NCBI GenBank assembly: GCA_914767715.1
Contig: OU612067.1
Location: 24,342,162-24,406,161 of the forward strand
Origin: Membranipora membranacea
Taxonomy: Eukaryota > Bryozoa > Gymnolaemata > Cheilostomatida > Membraniporidae
DNA length: 64,000 bases
Direction of reading: 5' to 3'
The notes beneath the pieces were generated by a model. The model had not been told where the DNA came from and ran no database searches. It was given only the letters and a program-made list of their open reading frames with translations. Both the position numbers and the translations under genes were made by a program. This document shows, piece after piece, positions 1-64,000 of this stretch (positions are counted from its first letter, which is position 1; each line of letters opens with the position of its first letter).

Positions 1-1121
1 TCAATATAGTTGTAGAAAAGACTGGCTAAGCGAGAGACGTAAGACAATACCTATGAAACCACCTCAATTTTTCAGTATTTTGTTAAGGTTTAAAGGCCAT
101 GTTCATTGGGTTTCCAATTGTGAGAATTATATGCTATGGGCAGGGCCTTGGGACAGCAATCCATATTTTTTGTGTGTTTGTAATAATATGGTAATCATTG
201 GGTACACAAAGAACAGGACAAAGACTGATAAAGGAGGCCTTATCAGAACCAGAGCTCATAGTGACCAGCTGAAGATGAACATAGTAAGCATGAACCTTCA
301 AAGTTTTCAATCTAGTATGGAATCAATATTTACACGCAAAAGCGTGTCTTATTCGGAGCAGCGTCATTTTTCTAAAAGCGAAACTTCATGGTTAACTAAA
401 AATGCTGAAGTAGTCTCAATGAGCAGAACTCTATATGTTACGCTCTCTCTCTACATCTCAACCAATACTTGATATAGTTGTGTTCTGGAAAAATAAATGA
501 TGATGAACAATTATCGAGTTATCACCAGTGCAGAATCGCACAAAAAACCCTTTCATTCTGTACAACGATTGTCCATCATATAAGTTTAAGGTGAATACTG
601 CATTATTACTTGGACAATCTATAGAAGTGAATTACTATTTATGATGGCGGGATGGTGTGTCTGTTGAACATGTTGACAAGTTGTAGCATTTGCTTGTATT
701 ACTATGTTGCAACAGACATGCTTGGCTTTTTATAACCAGATGCGTGGTTTGCAGGGCCAAACTATTTTTTATTCTTCAGGCTTTTCACTGTGTATACATG
801 TATGTATATGTGTATACATAAAACATTTGTTGATATCAATACATTGCTATTTTACAGGTGTTTTATTTTTAATGGTATCATATAATGTTTTATCATTCTG
901 GTTATTTAGGCAAAAGAGGTTAAAAATTAGACCACTTACAGTTGACATTACCAAGAGGAGTTTGAATATAAAAATGATGTTGATATTATTTTTTGTAGTT
1001 GTTATGCTCTGGTCCGGATTTCATTGACCTAAACCAAGCTAGTGTCTTAATTATGTTGCCAATATTCCACCCACTTAGAGACTGTGATTTAGCAGGGAGG
1101 AGCAGCAATCCCTGTTACTTG

Positions 1122-3795
1122 TTACTGTTTAGTAACAGTCTCTTCAGTAATAACTACGGTACCATCAGGTAAAATAACTGTAGTTTTGGTAGTAGTTGTT
1201 GTTTGCCTTTTCGTAATATCTCCATCTAAAAATATTGAAAATCATTGAGGTGGTGTGAGAAGAAAAAAAGGTTGAATATATTGGTCACATTTGTTTCTCC
1301 AATTATTCTATAAAATGTCTGAACTGATCTCGAAGCTGCGAAAGGTTTGCAATGACACAGGCTAGAAACTACTACAAAAGTTATGCGGATTATTTAGAAA
1401 TTTTATAGATTAATCAAACTCAATTTAACTACAGCACTGAGTTAGGATTTATAGTGAGATGATCTTAGTCACACTGCTGACTAAAAACCTGAGAATGTAT
1501 AGATACTGCTTTAGAATAATTCTTGAGGAGCGCAAAACGAAACAAAAGAAGCAAATGTCATGAGTGTGTTGGACCTGATGAAAGGAGGAAGGTTGCAGTA
1601 CTTTGGACATGTGTGCTGAAGAGAGGAAAATGATGACATCAAAAGAGTACATGAGACGAGAGTCAAAGAAAGGAGAATTCGTGGATTCCTAAGCATAGAT
1701 GGAAGGAGACAATCAGGAAAATTCTCGAATCCTGTTCCCTCAGTGAAATGGATGCTGAGGACAGGATTAGATTGAGCTAGGCCTCCGGGAGCCACTGGCT
1801 TCCCAATCAGGACAGCTGGGAGATTTGTGAGGATATGTTAGGATGTTAGTCACCTTGTTGAGCAGAGTTGGCCAGCCATCTGAAGTTTCCATTACATTCA
1901 TCTTGTACAACATTAGGTATGAAACTTATGTCAGTTATCTTCCCCTCCAAAACTCTAAACTCGGCAGTGATTGATGCCAATGTGATGTTGTCATGCTTGC
2001 CAAGAAAGACTTCAAATTTGTTCCCCATTCCTGCTGTAGATGGCAATGGAAGCAGGTGACATTGACCATCGTTCCCATTCTTGTTGTAGTATATACCCTG
2101 ATAAATAAAAGCATAGTTTTTCATGCTCAATTTTATGATCTGCTTTACATTATTGGTTGACAGTGCAGATATTTCCGTTAACGAAAAGCAGACACAAATA
2201 CAGCTTACTACCCCTCAATAATCCTAGAGACATAATCTCCTCTTAAATTGTGACCGTGAACCTTCTCAGTCAATGAAAGCCATTATATTTTTTATGTAGT
2301 GAGTCTTATTCTCTATTGTTTAGTGGCAAACACAATGAAAGTCGACTTTTCCTATATAGACCTGGCACATGGGTGATTGAAACAGACTGATTGACTAAAT
2401 CATCCCACCATGTCAAGTCCGCAATAAGTATGCATTTTCCTTTCTGGAGGAGGGAGAATTCATCGGTTATACAGCACTATATTTCTGATACAAATAATCA
2501 GACACATTCTGTGATTCATGTGATCCATTAAATTTACCTTATTAAGGTCATGAGCCCTAAATGTGCCGTCAAGTTCTTTATAGGTGACTATATTGTCTCC
2601 TTTGTAAAATGATATCTCTTCTGACTTCTTTTCCTTGAAATATAATAGAAAACGAAGCGTTTTTTTAATACTGCCAATGGCTTCATCTCAGCACATCAAA
2701 GTGATTCATCTGGAAACAATTACACACGGTGAGATCTCATGGAAAGGATGTAATCAGCAAGGACAAATGTAACAACCTTACTGCAGAATGAATAATTCAA
2801 GATTACGCCGATCAGTTAATGCAGGGAAAATGATATCATGTGCATAATCACCATAATCACAATAATCACCAAGCAATACCCTTATTTACCCTTTTAAACA
2901 TTTGACCTGATAAACATATTGGTCCGAATTATTGAAGCCAGCCTTTAGCCTTAAAATTAAAAAACGATACATTGCTTGGAAAAAGTGAGAGTTTGGTGCT
3001 ATCCAAGAACAAATACAGGTTCTCCCTAGCGAACTTTGTTGCCAAACTCTACGATGACTTGCCCCCGAACATTAAACTGTGCCATGATCTCAAATCTTTC
3101 AAGATAGCAGTCAAAAGCCACATTTTTAGTGTATGAACTTTTCTACTTCTTAGTAATACATTTTTATTCTTCATTTTCACCATGAAATAGTAAATTTTGT
3201 ATGGTGATAATCTCCTTTATCTGTATTCTCTGTATTTTTATACCTTTGTGTGTTGCTATTAGTTCCCACACATATGTAAAATTTACTAACTTTGCGTTTT
3301 TCCATTGAAAGAAATTCTTTTTATTTTTTGTTTTCCGGACAAAAGTCCCTGGACTCTTAAATTCCTAAGAATCAATAACTGCTCGAAAAGGCAATAAATG
3401 AATAGTCATACAGAAACATACCTCATTTATGTTTGATTGCAGAGTTCCATGTCTCACAAACTCAGGTGTGGTATTTTTCAGTTGACTGACAGTATATTGC
3501 TGCCACACAGATAAGTATATAACTGCCGACACTGTGATAGTCAGCAGCAGAGTCAACACTAGAGAAATGACCATCAGTTTGCGGGAGGATCGGCCTCCGC
3601 TGCTACCAGTCTTCTTAGTCTCAATATCCTGTAGTAAATTTAAGAGAACTAGACTTCTGGCTCTACATCATGAGACAAAAACTGATGGGCTGCGCAAAAA
3701 GAAATACATGAATTTGTCAACTGTCTCTTTCAAAAAGAATTTTTTTTATGCAAATTGATGAAACTGCACAGCATACACTGTGCTAAACATACCAT
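1122..3795 (-). CDS. BRICHOS propeptide precursor A, type II membrane protein with Thr-rich C-terminal peptide
   Basis: Five-exon minus-strand gene: 3793-3795 (ATG only, then gtatgt), 3422-3628, 2538-2633, 1854-2097 and 1122-1225, all GT-AG with compatible phases, giving 217 residues. Residues 2-70 hold a polar cytosolic tail and one helix (VISLVLTLLLTITVSAVIYL). Exons 3-4 form a BRICHOS domain with its two cysteines at about 115 (GQCHLL) and 170 (DECNG), and an NIT sequon between them. The last exon reads DITKR then a 27-residue Thr-rich peptide with the turn VILPDGTVVI and ending VTKQ. The dibasic KR is weaker than the RQKR of paralogs B-D, and the peptide is near neutral. Known of the family: BRICHOS chaperones a beta-prone C-terminal segment released by proprotein convertases. 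Inferred: secreted peptide precursor. Intron 4 holds a LINE tail at 1560-1830 and intron 2 another at 2978-3136. The ATG exon is the least certain part. Confidence 0.75.
1125..1205 (-). other. predicted mature peptide of precursor A
   Basis: Twenty-seven codons after Lys-Arg up to the TAA stop. The N-terminus is Gln, which could cyclise to pyroglutamate. Five Thr in a row, then Lys-Thr-Thr, then a likely beta-hairpin around Pro-Asp-Gly (VILPDGTVVI), then TEETVTKQ. Net charge is about -1, unlike the cationic peptide of C and D. There are no cysteines. Cleavage position is inferred from alignment with the RQKR-GW junction of B-D. Confidence 0.55.
1560..1830 (+). repeat. non-LTR retrotransposon 3' remnant
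   Basis: Decayed reading frame with GGRLQYFGHVC, then RVKERRIRGF and AEDRIRLS, interrupted by stops. This resembles the C-terminal tail of LINE endonuclease/reverse transcriptase proteins (a YFGH block, then Arg-rich GRR and an AEDR block). It lies in intron 4 of precursor A in the opposite orientation. Confidence 0.5.
2978..3136 (+). repeat. LINE ORF2 C-terminal remnant
   Basis: Fifty-two open codons ending in TGA, reading SLANFVAKLYDDLPPNIK then SFKIAVKSHIFSV. This is the usual C-terminal tail of Jockey/CR1-like reverse transcriptases (W/Y-N/D-x-LP ... FK..lK..l). It lies antisense in intron 2 of precursor A. No upstream reverse transcriptase is visible, so it is a 5'-truncated copy. Confidence 0.55.
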
Positions 3796-3926
3796 TGCAG
3801 TAGTTTAGTATTAGTGTAGTCAAGGAGCTAAAAACCTTGGCGTAGTGTAGCGCTTCACTCCTTGCTGTAAAATTTGCTGCCACTTCGCTTGTCGCTTCCG
3901 AGTGAATGCCTCTCTGAAGCGAGTGT

Positions 3927-3936
3927 CCTTTTTATA
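3927..3936 (-). promoter_or_regulatory. TATA box of precursor A
   Basis: TATAAAAAGG on the minus strand about 130 bases upstream of the A start codon. B, C and D have TATATAAAG boxes about 80-90 bases upstream of theirs. Confidence 0.5.
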
Positions 3937-4096
3937 TGCGTAAGAAGTGATCATAGTGAGCTAAACCATCTGTGCAAATAAAATACTGTGACTACTATCC
4001 ATCACTATGATCCATATAAGGTAATGTTTTCCTCTGAATTGACTGCTGTGACCGGGCACGGTGGGACAAGCCCCACTCCCCTTAATCTGACAAAAA

Positions 4097-4166
4097 GCAA
4101 CAGGCTACAATAAACTGGAGAATGAACATTAAAATGTTCATTCTCCAGTTTATTATAGCCTGTTGC
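4097..4166. repeat. 70-base near-perfect palindrome
   Basis: Arms of about 34 bases (GCAACAGGCTACAATAAACT and onward) are inverted around a loop of about 2 bases, with one visible mismatch (ACAATAAAC against ATTATAGCC). It is a probable cruciform or foldback insertion. A small-RNA hairpin is possible but the loop is unusually tight. Confidence 0.7.
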
Positions 4167-4299
4167 ACCGTGCCAATCATTCACTTTCTCATATAAAGAT
4201 TGAATATGTGATCTTATCTTCTTCATATGCCATAATGAAAATGCCAAAAGAGAAATATGAGTTTTTAAACAGCTACAAGTTTGTTGCTCAGTCATAGCG

Positions 4300-7200
4300 G
4301 CAATCTGTCCATCCTCTCAACCAACAACTTTTTTGTGTTAGCAGGCTGTTGGTTCAGACTAGATGTTACTGTAGAGAGAGTCTGAATATTGTGTTTGTTT
4401 TTGCTTGTATCACGGTTCCTGTGTACATTTATATATGCATATATTTATATATACATATATCGATGGTTTAAGTGACTATACAAGCATAACCAACATCACA
4501 ACAAAGTATCGAGTTACCAGAGCAACCATAGAAAGTCTGCCAGCAATCGATGTGACAATAGTGTCAGGTTATGAACATCAATCTCTATAAATGGGCAAAT
4601 TGAAGAGAAGTTGTGTGTTTGTTACAAAAGCAAGCCAAGATGCTGGGTATGACGACAATTCAGTTGTACATAGATATATAATGCTTAATTTATGAGATAT
4701 TGAAAGCTTTTATTTCCTCAAGGGAAGGAGGTATGAGACTACAAACAGGCACTTGACGTCAGCTAATAAATTAATATGAAATTGAACAAACTAGATATTC
4801 AAACTAGAAAAACAAATTGTGTGCCAATTGGTCAACAATGACATGATATGTTGTCAAATAAGAAAATCTGTCGCTCTCACATTTATCCAACACAAAGAAA
4901 TCATTTATAATGAAAATCTGATGTGGAATAAACCGACATAGACATATGCTACTGATATAATTGCCGAATGGAACATGAAGCACCACATTGCACACAATTA
5001 GTCCCATCCTGTATGGGTTCCTGAGTGTCTACTTGAAAGCATAACTCACAGTTATACACTCTATACAATATCTTATTCGACAAAATATTGGTTTCATTCA
5101 TTTTTTGCGGTAATGTTTCATTAGCTTCTGAACCTGTTTAGACCTAAGATCAATTGATCTGATCTGAGAGTAGGTTACTCCCATTCAAATGTTGGGCTGT
5201 CGACATGTTTTGTCAAATTCTTCCATCTTCGAGTAGGAACTATCGGGTTTATTACACCTAGCACTATTCATGGAGTCACTTCCGCAAAATTTGGCCAGGG
5301 AGACAAAAATTGTGAATTTATGAGACTTCACTGTGGCACAATCAAATTAATGTATTCTCTGTAGCAAATCACAACTTCCAACGGTTGTACAAATTTTCTG
5401 AAACCTCAATGCAAAACCAAAACAAGGCTTTGAATCCTGTTGCATTGTTCCATATGATCAGATGTTAGCATTTAGGTTCTAAAATCTAAAATTTGAAAAC
5501 CCATGGTACTCATTATTATATTTGTTGCATTGCTATTTTTAAATTTGAAGATATTAAATTAATAGATTCTTTCCTCATAAGACAAGATAACTTGGTGTGA
5601 CAGTGTCAAGTTATCTTACAATCGTACATTAATCTGCATTAAAATGCCATAACAGACAAGACATGGAGAATTGCGTCAAAGGTTTGGCGTTTTAAGACAC
5701 CTGTCTTATACACTTAAAATATGTGATCGGCAAGCCATCCTCTAAACCACCCATCCAAACATTGATAGATTGCTAGAGCTGGTTATGCTACAATCTGTCT
5801 CGCCGAAAGCAAATTTCTATATCTATAGCTTAACTACCTACCTCCTTCCTGCTTTCTTATCAATGTTTCCCTTTGAGAACTCAACTATAACTAGGGGTAA
5901 ATTGTGAAGATCAATAACTACACCAAACCTGCAAAACAGAAAATAAAGTAAGTAGAGGAAAGTAAAGTAAATACATTTTTTTCAGGCAGTTTATCACACT
6001 GTGATCAGAAGGAAATGACCACATTAAAAACTATCTCGCAATGGTAGACAAATCATATTGTGGCACGAAAAGTTCCCTTGACTGACCAACAAAAACTAAT
6101 TTTTCAGAAATAGAAGCCCTGGCCAAGGAAGGAACACATCATGTTATTAACTACTAGATAAATTGAAATGCATTTTGAGCGTTCAAGATAAACGCTTTAC
6201 ATAATATAACATAGCTAAATCAAGTCAAAAATGTTCACTGGTGCTTAAAAAGCAATAAAACCAAACTTAAATATTTAATGATTAAATGATTGCTTGAGGG
6301 GACAATTCTGAAAGCACAAGCGAAAACAAGTGAGAGCGGCGAAGGCAGATTCTCACAAGAAACCTTATCCAGATATTTGGATCATACAAACAGTGAAAGA
6401 TTTGATACAGTCCTTGACATAGACAAAAACAGAATATAAAGCATCATCAACATATGTACCATTACAAGACAACCACATTTTTTAGCCAGGTGCCAGATGC
6501 AGTTGATTCAATCAATGGCAACGTACTTGCCTATTCCAGATTTCTTGGATGTGATACCGGTTCACAGGAATTAAATAGGGATCCTCATTTCTTAATTTTT
6601 TGCTTGATGTCTGGATATAGAGCATTCGCGAAAATAAAACACCTAGAAGAGATAAATACCACTTTGGTCTGCAAATTATATTGACCTAGCTTCAGCAACC
6701 ATTTTTACACTCAGCCTAGACCTCTAGGATTGGTACCGCAGTAAATGTGTTCCATTGAAAACAGTGAGGATGCATAAGGTCAAACATGCTGTCCACATGA
6801 CAATTATTGTGGCCAAACAAAGCTTTTTTGAGAGATCTCACATACAAAGCCGCTTTCATTAACCATGGTGTACACAGGAAATGCCAACAGAATTTTTCAC
6901 TGCCTATTCATTTTTTCTTGAATTTAACGCAACTGAATGCAAAAAAACAGCTATTGTTTGCTCTTTTGAGGAATTTTTGAGCATTTTGTTGCGTAAATTT
7001 CAGGAAATCTGGCTAGGTAGTGAAAAATTTGGTAGTCATCCTGTGTGTGCCCCATCCTCAATGAAAGCGGCTTCATATGTGACAATATTCACAAACATTT
7101 CCAAAGGTTTATGATATATTGATATTTGTATCGGTCCTTGACATTACCTTAACCGTGCCTCCATTCCATCATCTTTGCTTCTGGTCCATCACATTACACA

Positions 7201-8540
7201 CAACCAGTATAAACTCCCCTTACACCTCCAAATATGATAGATATCTAAATCCGATATCATAGCAGTAATGGTTGCAGGGGGTTATCGGGGGGGGGGGGGG
7301 AGGGGGTTAATGTGTAAGTACATTCATTTACAGTATTGTTACACTGTGATTCTGTATGAGAAACATTGATGTTGCTTGGTTATTTTGTTTGGGGTATCGA
7401 AATGTGATTGGCAAAACATAGCATTGGCAAAATGTACATTGGCGAAATGTCTGCCACCCGATATGGGTCTATTGACTCTATCCTAATGTGGCACTGGAGC
7501 ATTTTAAGTCAGATTCCCTTCTTGACTTTACCCTTACTGACAGACCTTACTGTGATCTCGATTGAAAGGCCGATACCTGACCAGTTGCACATATGACAAT
7601 ATCTATAATGTATCCAAATACCATGATACAAGCAATAACAAATACGATGAGTAGTCATTAACAAAGTATTCAGATAAATCTCCCTATGCTTTTCCTGAAT
7701 CTAGGACTGTCACTATAGTAAGTAATACAAGTAGTGTTTGGTTAAGATTTTGGACAGATTTTGGTTGGAGAATGTAATCTAAGACATTATTTGCAGGATT
7801 GTGATTTCCTTGTGTTGGATAAAAGTGACATTGATAGTTATTTTATTTGACAATGTGTCCTGTCATCGTTGATTGATCGGCAAATGATTTGTTTTGCACC
7901 TGAGGTTTCTGGTACTAATTAATCTCGATTTGAATTTACAGCTGTTTTTGACAGCCTGTGCATGGATTCTGATCGGCCACATCTTATGGACATAAAGCCT
8001 GTCAATAAGTCAACAATTATAAGCTTTTCTTATAAATGTATATATAACTGACCATGGTTGGGTATCTATAATCCTCGCCTTTTCATCTAAATCCATATAC
8101 CACAGTATAGCTTAGGAAAGGTTCCTCAACTTTAACCTCAATAGATATAACGGTAATCAATCTATTTCTTACCCAAAACTTACTATGGTTGTAGATCAAA
8201 CATTGGGGGTTACTCAGTATACTATACCATGACTGGATACTTTATTGTGCTACCGGTTATTGTTTGTATCATGTAGCCTAGTAGTGTTCTGTATCAGCAG
8301 TCAATGGTTGAGATGATGACAGATTTTGGTGATGACACAGTAAAAATATAACAATTTGCCCGACTTGGCATGTGGTGTTCAAAATGTCATCTTTCTGTTT
8401 TGGCACTATCAAAATGACATACGAGGAAGCGGAGATGGCAAAATAATATTTAATAACATCCAGTAATACTCCAACCTCATACAGGCAAGGGAAAGATTGC
8501 CCACTCATTAATTTTGGTTTAGTATTGAAATTTTTTACAT
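4300..8540. other. intergenic, no supported gene
   Basis: AT-rich DNA with only short open frames that show no domain, splice pattern or repeat support. A G-run followed by a G-rich stretch lies near 7290-7310. Confidence 0.6.
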
Positions 8541-8544
8541 ACCA

Positions 8545-8925
8545 TGGTGGTTTCTCCCAAACGGGTGCCACCGTAGTTTCAATGCAGTATCAAACTTAAT
8601 TGGTACTGTATTGTATTTAATTGCACAGTGGTTTCATTTCAATGCTAGGTCATCATTGTGCCCAGTCCAGGCTAGTCAATTGCCAAATGTAAACAAATGC
8701 ACAATAGTACTAATATAATCGCACGATAGTTTCAAAACTTTCTCAATTGCTAATTGTGTATACACTAAATGATGATCGCGTGGTAGTTTCATTTTGATAC
8801 TAGTTTATAATCGAAACTAAAATACTGTGTGATGATTAGGAACTAACAAATGTCTTATGTAATCACACTGTGGTTTCATAAGGATTACAAAGAATGGTCA
8901 CTCCAATAGTAGCGTGGTTTCACTA
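8545..8925. repeat. scattered copies of a GTGGTTTCA motif
   Basis: A motif close to CRC-x-GTGGTTTCA or GTAGTTTCA recurs about seven times (near 8545, 8573, 8632, 8727, 8785, 8871 and 8913) at spacings of about 25-95 bases. It looks like a degraded tandem repeat. Confidence 0.35.
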
Positions 8926-9348
8926 CCAGACCACTCTTGAATGTAATTTGTTAAGCTGGAGGTTTCAGAGTAACTTTCTATATGATTTGTTTGAGTCAAG
9001 TAGAAGATGATTGATGCCTCGATCTGTCTGTTTATTTTTCTGCTGCCATGTAACGCAAAATATTGTACAGTAAAATATTTGTAGTTCACACTTGCTTTAC
9101 TTTTTATCAAAAGTGAGTATGAATATGAAAAGAAAGAAGTAAAAATAAGAGATTTCGTAACAAAAGAAGGTATTTTAGGGTTATAAAATGTAGAAAAACA
9201 ATGCCTGAGTAAAAAATATAATTGCTGATTAGCAGCCATGAGGTAGATTTTGGGAATAAAATTTGTGTATTTTGCGAGATATGAGAAATTCGGATTAAAA
9301 AATTTAAAAATGGATGATAAAAATATATTTAAAACGTTAGATTTTTAA

Positions 9349-11790
9349 TTAAATAGACTCACTCATTATAAGACACGTCGCATCTCTTGCACGTTTTTCT
9401 AGCACGTCATAAAAGGATTTTACGCTGTCTGGGTATTCGATATTACATACCCGGAACTGAGCCTCCAGGCACCACAACAGCGACCTTCCGGTTGAAGTAG
9501 GTGAGCACTGGCACTTTAGTGCACAGTGCACTGCTGACAGGGTCAGCCTCCAAGATTAACTCCGGCTTTGCCTTTTGGCTTAGACACTTTACCATTGTTA
9601 TGAGATTCTCTAAAAGATCGAAGATTGCAAAAGATAATTTCACAATACTTTTCACAAATTGTTAAAATGTCTGTAAATCTTGTACTAATATGCTATTTTC
9701 AGCTATGTTTAATATGGTCAATGAGAAGCTAACGGGCTGGGGGGAAGAGATACCACCAATTGTAAATGTCTATCTGCTCTACCCTGAAACGGGGAATTTA
9801 CCAGTCAATTGAATACAACTTATAGATAATGTGGTTGATGGGAGCAACTGCAATGCCTTAGGGGATGTCACAATTTTTCTGGAAACAGGTACTATAGAGG
9901 GATGACATTGAGACAGCGAGATATATAACTGTGTGGGTGAGATACGGCATTGAAATGTCTGGTGGCAATGGTGTTATCATTGATTTGCAGCCAGCAATTC
10001 ATATTTTTCGTAACTCAATCAATCTTGACCCAATTAAGAATTAGAAAACTATAATAGGTTCAGCTGCTTGTTGTGATAAATTTGGTGGTATTGGTCACTG
10101 CATTTTTCAGTGTGTAGTTATAGTGCAAAAAAACATCAGATTGTTCATGACAAGCTGCTTAGTCTCCTGCAATTTTCTAATTCGTAATCACTGATTGAAA
10201 TTGAACCGGTTATCATCAAAGATCTGAACATGCAATTCCATTTCTAGTACACAAATTGATATCACTTCATATCCCACGTTGCACTCAAACATTATGCTTG
10301 ATAAAGTATAATGTCAAGGTTTAATACTAGTATGGCCATCACATCTCAAAATTTATAGACAATTGAGCAGCAGTCGTCCTAAACACTTTGATTTGATTTT
10401 TTGGTAGGCTGCAACTAGATTAAGTACATTAAGTTTTCACTTCAATAAAAACATTGGCTTACCTGCAGTTTCAACTCTTTCTAGCCACTTTTCCACAAAT
10501 TCTGTCAACTCCTCGGAGTAGACGGTGGTGAGGATGCGCCCAAATTCTTTATGTATCTAGAATTAAAAGGAAGCCTAGTCACATAACTAACTCAGTTTAA
10601 TCAGTGGGAAACTTTTGAGAAATAGTGGCTGCATATCAAGTGGTATCATATAGACATGTCGGCTGTCATCATCTGACTAGGGATTAGAAGGTTTGAGATT
10701 ACTGGGCAGCTGATCAGCTGGATGTATTTATTTGTTCATATTCAATTGGGAGTTGGCCCATCATGTTACGGGAGAAGACAACTCAAGTATTGCTTTAGGG
10801 GAGTATACATTCTGAACACATCATTATTGGGGTATATCGTATTTGAGATTTAACATATTGATAATGGATGATGTTATTCAGAGTGATGTAAGTGGATGAA
10901 CTTAAGTGTTCTAACATTCTACAGAGGGTACTAATTGTCTCCAACAGGTATTACCAAACAACAAAATCAAAATCAAGCAAACATTGATGAAACGCATTAA
11001 GAAACAACAGCAAGAAGCATCCCTTGCATCACATAGAAAAACTATTCATGTTGAGACACAAGAAAGACAGAAGCCTTATTAGATTTTAACTAAGTAGCAT
11101 GATTTGATAATCACAAATATGGCCATGGAAATACTCAAATCCAGCTGTAATCTTCGCAGCAAAAGCTGCGCTATTTTATACTGAACTGAGTATATTCTGG
11201 TAAGAATTCTCGATATAACATGTTTACCTCTATCGGATTCCGCATGAAGAGAGGAAACTTTTCGAAAACATCTATCACCGTGATGTTAGGTTCTGTGGTG
11301 ACCCATCGTCTGCGATTATTAAATGTGCTTTCCATGTGTTTTTCCTCAGCTGTACTACATTCGGGGCAGGCTTGCATCTCCTCAACTGTTGAATATCAAG
11401 GTAGAAAATAGATTGACATTGCCATATAAACTACGATTACTATGGTGAATAGCAATGTGCACACAAGCAGCCAATAATGGAGCAAAGATTTAATTGTTCT
11501 GATTTTATTGCATACGATGCATTTGAGTCTTAAGACAAAATACAAGCATCGGTCGTTACTCTTTGAGTTCCTCAAGTCATAAATTTGATTTGATCAATTG
11601 CAGGCTGATTGTGTGCACATTTCCTATACCACCGTAAACTGAGTTAAACAATTTGTTTGAACACGGCTGAGGTTCAAAGATAATAGTGTGATGGTATGTG
11701 GAGAATATGTGCTTCCTTCCTGTGCTTCCTGTTTTTAAACAGGGAGTGCAGCACCCCATCCTGTCGAGGAAATTCCTTGAAGAGACTTTC
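9349..11790 (-). pseudogene. SAMD3-like C-terminal domain gene, apparently decayed
   Basis: Three exons join in phase: 11228-11385 (NNRRRWVTTEPNITVIDVFE, KFPLFMRNPIE), 10463-10556 (IHKEFGRILTTVYSEELTEF, VEKWLERVETA) and 9451-9609 (KCLSQKAKPELILEADPVSS, KVPVLTYFN). The order NRRRW..V..FP / hkEFgRI / W / KPE..AL / P.L resembles the C-terminal region of SAMD3-like proteins. The expected ending is visible in another frame of the same DNA (LLWCLEAQFRVCNIEYP, SVKSFYDVLEKR, stop at 9349), so a frameshift plus a small deletion lies near 9480-9510. A further upstream exon is possible at about 11680-11790 (ESLFKEFPRQDGVLHSLFKN). No SAM domain was found. The family assignment is from remembered pattern and is moderate. 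Confidence 0.4.
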
Positions 11791-12761
11791 CTACAAAGAA
11801 ATGAAATGCCGTGTTAAAATAAAGCAGAAGAGAAACTAAATGAATAACCATTCAGGTTAGGAGAACCGATTAAACTGAGTTAAAGAAATGCATATTTGGC
11901 TGCATAATAATATACAGGGAGGCAATTAAATCATTTTGTTTACATATATGTCAATGGTGGCAAAAGTAAAATAAAAATGCACAGCAGTAGTTTTCTCCCC
12001 TCTGACTTCTCATAGACAACTCCTATCAGTTGTCGTGATAGTGCATTGCTTACATTTGTCACTGAACATAACTTATCATCTTAACTCAACTTACATGGCC
12101 AGACCTTGATGGATGTTTGTCACTCAGTCATGGGACGAATTCAACTAATTTTCGAGCAAGCACAGACTTCACCATTTTGTCGATCAAACTATAATTTATG
12201 AAGTAGGAGTTATGCTTGTAAGTTTGAAAGTGATTGATAATCTCAAAAAACAAGGTAGTAGAAACACCCAAGTTGCTGAAAGTTGGGACAATCCACTTGT
12301 TAGATTGCTCACCCGATAGGTCCCATACTAACTACTGCAAATACTATCCTGACAGTGGATAAAAAGCTTGCTAACCGATTGCACTAGACCACATTGAGCT
12401 TGGTTCTATCCAAAAACAATTCTGATTAACTCGTATAATATACATAAAATATAAAGATATATATGCATATATATTATATTTCATGTCAATAATAAGGTAA
12501 AAGATATTGGTCGCTTGCTCGATTTGTTTTGCATTTTTTGTGGTTTCCAATAAATTCAAATCACAGCAGAACTTTCCAAAAGTCTACTTAAAAATTTACT
12601 CATGAAACTAAGTGGTACTTGTGCAGGTTTTAGCGGTGGAAGGCAGGACTTGAGAACCACATATTTCCTTTTATAATAATATCCATTCACTATTTGCCAA
12701 ATCTGTCATACACTTGGTTCTCCACATAAGCTGCCGATTGGTTGAAAATGTGACGCTTCTC

Positions 12762-12861
12762 TCAGCTTGGCATCTCTTCCGATTTGGCGATATCCCTCAG
12801 CTTTGGCAGCTCCAAGTTACCAATTACGGGATCGAGAATGCTTTTGAAGTCTAATCGGAGA
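12762..12861 (-). other. possible isolated terminal exon
   Basis: After an acceptor (gttacag) the frame reads LRLDFKSILDPVIGNLELPK then LRDIAKSEEMPS and stop. It looks coding but I recognise no family, and it cannot be joined confidently to the SAMD3-like exons downstream. Confidence 0.25.
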
Positions 12862-12973
12862 CTGTAACACTGTAACAAAATCACTATGATACTTGAGAAG
12901 ACTGAGCAAAAATGAAAATACAGAATTGGCGAATCAAATCTCAGTGGTATAATGAAGGAATCAGGTTTTTAGT

Positions 12974-13196
12974 GTCACTCTAGAGTTCTTAGCCTAATTT
13001 AGAAAACTGCTATAAGGTTTATCAACAGGAAGTGGCAAAGATTCAACAGATTTTAACTCAAAGTTGAGATGGAAGGTACTAAAAAGGTACTATTTTGTAT
13101 ATACTATCATTATAGTAGTACCTTTCTAGTTCTTTCACATATCAACTTTAAGCGAAAGTAAGTTTTCTAAATTAGACTTAGAATTCCAGAATGATA
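12974..13196. repeat. foldback (MITE-like) element
   Basis: Imperfect inverted repeat. One end reads TTCTTAGCCTAATTTAGAAA and the other TTTCTAAATTAGACTTAGAA. An inner palindrome surrounds GGTACTA ... TAGTACC. No coding content. Confidence 0.5.
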
Positions 13197-13529
13197 CCAA
13201 AAATGTGATTTCTTTACGATAACTTAATCTCATGCAGTTTCTATCGCGCAATCTACGAAATTTGAAATGATAAGTTCAGTAAAAATTCTTTATGTGTAGA
13301 CACAATATGCTTTCTCTCATACTAGAGTAACAAAAGCTACACAGGCAGTGCACAGGTTGGAAGGCTGCACGCACAGTCAATATCGAATATATTTATTCAC
13401 TCACGCCGATATGGTAATGAGCGAGGATAAGAAAAATGGAATTAGCAACACCTGTGACTATTTTTATAAGTTATTGTTTATTTCTCAACAAAACCAGAAC
13501 AAAATACTACTTACAAGCTGTGAGAGCAG

Positions 13530-13740
13530 GAAAGAGTCAGAATTTTGAGGTTATTTTGGTGTACTGGGAGGAGTCTGACAGATCAGGGATGTCTTGGGCA
13601 CCTGAGAAGTATGAGCTGCCTCAGTATCATGACTTTCGTTCGATGAGCACTGTAAGAAATACCACTTTCATTGAAGGTCTTTCAGAAAATATGACATTCA
13701 TATATTATGTGAGGTTGATTTTGTCTGGAGTTTCTATGCT
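13530..13740 (+). pseudogene. fibronectin type III-like fragment
   Basis: The open frame contains EVILVYWEESDRSG, then YELPQYHDFR, then VRNTTFIEGLSENMTF and YYVRLILSG. The order of V-W, Y-E, T-x-I-x-G-L and Y-x-V-R-L is that of an FN3 beta sandwich. No convincing flanking splice sites or partner exons were found, so it is either a lone exon or a relic. Confidence 0.3.
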
Positions 13741-13849
13741 TGGCAATACGTTTATCATGGCAACAATCAAATTGTTCGGAGTTATCTGTTTAATGTCAAG
13801 GGGGAAACAATTTCATACAGAGATTCATTGTAATGTCTAATATCTAATA

Positions 13850-15015
13850 TCTAATATCTGACACACATCAGAATAACGTAAGTGATATTATGTTAAGCGC
13901 TCTTAGGACATTCTCTACTATAAAAACAGTAAAGTTATCTCACAGCGAGGAGTATTTGTTTAGTCGTGTGATGGTGTGATATCTATGTTATCACTGTCTT
14001 GTCATACTTAGGAAACATTTCTCTGTATAGGACAGGTCAGTCGGCATATTTCTATTACATACAGATTTGAGATTATGACATTGTGCCGCTCCGATCCCAG
14101 CAATTACATGTAAATACTTTTTATTTGGACTGTACTCCATTCATGCTGCAATACTCTTTGTTGTATTAAATTTGTAATTCCACTTGCAGCTGAATGCACT
14201 CAAGATTATTTTTCTATTACAACTTCAGACTGAATAAAATTATCCAGGGATTTACAGAGTACTTACCTTGTCTCTTACGGTCTGTCAAGTCTTGAATTTT
14301 TATGAATGGCAAACTTCACACACAGCTAGGGTTTCAACAACCACTACTGAAACGCTATGTAAGTAAATATATTTTGTGACAAATGCGGCAAGCTTAAAGG
14401 AGTACAGCTCCTAAATGATAAATTAAAATCTGATTGCAATTGCTAGCGATTGGCTGTGATGGTAGGGGGTCTCAGCACACAACACTGTTGCCAGAACTAC
14501 TGTATTTGAATGTCCTGTCATAATCTCAACCCTCTAAGGTAAATTTCAGTCATCCCTGTCATTGTCTATCATTGTTACACGTCCTCAGGTTTGTCACTTT
14601 TAAAAAATATATTTGACAGTTGTGAAAAACTGTGGTCACACACTAATGATAAAGCTTGTCATTCTCACTGACACGGTTGCAAGATGCTCATACAGTGCAG
14701 TTCCTTTTCATACTCATCATATACATTGGTCGACGTAAATTGAGGATAAATATTCATATAGATTATCTCAAATCAAGTACGAAAATAAATAGGCTAATTC
14801 TACATATAACTGTGACAATGTATTGTGAACATGACAAGGGAAGTATTCATCAAACTATCCCCCAAAAAAAACTGTGGGGAAACAGATACGAAAAACTTGG
14901 CATGAAAATTGTTGTTATAACCAGGCGTTCCAGATACGAATCTAGTTGTGACATTATTGCTGTTATACATGGAATCAGTCAGATTATAATCTATAAAGTG
15001 TTATAATCTATAAAG

Positions 15016-15046
<31 letters not shown>

Positions 15047-16180
15047 AGTCTATAAAGATTTGTCTTGTGTATGAGCTTCAGGCCTACTGAGCCAATCTAT
15101 TACTCCTTCTGGTCAATGACTTAGTTTGCATGGTTGTGAAGGTCAGTGCATTTACGTTTGTTGGTCAGTGGGCAATTCCACATGTGAAGATAAATCACTT
15201 TCTACATGGAAACAACGGAGGGGTTACTCAGGGATAAAGAATAACTTTTTTGAGTGGTTTCTGTTATAATCTCCCTTCGCATATCCCTACGCCGTAATAG
15301 CGCTTTCTCATACCGAGGCTAAACTCTATGTAATCATACGTCAGCTCACAACTAGCAGACCAGCTCCTTTTTGGAGGAGAGCATGTTCAGCTCATCATAC
15401 GTTTAGGAGCGTTTTGAATTGATAAAGCTTCAACCTTCAATCTTATAGTGATTAGAAATGAATCCACCGTGCGATTCATAACTGGTTTTAATATGGATCC
15501 GTTTATTGCATTGTTGTGAAACTACTAACGATACATCCAAATGATAAATACCTGCTTTGAATAGAATTAATTGTTTGCAGGTAATCACTTACATCAATAG
15601 TGGTCTAGAACTAAACCCTCCATGGTTTCAAATTTAGATGTAAATTGACAGCTTCTATTGATTATATCTAGAACAAAATGTTTATCATTCAACTTGTGAA
15701 GGATCTCCCCTGATCTGACCATGGTTTCAAAATTAGCCTACTTAATATTTTACAGGAAAGAATAGTTTTGAAACTTTGTTCAGTTCATGTCTAATAGATG
15801 GAAGTGTTGCTCTGGTCATGTCATATCAATATTAAGCCAAAGGTAACACCATATGCATTCTTTTATCCCCAACGACAGTCATTTTCTCAATAAATCAAGA
15901 AAGAAGCCAAGAACAAATACTGCAAGGTGAAAGCTGGACTACTGCCAGCATCCGTAGTTGTCTGTCCCTGAATCAGTGAGGGCAAATTTCCATACAAATC
16001 ATATTTGATTTGGTACTGGTTCGCCATTCAGTCTAGCCAGGCCTTTTCGGGACGTGACTAAATGTGTGCAACAAAAAGATCCCTCTCTGCCTCTTTGATA
16101 AAAAGAGTAGCCGGAATTCCGGCGGGCAAGAGTATAGGGTGCCGCTTGAGTACTTTGGTCCCTCTACCTGTACTCTAAAG
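13850..16180. other. intergenic, no supported gene
   Basis: No exon with both domain and splice support. An (AT)n microsatellite sits at about 15016-15044. Confidence 0.55.
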
Positions 16181-16203
16181 GGCTAACCCTCACAACATTG
16201 ACA

Positions 16204-16461
16204 ACTTAGACTTAGACTTAGACTTAGACTTAGACTTAGACTTAGACTTAGACTTAGACTTAGACTTAGACTTAGACTTAGACTTAGACTTAGACTTAGA
16301 CTTAGACTTAGACTTAGACTTAGACTTAGACTTAGACTTAGACTTAGACTTAGACTTAGACTTAGACTTAGACTTAGACTTAGACTTAGACTTAGACTTA
16401 GACTTAGACTTAGACTTAGACTTAGACTTAGACTTAGACTTAGACTTAGCCTTAGACTTAG
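16204..16461. repeat. (TTAGAC)n hexanucleotide microsatellite
   Basis: About 43 nearly perfect tandem copies of TTAGAC, with one variant (TTAGCC) at the right end. The long Ser-Leu and Lys-Ser open frames across it are by-products of the hexamer. The array ends about 410 bases beyond the stop codon of precursor B. Confidence 0.95.
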
Positions 16462-16819
16462 GGAACAATTGTCAATGCTTGAGACATGTACCGAGTAGTG
16501 GTTATGTGGATATGTTACCATCACTTCCAAAGTAGACTGACGCTAGTGTCTGTCAAACCATCACCGTGTTTTTTGATAATCAACATTGTGCCTGATTTCA
16601 TTAAATATTCATTTTATATTTTTTATTCCATATTCTTCATGATATATTCATTATTTTATACACGACACAATGATAAAAAATTACTAGGAATTGAAAAGTA
16701 ATAATAGGTAGAGTTGAATGACTAATGCAAAAGTCAATAAAAGGGTATTTTAAAAAGAACTTGACAAAAATTCACTAACAAAAGATAAAGTGGGAAGATA
16801 ATGAAAAACATATCTAGTA

Positions 16820-16825
16820 TTTATT
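16820..16825 (-). promoter_or_regulatory. polyadenylation signal of precursor B
   Basis: AATAAA on the minus strand about 50 bases after the B stop codon. Confidence 0.5.
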
Positions 16826-16873
16826 GCCTTTTCTGAACTTACAAACATCATCAAATAAGCGTTTAGTTTCTTA

Positions 16874-19181
16874 TTAGAAACTGAACTTTATAGTGATTGT
16901 TACGCTGACGCTTATCTTCGGCCATCCTCTTTTCTGTCTGCTTAGTGCATCAGCATCTAAAAATTAACAATCATATCATAGATATGCACTCTACAGTTTA
17001 TAGAGCAAAGCAGAGCAAAGAATTTGTAATGGACATTCTTAGCTCAGTTTTGTTCATTTATTTTGATAAGCAGATTCCCGCTGACATTCGGACATGGCCT
17101 GGCTCAGGTAGCTATTGTTGATGGGCTATGTGCACCAGATTGTGTAGAGTAATATTATATTTTGCTAACCAAAATGATAGCCATGGCTGCCAAAGACATT
17201 GTGTGTGAGGAGTTGTCTTTGTAACATCAAAGTATACACAACTCCTAACTACCTAACAGTAGCCGAACCAGCCGGCATACACTGCAGCAAACTGTATAAT
17301 TTCACATATTATGTTTTTATGATGATACAGTATTGTAGTGCTCTTGTGAGGTTTGATAATGGTACTTTATTACGATGGAATCAGGCATTCAACACACCTG
17401 TGTTTGAAGACTTTGCCAACCATCTGAAACCATTGTGACATTCATCGCGTACACTTTTTGTTATGAAACTGGTGTCAGCAATTTCGCCCTCCAATACATC
17501 GAATAGCTCTTCCTCTCCCTCCAAGGTGACATTGTCATTCTCTGCAAGGAAGTTTTCGATCTTCCTTCCGCTCTCTGGTTTGGTCGGAACTGGCAGCAGA
17601 TAACATTGAGCTGAGTTGCTGTCTTTCTTATAAAAGATGCCCTGTAATAATATAATTAAAGTAATTTGGTATGGTTTGAATTTTGTTGATCTGTGTGCCA
17701 TCTATTTCTTATACTGTGCTTACATATGATGTGTGATGGTATTCGGGATAATGTTGAGAATAGTTATTTACCTTTATTTTCTATTCGGTTTCCCTTTTGC
17801 GGCCAACGAGAATATGCATGTATTGAAATCTACTTAGCGCACCTTTGTAATAGGTAAGGATGGGAAAGAATATTTTCGATTACCTGAAATCTAATGACAG
17901 TAAAAAAATACTCGGTTTGATAACCCTTTGGAGGAAAAACAAGATGCTTTCTAAGTTATGAACTTATAAATTGTAAGGCATTGTTAGTGATTAAAACTGG
18001 TCACGGTGAATTTTTCAAAGGTGGGAACTAATTGGTAAAATTGAAAAGCAATTACAATAAGGTAAGGAACTTTGACACGACGACTCATTTGAAATTTAGA
18101 TATGTTCAGTACTTACTTTGTTGTAGTCTTGGGCTTGAAGTGAGCCATCTTCCTCTCTGTAAACTACAACATTTTCTTCTTTGTAAAAGGAGATTTCTTC
18201 TGCCCGTTCCTTGATTTGCTACAAGAAAAAACATCTTGATGTGTCATTGTTCAAACTTGCTGACTATCAAACACAAGTCCTAAAGATAACCCTAATAAAG
18301 CCAAACATCACCAAAAGCAAATGTAAATTTATTGGGTCCACAGTGTAAATGCAACTTTTAGTTTAGTAATATTGTATCAAATAATGAAGTTGGTTCTGTT
18401 AATAAATTATCAGTATCTCAGTTTGCCTGTTGAACTAGACCTAGTTTAACCTTAACAAACCAAGCAGCAATTGTTTATCCTTTTACTTACTCTGTGAACT
18501 GCAAGACAAAGGGTGCATCATTCAACCAACAGAAGTGTTTGGCAACCAAAAACATGATCGGTTAATTTCTCAAAGTTTATCTTATATGTAAACTTCAATT
18601 TCATTCACAACTGACCTCCTGTAAAATTCTCTACAATGTCGTTATCCGTCGTTTTCATATAAATATAACAATCAAATTACAATGCAGCACAGGAACCAAT
18701 ATATATATATATATATACATATATTATATTATATATTTTTTTTATAATGTCCAAGTCGGTCAATGTTGGTAGGTACTAGTATGAATCTTACGATTTTTCA
18801 CTTACCCCATTTGAGTTTGATTGCAGACTTCCATGTCTCACAAACTCTGGAGTGGTATTCTTCAGGTGGCTGACAGTATTTTGCTGCCACACAGATAAGT
18901 AAATAACTGCTGACACTGTTATAGTCAGCAGCAAGGTTAACACCAGTATAGTGATCACCAGTATACGGGAGGATTGGCTGCTGCTGCTACTGGGGTTCTT
19001 CTTCTCAATATCCTTCAGAATTCAAATAACACGGAACTTTATCAAACAAATCAAAGAATGTGATAAACAAAATTTTGACTGACTGACTTTTTTTGCAAGG
19101 CTGTTCAATTTAAATTAAAAAAAAGTCCATCAATTTTACTCTCAGGAAAGTATTAGGATATCATGAGAGAAAGCTTACCAT
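16874..19181 (-). CDS. BRICHOS propeptide precursor B with RQKR-released Ser/Thr-rich peptide
   Basis: Five exons: 19179-19181 (ATG then gtaagc), 18806-19012, 18117-18218, 17398-17641 and 16874-16956, giving 212 residues. The tail is DIEKKNPSSSSSQSSR, followed by the helix ILVITILVLTLLLTITVSAV. The BRICHOS domain spans about residues 72-184 with cysteines at 117 (AQCYLL) and 172 (DECHNG) and an NVT sequon. Exon 4 ends phase 1 (SNT, then G/gt). After an intron of 441 bases the acceptor ttttag restores the frame as DADALSRQKR then GW. RQKR is a consensus furin site. The 17-residue peptide alternates Ser/Thr/Lys with Ile/Val/Phe. A truncated copy of exon 2 lies at 38896-38977. Confidence 0.85.
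16877..16927 (-). other. predicted mature peptide of precursor B
   Basis: GWPKISVSVTITIKFSF, directly after RQKR and ending at TAA. From residue 4 it strictly alternates polar (K,S,S,T,T,K,S) and hydrophobic (I,V,V,I,I,F,F) residues, so it should be an amphipathic beta strand. Net charge is only about +2, so it need not be membrane-lytic. It could also be a beta-aggregating or signalling peptide. Confidence 0.75.
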
Positions 19182-19259
19182 CTCCGCTTTTTGTCACTCC
19201 TTTGTGTATCAAACTTGTGCTGGTGAAAATGGGTGCTGTAATGATACAGTCTTGCCTCT

Positions 19260-19268
19260 CTTTATATA
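19260..19268 (-). promoter_or_regulatory. TATA box of precursor B
   Basis: TATATAAAG on the minus strand about 80 bases upstream of the B start codon. Confidence 0.6.
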
Positions 19269-19299
19269 GGTACTAAACCTATTTCCTGCACAGGAGCAG

Positions 19300-20600
19300 T
19301 ATAATTGATTATGCTTTCAACTTATAGATAAATGTTGTGGTTTTCAGGTCCGGAAGCATTTCCTTGTTGAGGATTGAAGAAAAAAATGAGTGGGCAAGAA
19401 ATAATAGTTCAGCGAACCATCGCAACTATAAATGTTTCTAACCCAAATTCTAATATAATATTATTAATGGGTTTGGGTCACATTATTCACAACCTATTGA
19501 CTACATAAAGAGACTGTCGTAACCAAAATCACCAGGAAACAGATAGTCTGATGATCTCATCCAGGCGTAACCTATCAATAATAAACAGGTAATCAGGAAA
19601 CACATCGTGGTTACTAGTTTCCTAGTTTATTCAGGAAAAGAATGATTGATGTGGTAGAGACTTTGAATTCATTATTTGTTCAGTTTGATTTGATTCATAT
19701 TAACATGTTTGAGTTGTATATGTATTGTAATGGGACAGATATATTGGTATCAGCTCTGATCTAAGTGGGTATGAGCAAAAACCTTTGTGGGTATTTTTTT
19801 CAATGAAATTGTGACCCGAACTCAAAAAAAATAAGTGTGGTGTAGTGTCCAAAGGTGTTTCTATCACCATGATTGGTTCATGCATCGATCAAATATTAAA
19901 ATTTAGATATATTAAATTTAAAACTTAATAAACAGTGCAGCGGTATGGTCATGTAGTTAATTTAGTTTGGAATACCGCAATCAGGCAGGACAGTCACTTT
20001 GCCATTTACACTTGGAACATAATACCCCAAGAGAGCAGATTCCAACCCACAAGCAAGACAAGAAAGCACTGCTACCTCCGCACCCATGATGTTTACTCCA
20101 GTGGTAAGCAGTGACCGTTCCCTCTGAAGTTACTGGTTCTTTTATTTAGGCAAGTGCAAGTTTTTGGATGGCTCTTTCGACGTCTAGTTCGCAGTTCAAG
20201 GTGGCTTGGTTTGAATGGTTTGTATTTAGATAGTATATTAATGGGCATTAATCACAATTCTTCGGAATAATTAGTGACATGGCAGTAAGGTGTAATTTTC
20301 AAGATAACTATTATAGCTGGTCTTTTGAGGAGATAAATTTAGTTGAGATAACAAGCTGCAGAATGCCCATAATAAATGCCGAGAACTCGATCCCATAGAT
20401 GAGGGGGGGGGGTAGTAAATGCTTTATAAAGACTGATTTTTTTTATCTAAATACCGTCTGGCACAAGGCATTAGGAGTGAAGTTGAATTCAAATTTTGAT
20501 AACTTCTTGGAACTTCTTTGATACTAACTGTTTGCCTTCTCAAAAAAAGTTTTCAGGATTTGACAAATTTTGATTGGAGTTCTCAATAAAATATGAAAAG
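19300..20600. other. intergenic, duplicated at 39.0-40.3 kb
   Basis: No gene seen. Most of the stretch recurs almost base for base in the segmental copy, including a poly-G run (20403 here, about 40129 in the copy) whose length differs. Confidence 0.6.
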
Positions 20601-20639
20601 TTTTTATATACTTTTAAATAAATCTATCTTTGAGAGACC

Positions 20640-20820
20640 TATTTTCAATGTTGTTCAAATAATATTACAATAATTTAGGCTCTGTACTGAAAATGATACT
20701 ATCGTCTGCCAACAGAATCTAATAATATATCGGGATTGTACTAATGACGTCATTGATTGAATATAATAAATAAGATCGGCCCAGTACAGAGCCCTGTGGG
20801 ACTCCAATATTTATATCAAA
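20640..20820 (-). repeat. LINE reverse transcriptase remnant
   Basis: The minus strand reads INIGVPQGSVLGPILFIIFN, the hallmark GVPQGSVLGP block of non-LTR reverse transcriptases, followed in another frame by LADDSIIFSTEP (the catalytic A/Y-x-DD box). Frameshifts and stops make it a relic. The same relic is at 40390-40560, as part of the segmental duplication. Confidence 0.7.
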
Positions 20821-21336
20821 TTATCAGCTTTGAAAATTACTAATTCTTAATATTCTGCTTACGGTCGCTAAGACATGATTTCATTCAAAGGCCGGTATTA
20901 TTAGTAAGGTTATAAAAAGCAACCTTTTTTTACTAAACTTTCATGATTAATCATATGGAAGACCTTCCTGTTATCTTAAAATATCCCTTGAGTTATTCTG
21001 CTTTCATGTGTGTTTCACCTTCATTACTGTCATTACTCTTTACATGTTCGGCTGGTGACCATAATCTTGAACTAAAGATATTTATAGTCCGCATTATACC
21101 CTTTGATTGTCCTTCAAACCCTAAATATAATGTTGATAGTTTAGATCTGATTCATAGGTTTTCAAGTAGGCCTATCTATATCGATAAATATCTTGATAAC
21201 AAACAAACATACCAGAGGGTGATGGGATGACAATTTGACAAGTAACTGCCTGTTTTATTGCAGGTGGTAGTGATAATCATATTCATTGCACTGTAAACGA
21301 AATCATTACCACCTATCATGTAGCATAAATAGTCAA

Positions 21337-21560
21337 TTAATCATTCTACAGTAGGGTATAGTTTAGATAAGATTGCAAATGAGGCCTACAGCTGAAAATT
21401 AAGACTGGGGCAAGTGGTAATCCCTTTCCTTCACAAGGAAATTCTTCCCTACATAGGAAGCTATTAGTCAGATATATCATCAACTTTATCCAGATATCAG
21501 AGGAAGTCGAATTTTCTGATACAACCAATGAAAATGGATACCCTGATGTAGAAGATGTCA
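21337..21560 (+). repeat. interspersed repeat family R3, copy 1
   Basis: Starts near ATTAATCATTCTACAGTAG and contains GCTATTAGTCAGATATATCA. Related copies are at about 28190-28445 (inverted), 29885-30130 and 41957-42190. Confidence 0.5.
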
Positions 21561-22725
21561 GGTTTTGGTGTTCCATAATACTAAGCTTTTCACTACGTGA
21601 AATTCAAATTGATGGTTTCCCTATCATTATGAAACATCAGACCACATTTTCTATTTTCAGTTTTTGCTTATTCCCCTCGGACCAATCAGGAAGTTATTTT
21701 TCATCATTATCTCTTTATTTGGATAGAAAATATTTCAACAGCTTGTTTGTTCTATTATTGATTCCTGAACTTGACGTGAGTATTTACGTCTTTTTATTTG
21801 TTTCCAGTTTCACTGAACGAAACAGATGTACACATCTTCAATCCAGTTGTCTCAACCTAATCTGCATCAGTAAATCCTTATAACATTAGTAAAACTATGG
21901 AAAAGGATAATTATAGATCAGACAAACCAACCAAATAAAATCCGCCTGCCCTCGTAAATAGTGGTCGCAACGTCACCCGCGACCACACCCACAATTAAAA
22001 TGCTCATATTATTACAAAACAAGTCCAGTTCTGTATGTGCAGTAGCCAGTTTTATGAGGCAATCATGATAGGTGTGTTGTTGCAGCCAATGTTGCTTGCT
22101 TGCTATATTGCAGGGGCATAGTCCAATGCAACTGTGGCTGCTTCACAGCGGTTTGGATCCTTCTCCATTCACTGGGAGTTGTGCCTAATTGGCTATAACT
22201 GCATAGCTTTGTGCGGTACCAGGCTATTGTATTTTGTGTCAAATTATCTGCACTGATGGATTAATTTGGCGAGCAAATTCTTCAAGCCTTTAGTTGCCCT
22301 GTGAGCCTTGGTGTGTGAGGTTTTCCTCACAGCCTCAGTAAATTTGAGTTGCGTATAAACTTTAACTATATTTATCTATTTTTCTGGGCAAAGGTGATAT
22401 TTGGGGATTTACTAATGGAGCTAAAAGGTACGTTTTAAATTAAATTCTGATTTTCTGTAGGTTAAAATAATTCGACTCCAAGTTCACTTGACTTAATATT
22501 TCTTTTATTTCTCAGTACATTCAAAATCATTGATCAATCAATCAATCATGATTTCATATATTTGTCACGAGTATTAAAAAACACTATGATTTTTGTTCTG
22601 GGTGTAAACTGTCCATAAAGTAGTGTAAAAGTGTAAAAATATATAGACTAAAGCAGATTGTTATAATAAAATATGTGAGATTGTGGAAGAGCACAGGAAG
22701 GAAAAATAAAACAGCGACTAGAGAG

Positions 22726-22987
22726 TCAAAACAGGTTTGCATTTATGATGCGGACTAAAACACGATAAAACGAGTCCGTTCCCTTTGACAACCTGATCTT
22801 AGGAGCATGCAGGGGTCCTGACGGCATTGTCTCGATGATGCTATGAATAAAATGAGTCTCATCTCGATAGATCGTCAGCACATACTTCTGACATCTTAGT
22901 TTGATCGCTTCGTCTAGACTGAGTTGGATATTAGCACCGTGTTTTGTGGCTTCATTCAAAATCGATTGCATAGCATTTTGCTGAATA
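22726..22987 (-). other. possible terminal exon, unknown protein
   Basis: After an acceptor (catgtatag) 87 open codons follow, containing MQSILNEATKHGANIQLSLD, EAIKLRCQKYVLTIYRDETH and FYRVLVRIINANLF, then stop. Composition looks coding but I recognise no family. No upstream exon could be joined. Confidence 0.3.
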
Positions 22988-23199
22988 CTATACATGTGGG
23001 GATAATATAGAAAAATAGCAAACATCAATTTTGACTCAATAAAAGTTCTATAAAGCTGTTTATTTGATCTTTGAGTATATTGTTCCTTATAGTTTGCGTT
23101 AAATTGAATAGTTAATTATTGGCTGCATTTTTATTGAACGAGGCACATTTTTATGCACCACATTAATTGCACCATTTTCTATTCCAGTTTCACGGAACC

Positions 23200-26100
23200 T
23201 TCGGGGATTAGAATAAAACCTGTGATACTATACTACAAATCTCGTGTAAATTGATCAAGAAGCCTTGTAGTCCAGAACAGTGAAATTTGATAATGTCAAG
23301 TGCTAGAAGCTGACTCAACACTCTCACCAACCCACTCCAGTGTCTACGCTATCATGACGCCTACTCTACCAGTCGGCTTGTGATGCTGTACAGCTATACC
23401 TCAGCTAGCCGAGCACTCAGCTCCCTCAACATCCTCTATACCTCAACATCAGAGAGCCACAGGATTCTTACCGCTATACCACCTAAATCCTGTACTGCTA
23501 GCACAGCACACCTATGTCTCTAGATACAGCTGTCGTTATACCCCGCTGCATCCTCTCATCTTGAGTGACGACTACCCCCTTCTCGTTGTGTCGTCATTTA
23601 CTGCTACGCCACAATAATCTACTGCCGGTGATCTCGCTGCTGATGCTTTCTGACACTAACTGTAACTGTATACGTTAACCTCTTGGATTGTTTATTAATC
23701 TACCCTGTTGCTGAGGGAGAGCTGCTGGAGTCACTTTTTACACTTCAATGATTCCAGGTGTGTGCCTCGTTAGTTTTTACAGCCGTCAATTTTTTGTGCT
23801 AGGATTAGGTTGGGGCTTTTTGTGCAAGCTCGCCTTTTTCATCCAATAGTGCAGATTTTCGGGCTCATGCACTCTAGTTGCTGGGCTGTACTCGGTTGTG
23901 TGGTGATGATTGTTAGGTATTACTTACAGTGTGTGTCTTGGTATCTTGCCTCTTTGGAGCAGTTGTGTTTCTTGCCAATAATCTTTGTTGGTTTGTCTCA
24001 GCCTGGAGGGCTTTAGTATCTCGAGGTCAGAGCTCGATAAGTTGGGGGCAAAGGCGCTCAGGGAAATTTGAAATCAAAGAAATTACCGGTTAGCAGCAGA
24101 AAGAAAGTGCTTATTGATAGAATTATTCAAAACTCCTCACAGTTTCAAATCGATTCAACAGGAAGTGATTTTGAAATGGCATCTCAATCTATATTTTTTC
24201 CTGCTGCTCATAGCACTGACCAACAAGCCAGAGTATTTTCATCAGGCATTGTACAAGTAAATCAATGCTCAATAGGCGGTGCTGAAATTCAGCAACCAGC
24301 ATCACAACATGATGTTAGGGGTCGGCAGCAATCTGATAATGGTTGCGAAGACCAACAGATGCCTGGTCATAATGATAGTAATGGTCAACATGTGCAACAA
24401 GGTCAAAATCATAGACCGCTCAATGGTAGTGTAAATGGCGAGCAGCAGCAAATTCAAGTAGGATCAAATCAATCTGCCGCGCCCATGGATTATACATGCG
24501 AGCAAGATGGTAGGATAAGGATGCATATTTTTCCATCCAATGCTATTCATCAAAACAATGGAAACAATGGATGGCTTTTGAAAGGTCAAGCTGTGTCATC
24601 TGGAAACTCAATTCAGGCTAATCAACCAAAACCAGCGTTAGCTTCCACCAGTAACAATGAATGGCTTATTCGTGACTCACGTAATTTAGCTTCAGCTATT
24701 AATGATGGGCCAGTAAATAACAATGGGTGGCTATCCGATAGACAAGCTCAATCTAGGAGTAACATCCTGTTCGTAATAATGCTGCTCATGATACACAGAC
24801 TGCAGCAGCTGTCAATAGTAACCCATGGTTGTCACATGTTAGTATTGCTGTACCTTCGCATGGTGTTCACGTTAGCTCACCTCAACATGACACTCGCAGA
24901 CCCCCATCCCCTATCATGGACTTACATCAAAGTCGTATATCACCCCAGTTAACAGAACCAAACTGGCATTCTAGTACATATGAAGTAGGGGGCACAACTC
25001 CGAATATAGAGTCAGATTATGCTATGTCCTGTAGACAGGAGTTGGATTATGCCATCGCAGAGTCAATAGAGGCTAGTAAAATGCCAGTACTTCAGGGTGA
25101 TTTGCTCAAGTACAATCGCTGGGCCAGGTCATTTGATGCTTTTATATCTAAACGAAAATGGCCAGCAGCCAGTTCTAAGCTTTTCTACCTAGAAAAGCTT
25201 ACTGATGGTGATGTTAGAGAGCTAATCGAGCATTATCTAATCAGAAATTCTGAGCAAGGATATATCGAGGCATGGAAAGACCTCAATCAGACATTTATGG
25301 TAATTCTTATCTCATTGCACATGCATACAAGAAAAAACTGTTTACCTGGCCAAAATCACAAACAGAGATAATGTCGGTATAAAAAAGCTGGCAAAATTTA
25401 TCAAGCAGTGCCTAGCAATGAGAGAAGAAAGCCCACACTTTGGATTTTTTGAGGAGTATGATCGTAATCAGGGCTTAGTCAAGAATCTTTCTTCTTATAT
25501 GGCATTACGGTGGAATAATAAACTAACAGAGTAACAACATGATCAGGTGTTCCCACCGTTCTCTCGGTTTGTTGAGTTTATTGTTTTAGAATCCCACTCA
25601 GCAAAAAATCCAATTACTTCCCAGAATGCTTTGAAGGATGTTGGTAATGTAGAATCATTAGCTAAGAGTGATCAATCAAAACTTAAATCAAAATCTAACC
25701 AAAGTGATGTCAGTCATAAGACAGATGCTGAATAAGATTCGTCTAAGAAAAAATGCTGTCCTCACTGTAAATCTGATAATCACATGTATATGTCTAAGTG
25801 TGCAGATTTTAAGTCACTCTCTGTGGAGCAACATTTTTCTACAGTGAAAACTCTCAAGGCATGTAATCGCTGTTTGTCAGCTGATCACTACTTAGCTAAG
25901 TGTACCAGGGACTGGAAGTGTGGAGTTTGTAAAAGCTCGTCACATCATACTCTGGTGTACAGAGCTAAGGGTGGTCCAAGTGGAGAGACATCTCCGCCTA
26001 AAGCAGTGTCTCAGCTTCTCCATAGCACTTGTACTGATACCATTACTGATGCTCAATCTTGACTGTTTTGTAAAACTCTACCAGTGTGGATATCCACTAG

Positions 26101-27737
26101 TCATAATCCACGCAGGGAGTATGTCACTAGTAGAATGCTAAATAAAATCGGCTTGAAGAAAGAAAAATCAAAGCTGAAAATCTCAACAATGACGTCAGTT
26201 GATAAGAAATTGCATCGTGATAGTACTCCTTCTCTGAGAATTAGGGGTTTTTACAGTAGTGACCGTATACAGCTACCCAGGACATATGCTAGAAGTACAA
26301 AACCATGTGATATTTCAGACAAACCCACATATGAAAATGTTTCTGGTATTCAGCATTTATCATGCATATCTAAATATTATTCCAACACAGCAGAAATGCG
26401 AGGTGGAATTACTCGTAGGTCGTGATTGTTCTGATGCTATGGCTCCTGTAGGAGATGTTATTCCTGCCCCTCCGGGTGGTGCTTGTGCCATGAAAACCAA
26501 GCTCGGATGGTGTGTTGTTGGCCCTGACAGCAGACAAGCCAGTGACACATCAGATGATATTGGTAACTGTCACAACATTTATACTCTCGAAGATGCTCTG
26601 AACTCTGTGAGTAATATTCAGTCGCCAAAACTAGCTATATCATGTAAAACTGAGGTATCAGACATCACTCCATATGAACTCATGAACACGATTGATGGTT
26701 GTGAATTTGTCGATCATGCCGACAGTCAATCAATTTCACAGGATGATCTGAAATTTCTCAAAATTCTAGATAATGGTATTCACCAAGACAGCTCAGGTTA
26801 CCATGTCATGCCTTTACCGTTTAAACATGGTGAGACAACTCTCAAATATAGTAAACAACCAATCTTGAAGATATTTTATGGTCTTTTATCACAGTTCAAA
26901 AGTTGAAGTGCAGAATTCAGACAGCAATATACGGAGTTTGTAAAAGGTATAATATCTAGGGGTGAGGCTGAACTAGTGACAAAATCAGAACTCGAAAGCC
27001 GGGAGGGTTGGTTTTTACCTCATCACAGTGTTTATCATAAAAAGACCGGAAAAATCAGAGTCGTATTTGACCGTGGTGCGCAGGCTAATGGTGTCAATCT
27101 GAATGATGAGTTATTACAAGGCCCTGACCTAAACAATTCCCTGCTGGGAGTGTTATTGAGATTTCGGCAAAAACCAGTAGCTTTATCTTGTGACATCGAG
27201 AAGATGTATCATCGCTTCAGGGTAGTAAACGAGCTCCATGATTATCTTTGATTCGTTTGGCTTGATGATCGTGATGATCCAGCTGTATATAGAATGTGCG
27301 TCCATATTTTTGGCGCTAGATCGTCTCCCAACTGTGCTAAATATGATCTCAATAGGCTAGCAAAAGACAATGGTGAAAATTACCCACTAGCTCAGGAGAT
27401 TATTCAGCGTAATTTCTATGTTGACGATGGTTTATTTAGTGTAAATACCAGTGATGAAGCAATCGAACTTCTGAAACAAACTATGTCATTGTGTAAAAAT
27501 GGCAATCTGCATGTACACAAGCTTCTATCCAATCAACCTCAGGTGCTGGAAGCCTTCCCTCATGAGAATACAAACCACAAACAACAGAGCAATATTCAGC
27601 TGCTCGACTCAACAGAGCGAGCTCTAGGCATGCTATGGGCCTTGGACTCGGATTCATTCACCTATAAATATCAGCCTGTACCTGCTAAGAAAAAAATTAC
27701 TAGGAGGTCTGTGTTAGCTCATGTAGCTTCAGTATAG
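23200..27737 (+). mobile_element. BEL/Pao LTR retrotransposon, 5' portion, decayed
   Basis: From about 24010 there is a SAP-like motif (ELDKLGAKALREI, then RKKVLIDRI in the next frame). A Gln/Asn-rich gag follows to about 24780, then a DUF1759-like gag block (LKYNRWARSFDAFISKRKW) and zinc knuckles at about 25755-25960 (CNRCLSADHYLAKC is intact, the last knuckle has lost its Cys). A DUF1758-like protease end (VELLVGRDCSDAM, LGWCVVGPD) lies at about 26400-26530. Reverse transcriptase blocks lie at 26976-27737 with YVDDG near 27420. At least five frameshifts or stops break it. RNase H, integrase and the 3' LTR are absent. The C-rich stretch at 23200-24000 may be the 5' LTR and leader, but no second LTR exists here to prove it. 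Confidence 0.8.
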
Positions 27738-27739
27738 CT

Positions 27740-28190
27740 CAGTTGACAAATTTCTGTATTAGGCATGGATATGTCAGTTTTTGCTGACTGCAGTGTCCAA
27801 CCTAGGTTTTCCAGGAAATTGAGACCACAAATGTTTGATGGTTAAATATTTGTAAGATCCATACCAAAGAGACAGAACATCTAAAAAAATGCATGTATTC
27901 GAAGGATATTATTTGGAAACATTAATATCTCAAAAACTTTCCTATCCAGCTGTAAACTGAAGGAACTGTATGGCACAAGGAAAAAAAAATATAATTCAGT
28001 CACCTACCAAATTGATATCTTCAATAATGTCTAGCTATTGAGGGAACAAAACATTATGATAGGTCCAAGAGAAACAAGGAAAAGCTGAAAATAGAAAGAT
28101 ATCTTTGTAATGGTCGTGAAACCATAAATTGAAATGGCTCATCAATAAAAAGTTTAGTAGTTAATTATCGCACAAACTGGACAGCTTTTA
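27740..28190. other. non-coding, junction of BEL/Pao remnant
   Basis: No gene seen. The retroelement coding sequence stops abruptly near 27737 without RNase H. Confidence 0.5.
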
Positions 28191-28445
28191 GCACCAATCT
28201 ACCCTTTTTCATTGGTTGTGTCAGAAAATTTTATTATTTTATTTCCTACACTGCTCAGATATAATTGATGATTTATATCTGACTAATAGCTTACTACGCA
28301 GGACAGTATTTCCTTGTGAAAGAAAAGGGAAAGTAATTTGTCTAAAAAGTTCTGATAGGTCTAAATGTATAATCTAATATTAACTACGCTGGACTGTAGA
28401 ATGATTAATTGACCATTAATGATACCTAACTAACAGATAACAGGT
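28190..28445 (-). repeat. interspersed repeat family R3, copy 2 (inverted)
   Basis: Reverse-complement match to 29885-30130, for example CTGTAGAATGATTAATTGAC here against ATGGTCCATTAATCATTCTACAG there. Together the two could fold around the 1.4 kb between them. Confidence 0.5.
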
Positions 28446-29884
28446 ATCATAAACCATTACCTTATGATGGTGTTTACAGTACATCGATCATGCCGATCAA
28501 GACCACCTGGAAACGGACCATTACTTGTTCAATTAATACTGATGGTCTAAACCAACCACATACTGATATTATCAGCACTGTCGACATAACTAGGGTTGAT
28601 GAGGAAATAAAAAAGCATCATGCTAATTGTTTTTTTCCTCATACCTAAATTATCGTCACCAAAGAAGCAGACATATCGAATAATAGAAGTTAATGGGGCG
28701 TCGAAACTACAATGAAAATAATATTAATTTTTAGTTATGTGAGTAGAATTCAAAACACATTTGTAAATTGCTATGCAATGTTCATTACTTGGTACTGCTG
28801 AGTTATAAAACTCTCGCCGATGTTTTCTAGCAGAAGGAGAAGGAAAAAAGGGTCAAAAAAGGCTCAAGACCTTGCAGCTTGCAGGCAATATAAGCTCTGC
28901 AGGCAATAATCTTTCTAATCAAATCCCTGGCCGGCTGGTATTTACTGGGCTTCATAAAATATACAATGCATATATGTGGCATAGATATGTATCATACACA
29001 CTCTGAATAAATTATAATGCTATTGTTTTGATATGTCTAATCACATTCAGTGCGTACAGTGTCATTTAACGATGCAGTCAAACCCGTGTCCATTTAGAAT
29101 TCCAGGAAATTGTTGCACACTACTTGATTTGAAATTATCTTTGATAACCTATTACTTAATAATCATACTGGAACGCCAACAGATGCAAGGAAACATGATT
29201 TACTGCACGTACTTTGTCATGAAGGTTTTATTATGGGGTCTATTCATTGCATCCAATTATTGAAGGCAGCAGCGTAATATAATAAAAGTGGACTTGAAAC
29301 AATGTTACTGACCTCTCACCAGAGACATGATTTTTAATTTGAAAGTAATTAAAAGTCACAAAAATACAAGAGTCGTCATGTAAAAACTTTTGTACATCAA
29401 GTTAATCATCATTGTGGTAGCTTAAAAAACTTGTCTTCAATTAAATGATGCTGAAACCAACAACTTATCAAAAACTTATAAGCCTGCAGGCCGTGCGGGT
29501 CAGGTAGCTTTTTGGCCAGAATAAGCTGCAGTCTGAAGAATGCAGCCTGCAGCTTATTCTAACGCCTCTGCTGATTATGGCCCCTGAACAATTTCTCCTT
29601 TGTTTAGAGAAATCATTATGATTCCGCTTTCCTGTGAAACCAACACAAGTTTCTTGGAGACACATTGGTAACCATGATTTTGATATGAGAAAAATAACAG
29701 TTAGCGGATACCATTTGACTTCCTTATCAACCCTGATTATGGCAACAGTGTTGATAATACCGATAGGTGATGGGTTGAGATCATATGTATAAATGAGACA
29801 AGTAGTGGTTTTTCTCCAGGTAATTGTGAGCATCGGTTCAATGTAGTGTAAACATCATCATTGGTAATTATCAATGTTACCTGT

Positions 29885-30130
29885 TTCCTGTTAGTATGGT
29901 ATCACTAATGGTCCATTAATCATTCTACAGTAGAGTGTAGTTTATATAAGATATTAATTGAGACCTATCACAGAACTATCTTGGCAAATACTTTCCCTTT
30001 TTTTCCAGAAGGAAATAGTCACCTACGTAGTAAGCTATTAGTCAGATATATCATCAATTAAATCTCAATAGAGCAGGAAATTACACTTTCAGGTATATCC
30101 AATGAAATTGGACAACTTGGTTCTAAAAAC
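29885..30130 (+). repeat. interspersed repeat family R3, copy 3
   Basis: Direct relative of 21337-21560 and of 41957-42190. The latter is its segmental-duplication partner. Confidence 0.5.
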
Positions 30131-30651
30131 TTTATGGTGTATGTGTCAATTTACTATAATGCTTTTCATGCTATGGCATCATAATTGATAGCTTTTTACC
30201 GTTGCTAAGCAATAAATGACATTTTATGTTGCTGACACAGGCTACATGTTAATTAAGATATTTTACTGATAGGTAACTGAATTTATAATTACGGAGATAT
30301 GTCCTTGCCCAATTAAATATCTCAAGAATACGGCTGTACAGATTTTATCATGTTTCCCAATACATGTACTATTCTTCAAAGACATGCATTTCTTAGACTT
30401 TCAGTCTCTTTTAAATGTCTACATATCAAATATTAGATTTTGTGGTCTAACTTAGTTTGCAAAGCCAGGTTGGACACTTCAATGGGCAAAAACTGGCAAT
30501 TCCATCCCTCAATGGAGTAAGTTGTCATCTCAGCCTTCACCTTCAGACCGTTTGAAATGATGGATTGGAATGTGCTGTTGGATGAGAGAACACAACTCTG
30601 AGAAGTGAATAGCGATCTATCTAATTAGCGCCATCGACCCATTCTTTATTG

Positions 30652-30790
30652 GGGATGGTGAGACGGCGCAATCGGTTAGCGCGCCTGCTATTCACTGCCA
30701 GGCGATTAGTGTCGCAGGAGTTGTGGGTTCGAGTCCCACTGGGGAGCTTTCATTGTTGATTGCTCCGCCCCCAGCACCCTCGGGTGTATA
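30652..30790 (+). repeat. tRNA-derived SINE
   Basis: An A-box-like GGCGCAATCGGTTAGCGC and a perfect T-arm GTGGG-TTCGAGT-CCCAC (B box GGTTCGAGTCC at 30726-30736) are separated by more than in a functional tRNA. A non-tRNA tail follows (CGCCCCCAGCACCCTCGGGT). The anticodon region is not tRNA-like, so this is a SINE head rather than a working tRNA gene. Copies are at 42760-42900 and 43163-43275. Confidence 0.65.
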
Positions 30791-31597
30791 CCTCTCCTCT
30801 CAGTCAGAAAGACTGTTAATGAGATTGTCATAGAAACATATTGAGACTTGCTTTTACACTTCCTAACACTGTCCTAGGTTTTAATTGGCTGTTCTGCAGG
30901 GATAAAAAGGATAGGAAGTTATACAAAATTATCTAGTTCTTACTACAAACAAAAATTGATATTATACCATCCCAGTCAGGTACAAGAATATAGGCCTTTA
31001 ATCAATGGTTAAATGGATTTCACACTTGATTATCAATATTTTAGTTACTAATTCAGAATGTGACAGATACCCTTCATTTGATGGAATTGACTCATAATCA
31101 AAATGAATCTTTGTTAACATGAAGGAGCTTAAGACAGGGGCAACCCGGTTTCCCATTGTGAATCTTAATATCAGTGACACAGCCTGTGAAATGCAATGCA
31201 GAAATATTATTAGTTGCTGCTTTAATAGAAACCCCAAAAATCCGTTATGATCAGCATGCCCAATGACAGACATAGTCTTTGGATGTAAGCCATCATGTCT
31301 CCTTGCACCAGTGGCTGTATGTGTTTTGCTTTTGAGTCATGTTGTTTAAATTTTCTGCACCTTAGATTTTGTTACTACATATTTTTTGTGCTTTTCGGAA
31401 AAAATAAGTGCCATTCACCTTATAAAATCCAAAGTCTAAAGACTATCACTTGACAGTTTATCGCTTCGGGTAATTGGAGTTTCCTTGTGATATCACCAAA
31501 TAGGCTTGACATTAAATTGTTTTGATTATAATTTTACTTAGCAACTAATGAGGAAATGAGAGCAAATTGATTTTGGATCGTTTGCCAATATTTTGCC

Positions 31598-31607
31598 TAT
31601 ATAAAGG
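31598..31607 (+). promoter_or_regulatory. TATA box of precursor C
   Basis: TATATAAAGG, 79 bases before the start codon, with a GCCAAT element at 31584-31589. The identical arrangement precedes D. Confidence 0.7.
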
Positions 31608-31685
31608 ACAGCTCTATATTGAAGTTTCATTGGAGCAACCAGGTACACCAGAACAAATCATATACTGAACAGTGAAAGAGAGAAA

Positions 31686-33753
31686 ATGGTAAGTTTTGAT
31701 CTTTGTTGAGTTGCTAAATTATTTGCATGTTCATTTTAGGTTTTCTTACTTGCAGTTTAACATGAGAGAATTAACAGTTGTATTCAAAAACTTTCAATAT
31801 AGTTTAAATTTCACAACCATCATACCATTTGGTCGATCTTCTTCAAGCTCAAATATACAATGAATAACCTGAATATCTCATTTTATCATTTGTGTATGAT
31901 AACAATGACCCTTTAAAAGCGATAGGTCAGCAAAGTCATTTCACATGTGTTGCTCTTTCTCTTTAAATCCAAACAGGAAACTGAAACTAAAAATACTGGT
32001 AGCAGCGGCAGTCAATCCTACCGTGTACTAGTGGTCACTACTCTAGTGTTAGTCCTGCTGCTTACGATAACAGTGTCGGCAGTTATATATTTATCTGTGT
32101 GGCAGCAAGATACTGTCAGCCAACTAAAGGATACCAGACCAGAGTTTGTAAGACATGGGACTCTGCAATCCAGCACTAATGGGGTAAGTAAAATGTATAG
32201 CATTTATTGTAAAAAATAATGATTCTTTTGGGAAAAATGCCTGCATTGGTTTGTTCACTGTTAAAGTGACAGTCCTACTAGGCATATAAGGTATGATCTT
32301 AAAGATCTCAGGCTGAAAAGTCATATGAAATGAAATAGCCTGTTTTAATTCATATGCGCTAATGACTTTTCAGCCTGAGATCTTTGAAACCATACCTAAT
32401 ATGGCCTAGTAGGACTGTCACTTTAACTGTCAATGGGCATAGTGGATCATAGTGATTTATTCATCCACCTGACCACTATGACCCACTATGATCCATGATA
32501 ATATGTTTATAAAAAGTAAAATGCTTTTTCCACAATTCTTATTTGTTTCATTATTTTTCTTTGCCCTACTTTGAATGCGTATCCCATTGCCTTGTTCTTT
32601 GCTATTAACCTTCTTTGAAGGATATATAGTGACACTCAATTGCTTATTATTGTGAAACATAAAGTAATATGGCGTTTGAAATATTGAGTTGATGATGTTT
32701 GGAATTCTAGTGGTTTGTTTAGATCAAGTTATATTACTCACCAGTTGTTTGTGATTAGTTGCAGCGTTGAGTATTTGTGAATGAATTTTTTTCACAGAAT
32801 GTCGAGGAAAGAGCAGAAGAGATCTCCTTCTACAAAGAAGATAATCTTGTAATTTACAAGGAGGAAGATGGTTCTTTTCAAGCACAAGACTACAACAAGG
32901 TGAGTGCAGTGCCTTTGGGGTGGATGAACCTGTATCATAGGGGTTTTCTGTTTGATAGTACTGTTTATTTCACAAAGTCAAATGCTCAAGTGCTCCAGGG
33001 GTTACCATGACCATTTTTCAAGCATATTACAGCAAATTCTAAGTCATTTCTGGGTTATTTTCATCAACTTAGATTCCTTCTGAAACAATATTTTTACAGG
33101 GTATTATCTATAAGAAAGATAGCGACTCAGGTCAATGCTATCTGCTGTCGGCTCCAACCAAACCAATGATCGGAAGAGAGATTGAAAACTTCCTTACAAA
33201 GCATGACAATGTCTCCTTGACGGGTGAGGAGGAGCTCTTTGATGTACTGGAGGGAGAAATTGCCGACACTAGTTTCATACCAAGTGAGGTACTCGATGTA
33301 TGTCGCAATGGCTTCAGATGGTTAGCAAAAACTTCAAACACAGGTAGATTTATGACATCATCAAAAGATTGGATCTCATTTGAACCACTGTCGGGGTATA
33401 TCATGAGGCTATATATAAGCCAAATAAAGGAAACGGCACACATCATGCGGCTGGCTTATTATACTGGTTACTATGCTATGCCATGACAAATTAGTCAGGT
33501 CAGAAGTCTTCCTTTCAAAATAATCTTTTCTGATCAAAAATTAACTAAAGAGGATTTTTCCAAAGTTTTTTCAGGTTCCCTTTCAATTATTGCTAGAAGC
33601 AACAACTGATGCTATCGATAATTTATCATTGCACAGTCTAGGATGGGCTTTATATTTTTAGATCGTAATGCAATAAGCAGACAGAAGAGAGGTTGGCTGC
33701 GTATAAGAATCAAGATAAAGATCACTATAAAGATAAGTTTCAAAAGGAGATGA
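31686..33753 (+). CDS. BRICHOS antimicrobial-type propeptide precursor C
   Basis: Exons 31686-31688 (ATG then gtaagt), 31977-32183, 32798-32899, 33100-33343 and 33662-33753 give 215 residues. Residues 2-17 are a Ser/Gly/Thr-rich cytosolic tail; 18-43 are the membrane helix (LLLTITVSAVIYLSVW). The BRICHOS domain spans about 75-185 with C117 (GQCYLL), C172 (LDVCRNG) and sequon NVS at 141. Then come DRNAISRQKR and a 20-residue cationic C-terminus. Type II topology puts the C-terminus in the lumen, where furin would free the peptide. Known: annelid arenicin-type precursors couple BRICHOS to a beta-sheet antimicrobial peptide, and ITM2 couples a type II anchor, BRICHOS and furin-released peptide. 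Inferred: host-defence peptide gene. Exon 4 stays open to 33486 if the last intron is retained, which would give a peptide-less isoform. Confidence 0.88.
32261..32426. mobile_element. 166-bp TTAA-flanked MITE in intron 2 of precursor C
   Basis: TTAA, then inverted terminal repeats AGTGACAGTCCTACTAGGC / GCCTAGTAGGACTGTCACT, then TTAA. The interior is also self-complementary (TCAGGCTGAAAAGTCAT / ATGACTTTTCAGCCTGA). TTAA target duplication suggests mobilisation by a piggyBac-type transposase. A copy at the same place in D shows the insertion predates the duplication. Confidence 0.8.
33691..33750 (+). other. predicted mature cationic peptide of precursor C
   Basis: GWLRIRIKIKITIKISFKRR, immediately after RQKR and before TGA. 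From residue 3, odd positions are L/I/F and even positions R/K/T/S, giving a textbook amphipathic beta strand. Net charge is about +8 and there is no cysteine. The coding DNA is a near-repeat of ATMAAG hexamers, which suggests growth by slippage. The D peptide is identical. Confidence 0.85.
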
Positions 33754-33962
33754 AACATATACTTCAACGTAGCTGTAACACACAAATAGCAAGGCGGAAG
33801 TATTGATTATTCTGACAATATATTTCATCAAAATACATAATTGTTTGAGTTTAATGATGTCAATATATAAATCTATATATATTATGTTTTCTTACTGATT
33901 ACATTTAAATTATTGACAGTTTTCCCTATAATCCTGTAATACATATAATGCAACAAATACAT

Positions 33963-33968
33963 ATTAAA
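33963..33968 (+). promoter_or_regulatory. polyadenylation signal of precursor C
   Basis: ATTAAA about 210 bases after the stop. At the matching place D also has AATAAA (46491-46496), which C lacks (CAACAAAT). Confidence 0.35.
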
Positions 33969-34183
33969 GCATCCAAGTAAAGCTCACTTGTTGTTATCCA
34001 AGCTTTAATTTGTGACAAATAATTACTCAGATTATTATAACAATGACGCATGACCCCAAATAAGGGTGTATTTTTATTTTTACCCTAGAATTTTCTCCTC
34101 TTTTTTCTGTGACGGTTTTGGCAGAAAAATGATCTGATAACTTTGGGATTATCTGATCTTCAGCACATTTGACTTCATCAGTT

Positions 34184-34558
34184 TTAAACGGCAACCAGGG
34201 TTTCAAAAAACTTCTCATTAATAAATTGCAGATTGCACCTTATGCCTAGGGAAAGAGACAAAATCTAATTCGGATGATTTTTCAGCCAGAATTCTTGAGA
34301 AACAATTCATACATCAGGTACTAAAACTCAGCTAAAATAGAATACCACAGAGCAGTTTCCTGGTCCTGTTATTATTTAGCCTGTGCTCTGTCATCATCAC
34401 AGCAATTTTTTGGAACCTCCCCTAAACTGAAGTGTTACCCAGCTTAGAGTCAGCAACTACTATGACTTTTGCACCGCATCATGCACAAAGCTGATGCTGC
34501 CTAGCACATTATTTACTAATCATTTATGCATTGCTGCGAAACCTTGGTTGCCCTTTAA
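34184..34558. mobile_element. TTAA-flanked MITE family M2, copy 1
   Basis: TTAA, termini ACGGCAACCAGGGTTTC and GAAACCTTGGTTGCCCT, TTAA. About 375 bases with no coding content. Same family as 46723-47046, 58455-58839 and 59081-59465. Confidence 0.8.
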
Positions 34559-35022
34559 ACGCGTTTTTTATAATTTTGAAACTGTTACCTGTTTGTTCGT
34601 TTGTGGGGAGATTTAATAACCTTGAGGGCAGGAGGGGAGGTTTGAGAGAAGGTAAGCCCTCTTATCTCGTACATCTCATCAATTTGAACAAATTATTTTT
34701 ATATGAACTGGATTTATGAAATTTAGAAAGCACTAATGAATATAAAAAATTACAAACGTTTTTTCTATAAACATGATGCGTGGGAAAAATCTGATATTAT
34801 TGGCACAACATATAAATAATCTTAGTTACTGATCTGATATCACATATCTAAACGGCAAAGGAGGCTAGCTAGAATTGTTCTGGGATAAAAGAGAGATACT
34901 GCTCTCATCTGGCTAGAGTTGTCACATGTCAAAGAATGTAAGAATAACTCCATGTTGTGGTTAACACAACAAGTTATACTGCAGTAAAGCATTTACTCGG
35001 TATGTTAGAACATTAAGTGATT

Positions 35023-35650
35023 TTTATTGAATCATCACTATCAAATGTGTATGGTAGATAGATATAAAAAGTGTAATTTTTAAGAAAAATCCAAACATAA
35101 TTTTGCCTTTTGCTATCAGCATGAGGTAGATGCAAACCCTTTTGAAGGCAACTTAGGAGACATATGCTGTTGGTTTCACATTAAGATACATAGAAAACTC
35201 CTTGTAGGTACCACAATTTCAGCGAAGAGGACGCAAAATTGATTGTAAAATTGTTCTTCGCATTCCCAGTTCACAATTAAGTGTGCTGTGATTTGCATAT
35301 TTCTGCAGTATGGCTCAATCTTTCTCACACTGAGTGGGTACCTTTAAGTGCAGACATAGTCCATTACTATAATTCCCTCCAATTTACAGCTGCGTTTGTT
35401 TGAGTACTCTTCAAGCTTGTTTCCATCTACAACATAATATATCAAATGCTATACTGGGTTACCAATCCGATGGTTATAACTGGACATATATGATGATCAC
35501 TCTCAATTCTCAGGGCATATTTTAGCTGACTCCTCTGTTTTCCCGATGGTGGTTCAGAAAATAACTGAAAATATCGGACTCTAAACTTCACTCCACTTCG
35601 ATTCGCATGAGGATTAACAAACTGCAAATTACACAATGATTCAGTTTTTG
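35023..35650. other. non-coding, absent from the duplicated block
   Basis: No gene seen. It begins the 1.6 kb that has no counterpart in the copy. Confidence 0.5.
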
Positions 35651-35658
35651 ATGCTTAC

Positions 35659-38113
35659 AATAACTGTTATCCAAGTTGGTAAACTCCACTGTGCTAAATC
35701 GGTAATGTGCGATGATAAGCTGGTCATCATCTGTCACGGCCAGGTCACGCTTGGCTGACTCTTTATCTTTAGTCTCACCAGAGAGTTCCCCAACCAACTC
35801 ACCTAGAATATTTGAAGAAGTTGAGAATTTCCCAGAGGAACGAACTAACACATAGAGTGCTTCATTGTGTATCTTCACACTGCTCACATATCCATCCAGC
35901 TTGATGAAGTTCTTCTCAATCTCTCCATCTGAAATTATTTTCTCGATTGTGAAGTCCTGGTTATTACCGACATATGTGATTCAGTTATGGTGACAGACGG
36001 AAATTGGTTTGGTGCCAACCTTGACGGTTATCAGAAGTTTCATTAATGTCGGTAATGGAGTGATTTGCAAGGTCCAATGAAGGTGAAGATGAACATATGC
36101 CTTCTGATTGCGCGATCTGAGTGGAAGCAATATCATGCTTCTCTGCGAAAAGTAAAAATAGTGAAAATAAAAAAAAGATATCCACATGTTTCTCGAGTGT
36201 TGCTGGCTCTGTAAAGCTTATCAGGCCTCACAATGTATTTGTGACTTGAGAGAGATATACAGAAAAGCTTGATTAAGGGATAACTGTGCTGATAATATAA
36301 AAAATAACTCAAATTTGCTATAGAAGAACCCTTCAGTAAACAATTCATAACGATGAAGCTTAATAAATTGAGGCAATTACAAATAAATAACACATAAATC
36401 AATGTATTTGCATGTGATTGGCATGTCTATTACCAGTATATGAGGCTCAGTTGAAATAAACACCTTTAGGTTCACCTGCAGGTCTCCATATGATATGAAA
36501 ATTTGCTGAGTTAACCAGCATGTATCAGAGCAAGGGATGGTCATAATTTCTGTTTAGTGAAAACAGAAGACTTGACTGCCCCTAAAGCGGGGCGCAAGTT
36601 GCTTTAAATGCTTATACTGAGAATGTGATACATCCTAGAAAATTGCAATGCATCCTAGATGTGTGAGGCCCTAAGTAACCTCTTTGACCTAGTGTGCAGC
36701 AAGCTGCCTAGATTGAAACTGTCACAAGTCAGCCATTGGCAGTGACAGCGAGATGAACATATCTTACCTGCTTCTTCAACTTTCACATCTACTACAGGGA
36801 TCTCTCAATCTTCATGTTGATCAACTCATCAATTAGTGTCTTCGTGTGCTCAAATCCCTTTACAATGTCCACCTTTAAAACAAGAGCAAGATCAATCATG
36901 GTGCAAAGTTTTCAGAGTGAATGAGTGCTAGACCCGAGATAGTAATTGGCGATAACAAATCCTTCTGTCTCGGTTTGAGACTCTTGTTTTTAGCACACAA
37001 ACAACAGTCTCTAATACCCTACACACCAATGAACACGTAACCATACCTGATGGTGTGAGTACACCCTGGAGTTTATCTTGAGAAGTTGTCTGCTCAGCTT
37101 ATTCAGCTTTTTACCAACTTCAACATCCAGGTACTGAGTCATTCTTGTTTTTGATTGGTTCCTTAACTCAATTAGTTTACATTCAAGATCAGCATACTGC
37201 CTCAGGGTATCCTCAATCTGGATATGAAAGCACATCATGAATTATACTAGCATCAAGAGTCGCCATTGTAGCACCTCATAGCCAAAAAAGAGCAAAACGT
37301 TAGCAGCACAAATGTAAATATCAAGAGCATGCAAATCATAACAACAATATCCTACCTGCTTGTCTCTTGCTGCATGAAGTTTATCTACCATCACATCTGC
37401 TTTGCCATCAAACTCAGATAACTTATTAGTCAGGGCTTTCTCTATATCAAGAAAACTCTCCTTTTTATCAAATATCCAGAACTTCTTATCGTTGATTATC
37501 TCAATTAGAGAAGCTTCTGAGTCATCAAGAGGAACTGTTGCGTGGCTCGACCCTGTATAAATATATCAGTTTGAATTATGGTAGCTGAGTAGGCCTACTC
37601 TGATATAATTCAATATTGCCTCGACATTTGAGTTGCATTTTGGGTCAAGCGTTCACAAAGACACTCTTTACATCTGAATGATATCTTGCAAAAACTATTT
37701 TGTGAATGCTACATGCTACCGGGCCACACACGAAGATGTATAGCATGTAAATCACAGAGTAAAAATTGATTCTGTCACATCAAATTGTCAACTTCAGAAA
37801 ACAGACAACAAAATAAAATCTACGCGTGTATAATAAGATGAGTGCTTTTCAACTAAACAAAATCTATCGAGTGAGGTTTTGATATATTTCATCGGCGTAT
37901 CGATATATAAGATACCATGAAGATAAGCTTACCTTTAGTGCAAGTTATCGATTTGTTGTTACATCAAATACACAACACCTCATAACATTTCTCACACCCT
38001 GTTAAGTACTGATATCTCGGCTGTTTGACACAGTATCGTTTCTCCAGCTTCCTATATCCTCTCATATATTCTACCATCGGAATTCTTCTGTGATCATCCA
38101 GAGCATCTTTATG
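35659..38113 (-). pseudogene. TRIM-like gene (B-box, coiled coil), decayed
   Basis: Exons with good GT-AG sites and compatible phases: about 37932-38113 (YCVKQPRYQYLTGCEKCYEV, LC-I-stop-C, a B-box 2 with its His replaced and a TGA between two zinc ligands), 37356-37552, 37047-37217 (coiled coil: LRQYADLECKLIELRNQSKT, KLNKLSRQLLKINS), 36768-36872 (VDIVKGFEHTKTLIDELINM, then a frameshift before IPVVDVKVEEA) and about 35803-36142 with continuation to 35659 (VSSVKIHNEALYVLVRSSG, DLAVTDDDQLIIAHYRF), which also has a frameshift and stop. Order B-box, coiled coil, beta-rich C-terminus is that of TRIM proteins. No RING finger found. Three independent lesions argue for a pseudogene. Confidence 0.65.
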
Positions 38114-38199
38114 ACTAAAGAAAAAGACACTAACAATGGCGTTCACCCTCAATGAATATTGCCTAGAAAAATTTATACTGGATCTCTTTTGGCAAGCTC

Positions 38200-38830
38200 A
38201 CGGGAATATATATTAGCATTATAAATCTTAGTATGATGAACAGTACAAAACCTTTTTTAGAGACAAATACCTATTACATTATCACCCTGATCAATTAAGA
38301 CAAAAAATCACTTGAACTTTTAACTCTTTACGAATTCAAATACGCTCAGCAACCCGACTTGCTCATTTTAAACAACAGCTATCAAAGCACTTCAAGTCCT
38401 ATTAATTTTGATTACTTTTGTATTTTTCTTTTTCTCTCCGCTTAAGTAATTTTTTGTTCTATCACTGCATGAAAAAGATTCCTAAAGATGATTGTAGATA
38501 GACAATAAAAGTATATATATATATATATATCTAGAATAAAATCTGTGCTTTTAAGTGTCATCTGAGTGTATTTGGCCCAAACTAAGTGTCACTCAAAAAT
38601 TAGTAGTAATTTTATATGACCCACAAAAAATCATGTCTTAAATCCTCTTAAATATTCATGTTGGGCATCCTTAACCCAATAGTAATTAATGGTAGATAAA
38701 ATAGCCTGACATGGTCGGACAACTCCAGTGCAAAGATCTGCCCTACACACTGATAGCCACTATATGTGTATATATATATATACAGATACATATATATATA
38801 TATATACTATAGGCTTAATTGCTTTTTTAG
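38200..38830. other. intergenic with AT microsatellites
   Basis: No gene. (AT)n runs at about 38510-38531 and 38765-38810. The duplicated block begins just after the second run; the matching place near B (18700-18735) also carries an (AT)n run. Confidence 0.6.
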
Positions 38831-38895
38831 TAAAATGTCCAAGTTAGTCAATGTTGGTAGGAGTATGAGTAGGAGTCTTACCCATTTTCACCTAC

Positions 38896-38977
38896 CCCAT
38901 TTGAGTTTGATTGCAGACTTCGATGTCTCACAAACGCTGGTGTTGTGTTCTTCAGGTGGCTGACAGTACTTTGCTGC
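38896..38977 (-). pseudogene. truncated BRICHOS precursor exon 2 (B-derived)
   Basis: Matches the 3' part of B exon 2 (the region coding TVSHLK...EFVRHGSLQSNSNG), then breaks off before the membrane helix and joins sequence that in B lies upstream of the promoter. The donor is changed from GTAAGT to GTAGGT. Exons 1 and 3-5 are missing. Confidence 0.8.
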
Positions 38978-40389
38978 TTATAGATACTAAACCTATTTCC
39001 TGCACAGGAGCAGTATAATTGATTTCACTTGCAACTTATAGATAAATGTTGTAGTTTTCAGGTCAAGAAGCTTATTAAACCTTGTTAAAAATGGAAGGAC
39101 AAAATGAGTGGGCAAGAAATAATAGTTCAGCGAACCATCGCAACTAGAAATCTTTCTAACCCAAATTCTAATATAATATTATTGATGGGCTTGGGTGACA
39201 TTATTCACAGCCTAATGACTACATAAAGAACCTGTTATAACCAAAATCACCAGGAAACAGATAGCCTGATGATCTCATCCAGTCGTAACCTATCAATAAC
39301 AAACAGGTAATCAGGAAACACATTGGTATGTGGTTACTAGTTTCCTAGTTATTCAGGAAAAGAATGATTGATGTGGTAGAGACTTTGAATTCTTTATTTG
39401 TTCAGTTTGATTTTCTTTATACTAACATGTTTGAGTTATATGTATTGTAATGGGACTGATATATTGGTATCAGCTCTGATCTAAGTGGGTATGAGCAAAA
39501 AGCTTTGTGGGTATTTTTTTCAATGAAATTGTGACCCAAACTCAAAAAAAATAAGTGTGGTGTAGTGTCCAAAGGTGTTTCTATCACCATGATTGGTTCC
39601 TGCATCGATCAAAAATTAAAATTTACATATATTTAATTTAAAACTTAATAAACAGTGCAGCGGTATGGTCATGTAGTTAATTTAGTTTGGAATACCGCAA
39701 TCAGGCAGGACAGTCACTCTGCCATTTACACTTGGAACATAAAACCCAAAGAGAGCAGATTCAACCCCACCAGCAAGACAAGAAAGCACTGCTACCTCCG
39801 CACCCATGAGGTTTACTCCAGTGGTAAGCAGTGACCCTTCCCTCTGAAGATACTGGTTCTCTTATTTGGGCAAGTGCAAGTCTTTGGATGCCTCCTTCGA
39901 TGTGTAGTTCGCAGTTCAAGGTGGGTTTGTTTGAATGGTTCAAAAGTTTGTATTTAGATAGTATATTAATGGGCATTAATCACAATTCTTCGGAATAATC
40001 AGTGACATGGCGGTAAGGTGTAATTTTCAAGAAAACTATTGAAGCTGGTTTTTCGAGGAAGTAAATTTAGTTGAGATAACAAGCTGCAGAATACCCATAA
40101 TAAATGCCGAGAACTCGATTCCATAGATGGGGGGGGGGGGGGGGGGTAGTAAATGCTTTATAAAGACTGATTTTTTTTTATCTACATACCGTCTGGCACA
40201 AGGCATTAGGAGTGAAGTTTAATTCAAATTTTGATAATTTCTTGGAACTGCTTTGATACTAACTGTTTACCTTCTCAAAAAAAGTTTTCAGGATTTGACA
40301 AATTTTGATTGGAGTTCTAAATATAATATGAAAAGTTTTTATATAATTTTAGATAAATCTTTCTTTGAGAGACCCATGTTCAATGTGGT

Positions 40390-40560
40390 TCAAATAATAT
40401 TACAATAATTTAGGCTCTGTACTGAAAATGATACTATCGTCGGCGAACAGAATCTAATAATATATTGGGGTTGTACTAAATGAGGTCATTGATTGAATAT
40501 AATAAATAAGATCGGCCCAGAACAGAGCCCTGTGGGACTCGAATATTTATATCAAATTAT
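40390..40560 (-). repeat. LINE reverse transcriptase remnant, duplicated copy
   Basis: Counterpart of 20640-20820 within the segmental duplication, with the same GVPQGS-type relic and extra substitutions (for example CCAGAACAGAGCC for CCAGTACAGAGCC). Confidence 0.65.
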
Positions 40561-41956
40561 CAGCTTTGACCATTACTAATTCTTAATATACTGCTTACGG
40601 TCGCCAAGACATGATTTCATTCAAAGACCGGTATCATTGGTAAGGTTATAAAAAGCAACCTTTTTTACTAGACTTTCATGATTAATCATATAGAAGACCT
40701 TCCTGTTATCTTAAAATATCCCTTGAGTTATTCCGCTTTCATGTGTGTTTCACCTTCATTACTGTCATTACTCTTTACATGTTTCACTGGTGACCATAAT
40801 CTTGAAATAAACGACAATGAAAATAATATTAATTTTTAGTTATGTGAGTAGAATTCAAAACACATTTGTAAATTGCTAGGCAATGTTCAGTACTTGGCAC
40901 TGCTGAGTTATAAAACTCTTGTCGATGTTTTATAGCAGAAGGAGAAGGAAAAAAGGGTCAAAAAAGGCTCAAGACCTTGCAGCTTGCAGGCAATATAAGC
41001 TCTGCAGGCAATAATCTTTCTAATCAAATCCCTGGCCGGCTGGTATTTACCGGGCTTCATATATACAATGCATATATGTATCATACACACTCTGAATAAA
41101 TTATAATGTTATTTTTTTGATATGTCTAATCACATTCAGTGCGTGCAGTGTCATTTAACGATGCTGTCAAACCCGTGTCCATTTAGAATTCCAGGAAATT
41201 TTTGTACACTACTTGAGTCGGAATTATCTTTGATAACCTATTACTTAATAATCATACTGGAAAGCCAACAGATGAAAGGAAACACGATTTACTGCACATA
41301 CTTTGTCATAAAGGTTTTGTTATGGGGTCTATTCATTGCATCCATTATTAAAGGCAGCAGCGTAATATGATAAAAGCGGACTTAAAACAATTTTACTGAC
41401 CTCTCACCAGAGACATGATTTTTAAATTGAAAGTAATTAAAACTCACAAAAATACAAGAGTCGTCATGGAAAAAATTTTGTACATCAAGTTAATCCACAT
41501 TGTGGTAGCTTAAAAAACTTGTCTTTAATTAAATGATGCTAAAACCAACAACTTATCAAATTATAAGCCTGCAGGCCGTGCGGGTCAGGTAGCTTTTTGG
41601 ACAGAATAAGCTGCAGGCTGAAGAATGCAGCTAACGCTTCTGCTGATTTTGGCCCCTGAACAATTTCTCCTTTGTTTAGAGAAATCATTACGATTCCGCT
41701 TTCCTGTGAAACCAACACAAGTTTCTTGGAGACACATTGGTAACCATGATTTTGATATGAGAAAAAAACAGTAAACATGATACCATTTGACTTCCTTATC
41801 TACCCTAATTATGGCAACAGTGTTGATAATACCGATAGGTGATCGGTTGAGATCATATGTATTAATGAGACAAGTAATGGCTTGTCTCCAGGTTATTGTG
41901 ATCATCTGTTCAATGTAGTGTTAACATCATCATTGGGTAATTATTAATGTTACCTG

Positions 41957-42190
41957 TTTCCTGTTAGTATGGTATCACTAATGGTCCATTAATCATTCTA
42001 CAGTAGAGTGTAGTTTATATAAGATATTAATTGAGACCTATCACAGAACTATCTGGCAACTACTTTCTCTTTTTTTTCACAAGGAAATAGTCACCTACGT
42101 AGTAAGCTATTAGTCAGATATATCATCAATTAAATCTCAATAGTGCAGGAAATTACACTTTCAGGTATATCCAATGAAATTGGACAACTT
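41957..42190 (+). repeat. interspersed repeat family R3, copy 4
   Basis: Segmental-duplication partner of 29885-30130. Confidence 0.5.
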
Positions 42191-42759
42191 GGTTCTAAAA
42201 ACTTTACGGTGTATGTGTCTACTAACTATAAGGCTTTTCATGCGATGGAATTATAATTGATAGCTATTTACCGCTGCTAAGCAATAAATGACATTTTCTA
42301 TTTTCAGCTTTTGCTCATTTATCATTGACCTATCAGAATGTTATGTTGCCGACACAGGCTACATATTAATTAAGATATTTTACTGATAGGTAACTGAGTT
42401 TATAATTACGGATATATGTCCTTGCCCAATTAAATTCCTCCAGAATACAGCTGGACAGATTTTATCATGTTTCCCAATACATGTACTATTCTTCAAATAC
42501 ATGCATTTCTTAGACTTTCAGTCTCTCGGCATCGATCTTTTAAATATTTACATATCAAATATTAGATTTTGTGGTCTAACTTTGTTTGCAAAGCCAGGTT
42601 GGCGATTCAATTGGCAAAAACTGACAATTCCATCCCTCAATGGAGTAAGTTGTCATCTCAGCCTTCACCTTCAGACCGTTTGAAATGGATCACCTACCTA
42701 ACAACTTGGTATAATAGAGAGAAGTTATGCTCGACAGTCCACATCTACTCATTCTTTAT

Positions 42760-42900
42760 TGGGGATGGTGAGATGGCTATTTATTGCTATTTATTGCTAT
42801 TTACTGCCAGGCGATAAGTGCCGCAGGAGTTGTGGGTTCGAGTCCCACTGGGTGAGTTTTATTATTGATTGTTCCAGCCCCCAGCACCCTCAGATATGTA
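42760..42900 (+). repeat. tRNA-derived SINE, second copy
   Basis: Contains the T-arm GTGGG-TTCGAGT-CCCAC and the CCCCCAGCACCCTC tail. The A-box region is replaced by three copies of TATTTATTGC/TATTTACTGC. It is present in the duplicated block but not at the corresponding place in the source block. Confidence 0.6.
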
Positions 42901-43162
42901 CCTCTCCTGTGTACTTGTCTACTGACTGACTCATGGAAAGACATGTGACAGCATGGAGATACATGCTGACAAGCTGGAAAGACAGCTAAACCTACTACAA
43001 GGAGTCCCAGCAATGGGCCATGTAAGGCCAATAACACTAACACGTATGCTGTGTTTCATAGAGTGGCGATAATGGATTGGAATGTGCTGTTGGATGAGAG
43101 AACACAATTCTGAGAAGTGAATAGCGGGTTATCTAATTAGCGCCATCGACCCATTCTTTATT

Positions 43163-43275
43163 GAGGATGGTGAGACGGCGCAATCGATTAGTGTCGCAGG
43201 AGTTGTGGGTTCGAGTCCCACTGGGGAGCTTTCATTGTTGATTGTTCCGCCCCCAGCACCCTCGGGTGTATACCT
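43163..43275 (+). repeat. tRNA-derived SINE, duplicated copy with internal deletion
   Basis: Partner of 30652-30790. A stretch between two ATCG..TTAG-like direct repeats has been lost, removing part of the A-box arm. Confidence 0.6.
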
Positions 43276-44099
43276 CTCCTCTCAGTCAGAAAGACTGTTA
43301 ATGAGATTGTCATAGAAACGTATTGAGACTTGCTTTTACACTTCCTAACACTGTCCTAGGTTTTAATTGGCTGTTCTGCAGGGATAAAAAGGATAGGAAG
43401 TTATACAAAATTATCTAATTCTTACTACAAACAAAAATTGATATTATACCATCCCAGTCAGGTACAAGAATATAGCCCTTTAATCAATGGTTAAATGGAT
43501 TTCACACTTGATTATCAATCCTTTAGTTACTAATTAAGAATGTGACAGATACCCTTCATTCGATGGAATTGGCTCATAATCAAAATGAATCTTTGTTAAC
43601 ATGAAGGAGCTTAAGACAAGGGCAACCCGGTTTCCCATTGTGAATCTTAATATCAGTGGCACAGCCTGTGAAATGCAATGCAGAAATATTATTAGTTGCT
43701 GCTTTAACAGAAACCCCAACAATCCGTTATGATCAGCATGCCCAATGACAAACATAGTCTTTGGATGTAAGCCATCATGTCTCCTTGCACCAGTGGCTGT
43801 ATGTGTTTTGCTTTTGAGTCATGTTGTTTAAATTTTCTGCACCTTAGATTGTGTTACTACATATTTTTTGTGCTTTTCGGAAAAAATAAATTGCATCTTC
43901 CTGATTAAGGTGCCATTCACCGTATAAAATTCAAAGACTAAAGACTATCACTTGACAGTTTATCGCTTTGGGTAATTGGACTTTCCTTGTGATATCACCA
44001 AATAGGCTTGACATTAAATTGTTTTGATTATAATTTTACTTAGCAACTAATGAGGAAATGAGAGCAAAATGATTTTGGATCGTTTGCCAATATTTTGCC

Positions 44100-44109
44100 T
44101 ATATAAAGG
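44100..44109 (+). promoter_or_regulatory. TATA box of precursor D
   Basis: TATATAAAGG at the same distance from the start codon as in C, with the upstream GCCAAT element preserved. Confidence 0.7.
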
Positions 44110-44187
44110 ACAGCTCTATATTGAAGTTTCATTGGAGCAACCAGGTACACCAGAACAAGTCATATACTGAACAGTGAAAGAGAGAAA

Positions 44188-46295
44188 ATGGTAAGTTTTG
44201 ATTTTTGTTGAGTTGCTAAATTACTTGCATGTTCATTTTAGGTTTTTTTACTTGCAGTTTAACATGAGAGACTTAACAGTTGTACTCAAAAACTTTCAGT
44301 ACAGTTTAAATTTCACATCCATCATATCATTAGGTGGATCTTCTTCAAGCTCAGATATACAATGAATAACCTGAATATCTCATTTTTTCATTCGTGTACG
44401 ATAATAATGACCTTTTAAAAGCAATAGGTCAGCAAAGTCATTTCACATGTGTTGCTTTTTCTCTTTAAATCCAAACAGGAAACTGAAACTAAAAATACTG
44501 GTAGCAGCGGCAGTCAATCCTACCGTGTACTAGTGGTCACTACTCTAGTGTTAGTCCTGCTGCTTACGATAACAGTGTCGGCAGTTATATATTTATCTGT
44601 GTGGCAGCAAGATACTGTCAGCCAACTAAAGGATACCAGACCAGAGTTTGTAAGACATGGGACTCTGCAATCCAGCACCAATGGGGTAAGTAAAATGTAT
44701 AGCATTTATTGTAAAAAATAATGATTCTTTTGGGAAAAATGCCTGCATTGGTTTGTTCACTGTTAAAGTGACAGTCCTGCTAGGCATATAAGGTATGATC
44801 TTTAAGATCTCAGGCTGAAAAGTCATATGAAATAAAATAGCCTGTTTTAATTCATATGCGCTAATGACTTTTCAGCCTGAGATCTTTGAAACCATACCTA
44901 ATATGGCCTAGTAGGACTGTCACTTTAACTGTCAATGGGCATAGTGGATCATAGTGATTTATTCATCCACCTGACCACTATGACCCACTATGATCCATGA
45001 TAATATGTTTATAAAAAGTAAAATGCTTTTTCCACAATTCTTATTTGTTTCATTTTTTTTCTTTGCCCTACTTTGAATGCGTATCCCATTGCCTTGTTCT
45101 TTGCTATTAACCTTCTTGGAAGGATATATAGTAACACTCAATTGCTTATTATAGTGAAACATAAAGTAATATGGCGTGTGACATATTGAGTTGATGATGT
45201 TTGGAATTCTAGTGGTTTTTTTGAGATCAAGTTATATTACTAGCAAGTCGAATGTCATTAGTTGAAGCGTTAAGTATTTGTGAATGAATCTTTTTCACAG
45301 AATGTCGAGGAAAGAGCAGAAGAGATCTCCTTCTACAAAGAAGATAATCTTGTGATTTACAAGGAGGAAGATGGTTCTTTTCAAGCACAAGACTACAACA
45401 AGGTGAGTGCAGTGCCTTTGGGGGGGATGAACCTGTATCATAGGGGTATTCTGTTTGATAGTACTGTTTATTTCACAAAGTCAAATTCTTAACTTCAATA
45501 AAAAAAAGGAAATTGAATCACAAATAATTCACTGCTCCAGGGGTTTCCATGACCATTTGTCAAGCATATTACAGCAAATTCTAAGTCATTTCTGGGTTAT
45601 TTTCATCAATTTAGATTCCTTCTGAAACAATATTTTTACAGGGTATTATCTATAAGAAAGATAGCGACTCAGGTCAATGTTATCTGCTGTCGGCTCCAAC
45701 CAAACCAATGATCGGAAGAGAGATTGAAAACTTCCTTACAAAGCATGACAATGTCTCCTTGACGGGTGAGGAGGAGCTCTTTGATGTACTGGAGGGAGAA
45801 ATTGCCGACACTAGTTTCATACCAAGTGAGGTACTCGATGTATGTCGCAATGGCTTCAGATGGTTAGCAAAAACTTCAAACACAGGTAAATTTATGACAT
45901 CATCAAAAGATTGGATCTCATTTGAACCACTGTCGGGGTATATCATGAGGCCATATATAAGCCAAATAAAGGAAACGGCACACATCGTGCGGCTGGCTTA
46001 TTATACTGGTTATTATGCTATGCCATGACAAATTAGTCAGGACAGAAGTCTGCCTTTCAAAATAATCTTTTCTAATCAAAAATTAACTAAAGAGGATTCT
46101 TCCAAAGTTTTTTCAGGTTCCCTTTCAATTATTGCTAGAAGCAACAACTGATGCTATCGAAAACTTATCATTGCACAGTCTAGGATGGGCTTTATATTTT
46201 TAGATCGTAATGCAATAAGCAGACAGAAGAGAGGTTGGCTGCGTATAAGAATCAAGATAAAGATCACTATAAAGATAAGTTTCAAAAGGAGATGA
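44188..46295 (+). CDS. BRICHOS antimicrobial-type propeptide precursor D, same protein as C
   Basis: Exons 44188-44190, 44479-44685, 45301-45402, 45642-45885 and 46204-46295 give a 215-residue protein that I read as identical to C. Only synonymous differences are visible (for example GTA/GTG in exon 3 and TGC/TGT at the first BRICHOS cysteine). All splice sites and the RQKR-GW junction are intact, and the last donor (CAG/gtaaat) is better than that of C (CAG/gtagat). Promoter, TATA box and 3' flank are preserved, so D should be a working second gene raising dosage of the same peptide. Confidence 0.88.
44763..44928. mobile_element. 166-bp TTAA-flanked MITE in intron 2 of precursor D
   Basis: Same element at the same place as 32261-32426, inherited through the duplication. 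Confidence 0.8.
46233..46292 (+). other. predicted mature cationic peptide of precursor D
   Basis: Encodes the same 20 residues as 33691-33750, following RQKR and ending at TGA. Confidence 0.85.
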
Positions 46296-46490
46296 AACAT
46301 ACTTCAACGTAGCTGTAACACACAAATAGCAAGGCGGAAGTATTGATTATTCTGACAATATATTTCATAAAATACATAGTTGTTTGAGTTTAATGATGTC
46401 AATATATAAATCTATATTTATTATGTTTTCTTACTGATTACATTTAAATAATTGACAGTTTTGCCTGTAATCCTGTAATACATATAATGT

Positions 46491-46496
46491 AATAAA
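46491..46496 (+). promoter_or_regulatory. polyadenylation signal of precursor D
   Basis: AATAAA about 196 bases after the stop codon, followed closely by ATTAAA. Confidence 0.4.
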
Positions 46497-46722
46497 TACA
46501 TATTAAAGCATCCAAGTAAAGCTCACTTGTTGTCATCCAAGCTTTAATTTGTGACAAATAATTGCTCAGATTATTATAACAATGACGCATGACCCCAAAT
46601 AAGGGTGTATTTTTATTTTTACCCTAGAATTTTCTTCTCTTTTTTCTGTGATGGTTTCGGCAGAAAAATGATCTGATAACTTTGGGATTATCTGATCTTC
46701 AGCACATTTGACTTCATCAGTT

Positions 46723-47046
46723 TTAAACGGCAACCAGGGTTTCAAACAACTTCTCATTAATAAATTCCAGATTGCACCTTATGCCTAGGGAAAAAGACAA
46801 AATCTAATTCGGATGATTTTTCAGCCGGAATTCTTGAGAAACAATTCATACATCAGGTACTAAAACCCAGCTAAACTAGAATACCACAGAGCAATTTTTG
46901 GAACCTCCCCTAAACTGAAGTGTTACCCAGCTTAGAGTCAGCAACTACAATGAGTTTTGCACCGAGTCATGCACAAAGCTGATGCTACCTAGCAGATTAT
47001 TTACTAATCATTAATGCATTGCTGCGAAACCTTGGTTGCCCTTTAA
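46723..47046. mobile_element. TTAA-flanked MITE family M2, copy 2
   Basis: Duplication partner of 34184-34558, with a deletion of about 51 bases between two GAGCA / CAGCAATTTTT stretches. Confidence 0.8.
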
Positions 47047-47500
47047 ACGCGATTTTTATAATTTTGAAACTGTTACCTGTTTGTTCGTTTGTGGGGAGAT
47101 TTAATAACCTTGAGGGCAGGAGGGGAGGTTTGAGAGAAGGTAAGCCCTCTTATCTCGAACATCTCACCAATTTGAACAAATTATTTTTATTTGAACTGGA
47201 ATTATGAAATTTATAAAACACTAATGATTAAAAAAAATTTCAAACGTTTTTTCTATAAACATGATGCGTTGGACAAATCTGATATTATTGACACAAAATA
47301 TAAATAATCTAAGTTACTGATCTCATATCACATATCTAAACGGCAAAGGAGGCTAGCTAGAATTGTTCTGGGATAAAAGAGAGATACTGCTCTCATCTGG
47401 CAAGAGTTGTCACATGTCAAAGAATGTAAGAATATCTCCAGTTTGTGGTTAACGCAGTAAAGTATTTACTTCGGTATGTTCGAACATTAAGTAATTTTTA

Positions 47501-47888
47501 GAAAAGTGCAATGCATCCTAGATGTGTGAGGCCCTAAATAACCTCTTTGACCTAGTGTACAGCAAGCTGCCTGGATTGAAACTGTCACAAGTCAGCCATT
47601 GGCAGTGACAGCGAGATGAACATATCTTACCTGCTTCTTCAACTTTCACATCTACTACAGGGATCTCTCAATCTTCATGTTGATCAACTCATCAATTAGT
47701 GTATTCGTGTGCTCAAATCACTTTACTATGTCCACCTTTAAAACAAGAGCAAGATCAATCATGGTGCAAAGTTCTCAGAGTGAATGAGTGCTAGACCCGA
47801 AATAGTAATTGGCGATAACAAATCCTACTGTCTTGGTTTGAGACTCTTGTTTTGAGCACACAAACAACAGTCTCTAATACTCTACACA
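47501..47888 (-). pseudogene. TRIM-like pseudogene fragment
   Basis: Copy of about 36635-37022 containing only the exon matching 36768-36872 (here 47631-47735), including the same frameshift. It marks the right end of the segmental duplication and shows that the lesion predates it. Confidence 0.75.
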
Positions 47889-48424
47889 CACAATGTTTGT
47901 ATACAAATAAGTGGCCAATGACACAAGAGTAACTAGCCACACCTCCTACCCTAGCTGCAACAATTTTTATCATTAAAAAAAGATAATAGGTTGCCTCACA
48001 GTCACATCGGTCAAGCACACTACTAATCAGAAATACTGAACTAAACTGAAACTACTATTGCAACATCCGCGATGGAGAGAAACTGTAAATGTTCATGTTT
48101 TGTTTTTTGTTCTCTTCATCCATATTGAGTGACCACTCACCATAGGTAATAAAAATATATATCATGCATACCATGTGCATACATATAGGGAATTGACAGG
48201 CGTTTAGGGGTATATCTTTTATATTTTACTTGATCAATTGACCAGGAGGTAAAATATTATATTAATTTATGACTATTTCCAACTGGCGTCTGGCGGTAGT
48301 TTGATTTTATCAGGCCTCTGACAAGGTGGCGGGCTTATATCTAGAACAAAGAATTAATTTGGAGTGGCCTTATGAAGGTCGAAAAAAATTGACAAAGGTG
48401 TGTTGCATTTAAATTAGAGTCATA

Positions 48425-49745
48425 AATATGATCTGTATGATCACAGATGGATCCCTATGGTAGAATATCAGAGAGAATACATAACACTGCAAGCCAGATA
48501 CTGTGTCAAACATTCCAAGTATCAGTATATAGATAGCTTGGGAGAAATGCAATGAGGTCATGTGTGCTGATTGTAATTGTTATCAGCAATCCTGCACAGA
48601 TGGTAAGAAAATATGTTTTTCATATTTTTGTACTTACAACCTTTTTATGTAACCATAAGATAGGGATATACTATCAAATGGTTTATTACCAGCTTAGGTT
48701 CCATGTACTACATAGACCACTCACTCTCAGCATAGTATTGGCACATACATATCAGATCAGGTCAGATCATTGGTCAGAAGACGTTGTTTGTCAATAAAAT
48801 TGGAGTTTTCTGCACCTGCATAATGAGTGGATAAATCCATTTTTGTAAAAAGATCTTTGTTGCGTCAAAACATTTCTTTGGACAATTCTAGGAGTATCTA
48901 GGATAAGAGGATAGTGTTTACTCAGATCACTATATGATGCTAGGCTCCCAAACAGGTCATTCTAGATTACTTTGACATTTTTGAGATAAGGCATTGCACC
49001 TGATTGACCACCAAAGATTTATAACACAATATTCTAATATTCTGACTCGATCAATACAACATAAGTTGACATGGTATGCCTCGCTAACCATTCCAGTATG
49101 ATTATTGTTTCTGCATTCATACATAATTGGCTGTGTCTTACAGGTAGACATTGTAAGAGGGTTTAATGACACAGAAAATCTAATCGACGATTTGATCAAT
49201 ATAAAGATTCCAAAAGGTGATATTCCTTCAGTCAGGTAAAAGGACACCGATCAATGAGGTAGGATGATACAACTGTATGTTGATTGTTGTTTAATTTGAA
49301 TGGCATCAATGCATTTCGAGATATCAAGACCGTTGAAATCATATTGACTTCAGAACTCATTTTGTATTCACAAGTTGTGACTCGTTTCAGAGACCGATTC
49401 ACCATAGTTTCTAATACTGACCAAGCTACACATAGCTGGGTTCTAGACTCTCAGACAGGAGGGAGTTCATTTTTAGAAGGGTTTGGGCTCCACATTGCAT
49501 TTTTCTGTGAATTAAGGTACAATTTAAAAGGGGCTGAATATTGATCAGTTTACACCAGGCAATAACTTGTCCGCAGTTAATATTTCTTATTTTATCTTAT
49601 TCTATGTTCTAGGTGAGATGGTCGGAGAATTGATTGGTGAAACTAACAATGACAGATCCAGTGAGTAAGATGTGGTTGTCACAGCGTCTTGCATCATCAA
49701 ACCAGTACAGTCGAACCTTACCAACTCCCCAGTTAACAAAACAGG
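48425..49745 (+). pseudogene. second TRIM-like B-box pseudogene
   Basis: Diverged, oppositely oriented relative of 35659-38113. It has VEYQREYITLQARYCVKHSK then YQYIDSLGE, followed one base out of frame by CNEVMCADCNCYQQSCTD and a gtaag donor, which together make a B-box 2 (C-x2-H ... C-x4-C-x2-C). The exon at 49144 reads VDIVRGFNDTENLIDDLINI, matching the other copy. Near 49615 GEMVGELIGETNND matches its C-terminal exon and then meets a stop. Frameshift and stop argue for a pseudogene. Confidence 0.6.
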
Positions 49746-49749
49746 GTGA

Positions 49750-51750
49750 GAATAACTCCTAATCATTTAGGAATTAATATTGTTTATGATTTTATTGTCT
49801 GCGCCGGTTGCTGGTTGTGGCATTCCATAACAAACCACGTCCCACTGTGACCTGTGACTAACAGCAGCCTGGGTTTGAGTTTGTACACTTTAACTAGACT
49901 GTCACAGGCTACAAATAAACAGCTCTGAGGATTTAAGTACTAAGATAAAATGCAAAAATACTTTCCTAGCGAGAATATGTTTGCATTAGAACCATAAATT
50001 ATCGAAGAAAGTTTTCAATGTGGTTTGTTTTCGTTGTAGTTGGAGCAATATTATGGGAATCAGTAACTACCTACCAAGATTTAGCTGTCCAGCTATATAT
50101 AGCTCTGTAGGAGTATGAATTAAATAGGCATTGCTAGACATAAAACTCAAGTGTAGTATTCTACTGAACATTTCACAACGTCTTTATTTAAAAATGTCAG
50201 AATTTCGGGTTCTTATTGGATATCAAGAGACAAGTAATTTAGTTTTTGCAGTGTGTTTAAATCAAAGTAGCCTGTAGTTGTTTATTGAAACCTATACACA
50301 CACCTCTATTCTTGATTCAATATTGATATGGATGTCTTAATTTCAGATGACATACTGGCTGTTTGTTACAATTTACATAAAAGTAAGAATTAACCATGCC
50401 CTAGCCGGGTGAATGGGTTGAATTATTGAATCGAGTCAGGAAACAGATCTATTGAACAGCCTTGAGAATTATATATATGCGAGAGTTTGGTTTTGTCAAG
50501 AAATACAAATTCAAGGTGAAAAACGATTTTCCACCTTTCAGAAATAGCGAACAACAATTTTCCGCCTTTTCAACAATGAAAATCCCTGAACTTCATGCTG
50601 GAAACAGATGGGGATGATATATTGATGAGCAATGGTTCATTTTCTATGCGTTGAGATCAATTTTTGAGGCAAAAAATATTTTCCGCTTTTTCCAAAAATT
50701 AATTTTTTTAATTGATTTCTTCCAAAACACACACATATGATACAGTGGTGATGTCTAAATGTATACTCAGTAGTTTTTTTTTAGCATCGTCAACAAATTC
50801 AAGGTGAAATTTTCCGCCTTTTCGAAATAGTGGAAAACAATTTTTGGCCTTTTCGACATAGCAGAAAAGGATTTCCCGCTATGAAGCAGAATTTCCGCGT
50901 TTTCTAGAACCCGGAGACATGCCGTTAGGTAAAAGCACTATTTATCTTACTATATATCTCAGTATATCATGTGCATCTTACTATTCATGAAACTTCGCAG
51001 TATGATTTAAATATGATATATTTATTATTATAATGTGGATGGTTAATTTGAAAATTTAAGTATCCCTGATTAAATGTTAGAACACAATGTTAAGACTATC
51101 ATGACCTGTAAATGTTATTTATCATATTACTGTGATCCTAGTTAGAGCAAAAGTGTGAACAATACAATCCAGTGATCACTGATCCAACCAGGATGCTTTC
51201 CTAATGGGTAACGGCATTGTAAGTAGAAACATCCAAAGAATCAGCATCTCATTACTGATGTTTGGTATATTCATTATACAAAAAGTGGAAAATACAAAAA
51301 TAGTTTTGGAAAGGATTAAGTAATATACTTTTATGACCTTGTCTGTCGAACAATTGTTTCCAATGATAAATAAATTTTTAATATACTTGTTTGAGGTGAG
51401 AGAAGATCTCAGGGGACCCAAACCTTCAAAAACCACAGATAGTAAAGATATTTGTGCCTGCTTTGGCCTCCAAATTTACTATATCCCAGTTTTAAGCCGC
51501 TACCAAACGGAATACCATCATGGTCTTAAGGTCAGGAATTGAATGACACACCACAACCATTATGTGTTATTATCTTGAACTCTTATCTGTGTTCAGGAGA
51601 AAATAACTCCAGTCTATTTATTTTTGGAATCATAACATGCTATTATTTGTATTGCTGTTGGTTTAGTTTTTCAATAATGATTGTTTCCCCTCAGCTCTCT
51701 TGCACTAAATTCAAACAGAAGCCGATTTTTCAATTATTGAGACTTACGGG
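49750..51750. other. intergenic with TTTTCCGCCTTTTC repeats
   Basis: No gene supported. Between about 50505 and 50915 the motif TTTTCCGCCTTTTC and variants recur at least five times among GAAATAG / AACAA spacers, giving a degenerate GAAAA-rich repeat cluster. Confidence 0.5.
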
Positions 51751-51751
51751 C

Positions 51752-54700
51752 TCAAAGAATAAGATGCTTCTTCAGTGTTGACCTATATTCTGGGGTCTGC
51801 TTTTCTCCGTTTTTTTCTTTCATTAAAATAACCGCTCTGGTGTGCATATCATGTATATCTAATTTGCCGTCAGCCTGTTTGAACTGCTGCGCCATCGCGT
51901 CGGTGTAAGCGCCTCGCTTAGCAAATCCATCTCTCATTGTTGATAGGAGCAGAAGGGTGTGTGGTCTGTCCAGGTTGATATGTGTGTTATCTGCAGTGGA
52001 GCTTCTCATGGCCATATCATCACCAGGGTTACTCTGTGCAGCCTGGGAATGCTGACACGCTTGTACTATCATAACCTCAAAGAAAAAAGTGACCGTAATG
52101 ATGTTGGATACAAACGGCAAGTTTTAATTTGAGAGTTTGAACACTGTGGTTGCCCTAGGTATGGTACAGCATGTATTTAATCATCAATCCGAACAATACA
52201 CCAATACAAGTTCCCTTCACCAACTATGCAGTACCATCACAACCATCACAATATTACATGTGTATCATATACAGCACAAATTAAGATTGTTTACATTCGG
52301 AATGAACAGATAAACAAACTCCTAAATGGACCAATAATGACTATGAGACTTTATAAATATCAACTACAAAAAAAACATCATTCTACCAGTTGGTGTGGTT
52401 TTTTTTTCATTCTCACCATCAGTAAATCTTTAGGAAGCTTTCTCTTGAACTCCAGTAGTATGTCATTGATAACAATGAAGTTGTCCCCTCCCTCACAGTG
52501 TGGCTCACATTTCAGGCTACCTGCTAGACCATGTGACATGATACACACCATCAGAAGAGAGCAACCATCCACTGACAGTAGTCCATCATTCATAAGCTTA
52601 TTTAGCTCTGGTTTGGTTGTCCATTCGTCTCTTCGGATATGGCAACCGACAGCTTCTAATCCTGACTGTAGATTGTCTGCTTCTTCTACAGCTCCATCTC
52701 GGGATAAAGGATTGTACAGGATCAGGGCTAGCCGTTTGTGGGTTGCTGCAACATAAGATGCTCTTAAATTTTAATTTTAGTAGAGAGAAGATGAGAGTCA
52801 TCCCATGCCAATTCTCTGCTGATTATTCATAAGGATTATTCACCTGCAAGTATAATACACTTCAAGTCAAGTCTGCTCAACATAACTGAGATTGATGACA
52901 ACCACCCATAGAGCTGCCGAAAGAGTTTAAGCTGTTCTCAACTTCAATGCCCCTGAAAGCCCCTCATGCACTAGGGGAAGGGGGTTTGTTCTACTTCAGA
53001 TGTCCTGAATTAGTGATTTTAAAACCACAAATGGTACAGAGTGAATATGATCTCCTCACAATGCATCTAAACCAAAACTATCAACTTAAAACCCGCTCCA
53101 TCTGCATATATAGTATGATGAATCATATCCGTGTGTCAGGTGGATGAATTGACCACTTGCCCAGATAACGCATTTAGTTTTCTAGGGATGTCAGACCAAT
53201 TATAATATTTAAAAGATCTGACATTGCATTATGGGATATCATAAAAAAGTATTAATTACCCAGTAAAACAGCGTAAGTACAAGTATGACACGGATTTATA
53301 TTTGAAACCAATAATTCTGGTATGAAATTCTATACCTTAATTGATACAGTTAAAGACTTAGTTAGAGGCTGCTATTTCGTATCACATCTTATTCTCCATA
53401 TTTCATCCTATCATGTGAGCGATTTCTAGCTTTGGAATCCAATTTTGAGGAAGTTATGGCCTCTCAAACTTGGAAGGTGATGGCAGTCTATCGGCATTAG
53501 GAATTAGCTGGCACACTGTGTGGGATGTCACAACGCGCAATACTCATTATAATATACTAATAGATAGGATGATGATCAAAGTTTTCAAGGATATAGAGGG
53601 TCTCGAACCCAGGTCCAAATGGCCATGTGTAGTGCAGAGCTATAGTGTCTACAGGCTCACAGAGCTGGAGCTAGTGGTGCGATGATAGCGGCGTTGCATG
53701 CTGGTATGTAAGACAGAGGTCTGAATAATCTTATTTGTGTGATTAATGATGTAATGACTCATAATAAGTATGACGCGTTGTGACGTCCCACACGGTGTGC
53801 CAGCTGATTCCCAATACCAATTGAGGGTGATCACCCTGGAAGGTTGAGAGGTCATCATATCCTCAATATTTGGATTCTAAAGCTGGAAATCGCTCACACG
53901 GTAGAATAAAATATGGAGACTAAGATGTGATACAAACTAGCAGCCTTAAACTAAGTATTCAATAATTAATAGTTCAATTTGAAAAAAATACATTGATAAA
54001 TAACACAAAATTACATATGCACAGGTGGTTTTACACATTTTAGCGCACATTACATTAGCATCATGCTAGAATTCCTATTACTACAACTAGGTCCTAAACC
54101 AATGCCCACCAGAATTCTGGCTTCTCTAAAAATGGAGGAGGTAGAGGGAGATAAATTCACTGTGTGTTGAGTGTACAAGCAATTTGTTCTACGGTGATTA
54201 TTTGTCTTGTGCCGAAGGATAATACTATGATAAACTATGTGCCGCCAAATTCAAATTACTAGATTACCTGCTAGTGGCGGGTAAATTAACCTACTACAGA
54301 CCTACAAATTATTAGTTATTATTTTGAAATATATATATTTTGAGGCCAGTGGCATCATTATTAAGACAATGACGCTCTGACCATTACTATGCGTACAACA
54401 TAGCAGCGCTTGTATTTTATATAAACATATTTACTCACCGTACTCTCCTCTCTGTACACACTCTGCCTTGTACTGATATTCTCTCAGCAGAGCTGCTGTG
54501 TCTGTCCTGTCCCAGATCTCAGCCCTCTGAATAGGTGTCTTACCATCAAACTGTACAGACATGATCTGTAGCTGCTGATCAGCTGTGAAACATTCCATTA
54601 TCACCCTTACTGATTCTGAGCGACCCATCAGTGCTGCTTTATGTAGAAGTGCGAGTGGAGGCAGCAGCAGCTTCATTCTATCCGCTGACTCTACAGATGT

Positions 54701-54913
54701 GAGTAGTGTACTCAGTATCTCTGTGTGATCTCTGAGTGCTGCATAGTACAGTGGTGATAACACATGTGAGTAATTCTCCATGAGTATATCTATCTCCTGC
54801 TGATTAGACAGCTGAGACAGTACATCTCTGAGCTCTTCTATTGCGGGTAACTTACAATCACAATACTCCCTCATCATATAATCCAAACGCTGCTTTGCTG
54901 ACTCTGAAGCCAT
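51752..54913 (-). CDS. ankyrin-repeat caspase
   Basis: Three exons, 54439-54913, 52417-52745 and 51752-52075, join in phase to 375 residues. Residues 1-158 form ankyrin-like repeats (SPLYYAALRDHTEILSTLLT, LALLHKAALMGRSESVRVIM, GKTPIQRAEIWDRTDTAALL). Residues 159-375 are a C14 caspase domain: KRLALILYNPLSRDGAVEEA carries the pocket Arg, CSLLMVCIMSHGLAG the catalytic His, and VMIVQACQHSQ the catalytic Cys. A linker with candidate processing Asp residues (PGDDM, NLDRP) follows, then a p10-like STMRDGFAKRGAYTDAMAQQ with the second pocket Arg, and LKKHLIL at the end. The prodomain is ankyrin repeats where CARD, DED or nothing is usual. The dyad is intact, so activity is likely. A foldback element lies in intron 1. 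Confidence 0.82.
53354..53956. repeat. 600-bp foldback element in caspase intron 1
   Basis: Inverted arms of about 200 bases. The left arm includes GCTGCTATTTCGTATCACAT and GGTGATGG...GGCACACTGTGTGGGATGTC; the right arm is their reverse complement (GACGTCCCACACGGTGTGCC ... ATGTGATACAAACTAGCAGC). The spacer near 53600 holds a minus-strand B-box-like GGTTCGAGACC, so a SINE-like piece may be nested inside. Confidence 0.7.
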
Positions 54914-54943
54914 ATTTATGACTTAAGTTATGTCCTGTCAAAA

Positions 54944-54953
54944 TTATATATAA
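54944..54953 (-). promoter_or_regulatory. possible TATA box of ankyrin-caspase
   Basis: TTATATATAA about 35 bases upstream of the ATG. That would leave almost no 5' UTR, so the true promoter may be elsewhere. Confidence 0.25.
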
Positions 54954-54959
54954 CTGACA

Positions 54960-57050
54960 TTCTCTTCTTGTCATGCAGGGTATCTTGTAAAATTGATATT
55001 ACCTTACATTATATATTATTCTGACTATTGATCACACACAGCGATTATCCTGATGAAGCTCCGAATTTTGATGTAATAATAGGTGAAATTAATTAGTCTG
55101 AATTTCACAGTAAAGTTTGAGACTGGATTGATAGTTATTCTCTCAAATGATGATTCCAGGGTTTTATGATGTTAAACTCGATGTAATATCTTCATTATTG
55201 TATGATGTCAATACTTACAATGCCGGGACGTCCGCAATGAATTCAAGTAATACTCACAAAACCTATGTTCACCAACTAACCTTGAGTTTTATTGGGCAGC
55301 TCATGTGCTGGTTTAGATAACAAATGAACTAATATCAGTTTTGTTGTTTTGTTTTCAAACATACTATATTGATAAAGGTTATTTCTCCACTTGTAATTTG
55401 ACAGTTTAATCTAATCTTAGATGCTTTGATACTAGTTTATCAGTTTGTGACTCATTGTAAAATTCCTAACAATTCTCAAACTGCGCATTATTGAAAACTT
55501 GCTATCGCTCAATAATTTATTAGCACCAGATAAGAGGGACGGTGGAATCGAATAAACTGTTAAGCGACCGAAATGTCGTCGCAAAGGTGCACAGGCTAGC
55601 CTGGTCATACTGATGATAACGGAGAGGTTTCTAGAAATGGTAATTGTCTTCTCCCGGTACATATTATTGTTGTCGCATATACAGTCGTTTCTAACTCAGA
55701 TTTTGAAACAATTACAGTGTCAGATACTATCAAAATTAGTGCATGCCAGATGATAGACTTTAGAATTGTGTTTTCCAGGAGGGTATAACTCCAATTTATA
55801 ACAAGGTATTAGTAAATCTGAGATATTGAATATTGAACAATTTACATGACACGATGTTGCATGTAGATGCCAGATCATGTGACATGTCATAGCAATCGAG
55901 GACGATTGCAACCAAGGGAGTGCAGATGTCACATCTACAGCAGCAAACAGGAGGTTTTCTATACCAACATCAGACACAATAACAACATCCAATATCTTAG
56001 CCAGCATCATCATCAGTACACTCAAACTCAACTCGAGGACACGCTAGTAACAGATAGAACATTTAACCTCGATCAAAGTTAACTGAATCAAAGTGAACAT
56101 CGATCAAAGGCAACTGAATTAAATCAAAGTGCTAATTTTAATATCTGTACCCACTCTTGGGACCGATCAACCCACTCTTGGGGCAGATGTGTTTTTTTTG
56201 TTTTTCTTGTGTTTGTTTACTGATGAGCGTCAGCAGTTTTTTAATGTTTTTTTTAGTTTTATAAGAGCATGGTTCGCTAATGGAAAAGTAGGATTGATCT
56301 GTTTGGCGACCATCTCGTCGACATGCAGCTCCTCTTTGTTTGCAACTTCATTTGGAGACAGGTCAGTTTTTAGTCATAAAAGTTTTACAGTTTTTATCAT
56401 AATATTTTTATTTACATTAGTGATATTTATAGGGAAATAGAACTTGCCTTATTATTTGATAATGGCACAGTATAACACTTGGTTGGATTATTTGTATCAT
56501 CAATTAATTTAGTTAAATGAATTATATTGAGCATGCATGGCATCATCAACTAGAAAGAATAACTTGTTGAAATCAGACATGTACTGTTAAGTTGAATTGC
56601 GTTTGATTTTAAACTTGATAAGAATTAGAAGGCATGCTCTTAAGTCAAGTGTTTAATTTTGAAATCAAATGATATCACACCTAAATAAGTCAGTGTCACA
56701 TAGTGAGAATCATCATGCCAAGCTCTTGAGCGCAGATCTCAGTAGCGGAGAGTTAATGTGGTGACTCCATAACCCGGAATCCCACAACACTGTATCGCCA
56801 TTTCCTTGCAGGGATTTTGATCAATATCTGGTCTTAAAGTGTATTCTTACATTGTTTCTTTGTTGTTAAAGACCTGTGACAGATAGACCTATGTCAGCAC
56901 AGAATAAAGGAAAACAACTCAAACCAACTCAAACCAACTCAAATCAACTCAAATCAACTCACTTTTAGTTCTTTTACTTAGTTTGAGAATATATAATATA
57001 TATATATGTATTCGGACTTTGTTTCCCTAAATTATCTCCCCATGAGTCAT
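54960..57050. other. intergenic, no supported gene
   Basis: Short open frames without domain or splice support. A 10-base minisatellite (AACCAACTCA / AATCAACTCA, about five copies) lies at 56911-56961. Confidence 0.5.
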
Positions 57051-57052
57051 CA

Positions 57053-57811
57053 GTGTTCTATCTGTCACATCTCGCAGTGTTGAATCCTAAGTCTACTTCC
57101 ACACCAGTGAGGATTGTCTTCAACAGTCAGGTTTATCGAGTTTTCTTTCTCAATGGGGCGTTAGCTAAAGGTCCAGATTCTTATCTGAACAATTTACTAG
57201 GTGTGCTGTTACGTTGGAGAGAAAATTGTGTAACAGTAGCTGCAGAGATACGTAAGATGTATAACTCTATCTATATGGATGAGGATGAGCAGCACTTTCA
57301 CCGCTTTCTCTGGCGGGATATGGATTTTTCCAAAACACCAGACATCTACTCTATAGGTGACTGTAGAGTAGTCAATATGGGTGACAAGCCTGCAGGTGCT
57401 ATAAGTACTGAAGCTGTCTATCTCACTGCTGAGATGTTTGAGTATGATCACCCAAGGGTTTCTGCCTTGCTGAAGACATCTACATATTATGTAGATGATA
57501 TTGTTGATTCTGTGATTGATCTTGAGTCCGATGTTGCATTAGCAGTGGAGACAAACTATGTTCTCGATCAAGCAGGGTTCAAAATCAAGCATTGGTTTTT
57601 CTCAGGAGATCTAGGTGTCTGTTTGAATCCTGAGATAGAGGCCGGGTCCGACAGTGAGGTCTTTATGACCAAGGTTCTAGGTGTTGCCTGGAACACACAG
57701 AGTGATGTCATATCGTTCACAGCATGTCTGAATTTCTCTCCCAAGCATAAGGGTGTTTACAGTCAAACTGACCTAACGGTTTATTTTCATAGAGCACAAA
57801 TAGAATATTAG
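57053..57811 (+). mobile_element. BEL/Pao reverse transcriptase fragment
   Basis: One uninterrupted 252-codon frame with BEL/Pao reverse transcriptase order: LNNLLGVLLRWRE, VAAEIRKMYNSI, FLWRDMDFSKTP, GDKPAGAISTEAV, TYYVDDIVDS (catalytic YVDD intact) and VLGVAWNTQSDVISF. It starts and ends without gag, protease, RNase H or LTRs. It is clearly a different lineage from the 23-28 kb element. The long open frame suggests recent loss of the rest. Confidence 0.85.
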
Positions 57812-58454
57812 AAGAGTAATCAACTCAAAAGTATGTTCAGTTGCTATTCATCCAGAAAATTGGTCCGTGTACAATATATGTAAAGGATAATTATAAATAA
57901 AGATCTGTCTGTAAAGTTCGACCCTTCCCTCAGAAACTACAGCATATGAATCAACTTCTTCCACCTTCAAATGACAATCACAAAGGCCATTGGATATCAC
58001 AATCACCTCAATAAATGTTTGCCCAACTTCACTTCATTTTTGTTGTTAACATCAACTACTACAAACTTTGACCTTTAGCAAGATTAATTTATGAGCTTTA
58101 TACTTTGAACTAACTTACTGTCTTTACCCTTAAGCACACCGGGCAAGTATATCTCAGAATACATCGATGGAACAAACACACAGGGGGAAAGCCCCTGGGA
58201 ATGCACCCAAGCATGGCCTTCTACCACAGCTGGTTAGGAGACTTCAGTTTTGACCTATAGTACCGTAATGGCCGGTAAGATTGACTTTGAATACGGTTGA
58301 AGAAATATACATTCATCCCAAAAAGAATGGCGTCATCTGCTATAGCATCAAATAAGTCATTTCAGGAGGAATGATAATTCCAACAATGGCGTCATCTCTG
58401 CTAGCATCAAACGTGTCATTTTCAGAGGAATGATAATTCCAAATTATAATAGTT

Positions 58455-58839
58455 TTAAAGGGCAACCAAGGTTTCAAACAACTTCTCATTGATGGCCATT
58501 GATTAATAGCAGATTGCATCTTCTGCATGGGGAAAATGAAAAAATATAATTCGGATGATTATTCAGCCAGAATTCTTGTGAAACATTTCTTCCATCAGGT
58601 ACTCAAACTCAGCTAAAAGAGAATACCACATAGCAGTTTCCTGTTCCTGTTATTATTTAGCCTGTGCTCTATCATTATTACAGCAAAGTCTTGGAACCTC
58701 CCCTAAACTGAAGTGTTACCCAGCTTAGAGTCAGCAACTACTTTGAGTTTTGCATCGCGTAATGCACAAAGCTGATGCTGCCCAGCACATTATTTGCTAC
58801 CCATTAATGCATTGCTGCGAAACCTTGGTTGCCCTTTAA
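58455..58839. mobile_element. TTAA-flanked MITE family M2, copy 3
   Basis: TTAA, AGGGCAACCAAGGTTTC ... GAAACCTTGGTTGCCCT, TTAA. The 17-base terminal inverted repeats match perfectly, so it is younger-looking than copies 1 and 2. Confidence 0.85.
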
Positions 58840-59080
58840 GTGTTAAATAACAACTCTAAACACTGCCATTTTGAGTTACCGCAAATGCTTATATACCCAG
58901 CTAGAATCCAACACAGCAGGTATAAATAACACCCACGGTTAATGGCAAAGAATCCTTGTTAAATTTTGTCATTTAAATATTTTCACATTTAAATCGTACA
59001 ATAAATAAGAAATTGGTAAATATAGTATAAACTTAACTTCAGCGTAACATCATTGATATAGTTTACTACAGCAGAACAGC

Positions 59081-59465
59081 TTAAAGGGCAACCAAGGTTT
59101 CAAACAACTTCTCATTGATGGCCATTGATTAATAGCAGATTGCACCTTCTGTATGGGGAAAAAGACAAAATATAATTCGGATGATTATTCAGCCAGAATT
59201 CTTGTGAAACATTTCTTCCATCAGGCACTCAAACTCAACTAAAATTGAATACCACATAGCAGTTTCCTGTTCCTGTTATTATTTAGCCTGTGCTCTATAA
59301 TTATTACAGCAAAGTCTTGGAACCTCCCCTAAACTTAAGTGTAACCCAGCTTAGAGTCAGCAAATACTTTGAGTTTTGCATCGCGTAATGCACAAAGCTG
59401 ATGCTGCCCAGCACATTATTTCCTACCCATTAATGCATTGCTGCGAAACCTTGGTTGCCCTTTAA
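59081..59465. mobile_element. TTAA-flanked MITE family M2, copy 4
   Basis: Same termini and length as copy 3, about 240 bases further on and in the same orientation. Confidence 0.85.
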
Positions 59466-59968
59466 TAATTACCAAAGCCTTGTATAAGTTGCCAATAAGC
59501 ACGATGCTCAGTAATGATAAGCTAAACCCTTATTTATTGTTCATCAGCGAACATTGTATCTGATCATGCTGAAATTTGGAGATCTAAATTAAAGCATGAC
59601 ATTGGACCACCTGAAAATTGCTTTAACCCAGCAGCCGATGGTATCTAGTTATACGATCACATTTGAAAATCAACTAAACAAAATTCTATATTTGTTTAGT
59701 AAAAAGTTGTTGTTAGTAAGACGGAAAGAATTATAAGATACTGGAAACTCCAGTTTCCTAAACAAGATGAGTCAATCAAATATTGCTTAATAGTAGCGCA
59801 ATTTTGAGACTGAAATAAAGACCATTCTGGACCCCCCTCCCCCCTTCACTATTATTGACCAGCAACAACAATAGAGATGAGGCATCAAATACAGACGTCA
59901 TAGAATAGCAGTTAGCAACATGTGCCGCTATTGCAGACATGTAAGCAACATGTGCCGTTTTTGGAAAA

Positions 59969-59990
59969 CCAATCAGAGGGTATAAAAGGA
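59969..59990 (+). promoter_or_regulatory. CCAAT plus TATA core promoter-like pair
   Basis: CCAATCA at 59969-59975 and TATAAAAGGA at 59981-59990. No gene could be identified downstream, so it may belong to an LTR or to an untranslated first exon. Confidence 0.3.
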
Positions 59991-59999
59991 GTAAAAACT

Positions 60000-62500
60000 C
60001 CTCACTACAGGAGAGAGAAAAAGTCAGAGTAGAAAATACACACACGGGCACTCACCCACACAGAATGCTTTTGAATACAATTATAAATTGTATTCTGAAT
60101 TATCTTTGAATCATTTTATAATAAGCTAAATATTTAATTACACCTTATACTTTGAATCAAATTTGACACTCATATCTTCTAAGGATTTATATTTTGGATA
60201 TTATACTATTCGGAGTTAGAAGAGAGCTAACGGAAGGATTTTGGTAATTACTAGTTTATGTCTTTTTGTAATATTATATTTTTTAAATTTTATCATTATT
60301 CGAATTTTTAAATACTTATATAGAAACTATATAGAATTATTTAACCTCAAATGACAATCCGCTTGATTTTCAAAATCAATTACTTTTGAACAACACCATA
60401 TTTCCGGACTCCAGAGTCATCATAAAATTTAACCTTGCAAACTAGAACCTGACACACATTTGGAATTGTATTACCTTTGAATAATCAAAGATAAGTCCAA
60501 CTATATTTCTACTGGTTGAAAAGCCTTAAAATTACAAATCCTACGCAAAATTTGAAGATCAATTTTAGGGTCCAAAATTAAAAATCTATAAAATAATTGA
60601 GACTGCAAGGTATCTTGAAGTATAAACACTTTAACCATATATAATAACCTATACATTATTGCTAATCATATCAACAGTATATGACAGCGAAACTTATTAG
60701 CACATAAGTACGCAAAAACTATATCTTCTTATTAGCAGCCTCACCTTTTAAAATAACCGCACGCTCATAACCGAAAAAGGGGTTATTCAATATTCTTTTC
60801 AACTCCGCTCGAGTTACAGTTAGAACAGCCAAGGAGTTTCTGTAGTATATCGGCAGGAGCTACTCTTTGAAAGGCTAGGAGCCAACTTCTCTGAATTCCA
60901 AGAGGGGTCAGGCTTATATACAGTCAGCAATCTGTCACTCTAGTATATGTTGGAATGGCGCATCTCAGTAGATATTGTTACGATATCTAAACTGCCTCTG
61001 CCACACATCTAACTACATGTAGTTGCTTGTATATATCCTAACCATATTGTCTTGACAGCAAAATTTTACAATTTATATTTAGTTAATTTAATGTCAATAA
61101 GAATTAGTTGGGGGGGGGGGTGCATTATACTCTTAGTGTGATTCAGGGCATATAAAGCCTTATTGAAAAACTCTTCTTTTTTGTAAAAGCTATAATTGAA
61201 ACTTAAATTACTTACCATTTGGAAATCGACACACTCTGAGCATTGAAAACAGGTTTATGCTATGGAAAGGTCAATACAAGGTCAACATAGAAAAACCAGA
61301 TCTCTAAGAACATCCGAAGCCAGCTTTCAAGGCACGAGCAAAATTGAAAATGTGCTTTTGTTCGAATGATGGTTATATAGAGGTGATTGAGGGGGTATTG
61401 CAACTGTTGTTGGCCGCATCTCGGCTATTCAATGGCAGCAGTCCCATGAAAACTAAAAGATCCACTAATTATGACAAGTTCTTTCAGAATCTGGATGTCT
61501 TAAAACCATTTCATCATCTTCTGATCAATTTCCCTTTTGCCAGCAGCGTTTTTTGGCAATTAGCAGCCTACTGTGCAACTTCGTGTAAGGTAAAATATTA
61601 CCATTGTGATCAGCATGAAAAACATTACCAGAAATAACTGTCAAACAATATTCACCGAAAATTGTATATAGAAGTCTGCTCCGCTCTTTGTCATCTATGT
61701 GGCATCAATGTTTTATCTTTAATTCATGATTTGCAGGGAAAAACAGTAATACTGCGTTCAATCATACTTAGTCCTTAGTTTCTTACTCATTGTAAACTGG
61801 GTGTTGCGCTGACGCTAGGGGTCGTTAATCTGTGGTCTAGCATAGACACATTATGTTATACTTATTACTCATAATGAAATGCTTTCACATTGTCTTTTTG
61901 TAACAATAGAAGACTTTATTTCTAATCACTCAAAACAATAGGGAAAGCTTTCCCATGCTTTTGCTTTTCCATGATTGTATATATTGAACACTTCACTAGT
62001 CATTGAGCATCCGAGCTGAGCACATCGTAACGAAGGGCACTACATCTTATTTGGATGCGTATCGGATCAGGACTAGTCTTTTAGCCAATTATCTCTATTA
62101 AATTGGATTGCTAAGCTCTCCCCCTATAATGTGTGCTGTGAGTTTTATATTTCTACACATTTATATTTTGTCAGCAATCATGTCCTCCATTTCAATCATA
62201 ATCATGAATTGAGTATGCATAATGTTATGATAAGCGGTCATAGTTTTGACAATTTTATTTTCATATACATTTCTAAAAAAGTTAGAGATATTATTTGTCA
62301 GCCTAAGTTGCATTGCTATAACTATGGTGTAAGCAGCGTGTATCTCATTTTTCTCTCTTATACGCAAAATCCTCATATTGTTTTGCATCCTTTTGACAGG
62401 ATTTCCAGATAACAGTTTCACTGCAGTCTCAGTCAAACAAAGTTCAGATTGTACTGATATATTAATGTACAGCGTTAGTCACGGGATATTCAATTGGTGA
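60000..62500. other. intergenic, no supported gene
   Basis: Very AT-rich. The longest open frame (61344-61637) reads EVIEGVLQLLLAASRLFNG but has no recognisable domain or splice partner. Confidence 0.5.
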
Positions 62501-62504
62501 TCCC

Positions 62505-63050
62505 AATACACCTGGATTTCCTCATAGACTGGTTTTCACCTGACTCAATTTTCCCCATAACTTTAATTTCACCTTGGATATGTTTTCCCGACACACCGGT
62601 TTTCCCATAAGTTTGGATATCCCAACACGTCTGATTTCCTCATATAGCCTGGTTTACTCCACAGACTTCCAAAGAGAGGTTTGTGCCCACAGCCTAGTTA
62701 TCCTCATAGCCTCAAGGCTTGATTTTCCTCACAGTTCAGAATTGCCAACGGGTCAGTTTTCTCCACTTACCAGTTTTTCCTACAACACAGATTTTCCCAC
62801 AGATTGACCTGGTTTTGTGCCCACAGCCTATTTTTCCCCGTAGCCTGGCTCTTACCATAGTCTGGTTTTCCTCATAGCCTGGTTTTGCCAATAGTCTGGT
62901 TTGTCCTATGGCTTGGAATTCCAAAGAGGTTTATTTTCTCCACATCACAATTTCCCCTACAGCTTGGATTCCCCGACATTTAACATTTCCACATAGACTC
63001 TTTTTTTTCTGATAAGATGTTTTTTCATTCAGCCTGGTTTTCCACATAGG
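62505..63050. repeat. degenerate minisatellite, consensus CATAGCCTGGTTTTCC
   Basis: About twenty variants of a 20-25 base unit with CATAG/CACAG, CCTGG/TCTGG and TTTTCC/TTTCC blocks in the same order (for example TCATAGCCTGGTTTTGCC near 62873 and TCTGGTTTTCCTCATAGCC near 62860). Confidence 0.7.
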
Positions 63051-63059
63051 ACATACACC

Positions 63060-64000
63060 TGTAATTTAATTAGGTCAACCTGTTTCACTGCTCTTCGGAA
63101 CAAATTGATTCGTTTGACTGATGATAAATGAGTCTGTAGCCAATTCAAAAGCACTGAGGTCCGTGATATTCAACCCGGTTGATATTGTCAGGTATTTTTA
63201 CAATGGAAATTTGTTGATTTAAAGCTTGAAATTCATTTGCCAAATCATTTCGGGACGTTCAATGCATACAGATGAGTTGATGAAAATGAAACCACAACGG
63301 TGTGAAAAATGCAATGGTATTTTATATGGAAGCACTGAAAAATCCTGATGGGTAACTTTCACCCCATAGTCATAAATATTGAAGAGCAGAAGCATACAAT
63401 ATTTTGGGGCATTCTATTTGAAAATGGCTGAAGAATACTCTACTTGAGTTATGTTCTCACAAGTACTGATCAGACAACTCAATGGTATTAAATATTTGAA
63501 AAAATAGGGAGTGATTAATCTCCCTGGTTAGAGCAAGGAGTAGACTCTTCCTTATATTATTTAATTATGTGCATACTATTGTAGGCTACCTGAGGTGTTC
63601 AAAGGACAGACTAAAACTTTTGATGAACAGACAGAAAAATAATGGACGCACGGTTATTGCTAGACGAGCATCAGGTTACCTCTATCTGATGGCAGGCAAG
63701 GATAGGCAATCCTTTCATATCCAATCAGAACACTCTACTGGGTGACCCCTAATAAAATTACATCATTGCAATCAAGGATATAACCTAGTTAGTGATGGCA
63801 AAACATCCAACATATAATCCACAATGCACAACAATTTTCAAAACATTTCTTCATGTCAGCCATCACAATAAACAATCAAAGTAGGCTTATAATCTAACAT
63901 ATCCCACTGTGGATAGGACCTCCATTTCCAACCAGGCATGGTAGTTGATCAGCTGCGCTGTTACGCTCAGGCAAAAACTTGCTTCCATTTCAAAATAGCT
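63060..64000. other. no supported feature
   Basis: Non-repetitive AT-rich DNA with no exon or repeat I can support. Confidence 0.5.

Follow-up and report, generated by a model that had tools for sequence, protein, structure and literature searches.

Four precursor genes and a truncated copy

The window, by which we mean the whole 64-kb stretch of DNA analysed, carries four genes (A, B, C and D) that can be modelled with five exons and GT-AG introns in phases 0,0,0,1 (Table 1). Each encodes, in this order, a tail, one transmembrane helix, a BRICHOS-like domain, a basic cleavage site and, on a last exon of its own, a C-terminal peptide. Exons, reading frames, selection, hydrophobic anchor, Asp/Cys triad, cutting site and cargo variation are all read from the sequence itself. 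The anchor is identical in A, B and C, and all four precursors have two cysteines, both inside the BRICHOS-like part. A previous sequence-only reading had proposed that B, C and D each encode an anchor, a BRICHOS domain, an RQKR site and an amphipathic strand free of cysteines. The gene models and sequence support this layout, with a BRICHOS-like domain and a site of furin type: the junctions 17398/16956, 33343/33662 and 45885/46204 are exon ends of complete GT-AG models, and behind SRQKR stand peptides of 17 residues in B and 20 residues, with charge +8, in C and D (Table 1). Gene A, 56% identical to gene C, has the same anchor and domain as the others, but its peptide is Thr-rich and without alternation.

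Table 1. Positions of the precursor genes and their features in the window
Feature	Position	Strand	Details
Gene A	1122..3795	-	exons 3795-3793, 3628-3422, 2633-2538, 2097-1854, 1225-1122; 217 aa; fourth family member
Gene A C-terminal peptide	1125..1205	-	QTTTTTKTTVILPDGTVVITEETVTKQ; behind TKR; net -1
Gene B	16874..19181	-	exons 19181-19179, 19012-18806, 18218-18117, 17641-17398, 16956-16874; 212 aa
Gene B predicted released peptide	16877..16927	-	GWPKISVSVTITIKFSF; 17 aa, +2; behind RQKR 16928-16939
Gene C	31686..33753	+	exons 31686-31688, 31977-32183, 32798-32899, 33100-33343, 33662-33753; 215 aa; open reading frame, GT-AG, phases 0,0,0,1
Gene C transmembrane helix	32025..32102	+	LLLTITVSAVIYLSVWQQ; about residues 18-43, borders by eye
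Gene C BRICHOS-like domain, exons 3-4	32861..33321	+	Asp101 32888-32890, Cys117 33136-33138, Cys172 33301-33303
Gene C RQKR site	33679..33690	+	from sequence
Gene C predicted released peptide	33691..33750	+	GWLRIRIKIKITIKISFKRR; 20 aa, +8
Gene D	44188..46295	+	exons 44188-44190, 44479-44685, 45301-45402, 45642-45885, 46204-46295; protein identical to C
Gene D predicted released peptide	46233..46292	+	same as C; from sequence
Truncated fifth copy	38786..38977	-	B-type remnant covering part of exon 2 and intron 2; a deletion joins it to the promoter-side flank
TATA box, gene C	31598..31603	+	88 nt before ATG; pattern match only
TATA box, gene D	44100		as in C; pattern match only
TATA box, gene B	19268		87 nt; pattern match only
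TATA box, gene A	3936		141 nt; pattern match only

The C/D pair is under purifying selection. Their coding sequences differ at 3 of 648 bases, all synonymous, versus 57 of 1420 intron bases (Fisher p 6.6e-7), and the peptide exons differ at none of 92.

Alternation and charge of the peptides

The length of the hydrophobic/polar alternation is unremarkable alone, because runs of such length are frequent in random sequence: alternating runs of at least 12 residues occur about 14 times in random 64 kb, and the longest run was 13 to 20 in 20 Markov controls. We discarded it as proof by itself. Unlike run length, the placement of the alternation behind RQKR in paralogous genes is beyond chance. The beta-moment was reached by 9 of 20,000 composition-kept shuffles for the B peptide, by 25 of 20,000 for the C peptide and by 16,135 of 20,000 for that of gene A. 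A comparison of B with C gives only marginal support for retention of the hydrophobic/polar pattern (p about 0.05-0.07). In gene C, an acidic pro-part (-9) stands against a +8 peptide. In C/D (+8), and weakly in B (+2), the basic site precedes a C-terminal peptide that is cationic and amphipathic; this is not so in A (-1).

A likely member of the BRICHOS superfamily

BRICHOS proteins share one Asp and two Cys at near-fixed spacing, for instance D144, C160 and C219 in ITM2A (PMC2751770). This D, C, C triad is invariant in 17 aligned members of the present family, with spacings in gene C of 16 (D101-C117) and 55 (C117-C172) versus 16 and 59 in ITM2A. The lengths of the hydrophobic region, linker, BRICHOS and C-terminal region (borders drawn by eye) fall within the ranges in Table 1 of PMC2751770. 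Exons 3 and 4 probably encode BRICHOS, as had been proposed. With E 0.1 as the limit, the Pfam BRICHOS model matched 14 of the 17 domains compared, the best of them at 1.5e-4 (22.3 bits), and no scanned member reached the Pfam cut-off of 25 bits. BRICHOS was the top Pfam family for eight of ten relatives, third for one and absent for one. Gene C matches below the cut-off over residues 101-174, where the unrelated family CdiI outranks BRICHOS (E 0.025 versus 0.036), and gene A gave no BRICHOS match in the Pfam search. A whole-genome Pfam search returned no match at 0.001, and none of its 14 controls matched either.

When a profile of the 17 members was run against 177,635 PDB sequences, ITM2B (8rnu) came first (E 0.032) with the Asp and both Cys aligned; second was a designed minibinder (E 0.22). 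Models of exon 4 are too poor for a fold test (pLDDT 47 and 55), with an element order, E-E-H-E-H-E, that fits BRICHOS, and a structure search with a low-confidence exon-4 model placed 2yad at rank 21 (E 5.4). Judged from these profiles and motifs, the domain of the A-D family is likely a BRICHOS member, though below the Pfam cut-off.

Relatives elsewhere in the genome

The same genome yielded 34 further exon-4 loci. Many of them have a last exon, and the relatives share the exon layout of A-D. Of 30 loci beyond the window, 16 had the anchor exon at E <0.001 in the flanking DNA that was scanned; it was not found in the flanks scanned for the C6 Cys-rich members L040, L041, L048 and L049. A terminal RxKR exon is present in 14 of 29 genes, one of these furin matches (L044) being probably spurious. 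Shuffled sequence gave a mean of 0.60 and never more than 4, and the reverse strand gave 1 of 29; across the family, terminal exons of RxKR or D..KR type are more frequent than in shuffled sequence.

The cargo includes cationic or neutral strands, poly-Thr, poly-Ile/Val and Cys-rich peptides. Some members carry near-pure beta-branched cargo (VVPIIIVIVIVVTTT, QNTTVIIIIIER, QTVTTTTTTTITVSTTTTISKQ), and L039 and L045 have collagen-like GQPG repeats. In a table of 22 genes, hand-picked from the scan candidates (L017 and L032 being less certain picks), cargo charge spans -6 to +8 and exceeds +3 only in C (with D), the relatives having neutral, acidic or pure Ile/Val/Thr cargo. That table omits D, L009, L034, L037, L047, L049, L052, L053 and L055 as duplicates, decayed copies, unclear (L047, without a dibasic site) or later finds (L052, L053, L055). 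A cationic peptide as a rule of the family was discarded, C/D being the only strongly cationic cases among the 22 genes.

Cargo is hypervariable between paralogues whose exon 4 is 74-82% identical. Between B and C, omega is 0.98 for the cargo exon versus 0.15-0.26 for the rest compared, and in 11 further pairs it was higher for the cargo exon than for exon 4 in all 8 computable cases, one of them trivially (0.30 versus 0.28).

Comparison with known BRICHOS precursors

The combination of a type II anchor, BRICHOS and a released peptide, in which the sequence-only reading saw the arenicin-type and ITM2 layouts united, corresponds to the generic BRICHOS layout as described in PMC2751770, PMC9714404 and PMC10182729, and we gave it up as a novelty. 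The ITM2/BRI proteins share with A-D the type II anchor, BRICHOS, furin-type release and a D-C spacing of 16; they have two conserved C-terminal cysteines (PMC2751770), whereas A, B, C and D have none in this region. The annelid precursors of arenicin, alvinellacin and capitellacin likewise combine an acidic BRICHOS pro-part, a basic site and a C-terminal beta peptide, but most have a signal peptide, and their hairpins are disulfide-bonded, unlike the cysteine-free A-D peptides.

The remark in that reading that it knew of no account of such a cluster also proved too strong. In the annelid Heteromastus filiformis (2023), transmembrane BRICHOS precursors are described with a cysteine-free pair, HfBRI-20 and HfBRI-23, that 'probably form' an amphiphilic beta-hairpin (PMC10745061). 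These resemble the present family in their transmembrane BRICHOS precursor, dibasic site and short, highly amphiphilic, cysteine-free beta peptide of similar length, and several unrelated cargo types are likewise reported from that one species. Compared by description, the model for the HfBRI peptides is a salt-bridged hairpin, whereas that of C/D is one uninterrupted alternating strand with no evident turn. Unlike the HfBRI work, the present family was read from a genome and includes decayed copies.

Outside annelids, 238 BRICHOS sequences with the Cys pair, strongly stress-induced, were reported from 15 coral transcriptomes (2017; PMC5299404). By description these resemble the present family in their Cys pair and in many sequences per animal group; the passages on these sequences describe the domain and no cargo repertoire. 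In Alvinella, the chaperone is described as diversifying and the peptide not (PMC5431198), whereas in the present family it is the peptide exon that diverges faster. As far as the sequences can tell, the novelty is the cargo: variable peptides behind a similar chaperone, the cargo diverging faster.

The alternating Ile and Arg/Lys beta strand of the C/D peptide recurs in designed (IR/IK)n peptides, IK8 among them; D-IK8 (irikirik), an all-D beta-sheet peptide, is reported to inhibit staphylococci (PMC4942614). IK8, unlike the C/D peptide, is synthetic, has 8 residues and lacks a precursor.

Proposed function and alternatives

We favour, with modest confidence, a divergent BRICHOS pro-protein family in which the C/D peptide is most likely a membrane-damaging amphipathic strand. 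Splicing in vivo, membrane orientation, chaperoning, cleavage and antimicrobial action are what we infer here. Each gene would yield a type II membrane precursor, whose BRICHOS-like domain, lumenal and with one disulfide and the conserved Asp, would hold an aggregation-prone beta peptide during secretion until cleavage by a furin-like protease at RQKR or KR sets it free. The 20-residue +8 peptide of C/D would then damage microbial membranes by folding on them into an amphipathic strand; the peptide freed from B would be a weaker relative close to neutral, and that from A would be of another, non-cationic kind. Cysteine-free and strongly positive, the C/D beta-strand peptide looks like a natural antibiotic. 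Strong positive charge being confined to C/D among the tabulated genes, it is for these two that antimicrobial action is plausible, and the host-defence role first suggested for the genes is weakened as a family-wide one by the -6 to +8 range. The cargo spread of the relatives seems to fit a general beta-cargo role better than antibiotics.

It is possible, if rather unlikely, that the cargo consists of functional amyloid or matrix peptides selected for beta fibrils (adhesive, skeletal, gel matrix or bacterial agglutination), BRICHOS blocking assembly until release and the +8 of C/D tuning assembly or acidic-matrix binding. The almost pure beta-branched cargo, the GQPG repeats, the unconserved charge and the description of BRICHOS as an anti-amyloid chaperone (PMC10182729, PMC9627735) argue for it; Cys-rich, defensin-like cargo in some relatives argues against it, and a cargo exon diverging faster than its chaperone is less expected of structural material. 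We consider it improbable that the precursor acts mainly uncut, at the surface, or as a peptide ligand in signalling: anchor and stem (LLLTITVSAVIYLSVWQQ, PEFVRHG) are the best conserved part, beyond the needs of a signal sequence, but hypervariable cargo behind so similar an exon 4 is unlike a receptor ligand. Very improbable is another C-terminus by retention of intron 4 in C/D, into which exon 4 stays open for 47 codons: this frame is open in both genes, and exon 4 of L039 continues, with no intron, through a KR site to a Cys-rich tail, but C and D differ at three amino acids in the read-through, versus no base difference in the spliced peptide exon, and in A and B the read-through ends within 8 codons.

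Significance

To our knowledge, the natural cargo of BRICHOS is known in few families. Some twenty or more chaperone/cargo pairs can be matched in this single genome, with cargo from +8 amphipathic to pure Ile/Val, and whether the domain is fitted to its cargo or is a general holder is therefore directly testable. Standard annotation may overlook the family, because the scanned members lie under the Pfam BRICHOS cut-off. The C/D peptide would be a natural counterpart to designed IRIK-type antibiotics. We tentatively suggest, as less than probable, that in a non-bilaterian animal one anchored BRICHOS chaperone carries a varied set of beta peptides (cationic, neutral, poly-Thr, poly-Ile/Val, collagen-like and Cys-rich), which are encoded by an exon and diverge fast. 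If true, BRICHOS-carried effector peptides would be older than the annelid antimicrobials, and the family would represent a large defence or functional-amyloid arsenal.

Gene models of A, B, C and D

Genes B, C and D, named in the sequence-only reading, proved to be complete models in their exons and frames, and gene A is a fourth member alongside them. All four follow the same plan: exon 1 contributes the ATG only, exon 2 encodes the tail, the transmembrane anchor and a stem, exons 3 and 4 encode the BRICHOS-like domain, and exon 5 the short peptide behind the basic cutting site (hereafter the cargo). All introns are GT-AG, in phases 0, 0, 0 and 1. The minus strand carries A and B, the plus strand C and D; at the protein level, C is 73% identical to B and 56% to A.

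Probable affiliation with BRICHOS

Pfam BRICHOS scores of single proteins are weak (16.3 bits for B, 18.2 bits for the B domain alone, no match for A) and no member scanned reaches the cut-off of 25 bits; for the C domain, Pfam CdiI ranks above BRICHOS. Among 17 aligned members from the same genome, 14 matched BRICHOS at E of 0.1 or better (best 1.5e-4), and the Asp and both Cys are among the invariant residues of this alignment. A search of 177,635 PDB sequences with the 17-member profile placed ITM2B first (E 0.032), with the Asp and the outermost cysteines of both aligned; a designed protein (E 0.22) was the one further match. The D-C spacing of 16 is that reported for ITM2A (PMC2751770). 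The family thus very probably belongs to BRICHOS, though below the Pfam cut-off.

Selection on domain and cargo

The introns of genes C and D have diverged at 57 of 1420 bases, their coding sequences at only 3 of 648 (Fisher p 6.6e-7). The three coding changes are synonymous, and the 92-base peptide exon is unchanged. This contrast shows that protein-level constraint has kept both copies; homogenisation of the exons alone is a less likely cause of their likeness.

Between B and C, omega (the selection ratio per exon) is 0.15-0.26 in the anchor and domain exons and 0.98 in the peptide exon, cutting site included. Seven residues of the strand are replaced with no change of hydrophobic/polar class, which is only marginal by simulation (p about 0.05-0.07). 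Simulations started from B attained a strand charge of at least +6 in 2-11 of 5000 runs; provided that the ancestor was B-like, selection thus seems to have favoured the higher charge of C.

A large family with divergent cargo

The assembly searched (339 Mb, 18 contigs, window included) yielded 103 stretches matching B at E of 10 or less; by hand count, 80 reach E 0.001 or better, and these are spread over eight contigs. The 20 kb to the left of gene A hold two further genes plus remnants. Besides A-D, we read 34 exon-4 loci (30, with two duplicates and one spurious match taken out, and 4 added later); for 16 of these 30, the anchor exon was found in the flanking DNA examined. At many loci a phase-1 donor closes exon 4, and a few hundred bases downstream lies a terminal exon that encodes a short peptide behind a basic site. 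Of 29 genes, 14 gave an RxKR-type terminal exon, one of these hits being probably spurious (shuffled mean 0.60, maximum 4; reverse strand 1), and 14 gave a D..KR-type one (shuffled mean 1.35, maximum 7; reverse strand 4).

Cargo identity is lower than exon-4 identity in 219 of 231 pairs from 22 tabulated genes, and where exon 4 is at least 50% identical (71 pairs), identity averages 0.62 for exon 4 vs 0.26 for cargo. Of 11 further pairs, which share members, are not independent and include a decaying copy (L007), 8 allowed both omegas to be computed; cargo omega is higher in all 8, once only trivially. Strong charge is peculiar to C and D among the genes tabulated.

On the exon-4 tree, which has a midpoint root only and carries an artefact risk where long branches meet, a branch with support 96/90 sets the RxKR-strand group apart, and one with 94/96 the Cys-rich group. 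Cargo class is thus mostly inherited together with the chaperone, and the cysteine-free strand is one branch of a family also holding Cys-rich cargo.

Individual relatives vary further. The terminal exon of L018, some 616 bases downstream of the exon-4 donor, encodes an acidic alternating strand (VEVEVEVEVEI), then basic LRVRVCVTVTIEKRKRK, plus two cysteines, a possible charge-paired hairpin. The cargo of L045 (reverse strand) is His/Cys-rich with GQPG repeats and possibly metal-binding, and in L039 (reverse strand) exon 4 is extended by a KR site, followed by GQPG repeats and a tail rich in Cys. In the B-type copy L007 (C4:22.2 Mb), exon 3 contains a stop and exon 2 has decayed; the cargo exon still closely resembles that of B (GWPKISVSVRINIKFSF).

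Duplicated segments of the window and cargo of relatives
Feature	Position or sequence	Remark
Duplicated segment	19265-21076 vs 38979-40811	92.6% match
Duplicated segment	28704-35026 vs 40809-47500	two blocks, 88% and 93%
Inverted relatives	21320-21712 and 28033-28425	within 21077-28703 block
Cargo examples of relatives	GWEISITITIPF, EWHIGICIVIAKF, VVPIIIVIVIVVTTT, QTVTTTTTTTITVSTTTTISKQ, QAVTPKVTIEVEVEVEVEIVVVGNRCYINALRVRVCVTVTIEKRKRK	terminal-exon reading
Cys-rich cargo example	ACSYSCDLEYDSSCKCYKAKCGFKC	terminal-exon reading

Locus history and neighbours

The locus apparently went through a duplication of a head-to-head B/C pair. The second B copy was cut down by deletion to 38786-38977, and the second duplicated segment is without the block of about 7.6 kb at 21077-28703. 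This block holds long ORFs that, by eye, resemble those of a BEL/Pao-type retrotransposon.

At 51752-54922 (minus strand), two caspase-domain ORFs (Pfam Peptidase_C14, E 8.6e-9 and 8.2e-5) lie near an ankyrin-repeat ORF (Ank_2, E 4.7e-7), possibly as a single ankyrin-caspase gene; the ankyrin-repeat sequence may resemble sponge proteins. A long tandem array at 16195-16470 reads, depending on which of three frames is taken, as (DL)n, (RL)n or (SL)n. CpG observed/expected is 0.46 throughout the window (1-64000), coding exons being depleted too (0.34-0.51), a uniformity that points to heavy genome-wide methylation, as reported for Amphimedon (PMC7385117). A sponge might therefore be the source, but a cnidarian (a group with large reported BRICHOS sets) or some other invertebrate may fit too.

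Precedents and possible role

In Heteromastus filiformis, 13 BRICHOS peptides have been described, with five precursors bearing a transmembrane helix and two cysteine-free families; HfBRI-20/-23 are probable amphiphilic hairpins, likened to (VR)n peptides (PMC10745061). In corals, 238 BRICHOS sequences from 15 species are reported, with strong induction by stress (PMC5299404). There are therefore precedents for the architecture, for cargo without cysteines and for large BRICHOS sets outside annelids. Searches of mostly open-access literature on sponges, cnidarians, mollusks, brachiopods and tunicates, judged chiefly from the papers listed, turned up no report of a comparable BRICHOS cargo repertoire outside annelids; a 2025 review credits sponges with only one known AMP (PMC11767717).

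By analogy with known BRICHOS biology (PMC9714404, PMC10182729, PMC9627735), the BRICHOS-like domain would shield the beta-prone C-terminal peptide, which a proprotein convertase would then free. Should the source be a sponge, Amphimedon is reported to have a furin (PMC6850559). For the family as a whole, a diversified defence repertoire and a functional amyloid/matrix both fit. The +8 alternating strand of C and D resembles designed antibacterial beta peptides, e.g., D-IK8 (PMC4942614), and for these two genes we favour a defence role over amyloid/matrix.
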